Source of the DNA: Billgrantia desiderata
Lineage (GTDB): Bacteria; Pseudomonadota; Gammaproteobacteria; Pseudomonadales; Halomonadaceae
Length of the DNA stretch: 64,000 bases
Assembly (NCBI GenBank): GCA_011742915.1
Contig: JAAQTN010000007.1
Coordinates: 91,021-155,020, forward strand
Direction of reading: 5' to 3'
A program made the translations under genes and the position numbers. Shown in pieces: positions 1-64,000 of this stretch. Under the pieces are notes generated by a model, which was given only the letters and a program-made list of their open reading frames with translations, was not told the origin of the DNA and did not search any database. Every line of letters starts with the position of its first letter. Position 1 is the first letter of the stretch.

Positions 1-539
1 GCAATATTGCCAACCAGCTGTGGCATAGCGACTCCTCCTTCCAGAAGCCGTCGGCACGCTACTCGTTGCTATCGGCTGTACGGGTGCCCGAACAGGGGGG
101 AGCAACCGAGTTTGCCGACCTGCGAGCCGCTTACGACGCCTTGCCGGAGGCCCTCAGGCAGGAAATCGGCGGGCTCCAGGCGCAGCACTATGCCTTGCAT
201 TCACGCTTCATGCTTGGCGACACCGACTATACCGACGCCCAGAAGCAAGCCATTCCGCCGGTTTACTGGCCGTTGGTGAGAACCCATCCAGGCTCCGGCC
301 GCCAGGTGCTCTTCATCTCCGTACACGCCTGCTCCATCGAAGGTTGGACGATACCGGAAGGGCGCATGCTGCTGATTGATCTGCTCGAGTATGCCACCCA
401 GCCGGAGTTCGTTTATCGCCATCGCTGGCGGCCCAACGATCTGGTGATCTGGGATAACCGCTGTACGCTGCACCGTGGACGGCGCTTCGACTTCAGCCAA
501 CCCAGAGAGCTACGTCGGGCCACGACCCTGGATGTATGA
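1..539 (+). CDS. TfdA/TauD-family 2-oxoglutarate-dependent dioxygenase, C-terminal part (cut by window edge)
   Basis: An open frame runs in from the left edge (frame starting at base 3) and stops at TGA 537-539, so about 178 residues are visible and the N-terminus is missing. The visible part begins NIANQLWHSD; the HSD triad (bases 24-32) is the HxD half of the 2-His-1-carboxylate iron site, and the distal His lies near the end in NRCTLHRGR. The segment GGATEFADLRAAYDALP is typical of TfdA (2,4-D dioxygenase) and TauD-like enzymes. Such enzymes hydroxylate a substrate next to a heteroatom using Fe(II), O2 and 2-oxoglutarate. The substrate cannot be told from this fragment, and its relation to the convergent marR and fcs genes is unclear. 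Confidence 0.85.
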   Translation, partial: NIANQLWHSDSSFQKPSARYSLLSAVRVPEQGGATEFADLRAAYDALPEALRQEIGGLQAQHYALHSRFMLGDTDYTDAQKQAIPPVYWPLVRTHPGSGRQVLFISVHACSIEGWTIPEGRMLLIDLLEYATQPEFVYRHRWRPNDLVIWDNRCTLHRGRRFDFSQPRELRRATTLDV

Positions 540-624
540 ACGTCAGGGCGCCGCCAGGGTGATAGCGCCTTGCAGAGGAGCTGGAAACAGCAGCTCGCCT
601 GTGCAGACGCCGATCAGCTCACGG

Positions 625-1083
625 TCAGTTGCCCTTGCGGTGATCGATGATGCGGTCGAGCAGATCGAGCAGCCATTCGCGCTCGCCCTCTTTCATGAAC
701 TTGTCGAAGCGGTCCTCGCCCGCCGAGACCTTGCGGTTGAGCCGTTCGGTGAACTCCTTGCCCTTTTCGGTCAGGTAGAGCGCATAGGAGCGGCGGTCGT
801 TCTTCGACTTGCGCCGCTCCACCACCTCCATGCTCTCCAGCTTGTCGATGGCCGCCACCATGGCGGAGCGGTCCACGTTCAGAGCCGTGGAAACCGCCGA
901 CTGGGTCAGCCCCGGGTTGTGGTAGATGATGGCGAGGATGCTGAACAGCCCGGGCGTGATGCCCTCCTGCGCACAGGCCTCGAAGAAGACGTCGAAGTAG
1001 ACGAGCTGCGCCCGGCGTAGCTTGTAGCCGAGGCGGGATTGCAGCATGGAGTAGTCGATTCCGTTCTGGTCGTCGTTGCTCAT
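625..1083 (-). CDS. MarR-family transcriptional regulator, likely controlling hydroxycinnamate genes
   Basis: The protein has 152 residues, the normal MarR size. A winged helix spans about residues 45-110: recognition helix near residues 69-84 (NVDRSAMVAAIDKLE) and wing with DRRSYALYLTEKG near 97-108. It is divergent from the feruloyl-CoA synthase gene across a 325-bp intergenic region. In other bacteria, MarR proteins next to hydroxycinnamoyl-CoA synthases (CouR, FerC types) are repressors released by the CoA thioester product; the same role is inferred here. A plausible operator is the TTGTTGATTCAACAA palindrome found upstream of the TRAP and CoA-transferase genes, with a degenerate copy in front of fcs. 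Its effector and binding site are not shown by sequence alone. Confidence 0.88.
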   Translation of the reverse strand: MSNDDQNGIDYSMLQSRLGYKLRRAQLVYFDVFFEACAQEGITPGLFSILAIIYHNPGLTQSAVSTALNVDRSAMVAAIDKLESMEVVERRKSKNDRRSYALYLTEKGKEFTERLNRKVSAGEDRFDKFMKEGEREWLLDLLDRIIDHRKGN

Positions 1084-1408
1084 GAATATGTGGGTCCTGA
1101 CCTAGGGTGAGCCACGCGGGCGGAGCAGTGAATAGCCTATCGGATAGCAGCTGGCGGGGCTGCCTGGGTACCAACTTTAGTCGTATCCAAGCGTGATGGG
1201 CATCGCCCGATGTGCCGCATATCTTTTTGATATTCTTTGGTTTTCCTCGCCTGCTGCTGGCATTCCCAAGTATAATGTTATGGTGGTTAAATGTTTGACT
1301 ATCCAACAATTTAAAAAAATACTGGACCCATGTTACCAAGGCTCCCAGGCCGAGGGTAGCGAATGCCCCTTTCGACCCCTGACAACGATCACAACAGCAG
1401 GAGCGCCC
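1084..1408. promoter_or_regulatory. Divergent marR/fcs promoter region
   Basis: This 325-bp stretch has no gene. It becomes AT-rich from about base 1210 onward, unlike the GC-rich coding DNA around it. It holds AACTTTAGTCG (1173-1183), an imperfect reverse copy of the GAC-N4-GTC box seen at other promoters in the window, about 90 bp from the marR start. It also holds TTGACTATCCAACAA (1295-1309), which matches the TTGTTGATTCAACAA palindrome at 11 of 15 positions and lies 99 bp before the fcs start. I did not find a convincing -35/-10 pair. Confidence 0.5.
1295..1309. promoter_or_regulatory. Degenerate copy of the TTGTTGATTCAACAA operator, upstream of fcs
   Basis: TTGACTATCCAACAA agrees with the perfect palindrome at 4787 and 7918 in 11 of 15 positions; the right half-site CAACAA is intact. 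Its place between marR and fcs fits a site for the adjacent MarR protein. On its own the match would be weak. Confidence 0.35.
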
Positions 1409-3247
1409 ATGCTTCACCCCTTTCGCGATGTTCACCTGGGCACTGCCACTGCCCGACTGGTCTCGCGCGATGACGGCACCCAACTGCTCAGCATCGAGGA
1501 ACCTCTTGGCGACTATCCCGCTACGCTGCTCGAGTGTCTGGAGCGCTGGGCCGACGAGGCGCCGGAGAGAACCTTCGTGGCGCGCCGCGACGCAAGTGGT
1601 GAGTGGCAGCGCCTGAGCTATGCCGACACCCTGAGCCGCGTGCGTTGCCTGGCCCAGGCGCTGCTCGATCACGAGCTGAGCGTCGAGCGGCCGCTGGTCA
1701 TCCTCAGCGGCAACTCCATCGAGCACCTGCTGCTGGCCCTGGCGGCCATGTACGTGGGCGTGCCGTTCGCTCCCATCTCGCCGGCCTATTCGCTGGTCAG
1801 CCGCGACTACGCCAAGCTGCGCCATATCGTCGAGCTGCTGACCCCCGGCCTGCTGCTGGTCGACAAGGCCAAGGATTTCGCGCCGGCGCTGGCGGCGGTG
1901 CAGCCGGCCGACTGCGGTTGCGTGGCGGTGGATACCACCGGCTTTCCCGGCATCGATGCCTTCGAGTCGCTGCTGGATACGCCCCCCACCGAGGCGGTGG
2001 AGGCGGCCCGCGCGGCGGTCACTCCCGATACCATCGTCAAGTTCCTGTTCACCTCGGGCTCCACCGGCATGCCCAAGGGGGTGATCAACACGCACCGCAT
2101 GCTCTGTTCCAACCAGGAGATGCTGGCGTCGCTGATGCCCTTCATGCGCGACGAGCCGCCGGTGCTGGTGGACTGGCTGCCGTGGAACCACACCTTCGGC
2201 GGCAACCACAACGTCGGCATCGTGCTCTACAACGGCGGCAGCCTCTATATCGACGACGGCCGCCCGGTGCCGGGGGAGTTCGAGAAAACCATCGCTAACC
2301 TGCGCGAGATTGCGCCCACGGTGTACTTCAACGTGCCCAAGGGCTTCGAGATCCTGGTGGATTACCTGAAGCGCGAGGATGCCCTGCGCGAGACCTTCTT
2401 CTCGCGGCTCAATCTGATGTTCTTCGCCGCCGCGGGGCTCTCCCAGCACATCTGGGACGAGCTCGACCGGCTGGCCATCCAGACCCTGGGCTGCAAGGTG
2501 GGCATGCTCACGGGGCTGGGTGCCACCGAGACCGCGCCCTCGGCCATGTTCGCTTCGCTGGAGGAGTCCAAGTCGGGGGTGGTGGGCCTGCCGGCCCGCG
2601 GTGTGACGATCAAGCTGGTGCCCAACAGCGGCAAGCTGGAGTGCCGGGTGAAGGGGCCCAGCGTGATGCCGGGCTACTGGCGCCAGCCGGAGCTCACCGC
2701 CAAGAGCTTCGACGAGGAGGGCTTCTACTGCCTGGGCGATGCGGTCAAGTTCATCGACCCGGACGACCCCCAGCGCGGCATGCGCTTCGACGGTCGCATC
2801 TCCGAGGACTTCAAGCTCGATACCGGCACCTGGGTCAGCGTCGGGCCGCTGCGGGCGCGCATCATCGAAGCCGGCGCCCCCCACGTGAAGGACGTGGTGA
2901 TCGCCGGTATCGACAAGCCCTATATCTCGGTCATGGTGTTCCCGGATCTGGAGAAGTGCCGCGAGCTGGCGGGGCTGGGCCGCGAGGTCGATGCCGCCAC
3001 GGTGCTGGCAAGCGAGCCGGTGCGCGAGCGCTTCCGGCAGATGCTGCGCGACCTGGACGCCCACAGCACCGGCAGCTCCACCCGGGTGCGGCGCCTGGTA
3101 CTGCTCGACGAGCCGCCGCGGCTGGATGCCCATGAGATCACCGACAAGGGCTCGATCAACCAGCGTGCGGTGCTCGATAACCGGGCCGCCATCGTCGACG
3201 AGCTGTATCGCGAGCCACCGCCGCCGAGCGTCCTGCAGCTCGGCTGA
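1409..3247 (+). CDS. fcs: Feruloyl-CoA synthase (hydroxycinnamate--CoA ligase)
   Basis: A 612-residue enzyme of the ANL (acyl-CoA synthetase) superfamily that activates ferulate or p-coumarate to the CoA thioester with ATP. The phosphate-binding loop FTSGSTGMPKGV is at residues 214-225. The substrate-domain signature WLPWNHTFGGNHN, the TGLGATETAP adenylate motif and the DGRISEDFKLDTGTWVSVGPLR hinge are those of feruloyl-CoA synthases rather than general fatty acyl ligases. The ATG at 1409 is chosen because AGGAG lies just upstream; the frame stays open back to 1193, but with no ribosome site and no homology. It heads the hydroxycinnamate block and would supply the thioester to the hydratase, SDR and thiolase genes downstream. 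Confidence 0.93.
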   Translation: MLHPFRDVHLGTATARLVSRDDGTQLLSIEEPLGDYPATLLECLERWADEAPERTFVARRDASGEWQRLSYADTLSRVRCLAQALLDHELSVERPLVILSGNSIEHLLLALAAMYVGVPFAPISPAYSLVSRDYAKLRHIVELLTPGLLLVDKAKDFAPALAAVQPADCGCVAVDTTGFPGIDAFESLLDTPPTEAVEAARAAVTPDTIVKFLFTSGSTGMPKGVINTHRMLCSNQEMLASLMPFMRDEPPVLVDWLPWNHTFGGNHNVGIVLYNGGSLYIDDGRPVPGEFEKTIANLREIAPTVYFNVPKGFEILVDYLKREDALRETFFSRLNLMFFAAAGLSQHIWDELDRLAIQTLGCKVGMLTGLGATETAPSAMFASLEESKSGVVGLPARGVTIKLVPNSGKLECRVKGPSVMPGYWRQPELTAKSFDEEGFYCLGDAVKFIDPDDPQRGMRFDGRISEDFKLDTGTWVSVGPLRARIIEAGAPHVKDVVIAGIDKPYISVMVFPDLEKCRELAGLGREVDAATVLASEPVRERFRQMLRDLDAHSTGSSTRVRRLVLLDEPPRLDAHEITDKGSINQRAVLDNRAAIVDELYREPPPPSVLQLG

Positions 3248-3311
3248 GACCAATATCACGTGCATCGATTCCGCTGAGCTCTCCTGTAGAGCAGTACCGG
3301 CTGCATGTCTG

Positions 3312-3341
3312 ACGCCCCGTCCTGGAAGCCGGGGCGTTCCT
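3312..3341 (+). terminator. Hairpin terminator after fcs
   Basis: ACGCCCCG (3312-3319) pairs perfectly with CGGGGCGT (3330-3337) around a 10-base loop, followed by TTCC. The T-run is short, so efficiency is uncertain. Confidence 0.55.
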
Positions 3342-3607
3342 CGTTCTGGTAAGCGAGCACCTCGTTTCAGCAGCTGCGGCATTCGACTTTAGCAAGGGAG
3401 GCCGTGTGAGCGATTGCCGATGCACACCCTGGAAATCCCTGCAACGCTTTGTATGAATTGTGTTTTTTCGTTTGTCAATATTGTTCGTTATGCGGACGAT
3501 ATGTTTATATAAACATTGTGTTTGACAACAATTTGTTTGTTGGAAAGTATTGTTGTGCAGCGTTTGAGCGCGCTGCTCGCCAATAAGACACACAATGGGA
3601 ACACACA
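3342..3607 (+). promoter_or_regulatory. Porin promoter region with two palindromic sites
   Basis: No gene here. The region is strikingly AT-rich after 3450. TGTTCGTTATGCGGACG (3482-3498) is an imperfect TGTTCG-N5-CGNAC(A/G) inverted repeat shared with three other promoters in the window. ATGTTTATATAAACAT (3501-3516) is a perfect 16-bp palindrome. TTGACA at 3522-3527 could be a -35 element. CAACAA (3526-3531) and TTGTTG (3537-3542, 3550-3555) resemble half-sites of the hydroxycinnamate operator. AACACAATGGGAACACACA runs up to the porin ATG. Confidence 0.5.
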
Positions 3608-4606
3608 ATGACAACGCTCCAACGACTGACCTTGACGCCTCTCGCTTTCGCCCTGGCCGCTGCGGTTTCCGGCCAGGCCCTGGCCGACACCCACCACAGC
3701 GGCCCCACCTTCTCCGGCAACGTGACCGGCGGCGTACTCGACGTAAGCGACCGTGACCTCGATCTCTGGGCCTTCCGGGCCGAGGCCGGCGTGGGTGGGG
3801 TGTACACCGTCAACCCCAGCCTGCGTATCCGCTACGACCTGGTGGCCGACTTCGCCAATGCCATCAACTCCGTGGACGAGCAGACCTGGACGCCGGGCGC
3901 TTACCGCCAGGACGACGGCGAGATCTACATCCGCACCGCTCGCGTGCTGTTGATGACCGACTACGGCACGATCGGCCTGCAGCCGCGGGTGCCTTCCGGC
4001 TCTTGGGGGCAGATATACAACAACATCGATGTCTTCGAGTACAACCGCTTCCATGCCCAGACCGGGCAGAACGCCATCTTCGGCCAGGGTGAACAGGGCT
4101 TCAACGTGCTCTCCTACGGCTCGCCGCGCTTCGGCGGCTTCCAGGTCATCGGCGCCGTGCTCACCACTAATGCTCAGAACGATCAGGACTTCGACGTGGT
4201 GTCGGGGCGCCTGGTCTACAGCGAGGGGCCACTCAATTTCGGCATCGGCCATACCGAGGTGCGCCGCCCGGGCATCGACAACCTGCACCGTACCGCCTTC
4301 GGCATCGGCTACGACTTCGGTATCGTGCAGCTGGGCGGAGTCTACGAGCGCAACGACGATCGCGAGAACAGCAACAGTGCCTCCGACTTTGACGCCTGGG
4401 GCGTGAACGTCTCGGCCAATCTGAGCGATGCCTGGTCGGTCTCCCTCGGCTACGCCGAGAACAACCGCAACTTGGATCTCGACAACGACGCCTGGGTGGG
4501 TGTCGTGCGCCACCACTTCAACGACAAGGTGTATGGCTTCCTCGAGGCCGCTCGTTACGACCGCACCGACAACAACGTGGCGGCGGGTCTCAGCGTCAGC
4601 TTCTGA
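3608..4606 (+). CDS. Gram-negative porin-like outer-membrane channel
   Basis: A 332-residue protein with a signal peptide (hydrophobic stretch about residues 8-24, cleavage after QALA, residue 26). The mature part consists of alternating amphipathic strands rich in Gly, Tyr, Asp and Asn, and ends in SVSF with a C-terminal Phe, the usual recognition end for outer-membrane barrel assembly. It resembles general diffusion porins (porin_4 type) of halomonads and pseudomonads. It sits between fcs and a TRAP transporter, so it probably lets aromatic acids through the outer membrane; the substrate is inferred only from position. It has its own AT-rich promoter and a strong terminator, so it can be expressed apart from its neighbours. 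Confidence 0.85.
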   Translation: MTTLQRLTLTPLAFALAAAVSGQALADTHHSGPTFSGNVTGGVLDVSDRDLDLWAFRAEAGVGGVYTVNPSLRIRYDLVADFANAINSVDEQTWTPGAYRQDDGEIYIRTARVLLMTDYGTIGLQPRVPSGSWGQIYNNIDVFEYNRFHAQTGQNAIFGQGEQGFNVLSYGSPRFGGFQVIGAVLTTNAQNDQDFDVVSGRLVYSEGPLNFGIGHTEVRRPGIDNLHRTAFGIGYDFGIVQLGGVYERNDDRENSNSASDFDAWGVNVSANLSDAWSVSLGYAENNRNLDLDNDAWVGVVRHHFNDKVYGFLEAARYDRTDNNVAAGLSVSF

Positions 4607-4641
4607 TGCAAAGGCGCTCTGTGTCCGACTAGCTTGCTTTC

Positions 4642-4674
4642 GGCCCGGCGAGAACGCGACTCGCCGGGCCTTTT
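4642..4674 (+). terminator. Rho-independent terminator after the porin gene
   Basis: GGCCCGGCGA (4642-4651) pairs perfectly with TCGCCGGGCC (4661-4670) across a 9-base loop, followed by TTTT. Confidence 0.85.
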
Positions 4675-4715
4675 ATCGACTCCCGCCTCAAGAGATAGCT
4701 GGCCAAGAAGACTTA

Positions 4716-4726
4716 GACCAAAGTCG
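4716..4726 (+). promoter_or_regulatory. GAC-N4-GTC box upstream of the first TRAP operon
   Basis: GACCAAAGTCG lies 102 bp before the dctP start. The identical sequence occurs in reverse at 14328-14338 before the enoyl-CoA hydratase operon, and close variants occur before four more genes. The constant distance of 82-115 bp to the start codon suggests an activator site, perhaps for a NarL/LuxR-type response regulator; the identity of the regulator is a guess. Confidence 0.5.
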
Positions 4727-4786
4727 GGTATCTAGAGGGGTTGATGAGTGGACTATAATCGGCCATCAGATAGATGACTACAACCA

Positions 4787-4801
4787 TTGTTGATTCAACA
4801 A
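4787..4801. promoter_or_regulatory. Palindromic operator TTGTTGATTCAACAA
   Basis: A perfect 7-1-7 inverted repeat (TTGTTGA, T, TCAACAA), 27 bp before the dctP start codon. The same 15 bases occur at 7918-7932 in front of the CoA-transferase gene. The position close to the start fits a repressor site; the MarR protein at 625-1083 is the best candidate. Confidence 0.65.
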
Positions 4802-4828
4802 ACAAATATAATCCATCTGGAGACACCC

Positions 4829-5962
4829 ATGACGAATCACACGCTGCTCAAGACCGTTGCCATTGCCGTCACCGTCGGGAGTCTGGCGCTCGCCAGCCAT
4901 GCTCAGGCCCGTGAGTTGCGCATGGCGCCGGGGGTGCCGCCCGCCCATCCCGCCTACAACCCGATGTTCACCCAGTTTGCCGAGCGCCTGGAGGAGAAGA
5001 CCAACGGTGAGCTGAGGGGCAATCTGCTGGGCACCGAGGTGGCCAACATTGGCAACATGCGCAATGCCATCCGCAGCGGTCTGGTGGAGGCGGGGCTGTT
5101 CCTGCCGGCCTATTTCCCGGCCGACCTTCCCGAGATCAACCTGGTCGGCGACATGGCCTTCCTCGGCACCACGCCCCATGCCATGGCGGCGGCAGTGACG
5201 GAATATATCGTTACCTGTGCGGAATGTCAGGAAGAGCTCAAGGCGCTGGGTATCGTCTACACCAGCTCGCATGCCTCTGACCTCTATCGCATCCTGAGCA
5301 CCAAGCCGGTGCGCTCCCTTGCCGATCTGCGCGGCCTGCGCATGCGCGTCGGCGGCCCGCAGTACTCCCGCTGGGCCGAGTCGGTCGGCCTGACACCGGC
5401 GACCATGTCGGTGGGTGAAACCTATGAGTCGCTCTCCCAGGGCGTGATCGAGGGCACCATCGCCTCCATCGCCGACATCATTTCCTTCCGCCTCGACGAC
5501 GTACTCAATTACGTGACCGACGTCGAGCTGGGTACCTTCCACAGCACCATCTCCCACGCCGTCGGCCAGCAGGCCTGGGACAGCCTGACGGAAGAACAGC
5601 GTGAGGCGATGATCCACGCTTCCGTCGAGGCGAGCGCCGCCATCACCCAGCGCTGGGGTTACGAGATGGCCGAGGAGGCGCGCGAAATTGCCAAGGAGAG
5701 CGGCATCGAGATTCTCGAGCCCGAGCAGGATCTTCTCGATGCCATTCCGGCCTTCATTGAAGAGGACCTGGTCTACGCCGCGGAGCAGGCCGAAAGGCGT
5801 CACGGTGTGCAAGACGCCGAGGCCAAGATCGAGCGCTTCCAGGCGCTGGTCGACAAGTGGACCGAGATGGTCGAAGAGATCGGCGACGATCACGAGGCCA
5901 TTGCCGAGGCCATGAAGCGTGAAATCTTTAGTGACGTCGACTTCGCCACCTACGGCAGCTGA
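4829..5962 (+). CDS. TRAP transporter substrate-binding protein (DctP family), hydroxycinnamate block
   Basis: A 377-residue periplasmic receptor. The signal peptide is residues 1-27 (cleavage after HAQA), followed by ELRMAPGVPPAHPAYN, the first strand of the ligand-binding fold. DLRGLRMRVGGPQ near the middle carries the conserved arginine that binds the carboxylate of the ligand in DctP proteins. The ATG at 4829 has a GGAGA site; upstream in-frame starts overlap the operator. It is followed by dctQ and dctM, giving a full TRAP system driven by an ion gradient. The related TarPQM system of Rhodopseudomonas takes up p-coumarate, so hydroxycinnamates are the likely ligands here. That rests on location and shared operators, not on binding residues. 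Confidence 0.88.
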   Translation: MTNHTLLKTVAIAVTVGSLALASHAQARELRMAPGVPPAHPAYNPMFTQFAERLEEKTNGELRGNLLGTEVANIGNMRNAIRSGLVEAGLFLPAYFPADLPEINLVGDMAFLGTTPHAMAAAVTEYIVTCAECQEELKALGIVYTSSHASDLYRILSTKPVRSLADLRGLRMRVGGPQYSRWAESVGLTPATMSVGETYESLSQGVIEGTIASIADIISFRLDDVLNYVTDVELGTFHSTISHAVGQQAWDSLTEEQREAMIHASVEASAAITQRWGYEMAEEAREIAKESGIEILEPEQDLLDAIPAFIEEDLVYAAEQAERRHGVQDAEAKIERFQALVDKWTEMVEEIGDDHEAIAEAMKREIFSDVDFATYGS

Positions 5963-5979
5963 GCAGGTGGTGTACCCCA

Positions 5980-6008
5980 CGAATGGCCGGCCTTCGGGCC
6001 GGCATTCG
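5980..6008 (+). other. Stable RNA hairpin between dctP and dctQ
   Basis: CGAATGGCCGGCC pairs with GGCCGGCATTCG around a TTCG tetraloop with a single bulge. There is no T-run, so it looks less like a terminator than an mRNA-stabilising or partial-termination element that keeps receptor expression above permease expression. This is common between receptor and permease genes. Confidence 0.6.
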
Positions 6009-6040
6009 TGCAGTGTTTTCCTTGATGTAGGAGACGCCCC

Positions 6041-6559
6041 ATGGCTGTGTTATATCGCCTGACCAACCTCGCCGCTGTCGGCTTGGCGCTGCTGGGCACT
6101 TTGGGGATTCTGCTGATGGTGGTGCACATCACGCTCGATGTGGTGCTGCGCTCGACGCTGTCGATCTCCATTCCCGCCACGCTGGAACTAGTGACCCGCT
6201 ACTACCTGATCACCCTGGCATTGCTGCCGCTGGGCTGGGTCGAGTGGCGCCGCAACATGATCAGCGTCGAAGCGCTGGAAGGCCTGATGGGCCCCAGGCT
6301 GATCCGCATTTCCGACGTTCTGGTATCGCTGCTCTCGGCGGCCATCTACGCCACGCTGGCCGTGGCTACCTGGGGCAAGGCCATGGAGCAGTACCAGATC
6401 GGCGCCTACGTAATGTCACTCAACGTGCCGATGCCCGTCTGGCCGACCTATTTCGTACTGCCCGTGGCCTTTGCGCTGGCTGCATTGGTCTGCCTGGTCA
6501 GGCTGCCGCTGCTGGCGACGGGAACGACGTACGATTCTCCCGCGCAAGAGGAAAGGTAA
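6041..6559 (+). CDS. TRAP transporter small permease (DctQ family)
   Basis: A 172-residue inner-membrane protein with four hydrophobic segments (about residues 10-35, 48-65, 92-112 and 132-155), the standard DctQ layout. ELVTRYYLITLALLPLGWVEWRR between helices 2 and 3 matches the family. AGGAGA lies before the ATG. It joins the large permease gene, which begins 4 bp downstream, to form the membrane part of the hydroxycinnamate-block TRAP system. Confidence 0.88.
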   Translation: MAVLYRLTNLAAVGLALLGTLGILLMVVHITLDVVLRSTLSISIPATLELVTRYYLITLALLPLGWVEWRRNMISVEALEGLMGPRLIRISDVLVSLLSAAIYATLAVATWGKAMEQYQIGAYVMSLNVPMPVWPTYFVLPVAFALAALVCLVRLPLLATGTTYDSPAQEER

Positions 6560-6563
6560 TTTC

Positions 6564-7862
6564 ATGTCCGTTGCGACCGGTTTCTATGGCTTGATCATTC
6601 TCCTTGTCCTGCTGGCACTTCGCGTACCGGTTGCGCTTGCTCTGGTGTCGGTCTCATTGGGCGGCATGACCATGATGTTCGGCTGGAACACCGCCATCGG
6701 CATGCTCTCCTCGACGCCCTATGAGTTCATCGCCAAGTGGACGCTCAGCGCGGTACCCATGTTCCTGCTGATGGGCTTCGTCTGCTACCACGCCGGGCTG
6801 ACCAACGGCCTGTTCAATGCGGCCAAGGTGGTGTTCCGCTGGCTGCCGGGCGGCGTGGCCATCTCCAGCATCTTTGCCAGCTCCGGCTTTGCCGCGGTGA
6901 GCGGTTCCAGCGTCGCCTGCTCGGCGGCCATGGGGCGCATCGCAATCCCCGAGATGGTGAAGGGCGGCTACAAGCCCAGCTTCGCCTGCGGCACCATTGC
7001 CGCGGGTGGCACCATCGGAGCGCTGATTCCCCCCAGCATCCTGATGATCGTCTACGGCGTGTTCGCCCAGGTCTCGATCACCCAGGTGTTCCTGGGCGGC
7101 ATCACCATCGGCCTGCTGACCGCGGTGAGCTACTGCATCGTGATCCTGGTGGTGAGCTGGTTGCGCCCCGACATCGTGCCCCGGGAGGCCGTTGGCGCCC
7201 GCGAGGTGTCTCCGCGTCAGGCGCTGCTCGATATCTGGCCGGTGCTGGTGCTCGGGGTGCTGGTGTTCGGCGGCCTCTTCTCCGGCTTCTTCACCGCCAC
7301 CGAGGCCGGTGCCGTCGGCGCTGCCGGGGCGATTCTTATCGGCCTGGTGCTGCGGCGGCTGAATGGCAGGGCCATGAAGGCGGCGCTGCTCGAGACGCTC
7401 TCCACCACCTCGGCGCTGCTGATCATCGGCGTCGGTGCCAGCATGTTCACCATGTTCCTGAGCCTGAGCGGCGTGGCCGGCTACATCACCGGTGCCGTCA
7501 GCGGCTGGGACCCCACCTATCTGGAACTGATGCTGGTGGTGGTGTTGATCTATCTCTTCCTCGGGCTGTTCATGGAGCCGTTCGGCGCCATGCTGGTGAC
7601 CCTGCCCGTGCTGCTGCCGATCTTCGAGCTGTATGACGTCAGCCTGATCTGGTTCGGCGTGCTGCTGGTCAAGCTGCTGGAGATCGGCATGATCACGCCG
7701 CCGGTGGGCATGAACATCTTCGTGATCAAGGGCGTGGCCGGGCAGTACGCCTCGCTGATGGACATCTTCCGCGGCGTTTCGACCTTCCTGGTGGCCGACA
7801 TCCTGGTGGTGGCCCTGGTGATCTTCTATCCCCAGATCGTGCTGGTGTTGACCAGCGGCTGA
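6564..7862 (+). CDS. TRAP transporter large permease (DctM family)
   Basis: A 432-residue polytopic protein with about 12 hydrophobic segments; it forms the ion-coupled transport channel. Family motifs are clear: SAVPMFLLMGF near residue 60, the SGSSVACSAAMGR loop near 115-127, GTIGALIPPSILMIVYG near 150, and the C-terminal ITPPVGMNIFVIKG loop near 377-390. The ATG at 6564 follows GAGGAAAGG, and the DctQ stop lies 4 bp upstream, so translation is probably coupled. It works with the DctP and DctQ proteins upstream. Confidence 0.92.
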   Translation: MSVATGFYGLIILLVLLALRVPVALALVSVSLGGMTMMFGWNTAIGMLSSTPYEFIAKWTLSAVPMFLLMGFVCYHAGLTNGLFNAAKVVFRWLPGGVAISSIFASSGFAAVSGSSVACSAAMGRIAIPEMVKGGYKPSFACGTIAAGGTIGALIPPSILMIVYGVFAQVSITQVFLGGITIGLLTAVSYCIVILVVSWLRPDIVPREAVGAREVSPRQALLDIWPVLVLGVLVFGGLFSGFFTATEAGAVGAAGAILIGLVLRRLNGRAMKAALLETLSTTSALLIIGVGASMFTMFLSLSGVAGYITGAVSGWDPTYLELMLVVVLIYLFLGLFMEPFGAMLVTLPVLLPIFELYDVSLIWFGVLLVKLLEIGMITPPVGMNIFVIKGVAGQYASLMDIFRGVSTFLVADILVVALVIFYPQIVLVLTSG

Positions 7863-7868
7863 CGGGAG

Positions 7869-7890
7869 CGCCCCGCTAGCCGGGGCGTTC
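7869..7890 (+). terminator. Hairpin terminator after the first TRAP operon
   Basis: CGCCCCG (7869-7875) pairs with CGGGGCG (7881-7887) over a 5-base loop, followed by TTCC. The T-run is weak. Confidence 0.5.
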
Positions 7891-7917
7891 CAGTGGGAGA
7901 TCAACGAGTCAGTATGT

Positions 7918-7932
7918 TTGTTGATTCAACAA
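7918..7932. promoter_or_regulatory. Second copy of palindromic operator TTGTTGATTCAACAA
   Basis: Identical over all 15 bases to the site at 4787-4801, and 46 bp before the first GTG of the CoA-transferase gene. Two perfect copies 3.1 kb apart, both in front of transcription units, point to one common repressor for both. Confidence 0.65.
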
Positions 7933-7968
7933 TATATGGCGCCATGCTATTGGTGTTTCCGCAAGAGG

Positions 7969-8013
7969 GCCGACAAGAGTGAAGCCGACAAGAGTGAAGC
8001 CGACAAGTGTGAA
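7969..8013 (+). repeat. Triple 15-bp direct repeat carrying three in-frame GTG codons
   Basis: The unit GCCGACAAGAGTGAA occurs at 7969-7983 and 7984-7998, and as GCCGACAAGTGTGAA at 7999-8013. Each unit contains a GTG (7979, 7994, 8009) in the frame of the CoA-transferase, so the repeat multiplies the start codon. Gain or loss of a unit would keep the frame. Confidence 0.75.
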
Positions 8014-9568
8014 CAAGATCATCGACAGTGCTGCCGCGGCGAACCTGATCCAGGACGGCGATACGGTCATCTGGACCACCGCCGGCCTGTGCGGCTTCGC
8101 CGAAGCCGTGGCCACGGCCCTGGAGCAGCGCTTCCTCGAGACCGGGGCGCCCCGCGACCTCACCGTGGCGCACAGCTGCGGCTGCGGCGACGGCAAGAGC
8201 CGCGGCATGAACCACCTGGGCCACGCCGGCCTGGTCAGGCGCTTGATCAGCGGCCACACCGGCCAGGCGCCGCGCATGGGCGAGCTGATTCGCGAGAACC
8301 GCGTCGAGGGCTACCTGCTGCCCCAGGGCGTGCTGGCGCACCTGTGGCGCCATATCGCCGGCAAGAAGCCCGGCGTGCTCAGCAAGGTGGGGCTCGGCAC
8401 CTTCGTCGACCCGCGCCTGGAGGGCGGCAAGGCCAATAGCGCCGCCGAGGAGGATCTGGTCAAGCTGGTCGAGCTGGAAGGCGAGGAGTGGCTGCTCTAT
8501 CGCACCTTCCCGGTGGATGTGGCAGTGATTCGCGCCACCACCGCCGACGAGCGCGGCAACCTGAGCATGGAGCGCGAGGCGCTGTTCCTCGAGCAGCTCT
8601 CCATGGCCCAGGCGGCCAGGAACAGCGGTGGCATCGTCATCGCCCAGGTGGAGTACCTGGCCACCCAGGGCAGCCTGCACCCCAAGCAGGTCAAGGTGCC
8701 GGGCGACCTGGTCGACTACGTGGTGGTGGCCGAGCCCGAACACCATATGCAGACCATCACCACCACCTACAACCCGGCCCTGGCCGGTGATCTCAAGGTG
8801 CCGCTGGGCGGCATCAAGCCGCTGCCGCTGGACCCGCGCAAGGTGATCGCCCGGCGCGCCGCCATGGAGTTGGTGCCGGGCGGGGTGGTCAACCTCGGCA
8901 TCGGCATGCCGGAAGGGGTCTCCAGCGTGGCGGCGGAAGAGGGTGTCAGCGATCTGATGACGCTGACCACCGAACTCGGCACCTACGGCGGCGTGCCGGC
9001 CAGCGGCGGCGATTTCGCCACCGCCTACAACGCCGAGGCGATCATCGATCACGGCTACCAGTTCGACTTCTACGACGGCGGCGGCCTGGCCGTGTGCTTC
9101 CTGGGGCTGGCCCAGACCGACCACGAGGGCAACCTCAACGTCAGCAAGTTCGGCGACAAGGTGGTGGGGCCGGGCGGCTTCATCAACATCAGCCAGAACG
9201 CTCGCAAGGTGGTGTTCTGCGGCACCTTCACCAACGGCGGCAAGGTGGCGGTCGAGGGCGGCAGCCTGCGGATTCTCGAGGAGGGGCCGCGGCGCAAGTT
9301 CGTCCAGCGCGTCGATCAGATCACCTTCAGCGGTCGCTACGCCCACGAGACCGGCAAGCCGGTGCTGTTCGTCACCGAGCGCTGCGTGTTCGAGCTGCTC
9401 GACGGCGAGATCACCCTGACCGAAATCGCCCCCGGGCTGGACGTCGAGCGCGACATCCTGGCGGCCATGGACTTCGTGCCGCGCATTGCCAGCGAGCTGC
9501 GCGAGATGCCGGCGGAGCTCTTCCAGCCCCAGTGGGGCGGCCTGCGCGCGCACCTGACCCGCGACTGA
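7979..9568 (+). CDS. Fused two-domain acyl-CoA:carboxylate CoA-transferase (family I)
   Basis: A 529-residue protein joining the alpha and beta halves of a class I CoA-transferase, as in propionate CoA-transferase/YdiF types. The N-terminal half has the glycine-rich SCGCGDGKSRG segment. The C-terminal half has NLGIGMPEGV (about 305-314) and TELGTYGGVP, whose Glu332 is the probable residue that forms the glutamyl-CoA intermediate. The first GTG (7979) has AGAGGG nine bases upstream; GTG 8009 gives a protein starting NKIIDSAAAANL, so the start is uncertain. It is followed by the thiolase gene. A role in moving CoA between acetate (or another acid) and the aryl acids of this pathway is inferred. 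Confidence 0.85.
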   Translation: MKPTRVKPTSVNKIIDSAAAANLIQDGDTVIWTTAGLCGFAEAVATALEQRFLETGAPRDLTVAHSCGCGDGKSRGMNHLGHAGLVRRLISGHTGQAPRMGELIRENRVEGYLLPQGVLAHLWRHIAGKKPGVLSKVGLGTFVDPRLEGGKANSAAEEDLVKLVELEGEEWLLYRTFPVDVAVIRATTADERGNLSMEREALFLEQLSMAQAARNSGGIVIAQVEYLATQGSLHPKQVKVPGDLVDYVVVAEPEHHMQTITTTYNPALAGDLKVPLGGIKPLPLDPRKVIARRAAMELVPGGVVNLGIGMPEGVSSVAAEEGVSDLMTLTTELGTYGGVPASGGDFATAYNAEAIIDHGYQFDFYDGGGLAVCFLGLAQTDHEGNLNVSKFGDKVVGPGGFINISQNARKVVFCGTFTNGGKVAVEGGSLRILEEGPRRKFVQRVDQITFSGRYAHETGKPVLFVTERCVFELLDGEITLTEIAPGLDVERDILAAMDFVPRIASELREMPAELFQPQWGGLRAHLTRD

Positions 9569-9588
9569 ACAGCATTTGGAGATCGGAC

Positions 9589-10779
9589 ATGTTCAAGAAC
9601 GCCTACATCCCCTACGGCGGCTACTACACCACCCCCTTCTGCAAGTGGATGGGCAGCCTGGCCAACGTCAACTCCATCGAGTTGGGTGCGGCCACCAGCA
9701 AGCGCTGGTTCGCCGCCCGCGAGATCGATCCCACGCTCATCGACTATCTCTACCTGGGGGTGTCGGTGGGGCAGAAGTCGATCTTCTACGGCGCCCCCTG
9801 GGCCGCGGCCATGATGGGCGCCGGCCAGGCCCCGGGGCAGAACATCACCCAGGCCTGCGCCACCGCCACCACGGCGGTGTTCAATGCCGCCCTGGCGGTG
9901 GATTCCGGCAGCTTCGACACCACCTACTGCCTGCTGGCCGACCGGCCCTCCAACGGCCCCCACACCATTTGGCCCAACCCCAACGGGCCGGGCGGCGAGG
10001 TGATCGCCGAGAACTGGAACATGGACAACATCGCCGCCGACCCGGCCACCGGCAAGGACATGCTGACCACTGCCGAGAACGTGGCGCGGGAGCACGGTTT
10101 CAGCCGCGAGCAGGCCGATGAGCTGACCCTGCGGCGCTATGAGCAGTACGCCGAGGCCCTGGCCAACGAGCGCGCCTTCCAGAAGCGCTACATGTTCCCG
10201 GTGGAGGTGGCGGTCTCGCGCAAGGAGACCAAGCTCGTCGAGGCCGACGAGGGCGTGACTGCGACCTCCGCCGAGGGACTCGCCAAGCTGCGCTGCGTGC
10301 AGCCGGACGGTATCCATACCTACGGCGCCCAGACCCACCCGGCCGATGCCAATGCCGGCATTCTCGTCACCACCCGCGAGCGGGCCGTCGAGCTCAGCCG
10401 TGACCCGCAGATGGTGGTGCAGGTGGTGGCCTACGGCCATGCCCGCACCAAGCCGGCGCACATGCCGATGGCGCCGGCCGAGTCGGTCAAGCGCGCGCTT
10501 GACCGCGCCGATCTCCGGCTCGACCAGATCAAGACGATCAAGAACCACACGCCCTTCATCGCCAACGACCTGCACCTTTCGAAGGCGCTGGGGCTCGACG
10601 CCCACAGCTTCAACAATTACGGCACCTCGCTGGTCTACGGCCACCCCCAGGCGCCGACCCTGGCGCGCCTGCTGATCGAAGCCATCGAGGAGACCGCACT
10701 CAAGGGCGGCGGCTACGCCCTGGTGACCGGCTGCGCTGCCGGCGACTCCGCCGCGGCGCTGATCGTCAAGGTGGGGTAA
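9589..10779 (+). CDS. Thiolase-family acyl-CoA C-acyltransferase
   Basis: A 396-residue thiolase-fold enzyme. The nucleophilic cysteine is Cys90 in ITQACATATT, the catalytic His is His352 in YGHPQAPT, and the second cysteine is Cys382 in TGCAAGDS, so all three key positions are present. It differs from housekeeping thiolases and resembles those encoded near aromatic CoA pathways. GGAGA precedes the ATG, 20 bp after the CoA-transferase stop, so the two are cotranscribed. The proposed role is cleavage of 3-oxo-3-arylpropionyl-CoA to aroyl-CoA and acetyl-CoA, the last step of a beta-oxidation route for hydroxycinnamates. Confidence 0.88.
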   Translation: MFKNAYIPYGGYYTTPFCKWMGSLANVNSIELGAATSKRWFAAREIDPTLIDYLYLGVSVGQKSIFYGAPWAAAMMGAGQAPGQNITQACATATTAVFNAALAVDSGSFDTTYCLLADRPSNGPHTIWPNPNGPGGEVIAENWNMDNIAADPATGKDMLTTAENVAREHGFSREQADELTLRRYEQYAEALANERAFQKRYMFPVEVAVSRKETKLVEADEGVTATSAEGLAKLRCVQPDGIHTYGAQTHPADANAGILVTTRERAVELSRDPQMVVQVVAYGHARTKPAHMPMAPAESVKRALDRADLRLDQIKTIKNHTPFIANDLHLSKALGLDAHSFNNYGTSLVYGHPQAPTLARLLIEAIEETALKGGGYALVTGCAAGDSAAALIVKVG

Positions 10780-10824
10780 GGCTGGTGGGGAGAGGGCCTA
10801 GGGCCCTCTCTCAAAGCCCTGCTC

Positions 10825-12633
10825 TCAAAGTCCTTTCTCGGAAAAGCGGCTCAGTACCGCCCCTGCGTAGCGCAGGGTATGGGCATGGCTGTGAGCCTGG
10901 GGTGCCTGGGTGGTCAGGTAGAAACGGGCCAATTCGCTTAGCCCCGTCAGGTAGTCGGGGTCGCCGTCGCCTGCTGCGCGGCGGGCCTCGGCGGCCAGCG
11001 CCAGGCGCGCCATCTGCCAGGCGCCGCAGGCGATGCCGAGCAGGTGCAGCAAGGGCACGGCACCGGCATAGAGCTCAGCGGTGTCGGCCTTGTGGGCCAG
11101 CAGCCAGTCGGCGCTCTCGTCGAGCAGGGTGGCCAGGTCGTGGAGCGGCTGCGCCAGGTCGCCCAGGTGTTCATGACCGTCGAGCCGACCGGCCGTCTGA
11201 CGAATATCCGCGATCAGCTCGCGCAGGGTGGCGGCGTCCTCGCGCAGGATCTTGCGCCCCAGCAGGTCGTTGGCCTGGATGCCGGTGGTGCCCTCGTAGA
11301 TGGTGATGACGCGGGCGTCGCGGAACAGCTGGGCCACCCCGGTCTCCTCGACGAAGCCCATGCCGCCGAACACCTGGATCGCCTCGTCGCAGAGGTCGTT
11401 GCCCACCTCGGTGCACCAGCCCTTGGCCACCGGCATCAGCAGGTCGACGTAGCGGCGGTACTTGTCGGCAGCCTCGGCCTCGGGGTGATGACGGGCGAGA
11501 TCGAACCAGCCGGCGGCGCTGTAAAGCAGGCCGCGCATGGCCATCAGCCGGGCGCGCATCGACACCAGCATGCGCTTGACGTCGGGGTGGGCGAGGATCG
11601 GTAGGCCGACTTCGCCGCTGACGATATCGCGCCCCTGCACACGCTCCCGGGCGTAGGCGAGGGCGGCCTGGTAAGCGCGCTCGCCCAGGGCCACGCCCTG
11701 GATGCCCACGTTGAAGCGGGCCTCGTTCATCATCACGAACATGGTGGCGAGGCCCTGGTGCGGCTCGCCCACCAGATAGCCCAGGGCGCCGCCGTCATCG
11801 CCGTAGCTGAGGGTGCAGGTGGGGCTGCCGTGGATGCCCATCTTGTGCTCGATGGCAATGCAGCGGATGTCGTTGCGCGGCCCCGGCTCGCCCCGTTCGT
11901 CGAGCAGGTACTTGGGCACCAGGAACAGCGACAGGCCCTTCACTCCCGGCGGGGCGTCGGGCAACCGGGCCAGCACCAGATGCACGATGTTGGGGGTGAG
12001 CTCGTGCTCGCCGTAGGAGATGAAGATCTTCTGGCCGAACAGGCGGTAGGCGCCGTCGGGTTCGGGTTCGGGTTCGGGTTCGGGTTCGGGCTCGGCGCGC
12101 ATGCGCGTGGCCGCCAGGTCGGAGCCGGCCTGGGGCTCGGTGAGGTTCATGGTGGCGGCCCATTCGCCGCTCACAATCTTGTCGAGCCAGGTGGCTTTCT
12201 GTGCCTCGCTGGCGGCGATCATCAGCGCCTCGGTCTGGCCCACGTTGAGCTGGGGCAGCATGGCGAAGGCCATGTTGGCCGAGAACCACATCTCCCACAC
12301 CGGGGTGGAGACCAGCTTGGGCAGGCCCTGGCCACCATGCTCAGGGGGCAGCGAGAGACCGATCCAGCCGGCCTCGCGAAACCGGTCGTAGGCCGCCTGC
12401 CAGCCCTCGGGGGTGACCACTCGCTCGCCTTCCAGGCGGCAGCCCTGCCGATCGCCGACCGGGTTGAGCGGAGCGAGCACGCCGGCGGCGAACTTGCCGG
12501 CCTCTTCCAGCACGGCGCTGACCAGATCCGGCGAGGCATCTTCGCAGCCGGGCAGCTCGCCGATCCGCTCGAGGTCGGCCAGCTCCTCGAGGATGAACTG
12601 CATATCGCGCAGCGGCGCCTGGTAATCGAGCAT
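10825..12633 (-). CDS. Acyl-CoA dehydrogenase, long form (602 residues)
   Basis: FAD-dependent dehydrogenase of the about 600-residue class with an extra C-terminal helical domain. MNLTEPQAGSD (about 162-172) is the first family signature, and IYEGTTGIQANDLLGRK carries the usual catalytic-base Glu. The proline-glutamate tract at residues 181-192 interrupts the mid beta-domain and is encoded by a hexanucleotide repeat. It is last in an operon with the enoyl-CoA hydratase and SDR genes (gaps of 10-12 bp). It would desaturate 3-arylpropionyl-CoA (for example dihydroferuloyl-CoA) to the cinnamoyl-CoA that the hydratase accepts. A role on other medium-chain acyl-CoAs cannot be excluded. Confidence 0.9.
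   Translation of the reverse strand: MLDYQAPLRDMQFILEELADLERIGELPGCEDASPDLVSAVLEEAGKFAAGVLAPLNPVGDRQGCRLEGERVVTPEGWQAAYDRFREAGWIGLSLPPEHGGQGLPKLVSTPVWEMWFSANMAFAMLPQLNVGQTEALMIAASEAQKATWLDKIVSGEWAATMNLTEPQAGSDLAATRMRAEPEPEPEPEPEPDGAYRLFGQKIFISYGEHELTPNIVHLVLARLPDAPPGVKGLSLFLVPKYLLDERGEPGPRNDIRCIAIEHKMGIHGSPTCTLSYGDDGGALGYLVGEPHQGLATMFVMMNEARFNVGIQGVALGERAYQAALAYARERVQGRDIVSGEVGLPILAHPDVKRMLVSMRARLMAMRGLLYSAAGWFDLARHHPEAEAADKYRRYVDLLMPVAKGWCTEVGNDLCDEAIQVFGGMGFVEETGVAQLFRDARVITIYEGTTGIQANDLLGRKILREDAATLRELIADIRQTAGRLDGHEHLGDLAQPLHDLATLLDESADWLLAHKADTAELYAGAVPLLHLLGIACGAWQMARLALAAEARRAAGDGDPDYLTGLSELARFYLTTQAPQAHSHAHTLRYAGAVLSRFSEKGL
12058..12093 (-). repeat. Hexanucleotide repeat (GGGTTC)5 GGGCTC inside the acyl-CoA dehydrogenase gene
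   Basis: Five perfect GGGTTC units (12058-12087) and one GGGCTC (12088-12093). Read on the minus strand they encode six Glu-Pro pairs. A change in unit number would add or remove two residues and keep the frame. Confidence 0.95.
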
Positions 12634-12645
12634 GGTGGCCTTTCC

Positions 12646-13431
12646 TTACCTCGGAGCCATCCGGATCGCCCCATCCACCCGAATGGTCTCGCCGTTGAGC
12701 ATGGGGTTGTCGACGATATGGCAGGCCAGGCGGGCGAATTCGTCGGGCTCGCCCAGGCGGTTGGGGAAGGGGATGGATGCGGCCAGGGACTGCTGCGCCT
12801 CTTCCGGCAGCGCCTCCATCAGCGGGGTTCTGAACAGCCCCGGGGCGATGGTCATGACGCGAATGCCGTGGCGCGCCATCTCCCGGGCGATGGGCAGGGT
12901 CATGGCGACGATGCCGCCCTTGGAGGCCGCATAGGCGGGCTGGCCGATCTGGCCGTCGAAGGCCGCCACCGAGGCGGTATTGACGATCACCCCACGCTCG
13001 CCGTCGGCCTGGGGCTCGCCCTTGGCCATGGCGGCGGCGGCCAGGCGCAGCATGTTGAAGGTGCCCAGCAGGTTGATGTTGACGATGCGGGCGAAGGCTT
13101 CCAGCGGCAGCGGCTCGCCGTGGCGATCTACCACCTTGGCGGGGTCGCCGACTCCGGCGCAGTTGATCAGCCCGTGCAGGCCGCCGAAGGTGTCCACGGC
13201 CAGCGCCACCGCGGCCTGGGCATCGGCCTCGCTGGTGACGTCGGTGCGGCGGAACAGCGCGCGGTCGGTGGCGCTCCTGGCGTTCAGCTCGCCCGCCAGC
13301 TTCTCGCCGCGCTCGGCATTGAGATCGGCGATCACCACGTTGCCGCCGGCGTCGTGCAGGGCGCGCGCGGTGGCTTCTCCCAGCCCCGAGGCGCCGCCGG
13401 TGACGATGAAGGTATTGTCCTGGAATTTCAT
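12646..13431 (-). CDS. Short-chain dehydrogenase, 3-hydroxyacyl-CoA dehydrogenase (type II, HSD10-like)
   Basis: A 261-residue classical SDR: cofactor motif TGGASGLG at residues 11-18, and catalytic Ser154, Tyr167 and Lys171 in [21 protein letters not shown]. The ending [23 protein letters not shown] is that of NAD-dependent 3-hydroxyacyl-CoA dehydrogenase type II. It lies between the hydratase and the acyl-CoA dehydrogenase in one operon. It most likely oxidises the 3-hydroxy-3-arylpropionyl-CoA made by the hydratase to the 3-oxo form used by the thiolase. Confidence 0.88.
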
Positions 13432-13441
13432 GATGCTTTCC

Positions 13442-14212
13442 TCAGGTACGTGGGCCCTGGCCCTTGTGCTTGAAGAAGTTGCCGATGCGTTCGGCGACCT
13501 CGGGGCTGGTCTGGGTCAGGGCGGCGGTGAGCGATTCCACGAACAGGCCGTCGTCGCTGGCCATGTTGTCGATGCGCGAGATGGCGGAGACCATGGCCCA
13601 GTTGGCCATGGGCGCGTTCTCGGCGATGCGCTCGGCCAGCTGGCGGGCCTTGTCGAGGCTCTCGCCGTTACCGACCACGTAGTGGGAGAGGCCGAGGCGC
13701 TGCCCTTCGTCGGCGTCCATGACGCGGCCGGTGAGCATCATTTCGCACATGCGACCGGGCCCGATGATGTTGGAGACCCGCACCGAGGCGCCGCCGCCGA
13801 CGAAGATGCCGTGACGCCCTTCCGGCAGCTGATAGACGGTGCTGGCTTCGGCGACCCGCACATGGGTGGCGGTGGCCAGCTCCAGGCCGCCGCCGATGAC
13901 GGCGCCCTGCATGGCGGTCACCACCGGCAGGCCGCCGTTCTGCAGGCGATCGAAGATGCGGTGCCAGCCGCGAGAGTGCTGCACCACGCCGAAGGGGTCG
14001 CGATGCTGGTGTTCGGCGAGGTCCAGACCGGCGCAGAAGTGCTTGCCCTCGGCGGCCAGGATGATGACCCGCGCCTCTTGTGGCGTGGCCACCAGGGCCT
14101 CTTCCAGGGCGCTGAGCAGACGGTCGCTGACGGCATTACGCTTCTCCGGGCGCGCCAGGGTGATGGTGTAGATGGTGTCGTCCAGAGTCGTCTTGACGAG
14201 CGTTTCGGTCAT
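13442..14212 (-). CDS. Enoyl-CoA hydratase (crotonase family) of the hydroxycinnamate block
   Basis: A 256-residue crotonase with both hydratase glutamates: Glu111 in IGGGLELAT and Glu131 in YQLPEGRHG. The oxyanion-hole segment HFCAGLDL lies near residues 58-65. It lacks the sequence features of hydroxycinnamoyl-CoA hydratase-lyase (Ech/HCHL), so it probably only hydrates rather than cleaving to an aldehyde. The ATG at 14212 is preferred over an upstream in-frame one because the family's N-terminus starts there. It is first in the operon; a GAC-N4-GTC box lies 115 bp upstream. Confidence 0.88.
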
Positions 14213-14264
14213 GTGGGCCTCGGCAATAATCGTCAAGCTGAGCGCTTGTTGTTCGAAGATACTG

Positions 14265-14280
14265 TTGTGCATTTAAACAA
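14265..14280 (-). promoter_or_regulatory. Possible degenerate hydroxycinnamate operator before the hydratase operon
   Basis: TTGTGCATTTAAACAA resembles TTGTTGATTCAACAA with one inserted base and three changes. It lies 52 bp before the hydratase start, at a similar place to the perfect copies. The match alone is weak. Confidence 0.25.
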
Positions 14281-14327
14281 TAGGTAGGTTACAGCAGTTG
14301 CCGAGCCGGGTCATGCCTGCCTTTCTT

Positions 14328-14338
14328 CGACTTTGGTC
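14328..14338 (-). promoter_or_regulatory. GAC-N4-GTC box upstream of the hydratase operon
   Basis: The minus strand reads GACCAAAGTCG, identical to 4716-4726. It lies 115 bp before the hydratase start codon. Confidence 0.5.
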
Positions 14339-14356
14339 TGATGGGAGAGAAGCGAA

Positions 14357-14380
14357 GACGGCAGCCCGAAGGCTGCCGTC
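14357..14380 (-). terminator. Hairpin terminator after the vanAB-dctP operon
   Basis: GACGGCAGCC and GGCTGCCGTC form a perfect 10-bp stem with a tetraloop. On the minus strand it is followed by TTCGCTTCTC, moderately T-rich. It lies just past the dctP stop. Confidence 0.7.
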
Positions 14381-14422
14381 AACGAAGGATTGCTTAGCGT
14401 GTAGCGGTGAAGAGTGAAGAAC

Positions 14423-15433
14423 TCAGACGCGGCACTCGTCCTGTAGCGCGAGGGCGGCTTCGTAGATCTCCCTGCCTTCCTCGCCGACCTCATCCAGGTA
14501 GCGTTCGATGGTCTCGTTCAGCACCGGACCCCAGTCGGCATGCTCGAGGGCATCCTCGATGACCAGGAACTCGTGGCCGGCCTCTTCGGCGTCCTGACGG
14601 CCCTGGCGGATCAGCTCGTCGTAGACCTCCGCGGCGCGCAGCGACCACTCCAAGCCGCTGTGGTCGTCGATCACCTGTTGCAGGTCCTCGGGCAGGCTGT
14701 CGTAGGTGCGCTGGTTCATGGTGGCGAACAGCGACAGGTCGTAGAGCGGCACTTCGGTGTGGTAGCTGGCCAGCTCGTTGAGGCGGAAGGTCTTCATGCC
14801 CTCCCAGTTGAAGCTCAGCCCGTCCACCACGCCGCGCTGCATGGAGGTGAACACTTCCGGCGCCGGCATGCCCACGGCCTGGGCGCCGAGTCGGGTGAAC
14901 ATGTCGCCGACCACCGGCGTGGGACGGCGCAGGCGCAGCCCTTCCAGGTCCGCCGGCGTCTCGATCAGGCGCTCCTTGGTGTGCAGGTAGCCGGGGCCGG
15001 TGGTGAACATGAACAGCGGCCGGGTATCGGAATACTCCTCGTCGAAGTGGCCCTGCTCGTAGAGCGACTGCAGGATGCACGAGCCCTGGCGGCTGCTGGC
15101 CGAGACGCCGGGCAGCTCGACCACCTGGGTCAGCGGGAAGCGACCGGCGTTGTAGCCCTGGGCGGTGGCGCCGATGTCGGCGATGCCGTTGACCACGCCC
15201 TGGTAGGCGTTGTCGGCACCGGTGAGGGTGGCGCCGGGGAAGATCTGCACCTGCAGGCGACCATCGGAGGCCTCTTCGACGCTCTCCGCCCAGGCCTGGA
15301 ACAGCTCGCGGTCGATCAGCGAGCCGCCGGGCCAGACGTGGGCGATGCGCAGGGTGGTGGCCTCGGCCAGAGCCGGTGCGGCCAGCAGCGTGGTTGCCAA
15401 AGCGATACCGGTCACGATCTTGCTGGGTGTCAT
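14423..15433 (-). CDS. Orphan TRAP transporter substrate-binding protein (DctP family) in the van operon
   Basis: A 336-residue periplasmic receptor: signal peptide 1-23 (cleavage after PALA), then ATTLRIAHVWPGGSLID. It is a clear paralogue of the receptor at 22608-23642; long stretches such as FMFTTGPGYLHT, GLRLRRPT/GLRIRRPT and MPAPE/DV/IFTS are shared. It starts 44 bp after vanB on the same strand, so it is the third gene of vanAB-dctP. No DctQ or DctM gene is next to it. Vanillate is the likely ligand from context, and it may deliver to the membrane pair at 23657-25460; both points are inference. Confidence 0.88.
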   Translation of the reverse strand: MTPSKIVTGIALATTLLAAPALAEATTLRIAHVWPGGSLIDRELFQAWAESVEEASDGRLQVQIFPGATLTGADNAYQGVVNGIADIGATAQGYNAGRFPLTQVVELPGVSASSRQGSCILQSLYEQGHFDEEYSDTRPLFMFTTGPGYLHTKERLIETPADLEGLRLRRPTPVVGDMFTRLGAQAVGMPAPEVFTSMQRGVVDGLSFNWEGMKTFRLNELASYHTEVPLYDLSLFATMNQRTYDSLPEDLQQVIDDHSGLEWSLRAAEVYDELIRQGRQDAEEAGHEFLVIEDALEHADWGPVLNETIERYLDEVGEEGREIYEAALALQDECRV

Positions 15434-15477
15434 GGGGGTGTTCCTCTTGTCGTTATGGGTGTCGTCATGTGAAGCAC

Positions 15478-16446
15478 CTACAGGTCCAGCACCAGAACCT
15501 TGCTCTTGGCCCGCGAACAGCAGGGGGTGAACTGGTCGTTGGCGGCGTGCTCGTCGTCGTCCAGGTAGAGGTCGCGATGGTCGGGCTCGCCCTCCAGCAC
15601 CCGCGTCAGGCAGGTACCGCAGACACCCTGTTCGCAGGAGACCATGATCTCGATGCCGTTCTCGGCCAGCACCTGATGCACCGTCTTGTCGGCGGGTACG
15701 CTGAAGCTGGCGCCGCTGCTGGCGATCTTGACCTCGAAGCTGTCGTCGTCGGCGGTGTCGGTCACGGCGCCGGCGAAGTACTCGGTGTGCAGCCGTTCGC
15801 TGGGCCAGCCCGCCGCCTTGCAGGCCGTGAGCACCGCCTCGATGAAGCCGGTGGGGCCGCAGACGTAGACCCGGGCGTCGGGATCCGGCGTGGCGACCAG
15901 CGCCTCGAGGTCCAGCTTCTGCTCCGCTGCGCCATCGTCGAAGTGGAAGTGCACCCGCTCGGCGAAGCCGGACTCGGCGATGCGCCGACGAAAGGCGGTG
16001 CGCTCCGGCGAGCGCGTGCAGTAGTGCAGCTCGAACTCGGCATCGGTGTGGGCCAGGCGCTCGGCCATGCACAGCAGCGGCGTGATGCCGATACCGCCGG
16101 CCAGCAGCAGGGTGCGCGCTGCCGGCTTGAGCGGAAAATGATTCTTGGGCGCGCTGATCTGAATCAGGTCGCCGACCTGGATCTCCTCGTGCATGGCCAC
16201 CGAGCCGCCCCGGGAGGCGGGATCGCGCAGCACGCCGATCAAGTAGCGGTCGCGCTCCTCGGGGTGATTGCACAGCGAGTACTGGCGAATCAGGCCGCTT
16301 CTGACCTGCACGTCGAGGTGGGCGCCGGCGCTGAACGCCGGCAGCGGCCGACCGTGGGGGTCGGCCAGCTCGAAGGTGGCGATGTCCCGGGCCTCGTCAT
16401 GGCGCGCCTTGACCTCGACGATCAGCGAGAGAGGAACGCTGCTCAT
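15478..16446 (-). CDS. vanB: Vanillate O-demethylase reductase subunit
   Basis: A 322-residue class IA oxygenase reductase: flavin-binding RQYSLCNHPEERD near residues 74-86, NAD-binding LLLAGGIGITPLL near 112-124, and a C-terminal plant-type 2Fe-2S domain with Cys271, Cys276, Cys279 and a distal Cys at 309/310. This FMN/NAD/ferredoxin order is that of VanB and phthalate dioxygenase reductase. It passes electrons from NADH to VanA. Its start overlaps the vanA stop by 4 bp, giving translational coupling. Confidence 0.93.
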   Translation of the reverse strand: MSSVPLSLIVEVKARHDEARDIATFELADPHGRPLPAFSAGAHLDVQVRSGLIRQYSLCNHPEERDRYLIGVLRDPASRGGSVAMHEEIQVGDLIQISAPKNHFPLKPAARTLLLAGGIGITPLLCMAERLAHTDAEFELHYCTRSPERTAFRRRIAESGFAERVHFHFDDGAAEQKLDLEALVATPDPDARVYVCGPTGFIEAVLTACKAAGWPSERLHTEYFAGAVTDTADDDSFEVKIASSGASFSVPADKTVHQVLAENGIEIMVSCEQGVCGTCLTRVLEGEPDHRDLYLDDDEHAANDQFTPCCSRAKSKVLVLDL

Positions 16447-17504
16447 GGGGTGACGCCCTCCCTGGCGGTTCGCTCCTCGGTGAGGATGCGGTCGATGATG
16501 CGTCTGGCCTGTACGCCGCCGCCGTCGATGTTGAGCTTGAGCAGCTGGCGCTCCGGATAGCGCAGCAGGTTGCGCTGCTGGGCCTCGAGCATCTCCAGGT
16601 CCTCGGCGAAGATCTTGCCCTGGCCCTCGCGGATCTTTTCGGTGAGCTCGCCGTCCTCTGGCTTGAAGTTGCGCGCCATGCCCCAGAAGTACCAGATCGA
16701 GGTGTCGGTCTCGGGGGTAATGAAGTCGACCACGATGCTCGATGCCTTGACCGCGGCCGGGGCGTCGTAGCCGCCATTGCCGGCGTGGGCCACGCCCACC
16801 TCGATATGGACGTGGCTCGGCGGGGTGAAGCGGCAGATCTGCCAGCGATCCACCGGCACGTCGTCGGCCAGGCCGCAGCCGCGCAGTGCCGCCTGCCAGA
16901 AGGGCGGTGCCGGAATGTTTTCCATGTGGCGGCTGGTGATCACTTCGTCGCCCTCCACGGTGGTCTCGGGAGCGGCCTCCTCGATCTCCGGCTGGCCGAT
17001 GCTGGAGGCGTGCACGTAGGTCTCATGGGTCAGGTCCATGAGGTTGTCGATCATCAGGCGGTATTCGCAGTGGATGTGATAGAGCCCGCCGCCGTAGGCC
17101 CAGTCGGGGCTGTTGGCCCAGTGCAGCTCGGGGATCAGGCTCGGGTCGGCCTGTTCGGGATCCCCCGGCCACAGCCACACGAAGCCGTGGCGTTCCACCA
17201 CCGGGTAGGCGCGAATGCTGGGGAAGCCGCGCACGCGCTGGCCTGGCATGCCGGCGCACTTGCCGTCGCAGCCCATCTCCAGGCCGTGATAGCCGCACAC
17301 CAGCTTGCCGTCGCGGACGAAGCCCAGCGACAGCGGGGCGCCGCGGTGAGGGCAGAAGTCCTCCACTGCGGCAACGCGGCCTTCGTCGCCGCGAAAGAGT
17401 ACGATGGGCTCATTGCAGATGGTGCGTCCCAGCGGCTTGTCCGCGATCTCGTCCGGGGTGCAGACGACGTACCAGGTGTTCTTGGGGAAGGGGGGTTGAG
17501 TCAC
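16443..17504 (-). CDS. vanA: Vanillate O-demethylase oxygenase subunit
   Basis: A 353-residue Rieske non-heme iron oxygenase. The Rieske ligands are Cys51, His53, Cys70 and His73 (CPHRGAPLS ... CGYHG). The mononuclear iron site is in DNLMDLTHETYVH (His160, His165). MIDNLMDLTHETYVHASSIG and the overall length fit VanA. It removes the methyl group of vanillate as formaldehyde, giving protocatechuate. It is first in vanAB-dctP; the 124-bp repeat, two VanR-type operators and divergent vanR lie upstream. Formaldehyde produced here can be handled by the genes at the right end of the window. Confidence 0.94.
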   Translation of the reverse strand: MTQPPFPKNTWYVVCTPDEIADKPLGRTICNEPIVLFRGDEGRVAAVEDFCPHRGAPLSLGFVRDGKLVCGYHGLEMGCDGKCAGMPGQRVRGFPSIRAYPVVERHGFVWLWPGDPEQADPSLIPELHWANSPDWAYGGGLYHIHCEYRLMIDNLMDLTHETYVHASSIGQPEIEEAAPETTVEGDEVITSRHMENIPAPPFWQAALRGCGLADDVPVDRWQICRFTPPSHVHIEVGVAHAGNGGYDAPAAVKASSIVVDFITPETDTSIWYFWGMARNFKPEDGELTEKIREGQGKIFAEDLEMLEAQQRNLLRYPERQLLKLNIDGGGVQARRIIDRILTEERTAREGVTP

Positions 17505-17524
17505 GGTTCTCTCCTCGGGAGCAT

Positions 17525-17648
17525 GGATTTATTACTGCGCTCGATATCCTGGCCGCCGGCGGTGCTCGCTATCCTCATTGAGCTACAGTCAACTCCGGTA
17601 GCTGCGCTCCGGCGGCGGCCAGCCTCTCATCGCTCGCTACATAAATCA
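17525..17648 (+). repeat. Dispersed 124-bp repeat, copy 1 (vanA-vanR intergenic)
   Basis: About 90% identical (some 12 differences) to 53344-53468 in the same orientation. The ends form an imperfect inverted repeat, GATTTAT ... ATAAATC, extended inward by CTGGCCGCCGG and CGGCGGCCAG, so the whole unit can fold into one hairpin. No transposase is encoded. It behaves like a REP- or MITE-type element. Confidence 0.85.
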
Positions 17649-17677
17649 GTGCTCCCTTCTTTGCTGAGAATGTTATG

Positions 17678-17689
17678 TTTGGATCCAAA
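17678..17689. promoter_or_regulatory. VanR operator, perfect palindrome TTTGGATCCAAA
   Basis: A perfect 12-bp palindrome between vanA and vanR. It matches the known VanR operator core ATTGGATCCAAT of Caulobacter in the central ten bases, so it both supports the VanR call and marks a site for repression of vanAB. Confidence 0.8.
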
Positions 17690-17731
17690 GTAGAGCTTTT
17701 CAGCCTTGCAATGGTCAACTTATGCTTTAGT

Positions 17732-17739
17732 TGGATCCA
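17732..17739. promoter_or_regulatory. Second VanR operator core TGGATCCA
   Basis: TTAGTTGGATCCATTGTTAG contains the TGGATCCA core, 37 bp before the vanR start and about 50 bp from the first operator. This fits autoregulation of vanR. Confidence 0.65.
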
Positions 17740-17776
17740 TTGTTAGTTTCGAAAGGGCAGCAAGGGTGGTGATCGA

Positions 17777-18481
17777 GTGAGCGACAGCGACAAGAGCGTG
17801 GTGAGCCGGTTGCGCAAGCTGATTGGCGAGGGCTTCTATCAGCCCGGTGAACGTATCGGCGAGGTGGCGGTGGCGGAGCAACTGGGGGTCTCGCGCACCC
17901 CGGTGCGCCTGGCCTTCCGCACCCTGGAGCAGGAAGGGCTGCTGCAGCGGGCCGGCAAGCGCGGCTTCATGGTGCGGGAGTTCACCGAGGCGGACGTGCT
18001 CTGCGCGGTGGAGGTGCGCGGGGTGCTGGAGGGGCTGGCGGCACGGCGCCTGGCGGAGCAGGGGTTGAGCCCGGCGCTGGCCGAGGAGCTGACGGTTTGG
18101 ATCCAAAAGGGGCGCGAGCTGCTGGCCAAGGGCTACCTGGAGGAGCGTGACGTCGACGTCTGGAGCGAGCTCAATCGGCGCTTCCACGAAACCATCGTCG
18201 GCTCGGCCGGCAGCCCGGTGATCGGCGACGCCATCGCCCGCAACAACCATCTGCCCTTTGCCGCTGCGGATTCCATCGTCATCGACAGCGAGGCGCTCGA
18301 CCGCGAGTACCGCAAGCTGCAACTGGCTCAGACCCAGCACGAGCTGGTGTTCCAGGCGCTGCGCCACGGCGAGGGCGCCCGCGCCGAGATGCTGATGCGC
18401 GAGCACGCCTTCATCGGCCTGCGCTATGGGGAGTTGCTGGGGTTGGGACCCGGGCTCGGCCAGCCGCGAGCCGACGACTGA
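17777..18481 (+). CDS. vanR: GntR/FadR-type repressor of vanillate demethylase
   Basis: A 234-residue regulator with an N-terminal GntR winged helix (residues 8-75; GERIGEVAVAEQLGVSRTPVRLAFRTLEQEGLL is the signature) and a C-terminal all-helical FCD effector domain (about 80-220). It is divergent from vanA, and GGATCC palindromes of the VanR type lie in the shared promoter. VanR proteins repress vanAB until vanillate binds. GTG at 17768 is an alternative start, but ATG/GTG 17777 begins the conserved part. A third palindrome lies inside the gene at 18096-18107. Confidence 0.88.
   Translation: MSDSDKSVVSRLRKLIGEGFYQPGERIGEVAVAEQLGVSRTPVRLAFRTLEQEGLLQRAGKRGFMVREFTEADVLCAVEVRGVLEGLAARRLAEQGLSPALAEELTVWIQKGRELLAKGYLEERDVDVWSELNRRFHETIVGSAGSPVIGDAIARNNHLPFAAADSIVIDSEALDREYRKLQLAQTQHELVFQALRHGEGARAEMLMREHAFIGLRYGELLGLGPGLGQPRADD
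18096..18107. promoter_or_regulatory. VanR-type palindrome TTTGGATCCAAA inside vanR
   Basis: The same 12-bp palindrome as at 17678-17689, here encoding part of TVWIQK near residue 110 of VanR. An exact 12-base palindrome is unlikely by chance in GC-rich coding DNA and could be an auxiliary operator for looping or a roadblock. Confidence 0.5.
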
Positions 18482-18512
18482 GCGCTGCCCGGGGGCGTGA
18501 GCGTGTTTGCCG

Positions 18513-18548
18513 GGACAGGCGCACCGCCGGATGGCGCTGCACCTGTCC
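18513..18548. terminator. Hairpin between convergent vanR and alcohol dehydrogenase genes
   Basis: GGACAGGCGCA (18513-18523) pairs with TGCACCTGTCC (18538-18548) with one G-T pair. There is no clear T-run, so it is only a possible bidirectional terminator. Confidence 0.4.
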
Positions 18549-18570
18549 TGACTTCATGGAGCTGCTGGCT

Positions 18571-19683
18571 TCATAGCGGCGCGGGAAAGCGCACGATGGG
18601 TTTGACGACCCGGCCGTGCTCGGCATCGTCGATGGCCTGGTTGATCTGCTCGAACTCGTAGTAGGTCACCAGCCGGTCGAACGGGAAGCGGCCTCCTTCG
18701 TACAGGCGGATCAGCGCCGGGATGAAGTGATCCGGCAGCGAGTCGCCCTCGACGATGCCCCTCAGGCTGCGGCCCGCCGACATCATGTGGCTCAGATTCA
18801 GCTCCAGGGTGCTGCTGGGGTCCGAAGCGCCGAGGATGCCACAGGTACCGCGGGGCGCCAGTACCGCCACGGCCTGCTGGATGACCGGCGCCAGGCCAGT
18901 GGTATCCAGGGCGTGATCGACGCCCGCGCCGCCGGCGACCTGGCAGATCCGTTCCACCACCCCGGGCGAGTCGGCCACGAAGGCGTGGCTGGCGCCGAGT
19001 TCCAGGGCCAGTTCCAGACGCTGGCGGTTGCGGTCCACCGCGATGATGGTGGTCGCCCCGGCGACCACCCCGGCCATGATGGCCGACAGGCCGACCGACC
19101 CGGTACCGAACACCGCCAGCGAATCGCCCGGTGCGACCCGCAGCGAATTGAGCACCGCGCCGGCACCGGTTTGCACCCCGCAGGCCAGCGGCCCCAGCAG
19201 CTCCAGCGGGGCCGAGCGGGGCACCTTGACCACGTTGCGCTCATGGCACAGCGAGTGGCTGGCGAAGGAGGACTGGCCGAAGATGTTGCCGTACACCATC
19301 TTGCCCGCCTGGGACAGGCCGCTCGAGCCGTCCGCCCGGGTGCCGAGGAAGTTGCGCGGGAAGAAGTCGTGGCAGTAGCTGGCCTGGCCCTTGTCGCAGC
19401 TGGCGCAGTGGCCGCACGAGTTGTAGGTCATGACCACGTGATCGCCGACGGCGACCTTGGTGACGCCGCTGCCCACCTGCTCGACGATACCGGCTCCCTC
19501 ATGGCCCAGCACCACCGGCTGTGGCGTGGGGAGATGCTGATCGCGCATGACGATGTCGGTGTGGCAGATGCCGGTAGCCACCAGGCGCACCAGGATCTCA
19601 CCGCCCCGGGGTGGCTCCAGTTGCAGTGTCTCCAGGGAGAGCGGGGCCTGTGGCGCGCGGGCCACGGCTGCGTTGATTTCCAT
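18571..19683 (-). CDS. Zinc-dependent aryl-alcohol dehydrogenase (XylB/AreB type)
   Basis: A 370-residue medium-chain dehydrogenase. Catalytic zinc ligands start with Cys40 (GICHTD) and His61-Glu62 (GHEGAG). The four structural-zinc cysteines are Cys90, 93, 96 and 104. The NAD-binding motif is FGTGSVGLSAI near residues 192-202. The proportions match benzyl/aryl-alcohol dehydrogenases. The ATG at 19683 is chosen because GAGAGGAG lies eight bases upstream. It follows the aldehyde dehydrogenase gene by 14 bp, so the pair probably oxidises aryl alcohols such as vanillyl or coniferyl alcohol to the acids. The exact substrate is not determined. Confidence 0.88.
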   Translation of the reverse strand: MEINAAVARAPQAPLSLETLQLEPPRGGEILVRLVATGICHTDIVMRDQHLPTPQPVVLGHEGAGIVEQVGSGVTKVAVGDHVVMTYNSCGHCASCDKGQASYCHDFFPRNFLGTRADGSSGLSQAGKMVYGNIFGQSSFASHSLCHERNVVKVPRSAPLELLGPLACGVQTGAGAVLNSLRVAPGDSLAVFGTGSVGLSAIMAGVVAGATTIIAVDRNRQRLELALELGASHAFVADSPGVVERICQVAGGAGVDHALDTTGLAPVIQQAVAVLAPRGTCGILGASDPSSTLELNLSHMMSAGRSLRGIVEGDSLPDHFIPALIRLYEGGRFPFDRLVTYYEFEQINQAIDDAEHGRVVKPIVRFPAPL

Positions 19684-19697
19684 GGCGTACGCTCCTC

Positions 19698-21116
19698 TCA
19701 CGGGGCCGGCTTGGCGACCACCACCGACTGGATGGCGGTGTATTCGTTAAGCCCCGCCTCGGCAAACTCCACGCCGATGCCGGACTGCTTGTGGCCGCCG
19801 AAAGGGATGTGCGGCGCCATGGCAAAGTGCTGGTTGACCCAGGCGCTGCCCGTCTCCAGCCGGCTGGCGATGCGCTCGCCCCGCTCGACGTCCCGCGTCC
19901 AGACCGAGCCGCCCAGGCCATAGGGCGAGCGGTTGGCACGGCGTATCGCATCCTCGACGTCGTCGAAGCGCAGCAGCGAGCGCACCGGGCCGAAGATCTC
20001 CTCGTCCACCACCGGGTTGCCCTCCTCGATGTCGCGGATCAGTGTCGGTTCGACGTAATAGCCCGGGCCGTAGGTGCGACCGCCGGCGATGATGCGTCCG
20101 TACTGGGGGGCAAGCTCGAGCGTCCGCTTCACCGCCTCGAACTGACGGCGGTTCTGCACCGGGCCGAACTGGGTGGTCGGGTCCAGGCCATCGCCCACCT
20201 TGGCCGAGCGCGCCAGCTCGGCGAGCGCATCGCACATCGGCTCGTAGATGGCGGAGTGGATGTAGAGCCGCTTGATCGACATGCACACCTGGCCCGAGTT
20301 GACGAACGCCAGACCGAACAGCTGCGGGGCCACGGCCGCCACGTCGACGTCGTCGAGCACGATGGCGGCGTCGTTGCCGCCCAGCTCCAGGGTGAGGCGC
20401 TTCAGGCTGTCAGCGGCGGAGCGCATTACCGCGCGTCCGCTGGCGGTGGAGCCGGTGAAGGAGATCTTGTCGATGGCCGGATGGCCGGCCAGCAGCGGGC
20501 CGATGTCGCCGCCGTCCGGCACGACGTTGACCACTCCCGCTGGCACCAGGTCGGCGATGAGTTCGCCGAGGCGCAGCGTGGCGAGAGGCGTGGTGGGGCT
20601 CGGCTTGACCAGGCAGGTGTTGCCGGTGAGCAGCGCGGGGCCGAGCTTGTAGCAGGCCATCACCAGAGGAAAGTTCCAGGGCACGATGGCGGCCACCACG
20701 CCCAGCGGGCGGCGGTGCAGTTCGGCGCGCTGCTGCGCGTCGTCCTGCAGTATTCGCGGCGAGAGATCGGCATTGGCGAAATAGCGCAGGATCGCCGGTG
20801 CCTGAAAGGTTTCCACCTTGGAGCCTGCCAGGGGCTTGCCCTGCTCGAGGGTGATCAAGTGCTCCAGCTCCTCGGCATTCGCCTCGATGCGATCGGCGAT
20901 GGCAAGCAGCACCTGGCGCCGCCGCTCCAGCGGCGTATCCCGCCAGGCGGGCCAGGCCTCGCGGGCGGCGCGAATGGCACGCTCGGCCTCTTCGGGGGTG
21001 GCGCGGGGGCAGTAGGCCACTACCTCCTCGTTGCTGGGGTTGATCACCGCCATCTGGCGAGTGCCCGTGATCAATTCGCCGTCGATCAGAGCATGGAAGG
21101 CGTGGGAAGTGGACAT
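19698..21116 (-). CDS. NAD(P)-dependent aldehyde dehydrogenase, probably aryl aldehyde
   Basis: A 472-residue ALDH-superfamily enzyme with the full active site: Asn148 (PWNFP), Glu244 (LELGGND) and Cys278 (NSGQVCMS). The ATG at 21116 has AGGAG upstream. It is cotranscribed with the aryl-alcohol dehydrogenase and divergent from an AraC regulator. Vanillin, benzaldehyde or coniferyl aldehyde are reasonable substrates given the adjacent van genes, but the sequence also resembles general aldehyde dehydrogenases, so I leave the gene symbol open. Confidence 0.87.
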   Translation of the reverse strand: MSTSHAFHALIDGELITGTRQMAVINPSNEEVVAYCPRATPEEAERAIRAAREAWPAWRDTPLERRRQVLLAIADRIEANAEELEHLITLEQGKPLAGSKVETFQAPAILRYFANADLSPRILQDDAQQRAELHRRPLGVVAAIVPWNFPLVMACYKLGPALLTGNTCLVKPSPTTPLATLRLGELIADLVPAGVVNVVPDGGDIGPLLAGHPAIDKISFTGSTASGRAVMRSAADSLKRLTLELGGNDAAIVLDDVDVAAVAPQLFGLAFVNSGQVCMSIKRLYIHSAIYEPMCDALAELARSAKVGDGLDPTTQFGPVQNRRQFEAVKRTLELAPQYGRIIAGGRTYGPGYYVEPTLIRDIEEGNPVVDEEIFGPVRSLLRFDDVEDAIRRANRSPYGLGGSVWTRDVERGERIASRLETGSAWVNQHFAMAPHIPFGGHKQSGIGVEFAEAGLNEYTAIQSVVVAKPAP

Positions 21117-21348
21117 GGCGTGCTCCTGTTGTTGTCTACGTCTGTTGTTTACGTCTGCTGTTTCGTCCGGGGGTAACGACCATTCAGCCTCGCCATGCCA
21201 TGCCGGTCTTGCGTATCCGTGCAGAGACGTTGTCGAATCCTGCAGCGATCGCTTGCCAAGTCGGGTCGTCTTGGACCACTCTGTATGTCGAGTTTGTTGT
21301 AAGTGGCAATAAATAACGTCAATAACAATTGCTACGGAGACGCCGGAG
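21117..21348. promoter_or_regulatory. Divergent promoter region between aldehyde dehydrogenase and AraC genes
   Basis: 232 bp without a gene. The part nearest the AraC gene (21290-21340) is AT-rich and contains GTGGCAATAAATAACGTC and AATAACAATTGCTACG. CGGAGACGCCGGAG just before 21349 serves as ribosome site. I did not find either of the two shared promoter boxes. Confidence 0.4.
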
Positions 21349-22356
21349 ATGAACGCCTTCGCCCCTCGGCGCGATGCGCGTCCCGCTGGGATGCCGTCGC
21401 CAGCCCCATCCGACGCCAGCCTGCGTGCCACCAGCCTGCGCACCACCAGTCTGGAGCGCTTCGTCAGCGCCAGCGGCGCTCATCTGCCGCCTTTGGAGGT
21501 CGTACCTCAGACGCCGACATTCCGCGCCAGCCTGCGGGGCCGAAACCTGCACAGCGGTCAGCTGATTCAACTGGCCAGCTCACCGGTGCGGGTCACGCGT
21601 ACGCCGCGCCTGGCCAGTCACACCAGCGCCGACCACACCTTCAAGCTGGTGTGGCAACTGCAGGGTGGGGCCGAGATGGAGCAGGGCAACCGCACCATCC
21701 GCCTGGGGGCCGGGCAGATGGCGGTCTATCGCCTCTCGACGCCCTACCGCCTGCATACCTTCGGCGATTATCGCGTGCTGATGCTGAGCCTCGATCTGTC
21801 CGACATGCCGGAGTGGCGGCAGCTGGCCGAACGCTGCCAGGGGCAGGTGCTGCCGTGGGACGCCGCCGTGCAGGGAGCCCTGGCGGCGCTGCGTTCGCAG
21901 CTGGTGTGGGGTGACGACCCCATGGTGGCAAAGGTGGAGGAGGTGGCGCTCGAGCTCGTCTTCGACTTCCTCTGGCGGCGTCAACGCCAGCAGTTGCACT
22001 GCGCCCCCATGCCGAGCGAGCGGCTGGTCAGGGCGCGGCGCCTGGTGCTGGAGCGGCTCGCCGACCCGACCCTGGCGCCGGAGGATCTGGCCAGCGCCCT
22101 GAACCTGTCGATGCGCGCGCTCTACGACGAATTTCGTCGTCATCAGCTGGCGCCGCCGGCCACCTTCATTCGCGAGCTGCGTTTGGAGCGCTGCTATCTG
22201 GCGCTGCTGGACGCCGCGAATCGACGCAACACCATCACCCACATTGCCCTGGAGCATGGCTTCGTCGACGGCGCACACTTTGCCCGGATATTCCGCCAGC
22301 GCTACGGGCTCTCTCCCGTGGAGTTGCGCAAGCGGCAGGGGCCGCTGGAGCACTGA
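21349..22356 (+). CDS. AraC-family regulator, divergent from the aryl alcohol/aldehyde dehydrogenase operon
   Basis: A 335-residue protein with an N-terminal AraC-binding-like domain (about residues 50-215, FKLVWQLQGGAEMEQGNRTIRLGAGQMAVYRLSTPY) like that of FeaR-type regulators of aromatic aldehyde metabolism, and a C-terminal double HTH (about 225-330; ITHIALEHGFVDGAHFARIFRQRYGLSPVELRK). It probably activates the adjacent alcohol/aldehyde dehydrogenase operon in response to an aryl alcohol or aldehyde. That role is inferred from orientation. Confidence 0.85.
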   Translation: MNAFAPRRDARPAGMPSPAPSDASLRATSLRTTSLERFVSASGAHLPPLEVVPQTPTFRASLRGRNLHSGQLIQLASSPVRVTRTPRLASHTSADHTFKLVWQLQGGAEMEQGNRTIRLGAGQMAVYRLSTPYRLHTFGDYRVLMLSLDLSDMPEWRQLAERCQGQVLPWDAAVQGALAALRSQLVWGDDPMVAKVEEVALELVFDFLWRRQRQQLHCAPMPSERLVRARRLVLERLADPTLAPEDLASALNLSMRALYDEFRRHQLAPPATFIRELRLERCYLALLDAANRRNTITHIALEHGFVDGAHFARIFRQRYGLSPVELRKRQGPLEH

Positions 22357-22607
22357 GATCACGGCACGTTCCCTTGTCTCTGTCACGCCGCCTTTGAAAA
22401 GTCCAAATTAATATTCCTTTTGTCCTTTTTTATGGGCAAGTGGGTGCTTTTCCTTTGTCATAAGCAACGGAAAATCCAAGTGGCATAGACTAATGTCGAT
22501 TATCGAGAGGGGCAGTGGTGGGGTAGCTTAGTCGATAAGCCGAACGTGTGTTCGTTTTGCGAACAATGGCGCTGAGAATCGACTACAACGACCCCGGAGG
22601 CACCCTC
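22357..22607 (+). promoter_or_regulatory. Promoter region of the second TRAP operon with several conserved boxes
   Basis: 251 bp without a gene. GAAAAGTCCAA (22396-22406) also occurs at 26508-26518 before pobA, and GAAAATCCAAG (22470-22480) is a near repeat. GACTAATGTCG (22488-22498) is the GAC-N4-GTC box, 109 bp before the start. TGTTCGTTTTGCGAACA (22549-22565) is a perfect 6-5-6 inverted repeat 42 bp before the start. CGAAC-GTGT-GTTCG (22541-22554) overlaps it. CCGGAGG precedes the ATG. Confidence 0.6.
22549..22565. promoter_or_regulatory. IclR-type operator TGTTCG-N5-CGAACA
   Basis: A perfect 6-bp inverted repeat with a 5-base spacer TTTTG. Variants occur at 27932-27948, 33099-33115 and 3482-3498. 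The TTCG/CGAA core is like operators of IclR-family regulators (PcaR/PcaU/PobR types). No IclR gene is present in the window. Confidence 0.6.
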
Positions 22608-23642
22608 ATGAACCGTGTCCTGTCCCGCTGCCTGCTGGCGGCTTCCATCGCTGGGCTCACTGCCGCGTCCGCCGCGCAGGCCTCCACCACCCTGCGCATG
22701 TCGCACTTCTGGCCGGACGGTTCCGGCATCAACCAGGAGATCTTCCAGGCCTGGGCCGATGCCGTGCAGGAAGCCTCCGGCGGTGAGATCACGATCGAGA
22801 ACTATCCGTCCCAGACCCTGACCCGCGCCGACCAGGCCTATCAGGGCGCGGTCAACGGCATCTCCGACATCGCCATCACCGCCCAGGGCTACACCGCGGG
22901 TCGCTTCCCGCTGTCGCAGATCGTCGAGCTGCCGGGGGTTTCCGATACCGCCAGCCAGGGCGCCTGCATCCTGCAGACCCTCTACGACGACGGCCACATT
23001 GCCAGCGAGTACGACGACACCAAGGTGCTGTTCATGTTCACCACGGGGCCGGGCTACCTGCACACCGTAGATAACGACATTCAGTCGCCGGCCGACCTTT
23101 CCGGCCTGCGTATTCGCCGCCCCACTGCCGTGGCCGGCGAGATGCTCGAGCAGCTCGGCGCCCAGCCGGTCGGCATGCCGGCGCCGGACATCTACACCTC
23201 GCTGCAGCGCGGCGTGATCGACGGCCTGAGCTTCCCGTGGGAGGGCATGAAGGTCTTCCGTCTCAACGAGCTGGCCAACTACCACACCCAGGTGCCGTTC
23301 TACTCGCTGATCTTCGTCGCCACCATGAACCAGCGCAGCTTCGACCGCCTGAGCGAAGAGCAGCAGGCGGCCATCGAGGCCAACATGGGTATGCAGTGGA
23401 GCGAAGTGGCCGGCGGCGTGTTCGACGGCCTGGATGAAGCAGGCAAGCAGGAAGCCGAGGAGGCCGGGCACACCATCCGCGTGATCGACAACCCGCTCGA
23501 GCACGACGACTGGGCCGGTCCGCTCAAGGCGGGGATCGAGAACTACCTGAGCGAGCTCGAAGGCCGCGGCCTGGACAATGCTCGTGAAGTCTATGAAGCC
23601 GCCATGGCGGCGCGCGAGGCCTGCTCGGTCGAGCAGAGCTGA
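22608..23642 (+). CDS. TRAP transporter substrate-binding protein (DctP family), second system
   Basis: A 344-residue periplasmic receptor: signal peptide about 1-25 (cleavage after AAQA), then STTLRMSHFWPDGSG. ADLSGLRIRRPT carries the ligand-binding arginine region of DctP proteins. It is closely related to the orphan receptor at 14423-15433, roughly half the residues identical by eye. It is followed by dctQ and dctM. The ligand is probably an aromatic carboxylate such as 4-hydroxybenzoate or vanillate, given the flanking van and pob genes; this is inference. Confidence 0.9.
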   Translation: MNRVLSRCLLAASIAGLTAASAAQASTTLRMSHFWPDGSGINQEIFQAWADAVQEASGGEITIENYPSQTLTRADQAYQGAVNGISDIAITAQGYTAGRFPLSQIVELPGVSDTASQGACILQTLYDDGHIASEYDDTKVLFMFTTGPGYLHTVDNDIQSPADLSGLRIRRPTAVAGEMLEQLGAQPVGMPAPDIYTSLQRGVIDGLSFPWEGMKVFRLNELANYHTQVPFYSLIFVATMNQRSFDRLSEEQQAAIEANMGMQWSEVAGGVFDGLDEAGKQEAEEAGHTIRVIDNPLEHDDWAGPLKAGIENYLSELEGRGLDNAREVYEAAMAAREACSVEQS

Positions 23643-23656
23643 GCCGGGAGGCCGTG

Positions 23657-24181
23657 ATGCAACCCTTGCTTTTCGCAAGCCGCCAGCTGGCGCGCCTGTG
23701 CCTGCTGGTGGCAGGTCTGGCGCTGCTGGCGCTGATGAGCGTGACCATCGTCGACGTGCTGCTGCGCATGGCGTTCCGCCTCTCCGGCGGGGCGCTCAAC
23801 TGGAGCGTGATCGGCAGCGTCGAGCTGGTGCGCTATCTGCTGATGTTCTCGCTGCTGGCGGCCATGGCCGCCAGCGTGGAGCGCAGCCAGGTGGTGGTCG
23901 AGGCCTTCTCCCACGGCCTTTCGCCGGTGCTCAAGGAGCGCCTGGGCGGTCTGTTCCTGTTCGGCTTCGTGGTGCTGGGGACGGTCATGGCCATCGGCCT
24001 GTGGCAGGAGGCCGGTATCGCCTCCCAGCGCGGTCAGGTGACCCAGGATCTGCGAATCCCCATGGGGCCGATCTACCAGTTCGGTGCCGTGCTGTGCGCG
24101 CTGCTGGCGCTGCGCAGCCTGCTGCATGCCGTGCTGGGCGTCTTCTTCGCCACCGAGGGGGGAGGTGTCCACCATGAGTAG
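23657..24181 (+). CDS. TRAP transporter small permease (DctQ family), second system
   Basis: A 174-residue protein with four membrane segments (about 12-35, 52-75, 93-113, 135-158). The ATG at 23657 is preferred to a GTG three bases earlier because GGGAGG then sits at a workable distance. It starts 14 bp after the receptor gene and overlaps dctM by 8 bp. Confidence 0.88.
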   Translation: MQPLLFASRQLARLCLLVAGLALLALMSVTIVDVLLRMAFRLSGGALNWSVIGSVELVRYLLMFSLLAAMAASVERSQVVVEAFSHGLSPVLKERLGGLFLFGFVVLGTVMAIGLWQEAGIASQRGQVTQDLRIPMGPIYQFGAVLCALLALRSLLHAVLGVFFATEGGGVHHE

Positions 24182-25460
24182 CGAGATGATCGGCGGCATC
24201 GGCCTGATCGGTCTGCTGGTACTGCTGATTCTGCGGGTGCCGGTGGCGCTGGCGATGCTGATCGTCGGCGTGGTGGGCTTCGCCCAGGTGATCTCCTGGG
24301 GAGCGGCGCTCTCGATGGTCAAGTCGGTGCCGGTGGACGTGCTTTCGAGCTACAGCTTCAGCGCCATTCCGATGTTCATCCTGATGGGGGTGCTGGCCGC
24401 TCATTCGGGTATGGCGGGCATGCTGTTCAATTCCACGCGCACCATCTGCGGCGGCTGGAAGGGCGGCATGGCGATCGCCACGGTGGGCTCCTGCGGTGTC
24501 TTTTCGGCGATCTCCGGTTCGTCGCTGGCCACCGCCAGCACCATGACCCGGGTGGCCCTGCCGGAAATGGAGAAGCACGGCTACAAGCGTTCGCTGGCCA
24601 CCGGCACGCTGGCCGCCGGCGGCACGCTGGGCATCATGATCCCGCCCAGCATAGCGCTGCTGATCTACGCGGTGATCACCGAGCAGTCCGTCGGCGACAT
24701 GTTCGCCGCGGGTATCATCCCGGGCCTGATGGGGCTGCTCTTCTATGCCCTGACGGTGAGCGTGGTGATGCGCATCTGGCCCGACATGGCGGTGCCGGGC
24801 GAGCCCACCTCGCTGAGCGAGAAGCTGCGCTCGATCTCCGGGTTGCTGCCGTTCTTCGCCGTGTTCGTGATCATCATTGCCGGCATCTACCAGGGCATGT
24901 TCACGCCCACCGAAGGGGCCAGCGTGGGGGCCTTCGCCACCATGCTCTATGCCTTCTACAAGGGCATGCGTCTGGCCGGGCTGTGGCAGAGCGTGCGGGA
25001 GACCCTGGCGCTCTCGGCGGTGGTGTTCTTCATGCTGGTAGGGGCCGAGACACTGGGCTACTTCATCTCGGTGTCGCGGATCTCCTTCACCATCAGCACC
25101 TTCCTCGGCGGGCTGGACGTGCCGACCATCGTCATCCTGCTGCTGATCCTGCTGCTCTACTTCGTGCTCGGCATGTTCATGGATTCCATCGCCATGCTGG
25201 TGATCACGGTGCCGGTGGTGTTCCCGATCATCACCATGCTCGGCATCGATCCGGTGTGGTTCGGCATTCTCACCGTGCTGACGGTGGAGCTGGGGCTGGT
25301 GACGCCACCGGTGGGCATGAACGTGTTCGTGATCAAGGCGATGGCGCCCCATGTGGGGCTGGGCGAGATCTACCGCGGTGTGGCGCCCTTCATCGTCGCC
25401 GACCTGCTGCGCCTGGCGCTGTTGATCGCCTTCCCGGTGCTATCGCTATGGATGCTCTAG
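24174..25460 (+). CDS. TRAP transporter large permease (DctM family), second system
   Basis: A 428-residue protein with about 12 membrane segments and the DctM motifs SAIPMFILMGVLA (near 62-74), SAISGSSLATASTM (near 111-124), GTLGIMIPPSIALLIYA (near 155-171) and VTPPVGMNVFVIKA (near 377-390). GGAGGTGTCC precedes its ATG inside the end of dctQ, so the two are translationally coupled. It may also serve the orphan receptor in the van operon. Confidence 0.92.
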   Translation: MSSEMIGGIGLIGLLVLLILRVPVALAMLIVGVVGFAQVISWGAALSMVKSVPVDVLSSYSFSAIPMFILMGVLAAHSGMAGMLFNSTRTICGGWKGGMAIATVGSCGVFSAISGSSLATASTMTRVALPEMEKHGYKRSLATGTLAAGGTLGIMIPPSIALLIYAVITEQSVGDMFAAGIIPGLMGLLFYALTVSVVMRIWPDMAVPGEPTSLSEKLRSISGLLPFFAVFVIIIAGIYQGMFTPTEGASVGAFATMLYAFYKGMRLAGLWQSVRETLALSAVVFFMLVGAETLGYFISVSRISFTISTFLGGLDVPTIVILLLILLLYFVLGMFMDSIAMLVITVPVVFPIITMLGIDPVWFGILTVLTVELGLVTPPVGMNVFVIKAMAPHVGLGEIYRGVAPFIVADLLRLALLIAFPVLSLWML

Positions 25461-25528
25461 TTTCTGTCCGAATACTGGCTGCGCTCGCCGACTTTTCAGG
25501 CAGAGCCTAGCCTCGCATCTTTTCTCTT

Positions 25529-25560
25529 GCCCCGGTTCAGCCTGTCTGACCGGGGCCTTT
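25529..25560 (+). terminator. Rho-independent terminator of the second TRAP operon
   Basis: GCCCCGGTTCAG pairs with CTGACCGGGGC (one bulge) over a short loop, followed by CTTTTC. It also separates this operon from the convergent AraC gene. Confidence 0.8.
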
Positions 25561-26469
25561 TCATATGGGCGAGGCTTTGGCGTGCTGGCGCAGGCGGAAG
25601 TCCCGCGGCGAGAGCCCGGTGTTGCGCTTGAAGAAACGGGTGAAGTAGGCCGGTTCGGAGAAGCCGAGGCTGTCGGCGATCTGGCTGATGGTCATGTTGG
25701 TGTAGGTGAGCTGGCGCTTGGCCTCCAGCAGCAGGCGTTCGTGGAGCAGCTGCAGCGCACTGCGATTCGCCAGGCGGCGGCACAGGGCATTGAGGTGCGC
25801 GCTGCTCATGCCGAGCCACTCGGCAAACTGCTCGACGCTGGGCTGCTGGCGGTACTGCGCCTCGATCAGCGTCTGGTACTGGGCGAGGTGCTCGTGGCCG
25901 CGGTCGCGGCTCCGTGGCTCCGCGGTGGCGGGGCCGTGCGGTTCGGCCAGGCGGGCGAGCTCCACGCACAAGGCCTGCACCAGCGCACCCAGCATGCGGT
26001 CGCGGCCCGCGGCGGGCTGGCGGTACTCGGCGTCGATCTGCGCTACCAGCGTGGCCAGGCGGTGCGCCTGAGTCGCCTGTTCCAGCGGAAAGTAATTGGC
26101 CTGACGCAGCGTCTTGGCCTGCTCCTCGAGCTGCTGGCCGAGCTGTTCGGCCAGCGGCTGGGCCAGGGTGACGATATGCCCTTCGACATCCTGCGAGAAG
26201 CGGAAGCCGTGGATGCTCATGGCCGGCACCACGATGGCCAGCGGCCCGCCCAAGGCATGCTGGGTGCCCTCCAGCTCCAGTTCGACCTGTCCGCTGGCGA
26301 TGTGCAGCACGTGCACCAGGTCGGCGTGCCGGTGGGGGCGGATGTGCCAGTCGTGTAGCCGGCTGCGCTCGGGGATCGATTCGCAGTGCAGCAGGTCCGG
26401 CGTCGGCCAGGGGTGGGTCTCGCCATAGAGCTTGAACACGGGCACCGAGGCGTGGGGTGTGTTCGACAT
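25561..26469 (-). CDS. AraC/XylS-family regulator of pobA (PobC/PobR type)
   Basis: A 302-residue AraC protein with an N-terminal cupin sensor (HIRPHRHADLVHVLHIASGQVELELEG near 42-68) and a C-terminal double HTH (about 200-295; ISQIADSLGFSEPAYFTRFFKRNTGLSPRDFRLR). It is divergent from pobA over 139 bp. In pseudomonads, pobA is activated by an AraC-type protein of this kind in response to 4-hydroxybenzoate, so the role is well supported by context. Confidence 0.88.
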   Translation of the reverse strand: MSNTPHASVPVFKLYGETHPWPTPDLLHCESIPERSRLHDWHIRPHRHADLVHVLHIASGQVELELEGTQHALGGPLAIVVPAMSIHGFRFSQDVEGHIVTLAQPLAEQLGQQLEEQAKTLRQANYFPLEQATQAHRLATLVAQIDAEYRQPAAGRDRMLGALVQALCVELARLAEPHGPATAEPRSRDRGHEHLAQYQTLIEAQYRQQPSVEQFAEWLGMSSAHLNALCRRLANRSALQLLHERLLLEAKRQLTYTNMTISQIADSLGFSEPAYFTRFFKRNTGLSPRDFRLRQHAKASPI

Positions 26470-27793
<1,324 letters not shown>

Positions 27794-27814
27794 CGTTATT
27801 CCTTGCTCCTCCTT

Positions 27815-27846
27815 GCCCGGGCTGTGGTGGTTGGCCCGGGCTTTTT
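27815..27846 (+). terminator. Rho-independent terminator after pobA
   Basis: GCCCGGGC (27815-27822) and GCCCGGGC (27834-27841) pair over an 11-base loop, followed by TTTTT. Confidence 0.85.
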
Positions 27847-27870
27847 CATGCCTGCCGAGACACTCGCTAA

Positions 27871-27881
27871 GACTAAGGTCG
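27871..27881 (+). promoter_or_regulatory. GAC-N4-GTC box upstream of the TctCBA operon
   Basis: GACTAAGGTCG followed by GGTTT, 95 bp before the tctC start. The flanking GGGTT is shared with the site at 33157-33167. Confidence 0.5.
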
Positions 27882-27931
27882 GGTTTGGAGCCCGGGCGCA
27901 ACCCAGTACTCTCGATTCGATAACGAATAAG

Positions 27932-27948
27932 TGTGCGCTTTGCGAACA
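27932..27948. promoter_or_regulatory. IclR-type operator TGTGCG-N5-CGAACA
   Basis: TGTGCGCTTTGCGAACA differs from the perfect copy at 22549 by one base in the left arm and one in the spacer. It is 28 bp before the tctC start. Confidence 0.55.
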
Positions 27949-27976
27949 ATTTCAAACGACGATGCGAGGTGGCGTG

Positions 27977-28975
27977 ATGGCTGGTGTGCAAAAGAGCTTG
28001 TTGAAAAAGGTGTGCCTTGCGGCATGCGGTGGTGGCCTGGCGGTGGCAATGTCCGTTTCTACGGCCCATGCCAACGAGTGGCCGACCGGCGATGTGCGTC
28101 TGGTCGTGCCCTATGCCCCGGGTGGTACCACCGACGTACTGTCGCGTCGTGTGGCCGACCTGCTGCAGGATGAGCTCGACGCCAACGTGGTGGTGGAAAA
28201 CCGGCCCGGGGCGGGCTCCACCGTGGCCACCGGTCGCCTGGCGCGCGGTGGGCGCGACGCCGCTCATACCATTCTGATGGCCTCGCCCGGACATACCATC
28301 GGGGCGGCGATCTATCCCGACCTCGACTACGATCCGGTCGAGGATTTCGTCTTCCTGCAGAACCTGATCGACATCCCCAACGTGATGGTGGTGCCGGCCA
28401 GCAGCCCCTATGACAGCGTCGAAGAGTTCGTCGAGGCGGCACGCGAGCAGAACATGACCTTCAGCCACAGCGGCGTGGGCAGCTCCATTCACATGTCGGG
28501 TGAGCTGTTCAAGACGCTGACCGAGACCAACCTGACCGCCGTGCCGTTTGCCGGCAGCGGTGCCGCGCTTCCGGCTCTGCTGGGAGGCGATGTCGACGTC
28601 TCCTTCGAGAACATGCCGACCGTGCTGTCCCATATCCGCTCAGGCGACCTCAAGGCGCTGGCGGTGACCTCCGCCGAGCGCTCCGAGCATCTGCCCGACG
28701 TGCCCACCCTGGTGGAAGTCGGCGACTACAACCTCGATCAGTTCGTGACCACCGCCTGGTTCGGCCTGATCGCTCACGAGTCCTTCTCCGAGGAGGCTCA
28801 GGAGGCCATGCGCACCGCGCTCGATGCCGTGATGCAGCGCGAGGAGTTCGTCAGCTTCGCGGACCAGTTGGGTGCCGAACCGGGCCAGGTGGCCGGCGAG
28901 GAGTTCAAGCAGTTCATCGCCCAGGAGGTCGAGCGTTGGCAGGAAGTGGCCGAGCAGGCCGGCATCAGCCAGTAA
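27977..28975 (+). CDS. Tripartite tricarboxylate transporter substrate-binding protein (TctC/Bug family)
   Basis: A 332-residue periplasmic protein: signal peptide 1-32 (cleavage after TAHA), then NEWPTGDVRLVVPYAPGGTTDVLSR, the Bug-family ligand loop. VVVENRPGAGSTVA and PVFAGSGAALPALLGG-like segments follow. The ATG at 27977 has GAGGTG upstream; an ATG at 27962 has none. It is followed by tctB and tctA. Bug receptors bind varied carboxylates; the ligand here is unknown, but the neighbouring CoA-transferase suggests an acid that is then activated to its CoA ester. Confidence 0.9.
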   Translation: MAGVQKSLLKKVCLAACGGGLAVAMSVSTAHANEWPTGDVRLVVPYAPGGTTDVLSRRVADLLQDELDANVVVENRPGAGSTVATGRLARGGRDAAHTILMASPGHTIGAAIYPDLDYDPVEDFVFLQNLIDIPNVMVVPASSPYDSVEEFVEAAREQNMTFSHSGVGSSIHMSGELFKTLTETNLTAVPFAGSGAALPALLGGDVDVSFENMPTVLSHIRSGDLKALAVTSAERSEHLPDVPTLVEVGDYNLDQFVTTAWFGLIAHESFSEEAQEAMRTALDAVMQREEFVSFADQLGAEPGQVAGEEFKQFIAQEVERWQEVAEQAGISQ

Positions 28976-29002
28976 GCGAGTCGACCGCTTTCACCGTTCG
29001 TT

Positions 29003-29026
29003 GAGGCGAGGCTCCGTCCTCGCCTC
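29003..29026 (+). other. RNA hairpin between tctC and tctB
   Basis: GAGGCGAGG and CCTCGCCTC form a perfect 9-bp stem with a 6-base loop, without a T-run. It parallels the hairpin after dctP at 5980-6008. Confidence 0.6.
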
Positions 29027-29047
29027 ACCTGTCCTCTGGAGGGTGTC

Positions 29048-29548
29048 ATGTCGTCCTCGTCGTCAAAGCGTGTCATGGCGGTTCGCGACCCCGGAGACGT
29101 TCTCTCGGGGTGTGTGCTGCTGGTCGCTTCCGCCATCCTGCTGTTCTACCTGATACCCAACTACATCAGCGAACCGCCCATCATGCAGAGCCCGCTGATG
29201 TCGCCGCGCTGGCTGCCGCGCATCGTGGGCGGGCTGATGCTGCTCTTCTCCTGCCTGCTGATCGTGCAGGGGCTGCTGGTGGACAACACCGACAAGGAGG
29301 ATGGGCGCCGTATCGAGAAGGGGCCCAGGCTGCGCTTCGCCATGATGGTGGCGGCGCTGGTCGTCTACGTGACGCTGTTCGAGGCGCTGGGGGCGGTGAT
29401 CAGCGGCATCCTGGCCACCTTGATCCTGTTTGCGGCTCACCCGGTCAGGACCTGGTGGGTCTACAGCCTGGCTTTCGTGTTCCCTGCCGCCGTCGCCTTC
29501 GTCTTCGTGAAGGTCATGAACGTGCCGCTGCCGCTGATGCCGTTCTGA
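29048..29548 (+). CDS. Tripartite tricarboxylate transporter small membrane subunit (TctB family)
   Basis: A 166-residue protein with four membrane segments (about 20-38, 58-75, 98-118, 135-160). The layout and size are typical of TctB, and it lies between tctC and tctA. CTGGAGGG precedes the ATG. Confidence 0.85.
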   Translation: MSSSSSKRVMAVRDPGDVLSGCVLLVASAILLFYLIPNYISEPPIMQSPLMSPRWLPRIVGGLMLLFSCLLIVQGLLVDNTDKEDGRRIEKGPRLRFAMMVAALVVYVTLFEALGAVISGILATLILFAAHPVRTWWVYSLAFVFPAAVAFVFVKVMNVPLPLMPF

Positions 29549-29578
29549 CGGCAGGCGCTACTGCCCCTGGGTGAATGC

Positions 29579-31084
29579 ATGGATATGTTTTCGGAAGTGC
29601 TCCATCTCTTTCTCAGCCTGGACAACTTCCTGGCCATTGCGCTGGGGGTCGTCATCGGCGTCGTGGTCGGCTCGATTCCAGGGCTGACCGCCACCATGGC
29701 AGTCGCGCTGGCGCTGCCGTTCACCTTCACCATGGAGCCGGTGGCGGCCATCCTGCTGCTGGTGGGCATCTACAAGGGCGGCATGTACGGCGGCTCCATC
29801 ACGGCCATCCTGATCCGCACCCCGGGCTCGCCGGCATCCGCCTGCACGCTGCTCGACGGCTACCCCATGGCCCAGCAGGGCCACGCCAAGAAGGCGCTCA
29901 AGACGGCGCTCTACTCCTCGGTGATCGCCGACTTCATCTCCAACATCGCGCTGATCTTCTTCGCCGCCTATCTGGCCAAGATCGCGCTCAACTTCGGTGC
30001 GCCGGAGTTCTTCTGGCTGATCTGCTTCTCGCTGACCATCATCATCTCGCTGGCCAGCGGCTCGATGATCAAGGGCCTGCTCGCCGCCTTGATGGGCATC
30101 CTGCTCTCGCTGGTGGGACTGGACGAGGTCTACGGCTCCCAGCGGTTGACCTTCGGCAACTACAACCTGATGGATTCGATCTCGTTCATCCCGCTGCTGA
30201 TCGGGCTGTTCGCCATTCCCGAGATCATCGAGTTCTATCGCAAGAAGGCGCTGCCGCACCTCAAGGCCAAGGCCAGCGGGGTGGGCATGACCCTGGCGGA
30301 GCTCAAGCGCTGCCTGAAGAGCATCATTCGCGGCAGCCTGATCGGCGTGATCATCGGCGCGATTCCCGGTACCGGGGCCACCGCCGCGGCCTTCATCTCC
30401 TACAGCGACGCCCGCCGCCGCTCGCCCAACCGCGACAACTTCGGCAAGGGCGAGGTGGAAGGCGTGGCCGCCGCCGAGGCGGGCAACAACGGCGTGGCCG
30501 GGGCGACCATGATTCCGCTGCTGTCGCTGGGCATTCCCGGCGACGTGATCACCGCCATCATCCTCGGCGCCTTCATGGTCCACGGCCTGACTCCGGGCCC
30601 GATCATGTTCCAGGAGAACCTGACGCTGATCTACGCGCTGTTCGTCGGCATCATGTTCAGTTCGCTGGTGCTGCTGGTGGTGGGCAACGGGGCGATCAAG
30701 TACTTCTCGCTGATCGCCGACATTCCCAAGTCGATCCTCTTCCCCATCGTGCTGATGTTCTGCGTCTACGGCGCCTACGCGGTGAACAACGACACCTTCG
30801 ACGTGTGGCTGATGCTGGGCTTCGGCGTGCTCGGCTACATCTTCAACCGGGCGGCGATTCCGGCGGCACCGTTCTTGATCGGCTTCATTCTCGGGCCGAT
30901 GTTCGAGGACAACCTGCGCCGCTCGCTGCTGATCGGGCACAACGATCTCGCGATCTTCGTGCGCGGTCCGATCACCTGGTTCTTCATCGCCCTGACGCTG
31001 GGCTCGATCCTGCTGGCGATCTATCGCTATGTCGCGGCGCGCCGTCAGTCCGTCAGCGCCAGCGCGACGCAGGAGAGCCCGTGA
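29579..31084 (+). CDS. Tripartite tricarboxylate transporter large membrane subunit (TctA family)
   Basis: A 501-residue polytopic protein. GVVVGSIPGLTATMAVALALPFTF near residues 26-49 and YKGGMYGGSITAILIRTPGSPAS near 65-87 are the first TctA signature. A second half-repeat, GVIIGAIPGTGATAAAFISY (near 257-276) and IPGDVITAIILGAF, reflects the internal duplication. It forms the transport channel with TctB; the following CoA-transferase start is 46 bp downstream. Confidence 0.93.
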   Translation: MDMFSEVLHLFLSLDNFLAIALGVVIGVVVGSIPGLTATMAVALALPFTFTMEPVAAILLLVGIYKGGMYGGSITAILIRTPGSPASACTLLDGYPMAQQGHAKKALKTALYSSVIADFISNIALIFFAAYLAKIALNFGAPEFFWLICFSLTIIISLASGSMIKGLLAALMGILLSLVGLDEVYGSQRLTFGNYNLMDSISFIPLLIGLFAIPEIIEFYRKKALPHLKAKASGVGMTLAELKRCLKSIIRGSLIGVIIGAIPGTGATAAAFISYSDARRRSPNRDNFGKGEVEGVAAAEAGNNGVAGATMIPLLSLGIPGDVITAIILGAFMVHGLTPGPIMFQENLTLIYALFVGIMFSSLVLLVVGNGAIKYFSLIADIPKSILFPIVLMFCVYGAYAVNNDTFDVWLMLGFGVLGYIFNRAAIPAAPFLIGFILGPMFEDNLRRSLLIGHNDLAIFVRGPITWFFIALTLGSILLAIYRYVAARRQSVSASATQESP

Positions 31085-31130
31085 GCAATATCGAACCCAC
31101 GGGCGCAACGCAAGGATCGGGAGAGGTGAT

Positions 31131-32354
31131 ATGGCAGGACCGCTGACAGGCCTGCGCGTGCTCGACCTTAGCCGGGTGATGGCCGGTCCCTGGTGCACCC
31201 AGATACTCGCCGACATGGGCGCCGAGGTGATCAAGATCGAGCGCCCGGTGAGCGGCGACGACACGCGCCACTGGGGGCCGCCCTGGCTCGAGGATCGCGA
31301 CGGCAACGAGACCCGCGAATCCGCCTACTATCTCTCGGCCAACCGCGGCAAGCACTCGGTGACCGTGGACATGGGCCAGCCCGAAGGGCAGGCGCTGATC
31401 CGTGAGCTGGCCGCCCAGAGCGACATCCTGGTGGAGAACTTCAAGCGCGGTGGCCTGGCGCGCAAGGGGCTCGACTACGCCACCCTGGAAGCGATCAATC
31501 CCGGGTTGATCTACTGCTCCATCACCGGTTTCGGCCAGACCGGGCCGATGGCCGCCCTGGCCGGCTACGACTACCTGATCCAGGCCCAGGGCGGCCTGAT
31601 GAGCATCACCGGCGCCGCCGACGGCGAGCCCGGCGCGGGACCGCAGCGAGTCGGCATGGCCGTAGCGGACCTCACCACCGGCATGAACGCGACCATCGCC
31701 ATTCTCGGCGCGCTGCACCACCGTCACCTGACCGGCGAAGGGCAGTACATCGACATGGCCCTGCTCGACGTGCAGGTGAGCTGGCTGGCCAACCAGGCAC
31801 AGAACTACTTCTGCAGCGGTACGCCACCCACCCGCACCGGCGAGTACCACCCCAACCTGGTGCCCTATCAGCCGTTTCCCACCGCCGACGGCGAGAAGGT
31901 GATCATCGCCATCGGCAACGACGGCCAGTTCCAGCGCTTCTGCCAGGCGGTGGGGCGGCCCGAGCTGGCCGAGGACCCGCGCTTTGCGACCAATCCCGAG
32001 CGGGTGAGACATCGACTCGAGCTGGTACCGATCATGGTCGAGATCACCCGCAGCCGTACCGCCGCCGAGTGGATCGCGCTGCTGGGCGAGATCGCCGTGC
32101 CCTGCGGGCCGATCCAGAACATCGCCCAGGTCTTCGACGACCCCCAGGTCAAGGCGCGGGAAATGAAGATCGAGCTGGAGTCGCGCCACGGGCCGGTGCC
32201 CGGCGTGGCCAACCCGATCAAGTACTCGCGTACGCAGCTGGAGTATCGCAAGGCGCCGCCGGCACTGGGCGAGGATACCGAGGCCGTGCTGGCGCGGCTG
32301 CTCGGCAAGGCGCCGGCGGAGATCGCCGGGTTGCGCCAGCGCGGTGTGATCTAG
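31131..32354 (+). CDS. CaiB/BaiF-family (class III) CoA-transferase
   Basis: A 407-residue enzyme. LDLSRVMAGPWCTQILADMGAEVIKIE (11-37) is the class III signature, and Asp147 in AGYDYLIQAQGG is the expected residue that forms the acyl-anhydride intermediate. GGGAGAGG precedes the ATG. It is the last gene of tctCBA-CoA-transferase, so it probably charges the imported acid with CoA from a donor thioester. The substrate cannot be told. Confidence 0.9.
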   Translation: MAGPLTGLRVLDLSRVMAGPWCTQILADMGAEVIKIERPVSGDDTRHWGPPWLEDRDGNETRESAYYLSANRGKHSVTVDMGQPEGQALIRELAAQSDILVENFKRGGLARKGLDYATLEAINPGLIYCSITGFGQTGPMAALAGYDYLIQAQGGLMSITGAADGEPGAGPQRVGMAVADLTTGMNATIAILGALHHRHLTGEGQYIDMALLDVQVSWLANQAQNYFCSGTPPTRTGEYHPNLVPYQPFPTADGEKVIIAIGNDGQFQRFCQAVGRPELAEDPRFATNPERVRHRLELVPIMVEITRSRTAAEWIALLGEIAVPCGPIQNIAQVFDDPQVKAREMKIELESRHGPVPGVANPIKYSRTQLEYRKAPPALGEDTEAVLARLLGKAPAEIAGLRQRGVI

Positions 32355-32360
32355 CGCGGA

Positions 32361-33074
32361 TCAGCCGACGCTGACGCCGCCGCAGACGAACAGGGTCTGG
32401 CCAGTGACGAAACCGCTGCGCTCGTCGCAGAAGAAGCTCACCGCCTGGGCCACGTCTTCGGGCTGGCCCATGCGCCGCGCCGGGATGTTGTCGATGATGC
32501 GTCGTGCGCGCTCCGAATCCGGCGGGTTGTTCTCCCAGAAGGCGCTGGTGGCGATGGGACCGGGGGCGACGCAGTTGACCGTGATGCCGTCGCCGGCCAG
32601 CTCCAGCGCCCAGGTGCGGGCCATGGATTGCAGCGCGCCCTTGGTCGCGCTGTAGAGGCTGCGGGCCTCCTTGCCCAGCACCACGCGACTGGCATTGATC
32701 ACGATACGGCCGTGGCGCCGCTCGCGCATGCCCGGCAGCAGCGCCTGAGTGCAGACCAGCGCCGAGCGCACGTTGAGGTGCATCAGGCGATCGAAGTCCT
32801 CCACTCGCGTGTCGTCGAGCAGTGCCGGCGCGACGATCCCCACGTTATTGACCAGACAGCCTACGCTGTGAGCCGCGACGATTTCGGCGAGTACCTCGCG
32901 GGTCGCTTCCACCTCGGCGAGATCGACCAGCCGGGCATCGGCCCTGAGCGATTCCGCCTCGGGCTCGACGATGTCCAGCACGATGGTGCGATAGCCGTCC
33001 TGTTGCAGGCGCAGGGCGATGGCCTGGCCGATGTTGCGGGCGCCGCCGGTGACGATTGCGCAGGATTCGCTCAT
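32361..33074 (-). CDS. Short-chain dehydrogenase/reductase of unknown substrate
   Basis: A 237-residue SDR with TGGARNIGQ at 9-17 and the catalytic set Ser129, Tyr141, Lys145. The cofactor-binding Asp34 (VLDIV) suggests NAD preference. It is convergent with the CoA-transferase gene and has both shared promoter boxes upstream, so it is likely co-regulated with tctCBA. A step after CoA activation, such as oxidation of a hydroxy group, is a reasonable guess. Confidence 0.85.
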   Translation of the reverse strand: MSESCAIVTGGARNIGQAIALRLQQDGYRTIVLDIVEPEAESLRADARLVDLAEVEATREVLAEIVAAHSVGCLVNNVGIVAPALLDDTRVEDFDRLMHLNVRSALVCTQALLPGMRERRHGRIVINASRVVLGKEARSLYSATKGALQSMARTWALELAGDGITVNCVAPGPIATSAFWENNPPDSERARRIIDNIPARRMGQPEDVAQAVSFFCDERSGFVTGQTLFVCGGVSVG

Positions 33075-33098
33075 GTGCGGCTCCGTTTTGGCTGTCGG

Positions 33099-33115
33099 TG
33101 TGCGTTATGCGTACG
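33099..33115. promoter_or_regulatory. IclR-type operator TGTGCG-N5-CGTACG
   Basis: TGTGCGTTATGCGTACG lies 24 bp before the SDR start. It shares the TTATG spacer with the porin site at 3482-3498. Confidence 0.5.
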
Positions 33116-33156
33116 TTAGTTCGCTATGTTTTCGCTCCGACAGCCGTATCACAACC

Positions 33157-33167
33157 CGACCTTCGTC
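33157..33167 (-). promoter_or_regulatory. GAC-N4-GTC box upstream of the SDR gene
   Basis: The minus strand reads GACGAAGGTCG then GGTT, 82 bp before the SDR start. With flanks it matches the tctC box at all but one position. Confidence 0.45.
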
Positions 33168-33188
33168 TCGATGGCGACAGTGAGCGAG

Positions 33189-33866
33189 TCAGTCGGTCTC
33201 GAAGCCGTGAAACGTGGCGACGTTCCCCACCGGCTCGCGCTCGCTAATGAAGTGGTTCTCCGGGGCCTCGGGGGCCTCGTGGCCCACGGCGATGGCGCAC
33301 AGCACCAGTTCGCTGTCGGCCAGCCCCAGCTGTTCACGGATGATCCGGTGATACCAGGCCAGCGCGGCCTGGGCGCAGGTGTGCAGGCCCTGGCCTCGGG
33401 CGGAGGTCATCAGGCTCTGGATCAGCATGCCGGCATCCATGTAGCTGCCGGTCTCGAGGCGTCGGTCGATGGTCACGATCATGGCCACCGGGGCGTCGAA
33501 GAAGTGAAAGTTGCGGCGCATCTGTTCGTGGCGCCGGGCCTTGTCTTCACGCCTTATGCCAAGGGTCTCGTAGAGGCCGTAGCCGCAGCGCTGGCGGCGC
33601 TCGCGATAGGGTTCGAACCACTGGGTGGGGTAGTAGGTGTACTCGGGTTGATGCTCCTCGCCGCTGTCGAAGGCGGCTAGAATGGCAGCGCTGAGCCGGC
33701 GCAGTGCTTCGCCCGCCACCACGTGAACCTGCCACGGCTGAATATTGTTGCCGCTGGGCGCGCGTCCGGCGACTTCGATGATGTGGGCCAGCGTGTCGCG
33801 GCTGACCGGATCAGGCAAGAAGCGGCGAACGGACTTGCGGCTGCGGATGGCGTCGTCGACGTGCAT
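33189..33866 (-). CDS. Nitroreductase-family FMN oxidoreductase
   Basis: A 225-residue protein of the NfsB/FRase fold: SRKSVRRFLPDPV (9-21) and APSGNNIQPWQVHVV (36-50) bind FMN, and a C-terminal IAVGHEAPEAPENHF segment completes the site. Similar enzymes reduce nitroarenes, including nitrobenzoates, or act on enones and quinones. Its place at the end of this block does not decide among these. It is on the same strand as the SDR but lies 114 bp beyond the SDR start, so it precedes the SDR in reading order and is probably a separate unit. Confidence 0.83.
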   Translation of the reverse strand: MHVDDAIRSRKSVRRFLPDPVSRDTLAHIIEVAGRAPSGNNIQPWQVHVVAGEALRRLSAAILAAFDSGEEHQPEYTYYPTQWFEPYRERRQRCGYGLYETLGIRREDKARRHEQMRRNFHFFDAPVAMIVTIDRRLETGSYMDAGMLIQSLMTSARGQGLHTCAQAALAWYHRIIREQLGLADSELVLCAIAVGHEAPEAPENHFISEREPVGNVATFHGFETD

Positions 33867-33893
33867 GGACTCTCCTCATCCTTCTCTTCAGAA

Positions 33894-33921
33894 GCCGGGC
33901 CGCCCTCATCGGCGGCCCGGC
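33894..33921 (-). terminator. Rho-independent-like terminator after the periplasmic binding-protein gene
   Basis: GCCGGGCCGCC and GGCGGCCCGGC form a perfect 11-bp stem with a 6-base loop. On the minus strand it is followed by TTCTG. It lies immediately past the stop of the gene at 33928-35151. Confidence 0.75.
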
Positions 33922-33927
33922 AGGCGC

Positions 33928-35151
33928 TCAGGAATTGACCAGGTGACAACCGCTCTGCGCCAGCGGCAGAAAGGCCTCGTCTCCCGGGATGGTACGTACG
34001 ATGCGGTAGAGATCCCACTCGCCTTCGGACTCGGCGGGCGACTTCACTTCCACCAGGTACATGTCGTGGACCATGCGCCCATCCTCGCGGATCACGCCGT
34101 TGGAAGTGAACATGTCGTTGACCGGCGTCTCGCCCATCCAGGCACGCAGCGTGGCGGCATCGTCCGTGCCGGTGGCCTCGATGGCGTTGAGGTAGTGCAT
34201 GGAGCTGGAATAGACGCCTGCCTGAACCATGGTCGGCATGCTGCCCATGCGCTCGTAGTAGCGCTGGGCCCAGGCGCGGGCCTCGTCGTTCATGTCCCAG
34301 TACCAGCCGGTGGTGAGCTGCATGCCCTGGGTGGTCTCCAGGCCCAGCGCGTGGATGTCGTTGAGGAACACCATGAGGCCTGCCAGGGCCTGGCCCGACT
34401 CCGCCAGGCCGAACTGGCCGGCGGTATTGATGGCGTTTACCGTATCGGCGCCGGCGTTGGCCAGGCCGACGATCTTCGCCCCGGAGCCCTGGGCCTGCAG
34501 CATGTAAGAGGAGAAGTCGGCGGTGTTCAGCGGGTGGCGCACCTTGCCCAGCACCTGGCCGCCGCTCTCTTCCACCACCTTCTCCACGTCGGCCTCCAGC
34601 GAGTGGCCGAAGGCGTAGTCGGCAGCGATGATGAACCAGCTGTCGCCGCCTTCCTCGACGATGGCCCGGGCCGAGCCGTTGGACATGGCGTGGGTGTCGT
34701 AGACCCATTGAATGTGATTGGGCGTGCAGTGCTCGTTGGTCACGCTGAGCGCGGCGGCGCCGGATACCATGCCGATCTTGTCGTGCTCGGCCAGCAGCCG
34801 GGTGGCGGCGATGGTCACCGACGAGGCGACCAGCCCCGCCACCATGTCGACGTTGCGCTGGTCGATCCACTCGCGCACGGTGTTGGCGCCCACGTCGGCG
34901 CTGTTGCGGTCGTCGGCGCTGAACACCTCGATGGGGGCGCCGTGAATGCTGCCGCCGTGGTCCTCCACGGCCATGCGCAGCGCTTCCAGCCCGCCGGGGC
35001 CGGCCAGGTCGCGGTAGGGACCGGACATGTCGGCGAGGTAGCCGATGCGGATCGCGTCATCGCTGATCTCGGCCTGGACAGCGCCGGCGGCAAGGGTCAC
35101 GGCCAGGCCCAGCAGGCCGCTTTTCAGGGTGAATTGGCGTTTTGCGGACAT
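33928..35151 (-). CDS. ABC-transporter periplasmic binding protein (LivK/urea-type), no adjacent permease
   Basis: A 407-residue type I periplasmic binding protein: signal peptide 1-27 (cleavage after AVQA), then IRIGYLADMSGPYRDLAGPGGLEALRMAV, the first lobe of the Leu/Ile/Val-binding fold. The ATG at 35151 has TAGGAGAG upstream. It lies downstream of the MarR gene of the cyclohexanecarboxylate cluster on the same strand, with a terminator after it. No ABC permease or ATPase gene is near. Some relatives bind aromatic or alicyclic acids, so cyclohexanecarboxylate or benzoate is a possible ligand. Confidence 0.87.
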   Translation of the reverse strand: MSAKRQFTLKSGLLGLAVTLAAGAVQAEISDDAIRIGYLADMSGPYRDLAGPGGLEALRMAVEDHGGSIHGAPIEVFSADDRNSADVGANTVREWIDQRNVDMVAGLVASSVTIAATRLLAEHDKIGMVSGAAALSVTNEHCTPNHIQWVYDTHAMSNGSARAIVEEGGDSWFIIAADYAFGHSLEADVEKVVEESGGQVLGKVRHPLNTADFSSYMLQAQGSGAKIVGLANAGADTVNAINTAGQFGLAESGQALAGLMVFLNDIHALGLETTQGMQLTTGWYWDMNDEARAWAQRYYERMGSMPTMVQAGVYSSSMHYLNAIEATGTDDAATLRAWMGETPVNDMFTSNGVIREDGRMVHDMYLVEVKSPAESEGEWDLYRIVRTIPGDEAFLPLAQSGCHLVNS

Positions 35152-35245
35152 ACGAACTCTCCTACCTCGTCGCAAGACGAGGCTATTTGTTGTTGGCGTT
35201 GTGGGGTCGTGCGTCGTGAAGGGGTGCGTTTGGGCTCTGGGTGGT

Positions 35246-35728
35246 TCAGCTCTCCTCGCGCTCGGCGGTGGGGGCATCCTGCATGGCGATGGCCTCCAGG
35301 TCCTTCTGGAACTTGTTGAGGTAGTGCAGCAGGCTCACCGTCTCGTCGAAGGTGAAGTTGGCAAGCCCCTGGGCATAGAACTCGTGGATCTTCGGCTGCA
35401 GGCTCTCCCAGAAGGCGCGGCCCTTGTCAGTGAGCAGGATCAGCCGGGCGCGCTTGTCGTCGGGATGAGGGATGCGCTTGACGTGATCGTCCCGCTCCAG
35501 CCGCTTGAGCACGCCGTCGAGGTTCTGGCGGCTGACGATCAGGTACTCGGTGAGCTGATTGAAGGAGATGCCGTCTTCATATCCCTTGCGCGACAGGGCG
35601 CCGAGCACGGCCCACTGGACCGTGCTCAGGCCGACCTGGCCCACCGTCTGCTTCTGCAGGATGTTGCTGGCCTGGAAGAGACGGAAGAACAGCCGGTTGG
35701 CCACGCTCTTGTCGTCCTGAATCGCCAT
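35246..35728 (-). CDS. badR: MarR-family regulator of the cyclohexanecarboxylate cluster (BadR-like)
   Basis: A 160-residue MarR protein: recognition helix in YLIVSRQNLDGVLKRLERD (about 63-81) and wing with PDDKRARLILLTDKG (about 88-103). The ATG at 35728 has AAAGGAG upstream, better than the in-frame ATG further up. It is at the end of the aliA-badH-badI-aliB operon. Rhodopseudomonas BadR controls the equivalent genes and responds to a CoA thioester of the pathway. The paired TGWCAA-N4-TTGTCW sites at 40366 and 40441 are its likely operators. Confidence 0.8.
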   Translation of the reverse strand: MAIQDDKSVANRLFFRLFQASNILQKQTVGQVGLSTVQWAVLGALSRKGYEDGISFNQLTEYLIVSRQNLDGVLKRLERDDHVKRIPHPDDKRARLILLTDKGRAFWESLQPKIHEFYAQGLANFTFDETVSLLHYLNKFQKDLEAIAMQDAPTAEREES

Positions 35729-35796
35729 CGATGGCACTCCTTTGTCGAGCAGCGCCGCCAGGCGGGAGTCAGGGCGTCCGGTCGCGATGAGGCTGG

Positions 35797-36936
35797 TCAT
35801 CTGGGCACCGCCTGGCGGGCGATGATGTTTTTCATGATTTGGGCGGTACCGTCGCCGATCTGCAGTCCCAGCACGTCGCGCATGCGCTGGGAGAAGGGCA
35901 TGTCCTCGCCCCAGCCGGTATGGCCGTGGGCCAGCATGCACTGCTTGACCACGTCGAAGGCGAGCTTCGGCCCCCACCACTTGTTCATTGCCGCCTCGCT
36001 GGTGTGGGGCAGTTCGTTGTCCTTCAGCCACAGCGCGTAGTAGCACTGCAGACGGGCGGCCTGAACGTAGGTCTGGTACTCCGCCAGCGGATGGGTCAGG
36101 CCCTGGAAGGCGGCGAGCTTGTGGCCGAAGGCCTCGCGCTCGGTGAGCCACTGCCAGGTTTCGTCCAGCGACTGTTGGGCCACCGCCAGGCACTGCAGGC
36201 CGATCAGCGCGCGGCTGTAGTCGAAGCCCTGCATCACCTGCTTGAAGCCCTGCCCCTCGTCGCCGAGCATGTGATCGGCCGGTACCGCGACATTGTCGAA
36301 GAAAATCGAGCCCCGGCCAATGGCGCGCTGTCCCGAGTCCTCGAAGCGGCTGGTGGAGATGCCGGGCGAATCCATCGGCACCAGGAAGGCGCTGATGCCG
36401 GAGGCACGCTGCTCCTGGGTGCCGGTGCGGGCGAACACCACCGCCACGTCGGCCTGGTCGGCCATGGAGATCGAGGTCTTTTCGCCGCTGAGCAGGAAGC
36501 GCTCGCCGTCGCGGGTGGCCTTGAGCTTGAGGTTGGCGGCGTCGGAACCGCCGTGGGGCTCGGTCAGCGCAATACAGGCGATCTTGCGCCCGGCGGTGAT
36601 GCCGCCGAGCCACTCCCGGGCCAGCTCGGGGCGGGCGTAGCGGGCGATGATCTGGCCGTTGAGCGAGGCCAGCAGCGGCAGGTAGGCGACGTTGAAGTCG
36701 CCGCGGGCGATCTCCTCGACGATGATGCCGCTGGTCACGCAGTCCAGGCCGCTGCCGCCGTACGCCTCGGGCAGCTCGCCGCCCAGGCAGCCCATCTCGC
36801 CGAGCTGGACGACGATCTCGCGCTCGATGCGCGCCTCCTGCTCGCGGGCCCGGTAGCGCGGGGCCAGTGCGTCGGCGGCCAGCCGCGCCACGCTCTCGCG
36901 AATGGCCTGCTGCTGTTCGGTAAAGGCAAAGTTCAT
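35797..36936 (-). CDS. aliB: Acyl-CoA dehydrogenase, probably cyclohexanecarboxyl-CoA dehydrogenase
   Basis: A 379-residue FAD enzyme. CIALTEPHGGSDAAN near residues 126-140 and the RAIGRGSIFFDNVAVP segment are family features. At the usual catalytic-base motif (YEGT in many relatives) it has IGDGTAQIM, so Asp362 replaces Glu. It lies between badI and badR. It would introduce the 1,2 double bond into cyclohexanecarboxyl-CoA. The assignment rests mainly on the gene neighbours, since acyl-CoA dehydrogenases are hard to tell apart. Confidence 0.8.
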   Translation of the reverse strand: MNFAFTEQQQAIRESVARLAADALAPRYRAREQEARIEREIVVQLGEMGCLGGELPEAYGGSGLDCVTSGIIVEEIARGDFNVAYLPLLASLNGQIIARYARPELAREWLGGITAGRKIACIALTEPHGGSDAANLKLKATRDGERFLLSGEKTSISMADQADVAVVFARTGTQEQRASGISAFLVPMDSPGISTSRFEDSGQRAIGRGSIFFDNVAVPADHMLGDEGQGFKQVMQGFDYSRALIGLQCLAVAQQSLDETWQWLTEREAFGHKLAAFQGLTHPLAEYQTYVQAARLQCYYALWLKDNELPHTSEAAMNKWWGPKLAFDVVKQCMLAHGHTGWGEDMPFSQRMRDVLGLQIGDGTAQIMKNIIARQAVPR

Positions 36937-36961
36937 GCTGTCATCCTCGCGGCAGGAGCCG

Positions 36962-37759
<798 letters not shown>

Positions 37760-37806
37760 GAGTGTCTTCCTGAAAGCGTTGTGGGGCTGAAAGCGTCGCG
37801 GGGGCG

Positions 37807-38574
37807 TCAGCCCGCCATCGTGAGGCCGCCGGAAACGCTGATTACCTGGCCGGTGATGAAATCGGCGTCGTCGCTGGCGAGCAGGGCGATGATTCCCGGG
37901 TAGTCCTCGGGCTGGCCGATACGGCGCATGGGCACCGCGTTGCGGAACGCCTCGAGCAGCTTCTCCGGATCGCGTGAGGTCTCGGCAAAGCCCTGCAGCA
38001 GCGCCGTATCGGTGGGGCCGGGGCAGACCACGTTGAGGGTCACGCCCTTGGTCGCGAGCTCCCGGGCCAGGGTCTTGCTCAGCCCCAGCAGGCCGGCCTT
38101 GCAGGCGGCGTAGACTGCCTCGCCGGAGGAGCCGACCCGGGCGGCGTCGGAAGCGACGTTGATCACCTTGCCGCCGCCGGCCTCGATCATCCGCGGCAGC
38201 ACCACGTGGTGCATGTTGAGCGCGCCGGTGAGGTTCACCGCGATCAGCGACTCCCACAGCGCCGGCTCGGTCTTGAGGAACGGCATGAAGCGATCGAAGC
38301 CGGCGTTGTTGACCAGTACCCGCGGCACGCCGAGCTCGGCCTCGATGCGCTCGACCGTGTCGACGATGGCGGCGTAGTCGGTGATGTCGGCGCCATAGGC
38401 GCGGGCCTGACCGCCGGCTTCGGCGATTACCTCCACGGTGCGGCGGGCGGCGTCGAGATCGCGGTCGAGCACCGCCACCTTGCTACCTTCCGCGGCGAAG
38501 CGGCGACACACCGCGCGGCCGATGCCGCCGCCGCCACCGGTGACGATGACGGTCTTGTCCTCAAGTCCTCTCAT
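37807..38574 (-). CDS. badH: 2-Hydroxycyclohexanecarboxyl-CoA dehydrogenase
   Basis: A 255-residue SDR very like BadH: TGGGGGIGRAVCRRFA near residues 12-27, NVASDAARVGSSGEAVYAACKAGL with catalytic Tyr and Lys, NVVCPGPTDTALL, and the C-terminus ITGQVISVSGGLTMAG. It oxidises 2-hydroxycyclohexanecarboxyl-CoA to the 2-keto form for BadI. It sits 47 bp upstream of badI in the same operon. Confidence 0.92.
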   Translation of the reverse strand: MRGLEDKTVIVTGGGGGIGRAVCRRFAAEGSKVAVLDRDLDAARRTVEVIAEAGGQARAYGADITDYAAIVDTVERIEAELGVPRVLVNNAGFDRFMPFLKTEPALWESLIAVNLTGALNMHHVVLPRMIEAGGGKVINVASDAARVGSSGEAVYAACKAGLLGLSKTLARELATKGVTLNVVCPGPTDTALLQGFAETSRDPEKLLEAFRNAVPMRRIGQPEDYPGIIALLASDDADFITGQVISVSGGLTMAG

Positions 38575-38617
38575 GCAGCTCTCTCTCGTTGCGGATTGGG
38601 TAGGCGATGGCCTCGCG

Positions 38618-40264
38618 TCACGCCACGCTCTGGGCGGCCTGCTCGCGCAGCTTGAATTTCTGGATCTTTCCCGAGGGTGTGCGCGGCAGCTCGTCGAGTA
38701 CCACCAGGAACTCCGGCTGGTACTGGCGCGTCACCTGGCGCTCGCTGAGAAAGGTGGTGACATCCGTGAGCGTCAGCGACTCGACGCCTTCCTTGAGGGT
38801 GACGTAGGCACACAGCCGCTCGCCCAGGCGCTCGTCGGGACGGCCCACCAGGGCCACGGCCTGGATCGCCGGGTGCTGGTAGAGCGCGTTTTCGATGTCG
38901 ACGATGGGAATGTTCTCGCCGCCGCGGATCACCACGTCCTTGGAACGTCCGGTGATGCGCACGTAGCCCTGCTCGTCGAGGCGGGCCAGATCGCCGGTGG
39001 GAAACCAGCCCTCGGCGTCGACGCCGTAGAGCTCCGGCTGCTTGAAGTAGCCGACGAACAGGCTGGCGCCGCGAACATAGAGCGGCCCCTCCTGGCCGGG
39101 CGGCAGGGTATTGCCCTCCAGGTCGGTGACTTTCAGCTCCATGAAGGGCAGGGGCAGGCCGTCGGTGTGCACGGCGCGAGAGGGGGCGTCGCCAGGACGG
39201 GTGGTGGTCACCGCGCCGTTCTCGGTCATGCCCCAGGCGGAGATGATGCGCGTTGGCAGGTTGCGTGCGGCCTTCTCCACCAGCGGGCTGGGGATCGGTG
39301 CGCCGGCACACATGAACAGCTTGAGCGACTGCAGATCGGGACCGTGGGCCTCGGCCTGCTCGGCGATGTCGGCCAGGAAGGGCGTGGAGCCGAGCATCAG
39401 GCTGGGCCGCTCGGCACGAATGATGTCGACGGCCTCGGCCGGTTTCCAGGTGTCCTGCAGCACCGCGGTGGCCTGGAGATAGACGGGCAGCATCAGGCCG
39501 TAGAGAAAGCCGAGCTGGTGCGCCAGCGGCGAGGGCATGAACACCGTGTCGTCGTTGCCCAGCCCCAGCCGGGTGGCGAAGGGGCGGATGTGGCTCATCA
39601 GGGTGTTGGAGGTGTGCATCACCCCCTTGGGCTTGCCGGTGGTGCCGGAGGTGTAAAGCAGCTGCACCACGTCGTCGCCGCCAGGGCGGCGTTCGCGGAA
39701 CAGCTCGGCAGTATTCGTTTCCCGCTCCCAGGCGCGTTCCAGCAGGGTGTTCTCGAAGCTGTCCGGTCCCTCGCCGCCTACCACCAGCACCTGTTCGAGG
39801 GCGGTGAGTTCAGCCTTCAGCCCCCGGGCCATGGCGGCGTGATCGAAGCCGCGAAACACGCCGGGCACGACGAATACCTTGCTCTCGGCCTGGGCCAGCA
39901 TGAAGCGCAGCTCGTGTTCGCGGAAGATCGGCATCAGCGGATTGAGCACTGCGCCGATACGAATGCAGGCCAGGTGCAGCGCGGTCATCTGCCACCAGTT
40001 GGGCAGCTGGCAGGAGACCACGTCGCCCTTGGCCACGCCCAGGCCGGCCAAACCCGCCGCCATGCGCGTGACCTTCTCGTTCAGTTCGGCGTAGGACAGC
40101 GAGTCATGGCTGCCTTCGGCCATGCGGTAGGTGACGATGGCCGGGCGACCGGCGGCGCTGGCCACGGCCTCATCCAGATAATCCGTCAAGAGCATGTCAT
40201 TCCAGGCGCCAAGCGCGATCATCGCTTGCCTGCGCTCGGGAGTCAGATTCGTCTCGATAGGCAT
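38618..40264 (-). CDS. aliA: Cyclohexanecarboxylate--CoA ligase
   Basis: A 548-residue ANL-superfamily ligase. LLYTSGTTGKPKGVMHT (near 195-211) is the ATP loop, YFKQPELYGVDAEGWFPTGDLARLDEQGY and GRSKDVVIRGGENI the adenylate-binding and hinge motifs, and RTPSGKIQKFKLR near the end carries the catalytic Lys. It is the first gene of the operon and makes the CoA thioester used by AliB. Substrate assignment comes from the badH/badI neighbours. Confidence 0.88.
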   Translation of the reverse strand: MPIETNLTPERRQAMIALGAWNDMLLTDYLDEAVASAAGRPAIVTYRMAEGSHDSLSYAELNEKVTRMAAGLAGLGVAKGDVVSCQLPNWWQMTALHLACIRIGAVLNPLMPIFREHELRFMLAQAESKVFVVPGVFRGFDHAAMARGLKAELTALEQVLVVGGEGPDSFENTLLERAWERETNTAELFRERRPGGDDVVQLLYTSGTTGKPKGVMHTSNTLMSHIRPFATRLGLGNDDTVFMPSPLAHQLGFLYGLMLPVYLQATAVLQDTWKPAEAVDIIRAERPSLMLGSTPFLADIAEQAEAHGPDLQSLKLFMCAGAPIPSPLVEKAARNLPTRIISAWGMTENGAVTTTRPGDAPSRAVHTDGLPLPFMELKVTDLEGNTLPPGQEGPLYVRGASLFVGYFKQPELYGVDAEGWFPTGDLARLDEQGYVRITGRSKDVVIRGGENIPIVDIENALYQHPAIQAVALVGRPDERLGERLCAYVTLKEGVESLTLTDVTTFLSERQVTRQYQPEFLVVLDELPRTPSGKIQKFKLREQAAQSVA

Positions 40265-40365
40265 ACGAGCTCCTGATGTTGCCGTTGTTTCGTTGTTGTG
40301 GCTGGCGCCGGTGCTTGGTGCGGCTCGACGCGTCTGGGGATCAAGCTAGGCGAGTCGAAATTTTA

Positions 40366-40381
40366 TGTCAACACATTGTCT
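40366..40381. promoter_or_regulatory. Inverted repeat TGTCAA-CACA-TTGTCT (probable BadR-type operator)
   Basis: It differs from the perfect site at 40441-40456 at two arm positions. It lies 101 bp before the aliA start, inside the AT-rich promoter tract. Confidence 0.5.
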
Positions 40382-40440
40382 TTTATTTTGGTTTGGCTAA
40401 ACTCTCTCCATGAGCTGGCAATGCCGTGAAGAAGTAGCTG

Positions 40441-40456
40441 TGACAATAAGTTGTCA
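40441..40456. promoter_or_regulatory. Inverted repeat TGACAA-TAAG-TTGTCA (probable BadR-type operator)
   Basis: A perfect 6-4-6 inverted repeat 46 bp before the start of the + strand hydratase gene. Size and symmetry fit a MarR-family dimer. Confidence 0.6.
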
Positions 40457-40502
40457 GTAATGCCGTAATGAACCGGTCCTTTACCACACAGCGAGACGAG
40501 CC

Positions 40503-41381
40503 ATGAGCCGAGCCGTGACCTTGATTCGCGAGGGCGACTGCGCGCGGATCACCCTGTTCAACCCGCCGGTCAATGCCTTGACCCAGCGGCTGCGCAGCCA
40601 GCTGCGCCAGGCCCTCGTCGAAGCCGAGAACGAGCCGAAGGTGAGGTGGATCCTGCTCAAGGCGGGAGGCCGCTGCTTCTCGGCGGGCGCCGACATGGGC
40701 GAGCTCGACCGGCTGCATGAAGCGCCCTCCCTGCCCGAGCTGACACTGGCCATCGAGAGCGGCACCAAACCCTGCGTGGCCTGGCTGCACGGGGCAGTGC
40801 TCGGCGGCGGCCTGGAGCTGGCCATGGCCTGTCACTACCGGTTAGGTCCGCCCGAGCTGCGCCTGGGGTTGCCGCAGATCGCCCTGGGCTTGATTCCCTG
40901 CGCCGGCGGCACCCAGCGGCTGCCCCGGTTGATGGGGCTGGCCGCCGCGCTGCACCTGCTGCTCTCGGGTGAGACCATCGGGGCGACCCAGGCACGACGG
41001 CTGGGGCTCATCGATGCCGTGACGCCGCGGCTGCACGTGGAGGCGCAGCAGCAGGCCGAGGCGTGGAAGCTGGCGGCGCAGGGGGTGAGACGAACCCGTG
41101 ACCGGCGCATCAAGGTGCCTGTTGCCGATGCGGCCGGTTGGCTCGAGCGCCAGTACCGCGCGCTACCCGACGAGGCGCGTGACAACCCGGCCTGCGCCAG
41201 ACTGTTCGAAGCGTTGAAGACCGCCGTTTACCAACCCTTCGACGAAGGGCTGCGCCGCGAATGGGCGCTGCATCTGGAATGCCTTTCCCTGCCGCAGCTG
41301 CGGGAGCGCGCCGAGGCACGGCTGGCAGCACGGCGTCACGGTCGGCGTGCCCCGCGTCATCAATGGGCACGAGAGGGCTAG
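40503..41381 (+). CDS. Crotonase-family protein like the N-terminal half of FadB/FadJ, probable hydratase of the cyclohexanecarboxylate pathway
   Basis: A 292-residue protein. The crotonase core has GAVLGGGLELAMAC with Glu105, but the second hydratase glutamate is replaced by Gln125 (GLPQIALGL instead of LPE). After the core it continues with a linker (VYQPFDEGLRREWALHLECLSLPQ) that normally leads into the 3-hydroxyacyl-CoA dehydrogenase part of FadB/FadJ, but then stops. It is divergent from aliA with shared operators, so it probably takes the place of BadK, hydrating cyclohex-1-ene-1-carboxyl-CoA. It is not a close BadK orthologue. Confidence 0.8.
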   Translation: MSRAVTLIREGDCARITLFNPPVNALTQRLRSQLRQALVEAENEPKVRWILLKAGGRCFSAGADMGELDRLHEAPSLPELTLAIESGTKPCVAWLHGAVLGGGLELAMACHYRLGPPELRLGLPQIALGLIPCAGGTQRLPRLMGLAAALHLLLSGETIGATQARRLGLIDAVTPRLHVEAQQQAEAWKLAAQGVRRTRDRRIKVPVADAAGWLERQYRALPDEARDNPACARLFEALKTAVYQPFDEGLRREWALHLECLSLPQLRERAEARLAARRHGRRAPRHQWAREG

Positions 41382-41499
41382 TCTGGATACTTCTCTCACC
41401 TGGGCCTTCAAACCGGGAGAGGCCTATCTCCTTCGCCCCGATGGTCTACTTTTCGAATAGCGCCAAGAAACGGCGTAATCGAACAACAAGGGGGGAGAA

Positions 41500-41874
41500 A
41501 TGGAGACGAGGGAATATACGGCGATAGATATCGGCCAGAAGCTCAGCCTTGTCGATGAGCAGTGGTCGCCAAGAGTCGTGGCGGAGATGAACGACTACCA
41601 GTTCAAGGTCGTGAAGCTGAAGGGAGAGTTCGTCTGGCACGACCACCCTGACACCGACGAAACCTTCATCGTCATCAAGGGCAATTTGCGCATCGACTTT
41701 CGCGACGGTGCGGTGCATCTGGCGGCAGGGCAGATGTACGTCGTTCCCAAGGGGGTGGAGCATAAACCCTATGCCGAGGAGGAAGCGGAAGTGATGCTGA
41801 TCGAGCCGCGCGGGGTTCTCAATACCGGCAATGCGGGCGGCGAACGCACCGCCTTGAACGACGTCTGGGTTTGA
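41500..41874 (+). CDS. Small single-domain cupin protein
   Basis: A 124-residue cupin. Metal-binding positions are His47, His49 and Glu54 in WHDHPDTDETF and His88 in PKGVEHKP, the full classical set. GGGGAGA precedes the ATG. Such proteins range from mannose-6-phosphate-isomerase-like enzymes to dioxygenases and sensors; the function cannot be assigned. It is separated by 118 bp from the hydratase gene and by 197 bp from the next gene. Confidence 0.8.
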   Translation: METREYTAIDIGQKLSLVDEQWSPRVVAEMNDYQFKVVKLKGEFVWHDHPDTDETFIVIKGNLRIDFRDGAVHLAAGQMYVVPKGVEHKPYAEEEAEVMLIEPRGVLNTGNAGGERTALNDVWV

Positions 41875-42071
41875 GCGGCATGACGCCGAAGAGGGATGCA
41901 AACGGGTAAGCAAGGAAGAGACATGAAGGGCTGAATGCCGGCAAGAGTGCGGCGGCTCGCCTGATCCGAAGGTTGTGAAAGACAGGACACGGCGCGGCTC
42001 GAAAACTTAGCTTACTTATTAATTTTTTCTTATGCTGTGGTCAGGCATTGGGTGTGAGAGGAGTGCAGATC

Positions 42072-42824
42072 ATGGCAACCGACATCACCACGTCACGGCG
42101 AGAGGGCGGTATCGAGCTGCTCAGAATCAGCTGCCCCGAGCGGCGCAACATTCTGGACGCGGCGAGCTATGCGCGGTTGATCGAGGTGCTCGATGCGGCC
42201 GAGGCGGACGCCGAGGTCAAGGTGTTGGTCATCACCGGCAGCGAGAACTGCTTCACCGCCGGCAACGACCTGAACGATTACAAGGCACTGGCCAATGCCG
42301 AAAGCGTGCCGGCCATTGCCTTTCTGCGCCGCCTGCGTGCCTTTCCCAAGCCCGTGGTGGCCGCCGCCGAGGGGTTGGCGCTGGGGCTCGGCACGTCGAT
42401 CCTGCTGCACTGCGACTTCGCCTATGCCGGTCACTCGACCCGCTTCTGCCTGCCTTTCGTCAACCTGGCCCTGACGCCGCTGGGCGCCACCACCTACCTG
42501 CTGCCACGGCTGGCCGGCGGCAAGGCCACTACGGCGATGCTGATGCTGGGCCAGCCGTTCACCGCGGCCCGTGCCGGTGAGCTGGGCCTGATCACCGACG
42601 TCGCCCCCGACGGCAAGGCGTTGATGCAGGCGCTCGACTGTGCCGAACGGCTCGTGGCCAAGCCCTTCGATACGCTGCTCGCCATCAAGGCGCTGCTGCG
42701 TGAGAGTGACGACGCTGCCGTCGAAGGCGCTTTCGCCAGAGAGGAGCGACGCTTGCTCGAGCGCTGTGGTTCGCCGGAGGCGCAGGGTGCCATCGACGCC
42801 TTCTTTGCCAGGCGTGGCCGCTGA
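42072..42824 (+). CDS. Crotonase-family protein (enoyl-CoA isomerase-like) lacking usual catalytic glutamates
   Basis: A 250-residue crotonase fold. NCFTAGNDLNDY near 60-71 and GLALGLGTSILLHCDFAYAG near 97-116 resemble delta3,delta2-enoyl-CoA isomerases (PECI type). The hydratase glutamates are absent (GLGTS and LPFVN in their places), and the isomerase Glu expected in the NLGLxPE region reads NLALTPLG. GAGAGGAG lies 8 bases before the ATG at 42072. It is followed after 3 bp by a methyltransferase gene. It may bind acyl-CoA with another chemistry or no catalysis. Confidence 0.8.
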   Translation: MATDITTSRREGGIELLRISCPERRNILDAASYARLIEVLDAAEADAEVKVLVITGSENCFTAGNDLNDYKALANAESVPAIAFLRRLRAFPKPVVAAAEGLALGLGTSILLHCDFAYAGHSTRFCLPFVNLALTPLGATTYLLPRLAGGKATTAMLMLGQPFTAARAGELGLITDVAPDGKALMQALDCAERLVAKPFDTLLAIKALLRESDDAAVEGAFAREERRLLERCGSPEAQGAIDAFFARRGR

Positions 42825-42827
42825 ACC

Positions 42828-43436
42828 ATGCTGCGCAGCCTGATCTACGACGCCCTGATCCTGAAGCTGACTTCCCGTTGGTACGCTGCGGTGCTCGAAC
42901 GGCTGCCCGAGGAGGCGGCCCTGCTGGACGTCGGGGTCGGCACGGCCGGGGCGCTGGCGGCCAACGCCGAGACGGTGAGGCGCAAGGGGCTGCGCATCAC
43001 CGGTATCGACATCGATGCCGACTACATCGACCGCGCCCAGCGCCGGCTGGAGGAGGAGTCGCTCTGCGCCCATGCCGAGGTGCGTCTCGAGTCCGTCTAC
43101 GACCATGACGGTGGCCCCTACGATGCAGCCTATTTCTCGGCCAGCCTGATGCTGCTGCCGGAGCCCGAGCGAGCACTTCGCCACTGCGCGGCACTGTTGA
43201 ACCCAGGCGGACGGCTCTATTTCACCCAGACCATCCAACTGCGGCCCTCCCGTGGGATGGAGTGGCTCAAGCCCATGCTCAAGCGGCTCACCAGCATCGA
43301 CTTCGGCCGGGTGACCTACGAGGATGCCTTCAAGGCGCAGCTCGACGCCGCCGGCCTGCGGCTCGAGGAGCTCACGGTGCTGTCGCGTCACGGCAGCCGG
43401 GCATCGTGCCTGGCGGTGGCGCGACCCCTCGACTGA
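42828..43436 (+). CDS. Class I SAM-dependent methyltransferase
   Basis: A 202-residue Rossmann methyltransferase: motif I LLDVGVGTAG (33-42), acidic GIDIDADYID after strand 2 (near 58-67), YDAAYFSASLMLLPEPERAL for strand 4, and LNPGGRLYFTQT for strand 5. The start is only 3 bp after the crotonase-like gene, so they are cotranscribed. The substrate is unknown; O-methylation or demethylation chemistry near aromatic genes is possible, but nothing in the sequence shows it. Confidence 0.82.
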   Translation: MLRSLIYDALILKLTSRWYAAVLERLPEEAALLDVGVGTAGALAANAETVRRKGLRITGIDIDADYIDRAQRRLEEESLCAHAEVRLESVYDHDGGPYDAAYFSASLMLLPEPERALRHCAALLNPGGRLYFTQTIQLRPSRGMEWLKPMLKRLTSIDFGRVTYEDAFKAQLDAAGLRLEELTVLSRHGSRASCLAVARPLD

Positions 43437-43446
43437 TGCTTTCCCG

Positions 43447-43474
43447 CCGGCCCGCTACGCCCGCAGCGGGCCGG
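43447..43474. terminator. Hairpin between convergent methyltransferase and MarR genes
   Basis: CCGGCCCGCT and AGCGGGCCGG form a perfect 10-bp stem over an 8-base loop. T-runs are lacking on both sides, so termination is only likely. Confidence 0.55.
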
Positions 43475-43486
43475 AGAAAGGCGCAC

Positions 43487-43957
43487 TTATCCTTTATTGC
43501 GGATCGGGACTCGGCTCAAGGCATTGTTCTCATCGGCCAGGCGCTGCAACAGTCGGCAGAGGGTGTCGCGTTCCTCCTCGTCAAGGGGGCCGAGAATTTC
43601 ATCCTGGGCCTGTAGCACGGCGGCTTCGGCCTCCATGCGCAATGCCTCGCCGGCCTCGGTGAGGGTCACCAGCATGGAACGACGATCCTCGGGGTTGCGC
43701 CGCCGGGTCACCAAACCGCGTTCCTCGAGCTTACGCACGACCACTGCCACGGTATTGCGGTCCAAGGCGGTATAGCCCCCCAGGGTGATTTGGTCCAGCG
43801 AGCCCAGCTCATCCAGGGCGGATAGGATCACGTACTGCAGTTGGGTGAGATTGTAGGCCTCGCACTGGCGCAAGAAAATCGCCACGCTGATCTGGTGGCA
43901 GCGCCGTAGCAGATTGCCGGGGAGCGAGTTGGCTTTGGTAAGCGGCGTTCCGGTCAT
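43487..43957 (-). CDS. MarR-family regulator at the end of the gentisate operon
   Basis: A 156-residue MarR protein: recognition helix YTALDRNTVAVVVRKLEERGLV (about 61-82) and wing with PEDRRSMLVTLTEAG. It is 93 bp downstream of the maleylpyruvate isomerase gene on the same strand. MarR proteins often repress 3-hydroxybenzoate/gentisate operons; that role is inferred. Candidate sites are the tandem repeats at 50639-50668. Confidence 0.85.
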   Translation of the reverse strand: MTGTPLTKANSLPGNLLRRCHQISVAIFLRQCEAYNLTQLQYVILSALDELGSLDQITLGGYTALDRNTVAVVVRKLEERGLVTRRRNPEDRRSMLVTLTEAGEALRMEAEAAVLQAQDEILGPLDEEERDTLCRLLQRLADENNALSRVPIRNKG

Positions 43958-44050
43958 GGTGACGAGTCCCAAGTAACGAGGGTAATGAGAGCGTCGTGGC
44001 CAGTCGGATAGCGCTCGGACCACGGCGGAAACGACGTTACAGCCGGTGGC

Positions 44051-44698
44051 TTACCCCGCATGAGGATGGTTTTCCGGCAGGGCATCGACGAAGGCCGGCA
44101 GCCGCAGGCAGCGATCGTAGATCGCCTGCAGGGTGGGGTAGCGCGACATGTCCACGTCGAAGCGGCGGTTGTTAGCCACCTGAGCAAACAGACAGAGGTC
44201 TGCCAGGCCGGGCTCGTCACCATAGCAGAACTTGCCCCGGCGGGCATCGATGCTCAGTTGCTGCTCCAGGGGGGCGAAACCCTGGTCGACCCAGTGGCGG
44301 AACCACTCGCCCACACCTGGTTCGTCCACACCCAGCTCGCTACCGAGGTACTGCAGCACCCGCAGGTTGTTGACCGGGTGGATATCGCAGGCCACGGCCT
44401 GGGCCAGGCCGCGCACCCAGGCGCGGTCCAGCGGGGCGGCTGGCAGCAGGGCTGGCTCCGGGTGCGTCTCCTCCAGATATTCCATGATCGCCAGGGACTG
44501 GCCGAGCACCGTGCCGTCCTCGAGCTGCAGGGCCGGGACCAGGCCCTGCGGGTTGAGGGCTAGGAAGGCTGCAGAGCGGTGCTGGCTCTCGCGCAGCACA
44601 TAGGAGACATGCTCATAGGCCAGGCCCTTGAGGTTCAGGGCCGCGCGGACCCTGACCGAGGCGGAACTGCGAAAGAAGTTGTGCAGGACCAGGCTCAT
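44051..44698 (-). CDS. Maleylpyruvate isomerase (zeta-class glutathione transferase)
   Basis: A 215-residue GST: FFRSSASVRVRAALNLKGLAYE at the N-terminus has the Ser-Ser-x-Ser glutathione site of zeta-class isomerases, and ALNPQGLVPALQLEDG binds the glutathione backbone. It is homologous to NagL and MaiA. It converts maleylpyruvate, the gentisate ring-cleavage product, to fumarylpyruvate with glutathione. Its start overlaps the hydrolase stop by 4 bp. Confidence 0.9.
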   Translation of the reverse strand: MSLVLHNFFRSSASVRVRAALNLKGLAYEHVSYVLRESQHRSAAFLALNPQGLVPALQLEDGTVLGQSLAIMEYLEETHPEPALLPAAPLDRAWVRGLAQAVACDIHPVNNLRVLQYLGSELGVDEPGVGEWFRHWVDQGFAPLEQQLSIDARRGKFCYGDEPGLADLCLFAQVANNRRFDVDMSRYPTLQAIYDRCLRLPAFVDALPENHPHAG

Positions 44699-45402
44699 AT
44701 CCCCTCCCGCGGCGCCACGATGGTGATCGCGTGATCGCCCACCCCGTCGATGCCGCCGGTGACCTTGTCGCCCACCTGCAGCGGACCCACGCCGGCCGGG
44801 GTGCCGGTGTAGATCAGGTCACCGGGCTGGATGCGCATGGAGTGGGAGAGGATGGAGACGATCTCCTCCACGTCCCAGATCAGGTCGGCGATGTCCTGGT
44901 CCTGCTTGATCTCGTCGTTGACGGCGAGCCAGATGCGGCCGGTGGTGGGGTGACCGATCTCGCTGGCCTTGCGGATCGGCGAGATGACGGCGGACTCGTC
45001 GAAGGCCTTGCCCCAGTCCCAGGGACGACCCTTCTCGCGTGCCTCGAGCTGCAGGTCACGGCGGGTGAGGTCGTTGCCGGCGGCGTAGCCGTAGATGTAT
45101 TCCCGCGCCTTGTCGGTGGGGATCTGGAATCCGGCCTTGCCGATCGCGATCACCAGCTCCATCTCGTAGTGGAAGTTCTGGGTCTCCGGCGGATAGGGCA
45201 CCTCGCTGCCGTCCGGCACGATGGCGTCGGCCGGCTTGGTGAAGAAGAACGGGAATTCGCGGCTCGGGTCGCGGCCCATCTCGCGGGCGTGGGCCTCGTA
45301 GTTGCGACCCACGCAGAAGATGCGGCGCACCGGGAAGCGCTGGTCGTCCCCCTCGATGGCGACGCTGGTGACGGGCTGGGGGGCGAAGACGTAGTCGGTC
45401 AT
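44695..45402 (-). CDS. Fumarylpyruvate hydrolase (FAH family)
   Basis: A 235-residue FAH-fold hydrolase: IFCVGRNYEAHAREMGR near the N-terminus, EMELVIAIGKAG with the metal-binding glutamates, and YAAGNDLTRRDLQ with the third acidic ligand. It splits fumarylpyruvate into fumarate and pyruvate, the last step of the gentisate route. The position between the dioxygenase and isomerase genes decides between this and other FAH enzymes. Confidence 0.92.
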   Translation of the reverse strand: MTDYVFAPQPVTSVAIEGDDQRFPVRRIFCVGRNYEAHAREMGRDPSREFPFFFTKPADAIVPDGSEVPYPPETQNFHYEMELVIAIGKAGFQIPTDKAREYIYGYAAGNDLTRRDLQLEAREKGRPWDWGKAFDESAVISPIRKASEIGHPTTGRIWLAVNDEIKQDQDIADLIWDVEEIVSILSHSMRIQPGDLIYTGTPAGVGPLQVGDKVTGGIDGVGDHAITIVAPREGI

Positions 45403-45447
45403 GCTCGGTTACCTCTTTCAGGGTGTCGGTCGTTATCGGTCGTGCGA

Positions 45448-46497
45448 TCAATCGGAATTTCGTGCTTCTCGCCAGATTCCCAGCTTCTGCTGGGCGACGC
45501 GGTCGGAGTAGCTGAACAGTACGGCGTCCGCGTCGGCCTCGTGGACCACCGGGTACCAGCTGGGCACCACGAAGATGTCCTTGGGCTTCCACTCGAAGGT
45601 CTTGTCGCCGATGGTGGTGCGGCCGGTGCCCTCGATGACGCTGAACACCGTGGCATCGGTGGAACGGTAGCCAGCGGTCTTGAAGCCCTTGGGCAGCAGC
45701 TGCACGAAGGGGGCAATCGTCGGCATGGCGAAGCCGCCATCGACTGGATTGATGTAGCGCATCTTCAGGCCATGGCAGGGATCCCATTCGTCGCGCTGGC
45801 GCATGGTTTCCAGCGCCTCGCGAGTGCGCGCATAGGGGTAGTTGAAGATCGGCGAGGCCAGGCCCTTCTTCTCGAAGTCCACCGGCAGCATGTTGGCGCC
45901 GTAGCGGGCCAGGGAGTCGCCGGTGGGCTTGGTGATCGCCTGAGTGTCCTCGCCGAGTCCCTCGGCGAAGGAGGCGTCGAACAGCGAGAGCATGGGGATG
46001 TCGAGGCCATCCATCCAGATCATCGGCCGTTCGGACTCGTTGCCGTGGTCGTGCCAGGTCCAGGGTGGGGTGATCACGAAGTCGCCCTCATGCATCAGGG
46101 TGCGCTCGCCGTTGACCGCGGTGCAGGCGCCGCCGCCGTCCATGACGAAGCGCAGGGCCGACTGGCTGTGGCGGTGGGCTGGGGCCACCTCGCCAGGCAG
46201 CACCAGCTGCAGGCCGGCGTAGAGTGAGGTAGTGATGCGGCTCTGGCTGCGCAGGCCGGGGTTCTCCAGGATCAACACCCGACGCTCGGCCTCCTTTGCG
46301 GTGATCAGCTCACCGGCCTCCATCAGCAACCGCTTGGCCGTGTCGAACTCCCAGAGGTGCGGCACGCAGGCACTCTTGGGAGTCGGGGTGATGATGTCGC
46401 TCAGTACGTTCCACAGGGCGCTGAAGTCCTGCCTGGCGATCTTCTCGTAGTAGGCCTCGCGCTCGGGTGAGCTCTGGGGCTTTTCGGTCAGAGACAT
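45448..46497 (-). CDS. Gentisate 1,2-dioxygenase
   Basis: A 349-residue bicupin. The N-terminal cupin holds PAHRHSQSALRFVMDG (iron-binding histidines) and PPWTWHDHGN; the C-terminal cupin is degenerate, as is typical. The length and the ARTREALETMRQRDEWDP segment match gentisate dioxygenases. It cleaves gentisate between C1 and C2 to maleylpyruvate. It lies 19 bp after the hydroxylase gene. Confidence 0.94.
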   Translation of the reverse strand: MSLTEKPQSSPEREAYYEKIARQDFSALWNVLSDIITPTPKSACVPHLWEFDTAKRLLMEAGELITAKEAERRVLILENPGLRSQSRITTSLYAGLQLVLPGEVAPAHRHSQSALRFVMDGGGACTAVNGERTLMHEGDFVITPPWTWHDHGNESERPMIWMDGLDIPMLSLFDASFAEGLGEDTQAITKPTGDSLARYGANMLPVDFEKKGLASPIFNYPYARTREALETMRQRDEWDPCHGLKMRYINPVDGGFAMPTIAPFVQLLPKGFKTAGYRSTDATVFSVIEGTGRTTIGDKTFEWKPKDIFVVPSWYPVVHEADADAVLFSYSDRVAQQKLGIWREARNSD

Positions 46498-46516
46498 GGG
46501 GTGTCCTCCTGCAGGT

Positions 46517-47719
46517 TCAGGCGTCTTGTGAGGTGGTGACGTTGCTCAGGCCGCTGCCGCCGTAGAGCCACTCGATGCGGTTGTAGAAGTCCTCGGGCGT
46601 CATGGCACGCAGGGTGGCGTTGCGCATCGCTGCCTTGCCGCCGTCCGCGTGGTAGATGTATTCGCCCATCAGCCGCGAATAGGTCTGCACCCTGGCGGTG
46701 CGGGCGAAGCGGTCGTTGCGATAGGCTTCGAAGGCCTCGCCGAGATCCGGCTTGTCACCGAGGTGGTAGGAGAGGCAGACGGCGTCTTCCATGGCCATGC
46801 AGGCGCCCTGGGCCATGTACTGCAGCATGGGGTGAGCAGCGTCGCCGAGCAGCACCACCCGGCCGTCGATCCAGTGCTCGTTGGGGTCGCGGTCGCAGAG
46901 CACCCACATCTTCCAGTCCTGACCGTGCTCGATGATCTGGCGTGGGCGTTCCGCAATATGGGCGAAGCCACGATGGACTTCCTCCTTGGTCACCGGCTTG
47001 CCGGCCACCGGCTCGGGGGCATCGTTGTGGTAGGTCACCACCAGGTTGTAGACCTCGCCGCCCTTGAGGGGGTAGTGGACGATATGGCACTTGGGCCCGG
47101 CCCAGAGGGTGGCGGCGTTCCAGCGCAGCTCCTCGGGCATCTGCTCGGTAGGGATCACCGAGCGGTAGGTGGTATGGCCCGATACTCGCGGAGCGCCGTC
47201 GCCGATCACCTTCTGGCGGATCGGCGACCACAGACCCTCGGCGCCGATCAGGGCACGGCCGCTGAAGCGCTCGCCATTGGCGAGAATGGCGGTGATGCCA
47301 TTGGCGTCCTGCACGTAGTCCTCGACCCGTGAGTCGGTGCGTAGCTCGACCCGCTCGTTGGCCTCGCAGGCGTCCAGCAGCACCTTGTGAAGATCGGCGC
47401 GATGCACCACCGCGTAGGGGTTGTTGAAGCGCTCACGGAACGTTTCGTCCAGGGGGATGGCGGCGATCCGGCGATCCTCCATGGCGTCCATCAGTAGCAG
47501 GTTGTCGATATACACCGCCTTGGCGCGAGCTTCATCGCCAATGCCCAGGTAGTCGAAGGCGTGGAAGGCGTTGGGGCCGATCTGAATGCCGGCGCCGATC
47601 TCGCCCAGCTCGGGGGCCTGCTCCAGGACCAGGGAGGGGATGCCTTGGCGAGCGAGGCCGAGGGCGGCGGCCAGGCCGCCGATGCCGCCGCCGGCAATCA
47701 GAATGGTGTCTTGGCTCAT
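46517..47719 (-). CDS. 3-Hydroxybenzoate 6-monooxygenase
   Basis: A 400-residue group A flavin monooxygenase: IAGGGIGGLAAALGLARQ near residues 6-23, GAEGLWSPIRQKV as DG-type motif, and VVLLGDAAHPMLQYMAQGACMAMEDA near 285-310 as GD motif. This last motif, with AQG, is that of salicylate/3-hydroxybenzoate 6-hydroxylases. It turns 3-hydroxybenzoate into gentisate, the substrate of the next gene's product. The ATG at 47719 is chosen with AGAGG eight bases upstream. Confidence 0.92.
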   Translation of the reverse strand: MSQDTILIAGGGIGGLAAALGLARQGIPSLVLEQAPELGEIGAGIQIGPNAFHAFDYLGIGDEARAKAVYIDNLLLMDAMEDRRIAAIPLDETFRERFNNPYAVVHRADLHKVLLDACEANERVELRTDSRVEDYVQDANGITAILANGERFSGRALIGAEGLWSPIRQKVIGDGAPRVSGHTTYRSVIPTEQMPEELRWNAATLWAGPKCHIVHYPLKGGEVYNLVVTYHNDAPEPVAGKPVTKEEVHRGFAHIAERPRQIIEHGQDWKMWVLCDRDPNEHWIDGRVVLLGDAAHPMLQYMAQGACMAMEDAVCLSYHLGDKPDLGEAFEAYRNDRFARTARVQTYSRLMGEYIYHADGGKAAMRNATLRAMTPEDFYNRIEWLYGGSGLSNVTTSQDA

Positions 47720-47757
47720 GATGTGCCTCTCTTGTGAGCAATGCATGGTCTATGGGT

Positions 47758-49017
47758 CTAGCGGAAGACCGTTACGACCCAGGGGTTGAGGATGGTGGCG
47801 ACGATGACCAGGCAGGCTGCCAGGATGAAGGGGGTAATCCACAGGGTGATGCGCTGCAGGCTGACGTTGCTGATTGCCGAGGCCACATAGAGGCCGGCGC
47901 CCACCGGCGGCGTCAGCAGGCCCAGGGTCAGGGTCATGCAGGTGACGATGCCGAAGTGGATGGGGTCAATGCCGTAGCTGCCTTGGGCCACCGGCAGCAG
48001 GATCGGCACCAGGATGATCAGGGCGGCGATGCCGTCGAGCACCATGCCCACCACCAGCAGCATCAGGAACACCAGCAGCATGAAGACCAGCGGGCTCTCG
48101 GTGGCGCCCTGCATCAGGCCGGCCACCTGCTGGGGAATCTGGTTGTAGACCAGCACCCAGCCAAAGGCCTTGGCCGCGGCGATCAGAAACAGCACGATGG
48201 CGGTGTTGCGTGCAGTGCGTGCCAGGACCCCGGGGAGGTTCTCGGCCTTGAGGTCGCGAAACACCAGGCCTCCGATGATCAGTGCCATCAGGGTGGCGGC
48301 CGCCGCCGACTCGGTAGGTGTGACGATGCCGAAAGCGATGCCGCCGACGATCACCAGCGGGATGCTCAGGGTCAGGAGAGCATTGCGGGTGGCCAGCCAG
48401 CGGTCGATGGGCTCGCGGGCCTCGGCCGGAGCCTTGTGGGCGCGGCGGGCGACCAGCGCGATCAGGCCGCTGATCAGTACGAAGAGCGCAAGCCCCGGCA
48501 GGATGCCGCCCATGAACATGGCGCCGATGGAGACCTGGGCGATGACGCCGTAGATGATGAAGATCATCGACGGTGGGATGATCGGGCCGAGCAGACCGGC
48601 GCCGGCCGTCAGGGCCGCGGCGAAGCCTTTGTCGTAGCCGTCGCGGGCGAGCTCCGGCGTCATCACCCGGCTCATGATGGCGATCTGTGCCGTGGCCGAG
48701 CCCATGATGGAGGCGAGCATCAGGTTCGAGGTCAGGGAGACGTAGGCGATGCTGTGGGGAATCCAGGCGAACCAGGCGCGCGCCGCCTGGATGATGCGCC
48801 GCGTGATGCCGCCCTCGTTCATGATTTCGCCGAGCAGGATGAACAGCGGGATGGCCAGCAGATCGAACACTTCGAGCGAGCCGAACAGCACCTGGGGCAG
48901 CCCCTCGAGGATGCGGTAGTTGCCGCTGTTGATCACGAAGGCAAAGGTCGAGGCGAGTAGCACGAATGCGATCGGCATGCCTAGCAGCATCAGTAGGATA
49001 AAGACGGCGAGAGTCAT
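47758..49017 (-). CDS. TRAP transporter large permease (DctM family), gentisate operon
   Basis: A 419-residue DctM protein with about 12 membrane segments: LAIPLFILLGEIMNEGGITRR near 55-75, SNLMLASIMGSATAQIAIM near 95-113, GPIIPPSMIFIIYGV near 141-155, and LTPPVGAGLYVASAIS near 371-386. It completes the TRAP system with the two genes upstream. 3-Hydroxybenzoate or gentisate is the expected substrate, from the operon. Confidence 0.92.
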   Translation of the reverse strand: MTLAVFILLMLLGMPIAFVLLASTFAFVINSGNYRILEGLPQVLFGSLEVFDLLAIPLFILLGEIMNEGGITRRIIQAARAWFAWIPHSIAYVSLTSNLMLASIMGSATAQIAIMSRVMTPELARDGYDKGFAAALTAGAGLLGPIIPPSMIFIIYGVIAQVSIGAMFMGGILPGLALFVLISGLIALVARRAHKAPAEAREPIDRWLATRNALLTLSIPLVIVGGIAFGIVTPTESAAAATLMALIIGGLVFRDLKAENLPGVLARTARNTAIVLFLIAAAKAFGWVLVYNQIPQQVAGLMQGATESPLVFMLLVFLMLLVVGMVLDGIAALIILVPILLPVAQGSYGIDPIHFGIVTCMTLTLGLLTPPVGAGLYVASAISNVSLQRITLWITPFILAACLVIVATILNPWVVTVFR

Positions 49018-49020
49018 GCC

Positions 49021-49581
49021 TCAGTCCTCCTCGTCGTCGACCAGGGCGAAGACCGTGCGGGTATGGTCCGGCAGCCTGGCAAGAATGTGGAAAATTCCGG
49101 TAGCGCAGAAGATTGGTACGACCAGATAGAAGTGCCACTTGGGCCAGTCGAGTGTGATGGCAATGTCGAAGGCTGCTGAGGGGGAGCGTATCCAGCCGAT
49201 GGAGTACCACAGCAGGGTTGCCAGTACGGCCAGGCAGATCAGCTCGGTCAGCCAGTAGCAGAGCCGCTGCAAGTGACTCGGCATAACCCCAACCAGCATG
49301 GTCAGGCGCACGTGCTGGTCATGATGAATGGCTACAGAAATGGCCAGGAAGGCCATCCATACGAGGATATAGACCGCCAGCTCCTCGGCGAAGAAGAGCG
49401 GACTGCTGAACACGTAGCGGCCGATTACGTTGACGATCAGCAGTGTGCTGAAGGCAATGATCAGCAGGCCGCAGAGCAGCTGTTCGAACTGCGCCAGCCA
49501 TCGGCTGGCGCGGGTCAGAGGAGGTTTCTGCATCGTTGTCACCCGTGTATCGAGTGGGGTCGTTGCGTCCATGCGGCTCAT
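49021..49581 (-). CDS. TRAP transporter small permease (DctQ family), gentisate operon
   Basis: A 186-residue DctQ protein with four membrane segments. The start at 49581 overlaps the dctP stop (ATGA), so translation is coupled; in-frame ATGs at 49572 and further in have no better ribosome site. EELAVYILVWMAFLAISVAIHHDQHVR carries the conserved DctQ loop. It ends 3 bp before dctM. Confidence 0.87.
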   Translation of the reverse strand: MSRMDATTPLDTRVTTMQKPPLTRASRWLAQFEQLLCGLLIIAFSTLLIVNVIGRYVFSSPLFFAEELAVYILVWMAFLAISVAIHHDQHVRLTMLVGVMPSHLQRLCYWLTELICLAVLATLLWYSIGWIRSPSAAFDIAITLDWPKWHFYLVVPIFCATGIFHILARLPDHTRTVFALVDDEED

Positions 49582-50585
49582 TCGTCGCCCTGGCGGTCGG
49601 CGACCTCTCGCTGGAAGGCCTCTATGACCGGGTGGTCCCCGAAGCGCGCCTGAAAGGCCTGGTTGGCGGCGTCGAAGACTCCCTTGGCATCTTCCAGGGC
49701 GAAGACGTCGATGGTTTCCTCCAGGTAGGCCAGGTTGCTGGCCTCCGCTTTTATCTGAGATTGCGTGGCCCAGGTCAGGGCCTCCTGCATGGCCTCCTCG
49801 AGCAGTTCGCGCTCTTCCTCTTCGAGCGAGGACCAAGTGCGCTGGCTGATTACCGAAACGGCGGGGAAGGCCATATGGTTGGTCAGGGTGAGGTGCTCGG
49901 CCACCTCGTAGAAGCCGGAGCCCACCAAGGCATCGAGATCGATATCGATGCCATCGAGCATGCGATTTTGCAGGCTCTGGTAGACGTCGGGCAGGTGCAC
50001 GGGGGTGGGGGTGGCACCAGCTTCCCGCCACCAGGTCTGCATGGCCGGGATCGGAATGATGCGTACCTTCTCGCGGCGCAGATCGTCCAGGCTCTCGACG
50101 CGACCGTCGCGCATCAGGATGTGGCGCATGCCGGCGAAGGTGTAGCCAAAAGCGTGCAGCCCCTTGTCGTCCAGGCTGGTCAGCATTTGCTGGGCGGACT
50201 CGGTCTCGGAGGCCTCGCTGGCTTCGGCAACGCTGTCGAACAGGAAGGGGGAGAACCAGCCGACGAATGCCGGCTCGCGCTGGCTGGTGATGGCGGCAGT
50301 CATGATGCCCATGTCCAGCAGACCGGTCTCCATCTGGGAGAACATTGCTGGTTCGTCGCCCAGCTGTCCGGCGGGAAAGATCGAGATGGTCATTTCGCCG
50401 TCACTGCGTTTGGCAACGCTTTCGGCGAGGCGCTCGGCGGCCTGGGTCCAGATATGCTGAGGTGGCGTGATGAGGCCCATACGCAGCTCGGTGGCCATTG
50501 CCTGGCTGCTCAGGGCCCAAACGGTTGCCCCCATAACGGCAGCAGACAGAACGTTGCGAGTCAGGGTGCGTGCAGTGATTGTCAT
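49578..50585 (-). CDS. TRAP transporter substrate-binding protein (DctP family), gentisate operon
   Basis: A 335-residue receptor: signal peptide about 1-31 (cleavage after QAMA), then TELRMGLITPPQHIWTQAAERLAESV. ESLDDLRREKVRIIPIPAMQTW carries the binding arginine region. It heads the seven-gene operon dctP-dctQ-dctM-hydroxylase-dioxygenase-hydrolase-isomerase, with marR after it. It is not closely related to the two paralogous receptors in the van/pob region. Confidence 0.9.
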   Translation of the reverse strand: MTITARTLTRNVLSAAVMGATVWALSSQAMATELRMGLITPPQHIWTQAAERLAESVAKRSDGEMTISIFPAGQLGDEPAMFSQMETGLLDMGIMTAAITSQREPAFVGWFSPFLFDSVAEASEASETESAQQMLTSLDDKGLHAFGYTFAGMRHILMRDGRVESLDDLRREKVRIIPIPAMQTWWREAGATPTPVHLPDVYQSLQNRMLDGIDIDLDALVGSGFYEVAEHLTLTNHMAFPAVSVISQRTWSSLEEEERELLEEAMQEALTWATQSQIKAEASNLAYLEETIDVFALEDAKGVFDAANQAFQARFGDHPVIEAFQREVADRQGDE

Positions 50586-50638
50586 TGTGCTGGCCTTGTC
50601 GGTTGATTTTTCGCGTTCTGGTCAAAAATTGACCTACG

Positions 50639-50668
50639 TCAGTATTGTGATCATCAGTATTGTGATCA
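50639..50668. repeat. Tandem 15-bp repeat (TCAGTATTGTGATCA)x2 in the gentisate promoter
   Basis: Two exact adjacent copies at 50639-50653 and 50654-50668, followed by ATTATACAAAAG. Each contains TGATCA, and the end reads ATTG-N4-CAAT on the minus strand. GACCTACGTC (50631-50640) lies next to them. They sit 54-83 bp before the dctP start, a good place for a regulator binding as a tandem pair. Confidence 0.6.
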
Positions 50669-50742
50669 ATTATACAAAAGTGCAAGAGTGGTTTCACGGC
50701 AGCCTCATGGGCTCATGACGTACGTTGGCTTGGAGACATGAC

Positions 50743-51186
50743 ATGACCGAGAACCGGCATTTCCACGACAGGCAAGCACGTGGCTGGCAGGAGCGCCTGC
50801 TTGCTGCCTGCATGCCGCAGCTTGTCCAGGCGATCAGGTATGAGGCAGGCGCCGACTATCGCGCCCTTATTCGCGACCTGGAGACTCCCTTGCTACCTGA
50901 GTTCGAGCTTGAGGTTGCCCGTCACCTCGGCTGCGGTGATGAGCGTGAGCTGATTCCGGCCGAGACGCTTATGCCGGCAATGTTGCAAGGCTTCGGGCTG
51001 ACAGCGGATCAATTCGGCCCTGAGGAAAAAGAGCACTTAATGGAGCTGAGAAACAGGTGCAATCGCTGCCTGGCAGTGGGGCACTGCTGGAAAGCGCTCA
51101 GGGCCAGAGCCGGTAGGGAAGCCTATCGCGACTATTGCCCTAACGCCCCTGCCTTTGAGGAAAAGGCTCGCGAGTTTGGCAGCTGA
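50743..51186 (+). CDS. Small four-cysteine protein, DUF6455-like
   Basis: A 147-residue protein with no signal peptide or membrane segment. Its C-terminal third has four cysteines, Cys106, Cys109, Cys115 and Cys132, in NRCNRCLAVGHCW ... YCPNAPAF, which suggests a zinc or iron-sulfur site. This looks like the DUF6455 family, found in many proteobacteria without known function. TTGGAGA precedes the ATG. It is divergent from the gentisate operon and convergent with the lysR gene. Confidence 0.7.
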   Translation: MTENRHFHDRQARGWQERLLAACMPQLVQAIRYEAGADYRALIRDLETPLLPEFELEVARHLGCGDERELIPAETLMPAMLQGFGLTADQFGPEEKEHLMELRNRCNRCLAVGHCWKALRARAGREAYRDYCPNAPAFEEKAREFGS

Positions 51187-51219
51187 TAGGAGTCTGCTGT
51201 TTCTTGCGCATACGGTATT

Positions 51220-52122
51220 TCAGGGGTATCTGCCGCTGCGGCGGTTCTCCACCAGCACCTCGAGGATGGCGTTGGCCGCCTGCATGATCGGCGAAGGCGC
51301 TTCGCCCTTGCGCCGGCTGCAGATCACCGGCGAGGTGAGGCCCGGGTCGGCGAGGTAGACGTAAACGATGCCGTCGCGCTGCACGCGCTTGACCTGCTCC
51401 GGCACCAGGGTGATGCCGATCTCCGAGGCGACCAGCGCCAGCGCCGTCTGCAGCTCGTTGGCCTCCTGGGCCACGGTGACCTTGAGCCCGCGGCGGCGAA
51501 ACAACCCCAGCGTCATGTCGGCCAGGCTCGGGCGCGGCTGGGCCGGAAACAGCACCAGCGGGTACTCGGCGAGCTGGGCCAGGGTCGGCTTGGTATCGGC
51601 CAGCGGGTGGCCTTCGGGCAGGGCGGCCATCAGCGGCTCGTCGAACAGGTTCTCCTGCTCCACGTCGGGGTCGTCGATGCGCATGCGACCGAACCCCAGG
51701 TCGATGCGCCCGCTCTTGAGCGCCTTCACCTGCTGCACCGTGGTCAGCTCGGCCAGCACCAACTCGACATTATCCTTTTGTCGTAATTCCCGCACCAGCA
51801 GCGGCAACTGTCCGTAGAACACCGAGGGAACGAAGCCGATGCCGAAGATCACGCGCTTGCTGCGGGCCAGACGCTGGGTCGCGGCGACGGTGGTGTCGAG
51901 CTTGTCCATTATCTGCAGGGTATGCTCATGAAAGAACTGACCCGCCGGCGTCAGGCGCAGTCCACGGGCGCTTCGCTCGAATAGCTCGGCGCCAATTTCG
52001 CTCTCCAATTGCTTGATCTGACGAGATAAAGGTGGCTGTGCCATGTGCAGCTTGGCGGCCGCTCGGGTCAGGTTGAGCTCCTCCGCGACCATGCAGAAAT
52101 AGCGTAGATGTCGCAGCTCCAT
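51220..52122 (-). CDS. LysR-type regulator of the cat/ben genes (BenM/CatM/CatR type)
   Basis: A 300-residue LysR protein with N-terminal HTH (LNLTRAAAKLHMAQPPLSRQIKQLE near residues 17-41) and a C-terminal effector domain. The opening MELRHLRYFCMVAEE and the FGIGFVPSVFYGQLP segment are those of the CatM/BenM/CatR group, which respond to cis,cis-muconate and benzoate. It is divergent from catB, and an ATAC-N7-GTAT site of the type known for BenM and CatM lies directly before its start. Which of the three names applies cannot be decided here. Confidence 0.9.
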   Translation of the reverse strand: MELRHLRYFCMVAEELNLTRAAAKLHMAQPPLSRQIKQLESEIGAELFERSARGLRLTPAGQFFHEHTLQIMDKLDTTVAATQRLARSKRVIFGIGFVPSVFYGQLPLLVRELRQKDNVELVLAELTTVQQVKALKSGRIDLGFGRMRIDDPDVEQENLFDEPLMAALPEGHPLADTKPTLAQLAEYPLVLFPAQPRPSLADMTLGLFRRRGLKVTVAQEANELQTALALVASEIGITLVPEQVKRVQRDGIVYVYLADPGLTSPVICSRRKGEAPSPIMQAANAILEVLVENRRSGRYP

Positions 52123-52123
52123 G

Positions 52124-52138
52124 ATACCTCCAGGGTAT
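52124..52138. promoter_or_regulatory. BenM/CatM-type LysR site ATAC-N7-GTAT
   Basis: ATACCTCCAGGGTAT matches the ATAC-N7-GTAT consensus known for BenM/CatM. It starts one base beyond the lysR initiation codon and contains that gene's GGAGG ribosome site, so binding would directly block lysR expression while also acting on the divergent catB promoter 87 bp away. Confidence 0.75.
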
Positions 52139-52224
52139 GGCTCGGGACCTAAACGATATTGGTTCGGCCGCGCCGTGGCAATCAGACTGCCATGGTATCG
52201 AAACACCGAACCGCCGGAGCGCGC

Positions 52225-53346
52225 ATGTCATCTGTCATCGAGTCCATCGAAACGCTGCTGGTCGATCTACCGACCATCCGCCCTCACAAGCTCTCCATGA
52301 CCACCATGGCCTGCCAGACGCTGGTCATCGTGCGTCTGCGCGACTCCGACGGCGTCGAGGGCCTGGGCGAGGGCACCACCATCGGCGGGCTGGCCTACGG
52401 CCCCGAGAGCCCCGAGAGCATCAAGCGCAACATCGACAGCTACCTGGCGCCGCTGCTGATCGGCCAGCCGGCGGACGCCGTCGCCGTGCTGCGTGCCCGC
52501 CTCGACCGCCACGCCCGCGGCAACGCCATCGCCAAGTCGGCGCTGGAGACCGCGCTGCTCGACGCCCAGGGCAAGCGCCTCGGCTTGCCCATGGCCGAGC
52601 TGCTCGGCGGTGCGCGCCACGACCATCTGCCGGTGCTGTGGACCCTGGCCAGCGGCGATACCGCCCGCGACATCGACGAGGCCTTCCAGCGCCTGGAACA
52701 GCGCCGCCACTGCGACTTCAAGCTCAAGATCGGCGCCAACGCCGTGGACGACGACGTGCGCCACGTGGCCGCGATCAAGGCGGCGCTGGGCGAACGGGCC
52801 AGCGTGCGCGTCGACGTCAACCAGGCCTGGAGCGAGAGCACCGCCGTGCGCGGTATCGCCGCGCTGCAGGCCGCCGGTATCGAGCTGATCGAGCAGCCGG
52901 TCTCCGCCCGCGAGCATGCCGGGCTGGTGCGCCTGGCCAAGCGCTTCGAGGTGCCGATGCTGGCCGACGAGGCGGTGGCCGACGCCCGCGACGGCTTCGC
53001 TTTGGCCGCCGCCGGCTTCAGCGGCGCCTATGCGCTGAAGATCGCCAAGGCCGGCGGCCCGCGCGGCGCCCTGGCGCTGGCCGAGGTGGCCCAGGCCGCC
53101 GGCATCGGCCTCTACGGCGGCACCCTGCTGGAGGGCAGCATCGGCACTGCCGCCTCGCTGCACGCCTGGGCCACGCTGCCCGAGCTGGCCTGGGGCAGCG
53201 AGATGTTCGGCCCGCTGCTGCTCAAGGATGACATCGTCGCCGAGCCGCTGGCCTACGGCGAGTTCGGTGTCGCGCTGCCGAAAGGTCCGGGGCTGGGTAT
53301 CGCCCTGGATGAAGACAAGCTCGCCCACTTCACACGGAAACCCTGA
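52225..53346 (+). CDS. catB: Muconate cycloisomerase
   Basis: A 373-residue enolase-superfamily enzyme. KLKIGAN carries the catalytic Lys pair, RVDVNQAW, LIEQPVS and LADEAVAD hold the three metal-binding acids (Asp, Glu, Asp), and ALKIAKAGG the second catalytic Lys. It converts cis,cis-muconate to muconolactone. Start at 52225 with CCGGAG upstream. Its TGA stop is the first three bases of the 124-bp repeat. Confidence 0.94.
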   Translation: MSSVIESIETLLVDLPTIRPHKLSMTTMACQTLVIVRLRDSDGVEGLGEGTTIGGLAYGPESPESIKRNIDSYLAPLLIGQPADAVAVLRARLDRHARGNAIAKSALETALLDAQGKRLGLPMAELLGGARHDHLPVLWTLASGDTARDIDEAFQRLEQRRHCDFKLKIGANAVDDDVRHVAAIKAALGERASVRVDVNQAWSESTAVRGIAALQAAGIELIEQPVSAREHAGLVRLAKRFEVPMLADEAVADARDGFALAAAGFSGAYALKIAKAGGPRGALALAEVAQAAGIGLYGGTLLEGSIGTAASLHAWATLPELAWGSEMFGPLLLKDDIVAEPLAYGEFGVALPKGPGLGIALDEDKLAHFTRKP

Positions 53347-53468
53347 TTTATTGCTGCGCTCGATATTCTGGCCGCCGGCGGTACTCACAATCCTCATTGA
53401 GCCGCCAGTCAACTCCGGTTGCTCCGTTCCGGCGGCGGCCAGCCTCTCATCGCTCGCGACATAAATCA
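53344..53468 (+). repeat. Dispersed 124-bp repeat, copy 2 (catB-catC intergenic)
   Basis: About 90% identical to 17525-17648 in the same orientation, with one single-base length difference in the middle. The ends TGATTTAT and ATAAATCA are inverted repeats, and CTGGCCGCCGG pairs with CGGCGGCCAG further in. It overlaps the catB stop codon and lies inside the cat operon, where the transcript could fold into a long hairpin. Confidence 0.85.
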
Positions 53469-53503
53469 GCGCTTCCTCGATACAGCAACGTAAGGAGATG
53501 CCC

Positions 53504-53794
53504 ATGCTTTTCCAAGTGGAAATGACCGTCAAGCTGCCGCCGGCGATGCCGGCCGACGAGGCCGCCGCGATCAAGGCGCGCGAGAAGGAGTACGCCCAGG
53601 AGCTGCAGCGTCAGGGCAAGTGGCGCCACCTGTGGCGGGTGGCCGGCAGCTACGCCAACGTCAGCATCTTCGACGTGCGCGACAACACCGAGTTGCAGGA
53701 GCTGGTCGCGGGCCTGCCGCTCTTCCCGTGGATGGAGATCAGCGTCAAGCCGCTGTGCCGCCATCCGTCATCCATACGCGACGACGACAGCTGA
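53504..53794 (+). CDS. catC: Muconolactone Delta-isomerase
   Basis: A 96-residue protein of normal CatC size, beginning MLFQVEMTVKLPPAMP, with YANVSIFDVRDNTELQEL and LPLFPWMEISVKPL, all typical. It isomerises muconolactone to beta-ketoadipate enol-lactone. ATG 53504 is chosen because AAGGAG is six bases upstream; ATG 53498 would overlap it. The enol-lactone hydrolase gene is not in the window. Confidence 0.94.
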   Translation: MLFQVEMTVKLPPAMPADEAAAIKAREKEYAQELQRQGKWRHLWRVAGSYANVSIFDVRDNTELQELVAGLPLFPWMEISVKPLCRHPSSIRDDDS

Positions 53795-53846
53795 TCGAGC
53801 AGCACGCCAGCCCCGCGGGGCACCCAACGACAACGAGGACAGACCC

Positions 53847-54815
53847 ATGACCGTGAAGATCCATGACACCCCCGACGTGCAGAACTTTCTCAAGGCCGTG
53901 GCCGGCTTCGACCAGCAGGGCGGCAGCCACCGTGGCAAGCAGATCCTGCATCGCCTGCTCTCCGACGTATACCGCCTGATCGACGACTTCGACGTCAGCC
54001 CCGAGGAGTTCTGGTCGGCGGTGAGCCTGCTCAACGAGCTGGGCAAGGAGAGCCAGTTCGGCCTGCTGGCTCCGGGGCTCGGCTTCGACCACTACCTCGA
54101 CATGCGCATGGACGCCGCCGACGAACAGGCCGGCCTGACCGGCGGCACGCCGCGTACCATCGAAGGTCCGCTTTACGTGGCCGGCGCGCCGGTGAGCGAA
54201 GGCGAGGCGCGCATGGACGACGGCAGCGACGTCGATGCCGAGGTGATGTGGCTGACCGGCCAGGTGCGCGACACCCAGGGCAAGCCGGTGGCCGGCGCCC
54301 AGGTGGAGATCTGGCACGCCGACTCCAAGGGCGGCTATTCCTTCTTCGATTCCTCGCAGTCGCAGTACAACCTGCGCCGCACCATCATCGCCGACGCCGA
54401 GGGCCGTTACCGCGCCCGCAGCATCATTCCCTCCGGCTACGGCGTGCCGGCCGGCAGCCCCACCGACCAGGTGCTCAAGCTGCTGGGTCGTCATGGCCAG
54501 CGTCCGGCGCACATTCACTTCTTCGTCTCCGCTCCGGGACATCGTCACCTGACCACCCAGATCAACCTGGCCGGCGACGAGTACACCTGGGACGACTTCG
54601 CCTTCGCCACCCGGGAGGAGCTGGTGGTCGACGCCACCCGCATCGAGGACGCCGCCGAGGCCGCCAAGCGCGGGCTCGAAGCGCCCTTCACCGAGGTGGT
54701 GTTCGACGTCGAGCTGGCGCCCACCGCCGACCCCGAGCAGCAGAGCCGCCACAAGCGTCCGCGGGCGCTGGAAGACGAGGCGACAGCGGCCAAGCGCGAG
54801 CCCGTCGAGGCCTGA
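53847..54815 (+). CDS. catA: Catechol 1,2-dioxygenase
   Basis: A 322-residue intradiol dioxygenase. Iron(III) ligands: Tyr in EGPLYVAG (near 110), Tyr in RSIIPSGYGVP (near 198), and the two His in RPAHIHFF (near 222-224). The N-terminal helical dimer domain (1-100) is intact. The C-terminus is somewhat longer than usual, ending in a charged tail. It cleaves catechol to cis,cis-muconate. Confidence 0.95.
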   Translation: MTVKIHDTPDVQNFLKAVAGFDQQGGSHRGKQILHRLLSDVYRLIDDFDVSPEEFWSAVSLLNELGKESQFGLLAPGLGFDHYLDMRMDAADEQAGLTGGTPRTIEGPLYVAGAPVSEGEARMDDGSDVDAEVMWLTGQVRDTQGKPVAGAQVEIWHADSKGGYSFFDSSQSQYNLRRTIIADAEGRYRARSIIPSGYGVPAGSPTDQVLKLLGRHGQRPAHIHFFVSAPGHRHLTTQINLAGDEYTWDDFAFATREELVVDATRIEDAAEAAKRGLEAPFTEVVFDVELAPTADPEQQSRHKRPRALEDEATAAKREPVEA

Positions 54816-54926
54816 GCGGCCGCAACCGACGCTACCTGACTGACGACACGAAGCGCTCCGCCCGCCGGCCCCCGCCGGTGGGTAGGGGAGCCTCGTCCCT
54901 GACAAGAGCAACGAGGAGTTGGAGCC

Positions 54927-56294
54927 ATGACCGCACAGCTTGATCGTCTCGAGAAACGCGTTCGCGGTGCCGTCGTCGACGACGCCGAGAGCGGTATCTT
55001 CCGCTGCCACCGCAGCATGTTCACCGACCCGGCCTTCTTCGAACTGGAGATGAAGCACATCTTCGAGGGCAACTGGCTGTTCCTGGCCCACGAGAGCCAG
55101 GTCGCGGAGCCGGGCGACTACTTCACCGTGACCATGGGCCGTCAGCCGGTGGTCATCACCCGCGACAAGAACGGCGAACTGCACGGCCTGATCAACGCCT
55201 GCGCCCACCGCGGCGCGACCCTGTGCCGGCGCAAGCAGGGCAACAAGGGTACCTTCACCTGTCCGTTCCACGGCTGGACCTTCAAGAACGACGGCAAGCT
55301 GCTCAAGGCCAAGAACGAGAAGACCGGCGCCTACCCGGAGGGCTTCAAGCAGGAGGGTTCCCACGACCTCAAGCGCCTGCCGCGCTTCGAGAGCTATCGC
55401 GGCTTCCTGTTCGGCAGCCTGAGCGCCGACGTGCTGCCGCTGGAGGAGTACCTGGGCGAGACCCGCAAGATCATTGACAACATCGTCGATCAGGCGCCGC
55501 AAGGACTCGAAGTGCTGCGTGGCACTTCCTCCTACACCTTCAACGGCAACTGGAAGCTGGGCGCCGAGAACGGCGCCGACGGTTACCACGTCAGCACCGT
55601 GCACTGGAACTACGCCTCGACCATGGATCGCCGCAACTATGACGCCGGCGGCACCAAGGCGGTGGACGCCGACGGCTGGTCGAAGAGCCAGGGCGGCTTC
55701 TACTCCTACGACCACGGCCACATGATGCTGTGGACCCGCCTGCTCAACCCCGAGGTGCGCCCGGTCTACTCACAGAAAGAGTGGATCGAGCAGGCGTTCG
55801 GCGAGGCGCGGGCCGATTCCATCGTCAACCAGACGCGCAATCTCTGCCTCTACCCCAACGTCTACCTGATGGACCAGTTCTCCACCCAGATCCGCGTGAT
55901 CCGGCCCATCGCCGTGGACAAGAGCGAGGTCACCATCTACTGCTTCGCGCCCAAGGGTGAGTCCGCCGAGAACCGCGCCCTGCGCATCCGCCAGTACGAG
56001 GACTTCTTCAACGTCAGCGGCATGGGCACCCCCGACGACCTGGAAGAGTTCCGCGCCTGCCAGAACGGCTACGCCGGCGAGGCCGCCGAGTGGAACGACC
56101 TCTCCCGCGGTGCCAAACAGTGGGTCGAGGGCGCCGACGACAACGCGAAGGCCATCGACATGAAACCGCTGCTCAGCGGTGCCTCCCCCGAGGACGAAGG
56201 GCTCTACGTGCTGCACCACAAGCACTGGGTCGAGGAGATGCTGCGCGCCATCGAACGCGAGCGCGGCCAGTTCATCGCCACCCAGAGCGCCTGA
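54927..56294 (+). CDS. benA: Benzoate 1,2-dioxygenase, large oxygenase subunit
   Basis: A 455-residue Rieske oxygenase alpha subunit. Rieske ligands: Cys92, His94, Cys112, His115 ([10 protein letters not shown] ... TCPFHGW). The catalytic iron site is in [16 protein letters not shown] with the bridging Asp. It adds O2 to benzoate to give the cis-diol. GAGGAGTTGGAG precedes the ATG; 111 bp separate it from catA without an obvious promoter, so it is probably read through from catB. Confidence 0.95.
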
Positions 56295-56325
56295 GCCAGG
56301 CCTTACCGAGACGGGGAGAAACGAC

Positions 56326-56814
56326 ATGAGCATCAGCTATCACGACATCCAGGCCTTCCTCTATCGCGAGGCGCGCCTGCTCGACGACCGCCAGTGGGAC
56401 GAGTGGCTGGCGTGCTACCGCAAGGACGCGGTGTTCTGGATGCCGGCCTGGGACGACGACGACCGGCTGACCGAGGACCCGCAGCGCGAGATCTCGCTGA
56501 TCTACTACCCCAGCCGGGAAGGGCTCGAGGATCGCGTCTATCGCATCAAGACCGAGCGCAGCGGCGCCAGCACCCCCGAGCCGCGCACCACGCACCAGAT
56601 CTCCAATCTGGAGGTGCTCTCTCAGACTGGCGATACGGTCGAGCTGCGCTTCAACTGGCACACCCTGAGCCACCGCTACAAGCAGACCGACGGCTACTTC
56701 GGCAGCTCCTTCTACACCCTGGACGTGAGCGGCGGCGAGCCGCGCATCGTCAGCAAGAAGGTGGTGCTCAACAACGACTACATCCACCAGGTCATCGACG
56801 TGTATCACGTCTGA
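56326..56814 (+). CDS. benB: Benzoate 1,2-dioxygenase, small oxygenase subunit
   Basis: A 162-residue beta subunit of ring-hydroxylating dioxygenases (cystatin-like fold): FLYREARLLDDRQWDEWLACYRKDAVFWMPAW near the N-terminus and KKVVLNNDYIHQVIDVYHV at the end are typical. ACGGGGAGA precedes the ATG. It supports the BenA trimer structurally. Confidence 0.94.
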   Translation: MSISYHDIQAFLYREARLLDDRQWDEWLACYRKDAVFWMPAWDDDDRLTEDPQREISLIYYPSREGLEDRVYRIKTERSGASTPEPRTTHQISNLEVLSQTGDTVELRFNWHTLSHRYKQTDGYFGSSFYTLDVSGGEPRIVSKKVVLNNDYIHQVIDVYHV

Positions 56815-56847
56815 ACGATCGTGAACCCGGTGGGGGAGGAGACGACC

Positions 56848-57891
56848 ATGAGCTATACCATCGCACTCAACTTCGAGGACGGCGTGACCCGCTTCATCAC
56901 CTGCAACGCAGGAGAGACGGTGCTCGACGCCGCCTACCGCCACAAGGTCAACCTGCCGATGGACTGCTCCGACGGGGTCTGCGGCACCTGCAAGGGGCAC
57001 TGCGAGCAGGGTGAGTTCGATCTCGGCGACGAGTATATCGACGAGGCGCTCTCCGACGAGGAACTCGCCGAGGGCAAGGTGCTGACCTGCCAGATGGTGC
57101 CCTCTTCGGACTGCGTGGTGCAGGTACCGGCGGCCTCGACCCTGTGCAAGACCGCGGTGGGCGAGTTTCCGGCCCGGGTCGCCGAGGTCTCGCGCCTCTC
57201 CGAGGACAGCTTCGAGCTAGTTGTCGATCTCGATGAAGGCGAGGGGTTGGTCTTCCTGCCGGGCCAGTACGTCAACATCCAGGTCCCGGGCAGCGACGAG
57301 ACCCGCTCCTACTCGTTCAGCTCGCTACCTGGCGAGCGCCACGCGACCTTCCTCATCCGCAACGTGCCGAACGGCCTGATGAGCGGCTATCTCAGCGGTG
57401 CGGCCAAGCCCGAGGACGCCCTGACTCTGACCGGGCCGATGGGTAGCTTCTACCTGCGCGAGGTCAGACGCCCGGTGCTGATGCTGGCCGGCGGTACCGG
57501 CCTGGCGCCGTTCCTGGCCATGTTGCGCCAGCTGCAGGAGCAGGGCTGCGACCAGCCGGTGCGGCTGCTCTACGGCGTCAACGTCGACGATCACCTGGTC
57601 AAGCTCGACGAGCTCGACGGCTTCGTCGAGGCGCTGCCTGACTTTGCCTACACCACGGTGGTCGCCGATGCGGCGAGCGAGCACATGCGCAAGGGCTACG
57701 TGACCCACCACATGGCCCCCGAGCTGCTGCACGACGGCGAGGTCGACGTCTACCTGTGCGGGCCGCCGCCAATGGTCGATGCGGTGCTCGCCCACTTCCG
57801 CGAGCAGGGCATCGCCCCGGCCAGCTTCCACTACGAGAAGTTCGCCCCGAGCCTGGCCCCGCAAGACGCCAAGAAGGAGGCGGTGGCATGA
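56848..57891 (+). CDS. benC: Benzoate 1,2-dioxygenase electron-transfer reductase
   Basis: A 347-residue reductase with N-terminal plant-type ferredoxin domain (DCSDGVCGTCKGHCEQG near 41-57 and a distal Cys in VLTCQM), FAD domain (TRSYSFSSLPG near 152-162) and NAD domain (LAGGTGLAPFLAML near 213-226). The order ferredoxin-FAD-NAD is that of BenC. GGGGGAGGAG precedes ATG 56848. Confidence 0.95.
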   Translation: MSYTIALNFEDGVTRFITCNAGETVLDAAYRHKVNLPMDCSDGVCGTCKGHCEQGEFDLGDEYIDEALSDEELAEGKVLTCQMVPSSDCVVQVPAASTLCKTAVGEFPARVAEVSRLSEDSFELVVDLDEGEGLVFLPGQYVNIQVPGSDETRSYSFSSLPGERHATFLIRNVPNGLMSGYLSGAAKPEDALTLTGPMGSFYLREVRRPVLMLAGGTGLAPFLAMLRQLQEQGCDQPVRLLYGVNVDDHLVKLDELDGFVEALPDFAYTTVVADAASEHMRKGYVTHHMAPELLHDGEVDVYLCGPPPMVDAVLAHFREQGIAPASFHYEKFAPSLAPQDAKKEAVA

Positions 57892-58664
57892 GCACCCGAT
57901 TCCAGGACCAGACGATGGTGATCACCGGCGCCGCCCAGGGCATCGGTAAGCGCGTCGCCGAACGCGCCGGGGCCGAGGGCGCCCGGCTGGCGCTGGTGGA
58001 CCGCGCCGAGCACGTCGAGCGGGTGGCGGCCGAGCTGCGCGAGGCGGGCATCGAGGCGGTCGCCATCCAGGCCGACCTGGAAGCCTGGGAGGGCGCCGAG
58101 GGCGTGATGCGCCAGGTTCAGGAGCACTATGGTCGGCTCGACGTGCTGATCAACAACGTCGGTGGCACCATCTGGGCCCAGCCCTACGCCCACTACACGC
58201 CCGAACAGATCGAGGCCGAGGTGCGCCGCTCGCTGTTTCCCACCCTGTGGTGCTGTCGTGCGGCGCTGCCCTATCTGCTGGCGAGCCAGGGCAACATCGT
58301 CAACGTCTCCTCGGTGGCCACCCGCGGCATCAATCGGGTGCCCTACGCCGCGGCCAAGGGCGGCGTCAACGCCATGACCGTGGCGCTGGCCTTCGAATAT
58401 GCCGAGTACGGCATTCGCGTCAACGCCACCGCCCCCGGCGGCACCGAGGCGCCACCGCGGCTGACGCCGCGCAACGCCGCCGAGCCCAGCGAGCAGGAGA
58501 AGGCGTGGTACCAGCAGCTGATCGATCAGACCAAGGCCACCAGCTTCATGGGGCGCTACGGCACCCTCGACGAGCAGGCCGGCCCGATCCTGTTCCTGGC
58601 TTCCCGCGATGCCAGCTACATCACCGGCAGCGTGGTGCCGGTGGCGGGAGGTGACAGCGGCTGA
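57888..58664 (+). CDS. benD: 1,6-Dihydroxycyclohexa-2,4-diene-1-carboxylate dehydrogenase
   Basis: A 258-residue SDR: TGAAQGIGKRVAER near 12-25, NNVGGTIWAQPYAHY near 87-101 (a BenD feature), and the catalytic VPYAAAKGGV. It oxidises and decarboxylates the benzoate diol to catechol. Its start overlaps the benC stop (ATGA). Confidence 0.94.
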   Translation: MSTRFQDQTMVITGAAQGIGKRVAERAGAEGARLALVDRAEHVERVAAELREAGIEAVAIQADLEAWEGAEGVMRQVQEHYGRLDVLINNVGGTIWAQPYAHYTPEQIEAEVRRSLFPTLWCCRAALPYLLASQGNIVNVSSVATRGINRVPYAAAKGGVNAMTVALAFEYAEYGIRVNATAPGGTEAPPRLTPRNAAEPSEQEKAWYQQLIDQTKATSFMGRYGTLDEQAGPILFLASRDASYITGSVVPVAGGDSG

Positions 58665-58736
58665 TCGTTTCCTACGCCACGTTCATCGGTACGCACTACT
58701 CATCTCAACGATAACAACAGTCCCCTGGAGTACACC

Positions 58737-59978
58737 GTGAAACACATCGAGAAAGGCACGAGCCTGAAGCGCCTGCCTGGCGATTTCATCCGCGACCTGA
58801 CGCCCGAGAATGCCAGCGCCGGTCTGGTGGCCGGCGTGTTCGGCCTGAGCGCCGGCGTCATCCACGTCAGCGCCGGCACCGCGGCCGGCCTGGATTCTTC
58901 CTTCATCATGATCTGGGTGATCAGCTACCTGATGATCAACGGCCTGTTCGGCCTGCTGGTGCCGAGCTACTACCGGCTGCCCCTGCCCATGGCCAACTCG
59001 ATTCCCGGCGCGCTGCTGTTCGCCGCCGTGATCCCGGTGGTGGGGCTCGAGGCCGCCCTGGGCGCGACCCTGATCGCCGGCGCCATCTCGCTCATAGCCG
59101 GACTCACCGGGGTGATGGCCACGGTGATGCGGCTGATCCCGATGCCGATCGTGATGGGCATGATCGCCGGCGTGCTGCTGAGCTTCGGCACGCGCATGGT
59201 CGGCTCGCTGGACGACGCCCTGCTGCCGGCCGCGATCATGATCCTGAGCTTCTTCCTGGCGGCGCGGCTGTTTCGCCGCGTGCCGCCGCTGCTGGTGGCC
59301 ATGGGCGCGGGCATCGCCTACCTGATGGCCACCGGCGTCGACTTCTCCGGCATCCAGGCCACGGTGCGCTTCCCCGAATTCGTCGTGCCCGAGTTCACCC
59401 TGGGCGCCTTCCTCGCCTACGGCCTGCCGCTGGCGATCATTCTGGTGGGGATGGAGACCCCGGCCGGCGTCGGCCTGGTCAAGGGCATGGGCTACGACAA
59501 GGTACCGGCCAACGGCATCACCGCGGTGGGCGGCCTGGGTACCATGATCTCCTCGTTCTTCAACCTGCACAGCACCTGTATCGCCGCGCCGATGACCGGC
59601 ATCTGCTCCTCGCCGGAAGCCGGCGAGCGCGACAAGCGCTGGGTGGCGGCGGTGATCACCGGGGCCATCTTCGTGGTGTGCGCGCCCTTCTACGGCTACG
59701 TGGTCAGCCTGATCGAGGCCACCCCGGGCTACTTCATCGCCATCATCGCCGGCCTGGCGCTGGTCCGCGTGCTGACCTCGGCGCTGGCCATCGCCTTCTC
59801 CGGCAAGAAACACGAGATGGGCGCGCTGTTCGCCTTCCTGATCGCCGCCTCGGGCATCCAGATCCTCGGCATCGGCGCCTCGTTCTGGGCACTGGTGCTG
59901 GGGGTGCTGATCTCGATGATCTTCGAGACCAAGGACTTCGAGTTCATCGTCAAGCGCGAGACCGCCGCGGCGCGCTAG
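58737..59978 (+). CDS. BenE/NCS2-like membrane transporter at the end of the ben operon
   Basis: A 413-residue membrane protein with about 11-12 hydrophobic segments. LPMANSIPGALLFAAVIPVVGLEAALGA and VKGMGYDKVPANGITAVGGLGTM give a layout like BenE and the wider NCS2 group. The start is GTG with CTGGAG upstream. It lies 72 bp after benD and before a strong terminator, so it belongs to the ben operon. Benzoate uptake is likely, but the family match is less clear than for the next gene. Confidence 0.7.
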   Translation: MKHIEKGTSLKRLPGDFIRDLTPENASAGLVAGVFGLSAGVIHVSAGTAAGLDSSFIMIWVISYLMINGLFGLLVPSYYRLPLPMANSIPGALLFAAVIPVVGLEAALGATLIAGAISLIAGLTGVMATVMRLIPMPIVMGMIAGVLLSFGTRMVGSLDDALLPAAIMILSFFLAARLFRRVPPLLVAMGAGIAYLMATGVDFSGIQATVRFPEFVVPEFTLGAFLAYGLPLAIILVGMETPAGVGLVKGMGYDKVPANGITAVGGLGTMISSFFNLHSTCIAAPMTGICSSPEAGERDKRWVAAVITGAIFVVCAPFYGYVVSLIEATPGYFIAIIAGLALVRVLTSALAIAFSGKKHEMGALFAFLIAASGIQILGIGASFWALVLGVLISMIFETKDFEFIVKRETAAAR

Positions 59979-60002
59979 CGTAGCGGCCGTACGTCCTCCA
60001 TT

Positions 60003-60037
60003 GGTCCGCGTGCGATCCGTCGCCGCGGGCCTTTTTT
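60003..60037 (+). terminator. Rho-independent terminator of the cat-ben operon
   Basis: GGTCCGCG (60003-60010) pairs with CGCGGGCC (60024-60031), with one G-T pair, followed by six T. It separates the two permease genes. Confidence 0.75.
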
Positions 60038-60076
60038 CCCGTTTCGACTCTCCATTCCACTCACGCGAGGTGAACC

Positions 60077-61282
60077 ATGTCATTGCGCCAGGACTGGTCG
60101 CTGTCGGCCGTGACCGCCGGCTTCGTGGCGGTGCTGATCTCCTATGCCGGCCCGCTGGCGATCTTCTTCCAGGCCGCGCAGAGCGCGGACATCTCCGCCC
60201 AGATGATGAGTTCCTGGGTATGGGCGATCTCCATCGGTGCCGCGGTGTCGGGTATCGGCCTGAGCCTGTGGCTCAAGGTGCCGGTGATCACCGCCTGGTC
60301 GGCGCCCGGCACGGCGCTGTTGGTCACGCTGTTTCCCGGGCTGTCGTTGAACGAGGCGGTGGGGGCCTATCTCACCGCCGCCTTGATCGTCTTCGCGGTG
60401 GGGGTGAGCGGCACCTTCGACCGTCTCATCGCCTTGATACCTCCCGGAATCGCCGCGGCGATGATGGCCGGCATCCTGTTCCAGTTCGGCCTTGGCGTGT
60501 TCACTTCACTGGAGAGCTCGCCGGCCCTGGCCATGGGCATGCTCGCCGCCTACCTGGTGTTCAAGCGGCTCTTCCCGCGCTACTTCCTGGTGCTGTTGCT
60601 GCTGGTCGGGATCGTGCTGGCGGTAGGGCTGGAGGGCGCCAGCCTGGCAGGCGTTTCATGGCAGCTGGCCGCGCCCGCGCCGATTCGCCCCGAGTGGACG
60701 CTGAGCGCCACCCTGAGCCTGGCGCTGCCGCTGGCGCTGGTCAGTCTCACCGGCCAGTTCCTGCCGGGCATGGCGATCCTGCGCGGCGCCGGCTACGCCA
60801 CCCAGGCCCGGCCGATCCTCACCGTTACCAGCCTGGTGTCGATGCCGATGGCGCTGTTCGGTGGCATCACCACGGTGGTGGCGGCCATCACCGCGGCGCT
60901 GTGTACCGGCAGGGCGGCCCACCCCGACCCCGCCAGGCGCTATGTGGCCGGGGTGGCCAACGGCGTGTTCTATCTGTTCGGCGCGCTGTTCTCGGGCAGC
61001 ATCGTGCTGCTGTTCACCTCGCTGCCGGTGACCTTCGTCGCCCTGCTGGCGGGACTGGCGCTGATCGGGGCGATCAGCGGCAACCTCAGTGCCGCGGCAG
61101 CCGAGAAGCAGCACCTCGAGGCCTCGATCATCACCTTCCTGGCCACCGCCTCGGGGATGAGCCTGTTCGGTCTGGGCTCGGCCTTCTGGGGTGTGGCGAT
61201 CGGCTGTGCGGCCTACCTGATCCTGCATCGGCCGTGCGCGCTGCCGCGGGAGCGGGCGGTGGCCGTCGACGAAAAGACGTGA
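60077..61282 (+). CDS. benE: Benzoate/H+ symporter BenE
   Basis: A 401-residue protein with about 12 membrane segments. SAVTAGFVAVLISYAGPLAIFFQAA at the N-terminus, KVPVITAWSAPGTALLVTLFPG (near 70-90), GTFDRLIALIPPGIAAAMMAGILFQFGLG (near 110-138) and the repeated GNLSAAAAEKQHLEAS segment are characteristic of BenE. It lies beyond the terminator and so may have its own promoter. Confidence 0.9.
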   Translation: MSLRQDWSLSAVTAGFVAVLISYAGPLAIFFQAAQSADISAQMMSSWVWAISIGAAVSGIGLSLWLKVPVITAWSAPGTALLVTLFPGLSLNEAVGAYLTAALIVFAVGVSGTFDRLIALIPPGIAAAMMAGILFQFGLGVFTSLESSPALAMGMLAAYLVFKRLFPRYFLVLLLLVGIVLAVGLEGASLAGVSWQLAAPAPIRPEWTLSATLSLALPLALVSLTGQFLPGMAILRGAGYATQARPILTVTSLVSMPMALFGGITTVVAAITAALCTGRAAHPDPARRYVAGVANGVFYLFGALFSGSIVLLFTSLPVTFVALLAGLALIGAISGNLSAAAAEKQHLEASIITFLATASGMSLFGLGSAFWGVAIGCAAYLILHRPCALPRERAVAVDEKT

Positions 61283-61349
61283 TTGCTCCGCATGAGAAAT
61301 TCGGCCAATGTCGAGGCATGACTGCCGAACGTCGGCCTGAAACCCCAGC

Positions 61350-63077
61350 ATGTGCGTGGCGCCTATGCTAGATCGAGCTGCTCCCGAGAATTCGGCCTGG
61401 AATCCCGGCCTCGAAGCCGACCTGCCCAGGCGCTACCAGCCCCTGGAAACCATCCATCGCGAGGAGAACGTCTCTACCCGGCTGGCCGAGATCCCCGAAC
61501 TGAGAGCCCTCACCGGCCTCGAGGAGGAGGAGCTGGTGGCGTTTCGCGCCGAGCGTCTGGTGCTGCACGAGCTGATCGTGCGGGTGACCGCCGATATCCG
61601 AGTGGCCGAGGGGGAAGAGGAGGAGATGCTGGGGCGCAACTTCCGCCGCATCACCCTGCAGATCCTCAGCGGCTACCTGCTGCCCCATATGCCGGCGCTG
61701 CGTCAGGCCTTCGACGAGCTCTACGCGACGATCCGGACCGGAGTGGGGCAGATCCTGGAAGCGGCCTTCGCCGTCGAGCCGGAAGCGGCCGAGCCCGAGC
61801 CGGTCTCGCTGCTGACCCGCTGGCTGGGCAGGCGCCCGGCGCCGCAGCGGCAGGCGGACCGCCGTACCCTGGAGGAGCGCCACCATGATGCCATCCAGGG
61901 CATCAAGCAGCGAGGGCTGGCCGCCCAGGACGAACTCGAACAGGCCATCTACAAGAGCGCCTATCGGGTGATGAGTTCGATTGCCGCGGTCCATGGCCAT
62001 ATCGGCGTGGACCGCGAGGTGCTGGCGACGCTGATCGCCCGTCACGCCTGCAACGACTATGGCAGCCGTGAGATCGGCAACCTGCTGGCGCCTCACATCG
62101 AGCGGGCCATCGAGCAGGAGGGCTACGCCCGGGTGCCACTCGCCGACGAGCCGATCCTGATCAGCCTCAAGGGCGCCTCGGCGGCCGGCAAGAGCTCCCT
62201 GCGCCACCTGCTGCGATACACCCTGCAGGATCTCGGTATCCCGCCGGAGCAGTACGGTACCATCACGCCCGATATCTGGCGTCGCCTGCTGCTCGACTAC
62301 GAGACCCTGGGTGAGGCCTACAAGTACGCCGGTCGCCTGGCGGGCAAGGAGGTCAAGCTGATCGACGCCAAGCTGGACCGCTACATTCGCGACAAGGCGC
62401 AGCGGGACCGCACCATTCCCAACCTGCTGATCGACCGCTTTCGCTTCGACAGTTTCTCCTCCGACACGGTGCCGCGGCTGCTGGATGGCACTTACGCCAA
62501 GTACGTCTCCACCATGCACATGTACTTCATCATCACCCCGCCGGAGGCCACGGTGGAGCGGGGCTGGCTGCGCGGGCTGGAGCGCGGGCGCTACAAGGCG
62601 GTGTCGGATTTCCTGGGGCACTGTGTGGAGGCCTACGACGGCATGCCCAGGGTGTTCTTCAAGTGGATGGACAGCCCGCGGCCGCGCTTCAAGTACGTGT
62701 TCCTCGACAACAGCGTGCCCCGGCACACCCCGCCGGAGGTCGTCGCCCACGGCACCCGCGAAGTGCTGCACGTGCTGGACCCTGTGGGCCTGGTCAACCT
62801 CGACCGCTACAAGAAGATCAACACCACGGCGACGTGTCCGGATGAGGTCTATCCCGCCGGCGACACCCTGGCCGTGGCCGCCAACTGCACCTTCCTCAAG
62901 CAGTGCCTCGCCAAGGTGCCGGAGGTGCGTTTCGCCGACCGCGCCAGCGGCAAGGTCTACCTGAGCGCCACCGCGGGCCGCTTCACGGTGGAGGACGCTG
63001 CACTGCTACGCGCCAAGCGGCAGGACCCGGAGCTGGCAGCGTTGTTTGCGGCGCTGGGAGTGTCCGAGGGGGAGTGA
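61350..63077 (+). CDS. Large P-loop protein, zeta-toxin/kinase-like, function unknown
   Basis: About 575 residues; the start (ATG 61350 or 61365) is uncertain, as neither has a good ribosome site. The first half is helical and charged, with no family I recognise. A Walker A motif GASAAGKSS is at residues 275-283 in PILISLKGASAAGKSSLRHLLRY, followed by TITPDIWRRLLLDYETLGEAYKYAG and STMHMYFIITPPEATVERGWLRGLERGRYKAV. This arrangement is reminiscent of zeta-toxin and related kinases that phosphorylate small molecules. No antitoxin-like gene is adjacent. It is unrelated to the catabolic genes by any visible link. Confidence 0.7.
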   Translation: MCVAPMLDRAAPENSAWNPGLEADLPRRYQPLETIHREENVSTRLAEIPELRALTGLEEEELVAFRAERLVLHELIVRVTADIRVAEGEEEEMLGRNFRRITLQILSGYLLPHMPALRQAFDELYATIRTGVGQILEAAFAVEPEAAEPEPVSLLTRWLGRRPAPQRQADRRTLEERHHDAIQGIKQRGLAAQDELEQAIYKSAYRVMSSIAAVHGHIGVDREVLATLIARHACNDYGSREIGNLLAPHIERAIEQEGYARVPLADEPILISLKGASAAGKSSLRHLLRYTLQDLGIPPEQYGTITPDIWRRLLLDYETLGEAYKYAGRLAGKEVKLIDAKLDRYIRDKAQRDRTIPNLLIDRFRFDSFSSDTVPRLLDGTYAKYVSTMHMYFIITPPEATVERGWLRGLERGRYKAVSDFLGHCVEAYDGMPRVFFKWMDSPRPRFKYVFLDNSVPRHTPPEVVAHGTREVLHVLDPVGLVNLDRYKKINTTATCPDEVYPAGDTLAVAANCTFLKQCLAKVPEVRFADRASGKVYLSATAGRFTVEDAALLRAKRQDPELAALFAALGVSEGE

Positions 63078-63085
63078 GCGTCCTG

Positions 63086-63120
63086 ACGCCACGGGCTCGC
63101 ACTCGGCGGGCCCGTGGCGT
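63086..63120. terminator. Hairpin between convergent P-loop and gfa genes
   Basis: ACGCCACGGGC and GCCCGTGGCGT form a perfect 11-bp stem over a 13-base loop. No T-run; possible bidirectional terminator. Confidence 0.5.
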
Positions 63121-63147
63121 TGCGCTGGAGATATTACCCCGTCGTGC

Positions 63148-63852
63148 TCACAGCACCCCCTTGGCCTTGGCGGTATGCGTGGCGATGGCGTCCATCAGCG
63201 GCGGCGAGAGGCAGTCGTAGGGCGGCAGGCCCAGCTCCTGCAGCCGTGAGCGGACCGCGCCCATGTTCTGCGGGTCGGCGCCGGACTCGATGATCGACGA
63301 GACGAAGGCGGCGAATTCGGGGCCGGCCCAGCCCTCGTCGGGGGAGAGCTCGGTGTGGATGAAATCGAGCCCGTGGAAGGGGTGGCTGGTGTTCTCGATG
63401 CGGCCGTACATGTGCACACCGCAGCCGGTGCAGGCATGGCGCTGAATGGCCGCGGCCGAATCGACCACCTGGAGCTTCTCCTCGTGGGCGGTGACCTTGA
63501 GCTTGTCGCGGGGCACCACGGCCACCATCGAGAACAGCGCGCCCTCGGGCTTCCAGCACTTGGTGCAGCCGCAGACATGGTTGTGGGCGCACTGGGCGTC
63601 GATCGTCACCTCGACCCGGTCGCTCGGGCAGTGGCAGTGGAGCTTGCCACCGGTGAAGCTGTCGCTGCCGCGCTTGACGCCGTCGTCCACGGCGGGATGG
63701 ATGTGAACGTTGTGGTGGCTCATGGTGGGTTGACTCCCCTGTGTTGTCGTTTTTTCGGGGTTTCTCGTCGCAGGTGGCGGTCGGGGCGTGCTCTGTGTCG
63801 CAGTTGCAGGCTTGCCGCCGAACCAGCGCTGGATGATGTCCATCAGGCTCAT
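63148..63852 (-). CDS. gfa: S-(hydroxymethyl)glutathione synthase (formaldehyde-activating enzyme)
   Basis: The core from Met at 63723 is 191 residues, the family length, with zinc cysteines Cys30, 32, 51, 53, 56, 98 and 101 (HCHC, CGCTKC, CTGC) and the family phrases [28 protein letters not shown] and [12 protein letters not shown]. It speeds the joining of formaldehyde and glutathione. The frame stays open upstream to an ATG at 63852 with a strong AAGGAGG, giving a 43-residue extension [15 protein letters not shown]... rich in Pro, Thr and Gln. The inner ATG also has AGGGGAG upstream. Both forms may be made. It is upstream of nothing else here but next to the formaldehyde dehydrogenase gene. 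Confidence 0.9.
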
Positions 63853-63907
63853 GCTGCCTCCTTGTCCCTTGGACGTGTATCGCTCTTGTGACGCTTTCGC
63901 GCGACTT

Positions 63908-64000
<93 letters not shown>

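Follow-up and report, generated by a model that had tools for sequence, protein, structure and literature searches.

Which regulator might recognize the short box that is shared by six catabolic promoters of Billgrantia desiderata? The question was raised by an initial annotation of a 64,000-nt stretch of genomic DNA of this species (here called the window), which described a GACN4GTC(G) box at a fixed distance upstream of six genes and proposed that it is the activator site of a single response regulator, of the NarL/LuxR type that controls carbon and acetate use, whose gene is not in the window.

Six oriented boxes in the window

A pattern scan of the window recovered all six copies at the annotated positions and strands. 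The box GACCAAAGTCG occurs twice, i.e. at 4716..4726 (plus strand), upstream of dctP1 in the hydroxycinnamate block (4829..5962, plus; TRAP solute-binding protein, Pfam DctP), and at 14328..14338 (minus), upstream of a gene of the crotonase/enoyl-CoA hydratase family (13442..14212, minus; NF006013, 385 bits, over the cut-off). The second TRAP solute-binding protein gene, dctP2 (22608..23642, plus; Pfam DctP), is preceded by GACTAATGTCG at 22488..22498 (plus). Between pobA (26609..27793, plus; 4-hydroxybenzoate 3-monooxygenase, TIGR02360, 715 bits, over the cut-off) and a divergent AraC-type gene lies GACTAAAGTCG at 26484..26494 (plus). The last two boxes are GACTAAGGTCG at 27871..27881 (plus), upstream of tctC (27977..28975, plus; tripartite tricarboxylate transporter receptor, Pfam TctC), and the weakest of the six, GACGAAGGTCG at 33157..33167 (minus), upstream of a short-chain dehydrogenase (SDR) gene (32361..33074, minus; Pfam adh_short_C2). 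The distances to the start codons are 102, 115, 109, 114, 95, and 82 bp, as annotated; the values of 115 and 95 bp follow from the coordinates of the start codons, 14212 and 27977. A seventh, imperfect copy that had been reported near marR is GACTAAAGTTG at 1172..1182 (minus), 88 bp before marR, and is an uncertain member of the set.

The six boxes are real, and the significance of their excess depends on the pattern that is chosen. The annotated motif GACN4GTCG (GACNNNNGTCG) was dropped, as it occurs at chance level in the window (12 matches versus 14.15 expected). The oriented form GACNAANGTCG is well above chance, with six matches versus 0.35 expected and none of 100 shuffles reaching six, for a pattern that was derived post hoc from the six boxes themselves. 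Genome-wide, GACNAANGTCG is hardly more common than its backward reading (54 versus 47 matches), and a control with swapped half-sites, GTCNAANGACG, has 15 matches in the whole genome. Outside of called genes are 23 of the 54 GACNAANGTCG matches versus 4 of the 15 controls, and 31 of the 54 are inside genes; these labels from gene calling are approximate (a second acs box, C71:8151, came out as coding). Called genes account for 90% of the length of the window and for 86% of that of the stretches fetched from this genome.

Similarity to the ACTU motif

In the excerpts of PMC5715377 that were available, the ACTU motif is described as a sequence that the acetate response regulator CrbR (identical to ErdR, LuxR/NarL type) requires for activation, and the site at acs of P. 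fluorescens is placed at -52 to -36. A matrix built solely from four P. fluorescens sites given in these excerpts placed the six boxes at ranks 1, 4, 6, 9, 12, and 20 of the 127,968 positions of the window. With family promoters of acetate and central-carbon genes added, the boxes occupied ranks 1-5 and 18. The enlarged matrix is not fully independent, because its six sites from the own genome had been collected with patterns that followed the boxes, and the ranking was repeated without these six sites as an independence check. The ranks with the enlarged matrix, followed by those in the repeats, were 1 (3 and 9) for dctP1, 3 (1 and 6) for the crotonase gene, 2 (10 and 4) for dctP2, 5 (11 and 12) for pobA, 4 (2 and 1) for tctC, 18 (17 and 20) for the SDR gene, and 15 (40 and 217) for the marR copy. 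A matrix from acs and actP alone ranked the boxes less well (1, 4, 19, 24, 28, and 111). By their sequences, the boxes are imperfect inverted repeats that fit the published ACTU motif.

Seven positions other than boxes, e.g. 50673, 4312, and 61303, outscore the SDR box with the enlarged matrix. The claim that no box precedes the van, ali, gentisate, or cat/ben genes holds for the strict pattern, while the matrix match at 50673 precedes a third TRAP receptor gene.

The proposed regulator gene and its probable acetate targets

A candidate gene for the regulator is indeed outside the window. On another contig, crbR (G000:C37:4989-5651) was found together with the gene of a hybrid kinase and with actP and its small subunit. 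The encoded protein combines a receiver with a LuxR-type HTH (Pfam Response_reg and GerE), and its best NCBIfam match is ErdR (NF041830, an "exception"-type model) with 267.7 bits, under the cut-off of 390, followed by NarL with 118.5 bits. The crbS-like kinase is a hybrid with PAS, HisKA, HATPase, and receiver domains and 13 hydrophobic N-terminal segments, in which Pfam SSF had no match; the partner expected for CrbR is an SLC5-STAC-PAS-kinase-receiver hybrid, encoded with acetate genes nearby. The own acs gene is on a further contig, while in some relatives, e.g. G052, G020, and G010, acs and crbR are neighbours by their coordinates. CrbR was found in all 121 family genomes searched.

The same box is present at the acetate genes, as TACCAAGGTCT 119 bp upstream of the own acs and as TACCAAAGTCT 260 bp upstream of the own actP operon. 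All 30 family acs promoters examined, i.e. the best 30 loci of the 117 genomes with acs, contain [TG]ACCAA[TG]GTCT. The fit to the ACTU motif, the presence of crbR, and the box at acs and actP therefore bear out the regulator class that had been proposed. We predict with good confidence that the boxes are ACTU motifs and serve as operators of the LuxR/NarL-type response regulator CrbR/ErdR.

Conservation of the boxes and their spacing to the predicted -10 element

Conservation in the orthologous promoters of relatives, on which the initial annotation had made its interpretation depend, was found, e.g. for dctP1, dctP2, and pobA. At dctP1, 9 of 10 orthologous promoters, counting the own one, have the box in the corresponding position, and its form GACCAAAGTCG (G..G) interchanges with the acs form TACCAAAGTCT (T..T). 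Scores of at least 10 were reached in 8 of 9 dctP1 promoters (shuffle mean 0.5), in 19 of 19 relatives for dctP2 (0.95), and in 38 of 50 family promoters for pobA (2.05), versus 0 of 12 for a control promoter of a GntR gene (0.35). With up to one mismatch allowed, 44 of the 50 pobA promoters of the family, the own one among them, contain the box (Markov null mean 3.4), and six lack it; the sample comprises 50 of 51 promoters (all but that of G109). Outside of the family, only 1 of 26 pobA promoters carries the box (26 of 29 places sampled). Among relatives with the respective gene in reach, the crotonase-gene box is exact in five of eight, missing from two, and degenerate in one, the tctC box is exact in four of four, and GACGAAGGTCG or GACCAAGGTCG precedes the SDR gene in three of three. 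For marR, GACTAAAGTT[GC] was found before four of six orthologues examined.

The fixed distance to the start codon turned out to be loose (82-115 bp); what stays constant among the orthologues of a given promoter is the spacing between the box and the predicted -10 element. At dctP1, the predicted -10 element TATAAT (4754..4759, plus) begins 27 nt after the box, and the distance is 27 nt in all eight non-own promoters with a scored box. The dctP2 box is followed after 25 nt by the predicted TAGCTT (22524..22529, plus); in the 19 relatives, the distance is 25 nt in 14 cases, 26 nt in one, and 20 nt in one, and the element was not found in three. A predicted TACTCT at tctC (27907..27912, plus) is also 25 nt from its box. 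The range of 25-27 nt for these three promoters is that of the family acs boxes, which precede TATGCT by 25-27 nt. The distances are larger at the crotonase gene, with a predicted TAACCT (14286..14291, minus) at 36 nt, which appears similar by eye in relatives, and at pobA, with a conserved, predicted extended -10-like element, TGCCTTAAT (26535..26543, plus), 40 nt after the box (43 nt to the -10 itself). In 42 pobA promoters with scores of at least 8, this element is 40 nt after the box in 33 and was not found in nine. The spacing thus varies between promoters (25, 27, 36, and 43 nt), and the SDR gene is without a clear -10 element.

Proposed activation by CrbR and competing explanations

The following mechanism is proposed. 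A dimer of phosphorylated CrbR would occupy the imperfect inverted repeat and would assist RNA polymerase at an adjacent sigma-70-type promoter. The box would abut the -35 region at dctP1, dctP2, and tctC, as at acs, and would be further upstream at the crotonase gene and pobA.

CrbR could also use the same sites mainly for repression, e.g. to keep aromatic uptake low during acetate use. According to excerpts of PMC9927353, deletion of erdR in P. aeruginosa led to a rise of most of the ErdR targets tested, while PA3235, which shares an operon with an actP-like gene, decreased. However, the ACTU box is required for activation at acs of P. fluorescens in the excerpts of PMC5715377, and the boxes of dctP1, dctP2, and tctC are spaced to the -10 element like the family acs boxes and do not cover it, so that we regard predominant repression as unlikely.

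Binding of a paralogous response regulator in place of CrbR is very improbable. The protein encoded at G000:C85 is a NarL-type relative with 43-44% identity to CrbR and a similar HTH, but such a paralogue was detected at E <= 1e-50 in 5 of the 121 family genomes, versus CrbR in all of them and the pobA box in 44 of 50 promoters; moreover, the same box is present at acs, and at dctP1 the acs form stands in for the G..G form. Hardly credible is an unrelated regulator with an ACTU-like site, or chance in the case of some boxes (SDR, marR), because, despite the low scores of these two copies, the post hoc pattern, and the chance-level frequency of GACN4GTCG, the boxes are kept across genera with fixed spacing and rank high with a matrix from published sites alone.

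A possible link between acetate regulation and aromatic catabolism

With activation by CrbR, the acetate two-component system would govern TRAP/Tct uptake and the early catabolic steps for acids of the hydroxycinnamate and hydroxybenzoate types, and substrate specificity would be contributed by local regulators, probably the AraC-type protein in the case of pobA. CrbS/CrbR is known as a switch for acetate use. Our analysis suggests that, in this bacterial family, the same switch extends to plant-type aromatic acids and their use, and the novelty is that a known acetate regulon apparently extends to aromatic catabolism.

Several features agree with the CrbS-CrbR (MxtR-ErdR) regulon of Pseudomonas and Vibrio, i.e. 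the oriented imperfect inverted repeat [GT]AC-Y-A-W-N-GTC-[GT], the presence of the box at acs and actP, its predicted location next to the -35 region at acs and some of the promoters described here, and the grouping of crbR, a crbS-like kinase gene, and actP. In contrast to that regulon, boxes are also present here before pobA, TRAP/Tct receptor genes, and crotonase and SDR genes in aromatic-acid clusters; such targets are not named in the excerpts of PMC5715377, PMC8402216, and PMC9927353. The ErdR targets of P. aeruginosa (dctA, PA5530, icd, idh) include carboxylate transporters and TCA genes, similar to the boxes found here before DctP receptors, acnB, and malic enzyme, but the available text of PMC9927353 names no aromatic-acid pathway among them. 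The RpuS/RpuR system of Sinorhizobium fredii, as far as its description was available, also has an SLC5/STAC kinase and a DNA motif that is required for its regulator; unlike the box studied here, this motif is an imperfect direct repeat, and it was found only at the mctP operon, while pobA is among the changed genes.

There is about an even chance, in our estimation, that CrbS/CrbR of the Halomonadaceae is a broad regulator of carbon acquisition, which directly governs the import and initial conversion of lignin-type aromatic acids as well as lactate, glycerol, and carboxylate uptake, with promoters gated jointly with local regulators and with pobA having joined in or near the family ancestor. 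If this is true, one two-component system would link lignin-monomer use to acetate status across a salt-tolerant family, with a bearing on the carbon hierarchy of these bacteria and on their biotechnological use, and the promoters described here form a short list for testing.

Further boxes in the genome and a second shared operator

The survey of the own genome, which covers samples of it, revealed gene-oriented boxes before an ackA-family kinase gene, acnB, the gene for NADP-malic enzyme, glpK, a lactate-utilisation-like gene, and DctP receptor genes. Several of the 23 intergenic GACNAANGTCG matches are upstream of genes without an obvious role in carbon use, point away from the neighbouring gene, or are more than 400 bp from any gene. 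The wider pattern KACYAWNGTCK has 106 genome matches; 40 stretches, mainly with GTCT or TAC forms, were read from the 100 places listed and contained 50 sites (24 intergenic and 26 coding), three of which were already among the 54 GACNAANGTCG matches. The idea that CrbS/CrbR substitutes for a missing CbrAB was dropped, because a CbrAB-like pair is present in the genome; for a CrcZ-like RNA beside this pair, only matches below the gathering scores of the families were obtained.

Three of the six promoters share a second element, CGAAC-GTTCG-CGAAC, which was identified by pattern counts. It is located 42 nt after the box at dctP2 (22541..22564, plus) and at tctC (27924..27947, plus) and 33 nt after the box at the SDR gene (33100..33123, minus), and these are its three matches in the window, versus 0.17 expected. 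The CGAAC/GTTCG operator may be bound by a separate protein, as another of the local regulators that would contribute substrate specificity, and at dctP2 it is kept in relatives, as judged by eye.

The boxes in the window and in the genome

A pattern search of the window found all six boxes that the initial annotation had placed upstream of catabolic genes, i.e. at 4716 (dctP1), 14328 (crotonase gene), 22488 (dctP2), 26484 (pobA), 27871 (tctC), and 33157 (SDR gene). In its short version, GACNNNNGTCG, the motif occurs at chance level (12 observed vs. 14.15 expected), whereas the oriented form GACNAANGTCG, a pattern derived from the hits themselves, is enriched, with 6 matches vs. 0.35 expected, a number reached in none of 100 shuffles. 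In the genome (4.89 Mb, 106 contigs), GACNAANGTCG has 54 matches, its backward reading 47, and the half-site-swapped control GTCNAANGACG 15. The matches outside called genes are 23 of 54 for GACNAANGTCG (31 are inside) and 4 of 15 for the control. Called genes take up 90% of the window; for the stretches fetched from the genome the figure is 86%. The genome-wide count alone therefore has little weight, and the case for the boxes is carried by position and conservation.

Similarity to the ACTU motif

The ACTU motif, an imperfect inverted repeat, is essential for activation by CrbR (ErdR), which belongs to the LuxR-type response regulators and governs acetate use (PMC5715377). The same paper places the motif at −52 to −36 of P. 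fluorescens acs and includes TACGACTAAAGTCTAAA and TAATACTAAGGTCGTCT among the published matches, some of which are predicted only. ACTU sites and window boxes are alike in form and orientation. With a weight matrix of four P. fluorescens sites alone (acs, actP, pflu5625, and pflu0110), the boxes at 27871, 22488, 14328, 4716, 26484, and 33157 rank 1, 4, 6, 9, 12, and 20, respectively, among 127,968 window positions. After addition of 30 family acs boxes and the actP box of the genome itself, the ranks are 2, 10, 1, 3, 11, and 17. Five further sites from the genome, which came from search patterns modelled on the boxes, lead to ranks 1–5 and 18, and a matrix from acs and actP alone ranks the boxes less well (1, 4, 19, 24, 28, and 111).

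The genome has TACCAAGGTCT 119 bp upstream of acs and TACCAAAGTCT 260 bp upstream of the actP operon. In the family (Halomonadaceae), acs promoters were compared at the best 30 loci among 117 genomes with the gene, and all 30 carry [TG]ACCAA[TG]GTCT, which precedes TATGCT by 25 nt in 20, 26 nt in eight, and 27 nt in two of them. We conclude that the boxes probably represent an operator type already described, here at putative new targets; the regulator and the motif themselves are known.

Conservation at catabolic promoters

The dctP1 gene is present in 10 of 121 family genomes, and its box is kept in nine of the ten promoters (own genome counted), as GACCAAAGTCG (twice), TACCAAAGTCT (four times), TACCAAAGTCG (twice), or GACTAAAGTTG (once). 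TATAAT follows at 27 nt in all eight non-own promoters with a scored box. This interchange of forms is the strongest sign that catabolic and acs boxes are one motif. At dctP2, all 19 relatives compared reach a matrix score of at least 10 bits (mean after shuffling, 0.95). In 14 of them a −10-like element follows the box after 25 nt, in one after 26 nt, and in one after 20 nt; none was found in three. The dctP2 gene itself is 99% identical to its counterpart in Billgrantia ethanolica, which makes a Billgrantia species of the Halomonadaceae the probable source of the window.

For pobA, 44 of 50 family promoters (own counted) have a box with at most one mismatch from the consensus KACYAWNGTCK, 15 of them exact (Markov null means 3.4 and 0.07, respectively). 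Scores of at least 10 are reached by 38 of the 50 (shuffled mean 2.05, maximum 4), and TGNCTTA is found 40 nt after the box in 33 of 42 promoters scoring at least 8. Outside the family, only one of 26 promoters has a box with at most one mismatch; three score at least 10, none of which matches the consensus. Among the relatives used for dctP2 that have the gene in reach, the box is exact at five of eight crotonase genes and present at four of four tctC and three of three SDR genes. The imperfect seventh copy, 88 bp before marR, is found at four of six marR orthologues. None of 12 control promoters, those of GntR genes at the same loci, gets to 10 bits.

Within its partial coverage, our literature search retrieved no report joining CrbR or ErdR with Halomonas, and none of the matches listed by broader searches placed CrbR at aromatic genes. 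The one paper retrieved that has ErdR together with hydroxybenzoate lists pobA as a changed gene of RpuS/R (PMC9100948). As far as these searches show, the operator's reach into aromatic catabolism, at pobA confined to Halomonadaceae, is new, and this predicted reach is testable.

Promoter architecture and a second operator

The distance from box to predicted −10 is 25 nt at dctP2 and tctC and 27 nt at dctP1, a placement as at acs, and 36 nt at the crotonase gene and 43 nt at pobA. A second operator with three half-sites, CGAAYNNNNGTNCGYNNNNCGNAC, has three window matches vs. 0.17 expected (one mismatch allowed; the pattern was designed after the promoters had been seen). It lies at 22541–22564 (dctP2) and 27924–27947 (tctC), 42 nt past the ACTU-type box in both cases, and at 33100–33123 (SDR gene), 33 nt past it. 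It is probably the site of a substrate-specific regulator, and its form is reminiscent of IclR-type boxes, e.g. the PcaR box. Because they combine an ACTU-type box with this second operator, the dctP2, tctC, and SDR promoters look like two-input gates.

Between the pobA box and its −10, at 26495–26530, a AAAAGTCCAA-like element is present, also in many relatives, and is perhaps the site of the divergent AraC-type regulator. A 16.1-bit matrix match, TACAAAAGTGC, is located on the plus strand at 50673–50683. It lies upstream of the third TRAP receptor gene, which is encoded on the minus strand, and is oriented opposite to it.

Other boxes in the genome

Elsewhere in the genome, gene-oriented intergenic boxes are found in front of acnB, glpK, a gene of the acetate/propionate kinase family, and genes for DctP receptors (each over the cut-off of at least one NCBIfam model), an NADP-malic-enzyme-like gene (below cut-off and incomplete in its stretch), a lactate-utilisation-like gene (below cut-off), and TctC-type and MCP-type genes, the types being read from N-termini only; an NCBIfam search of this TctC-type gene gave no match. 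At a TAXI receptor gene the box faces the opposite way. Further intergenic boxes precede genes that have no evident link to carbon use (e.g., by reading, upp-like, MalT-like, and patatin-like ones), and some have no gene within 400 bp. A P. aeruginosa study names dctA, a C5-dicarboxylate transporter, icd, and idh as ErdR targets (PMC9927353), and the boxed genes of carbon use found here agree with these. The majority of tested targets went up in the erdR mutant of that study, so that control in halomonads may be positive or negative.

The putative crbR gene and related kinases

The genome encodes nine GerE-domain proteins. For the one at G000:C37:4989-5651, the putative CrbR, the NCBIfam ErdR model is the clear best match, with 267.7 bits (below the cut-off of 390), followed by NarL with 118.5. 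CrbR occurs in 121 of 121 family genomes and 24 of 24 genera; a second protein, 44–46% identical to it, is over the same threshold (E ≤ 1e-50) in five of the 121. Adjoining crbR are an SSF symporter gene with that of its small subunit and a gene for a PAS-kinase-receiver hybrid of 1317 residues, which has 13 hydrophobic segments at its N-terminus and no match to Pfam SSF. Judging from coordinates, acs adjoins crbR in relatives (e.g. genomes G052, G020, and G010); in the genome studied here it is on another contig.

Two further kinase loci were observed. In the stretch G000:C21:11500-20000, positions 2372–6864 encode a 985-aa kinase, the membrane part of which resembles CrbS (29%), and a 468-aa NtrC-type regulator, with a 58-aa ORF upstream and, by reading, dksA/gluQ-like genes and a pcnB-like gene as flanks. 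The set looks like cbrX-cbrA-cbrB, which a review terms unique to Pseudomonadaceae (PMC8871633). In the stretch G000:C14:65500-73500, positions 2895–5660 encode another kinase, which shares 47% identity with CrbS across residues 8–657. None of the five genes called in this stretch encodes a response regulator; the kinase gene adjoins a chemotaxis receptor gene, and its product might also feed CrbR.
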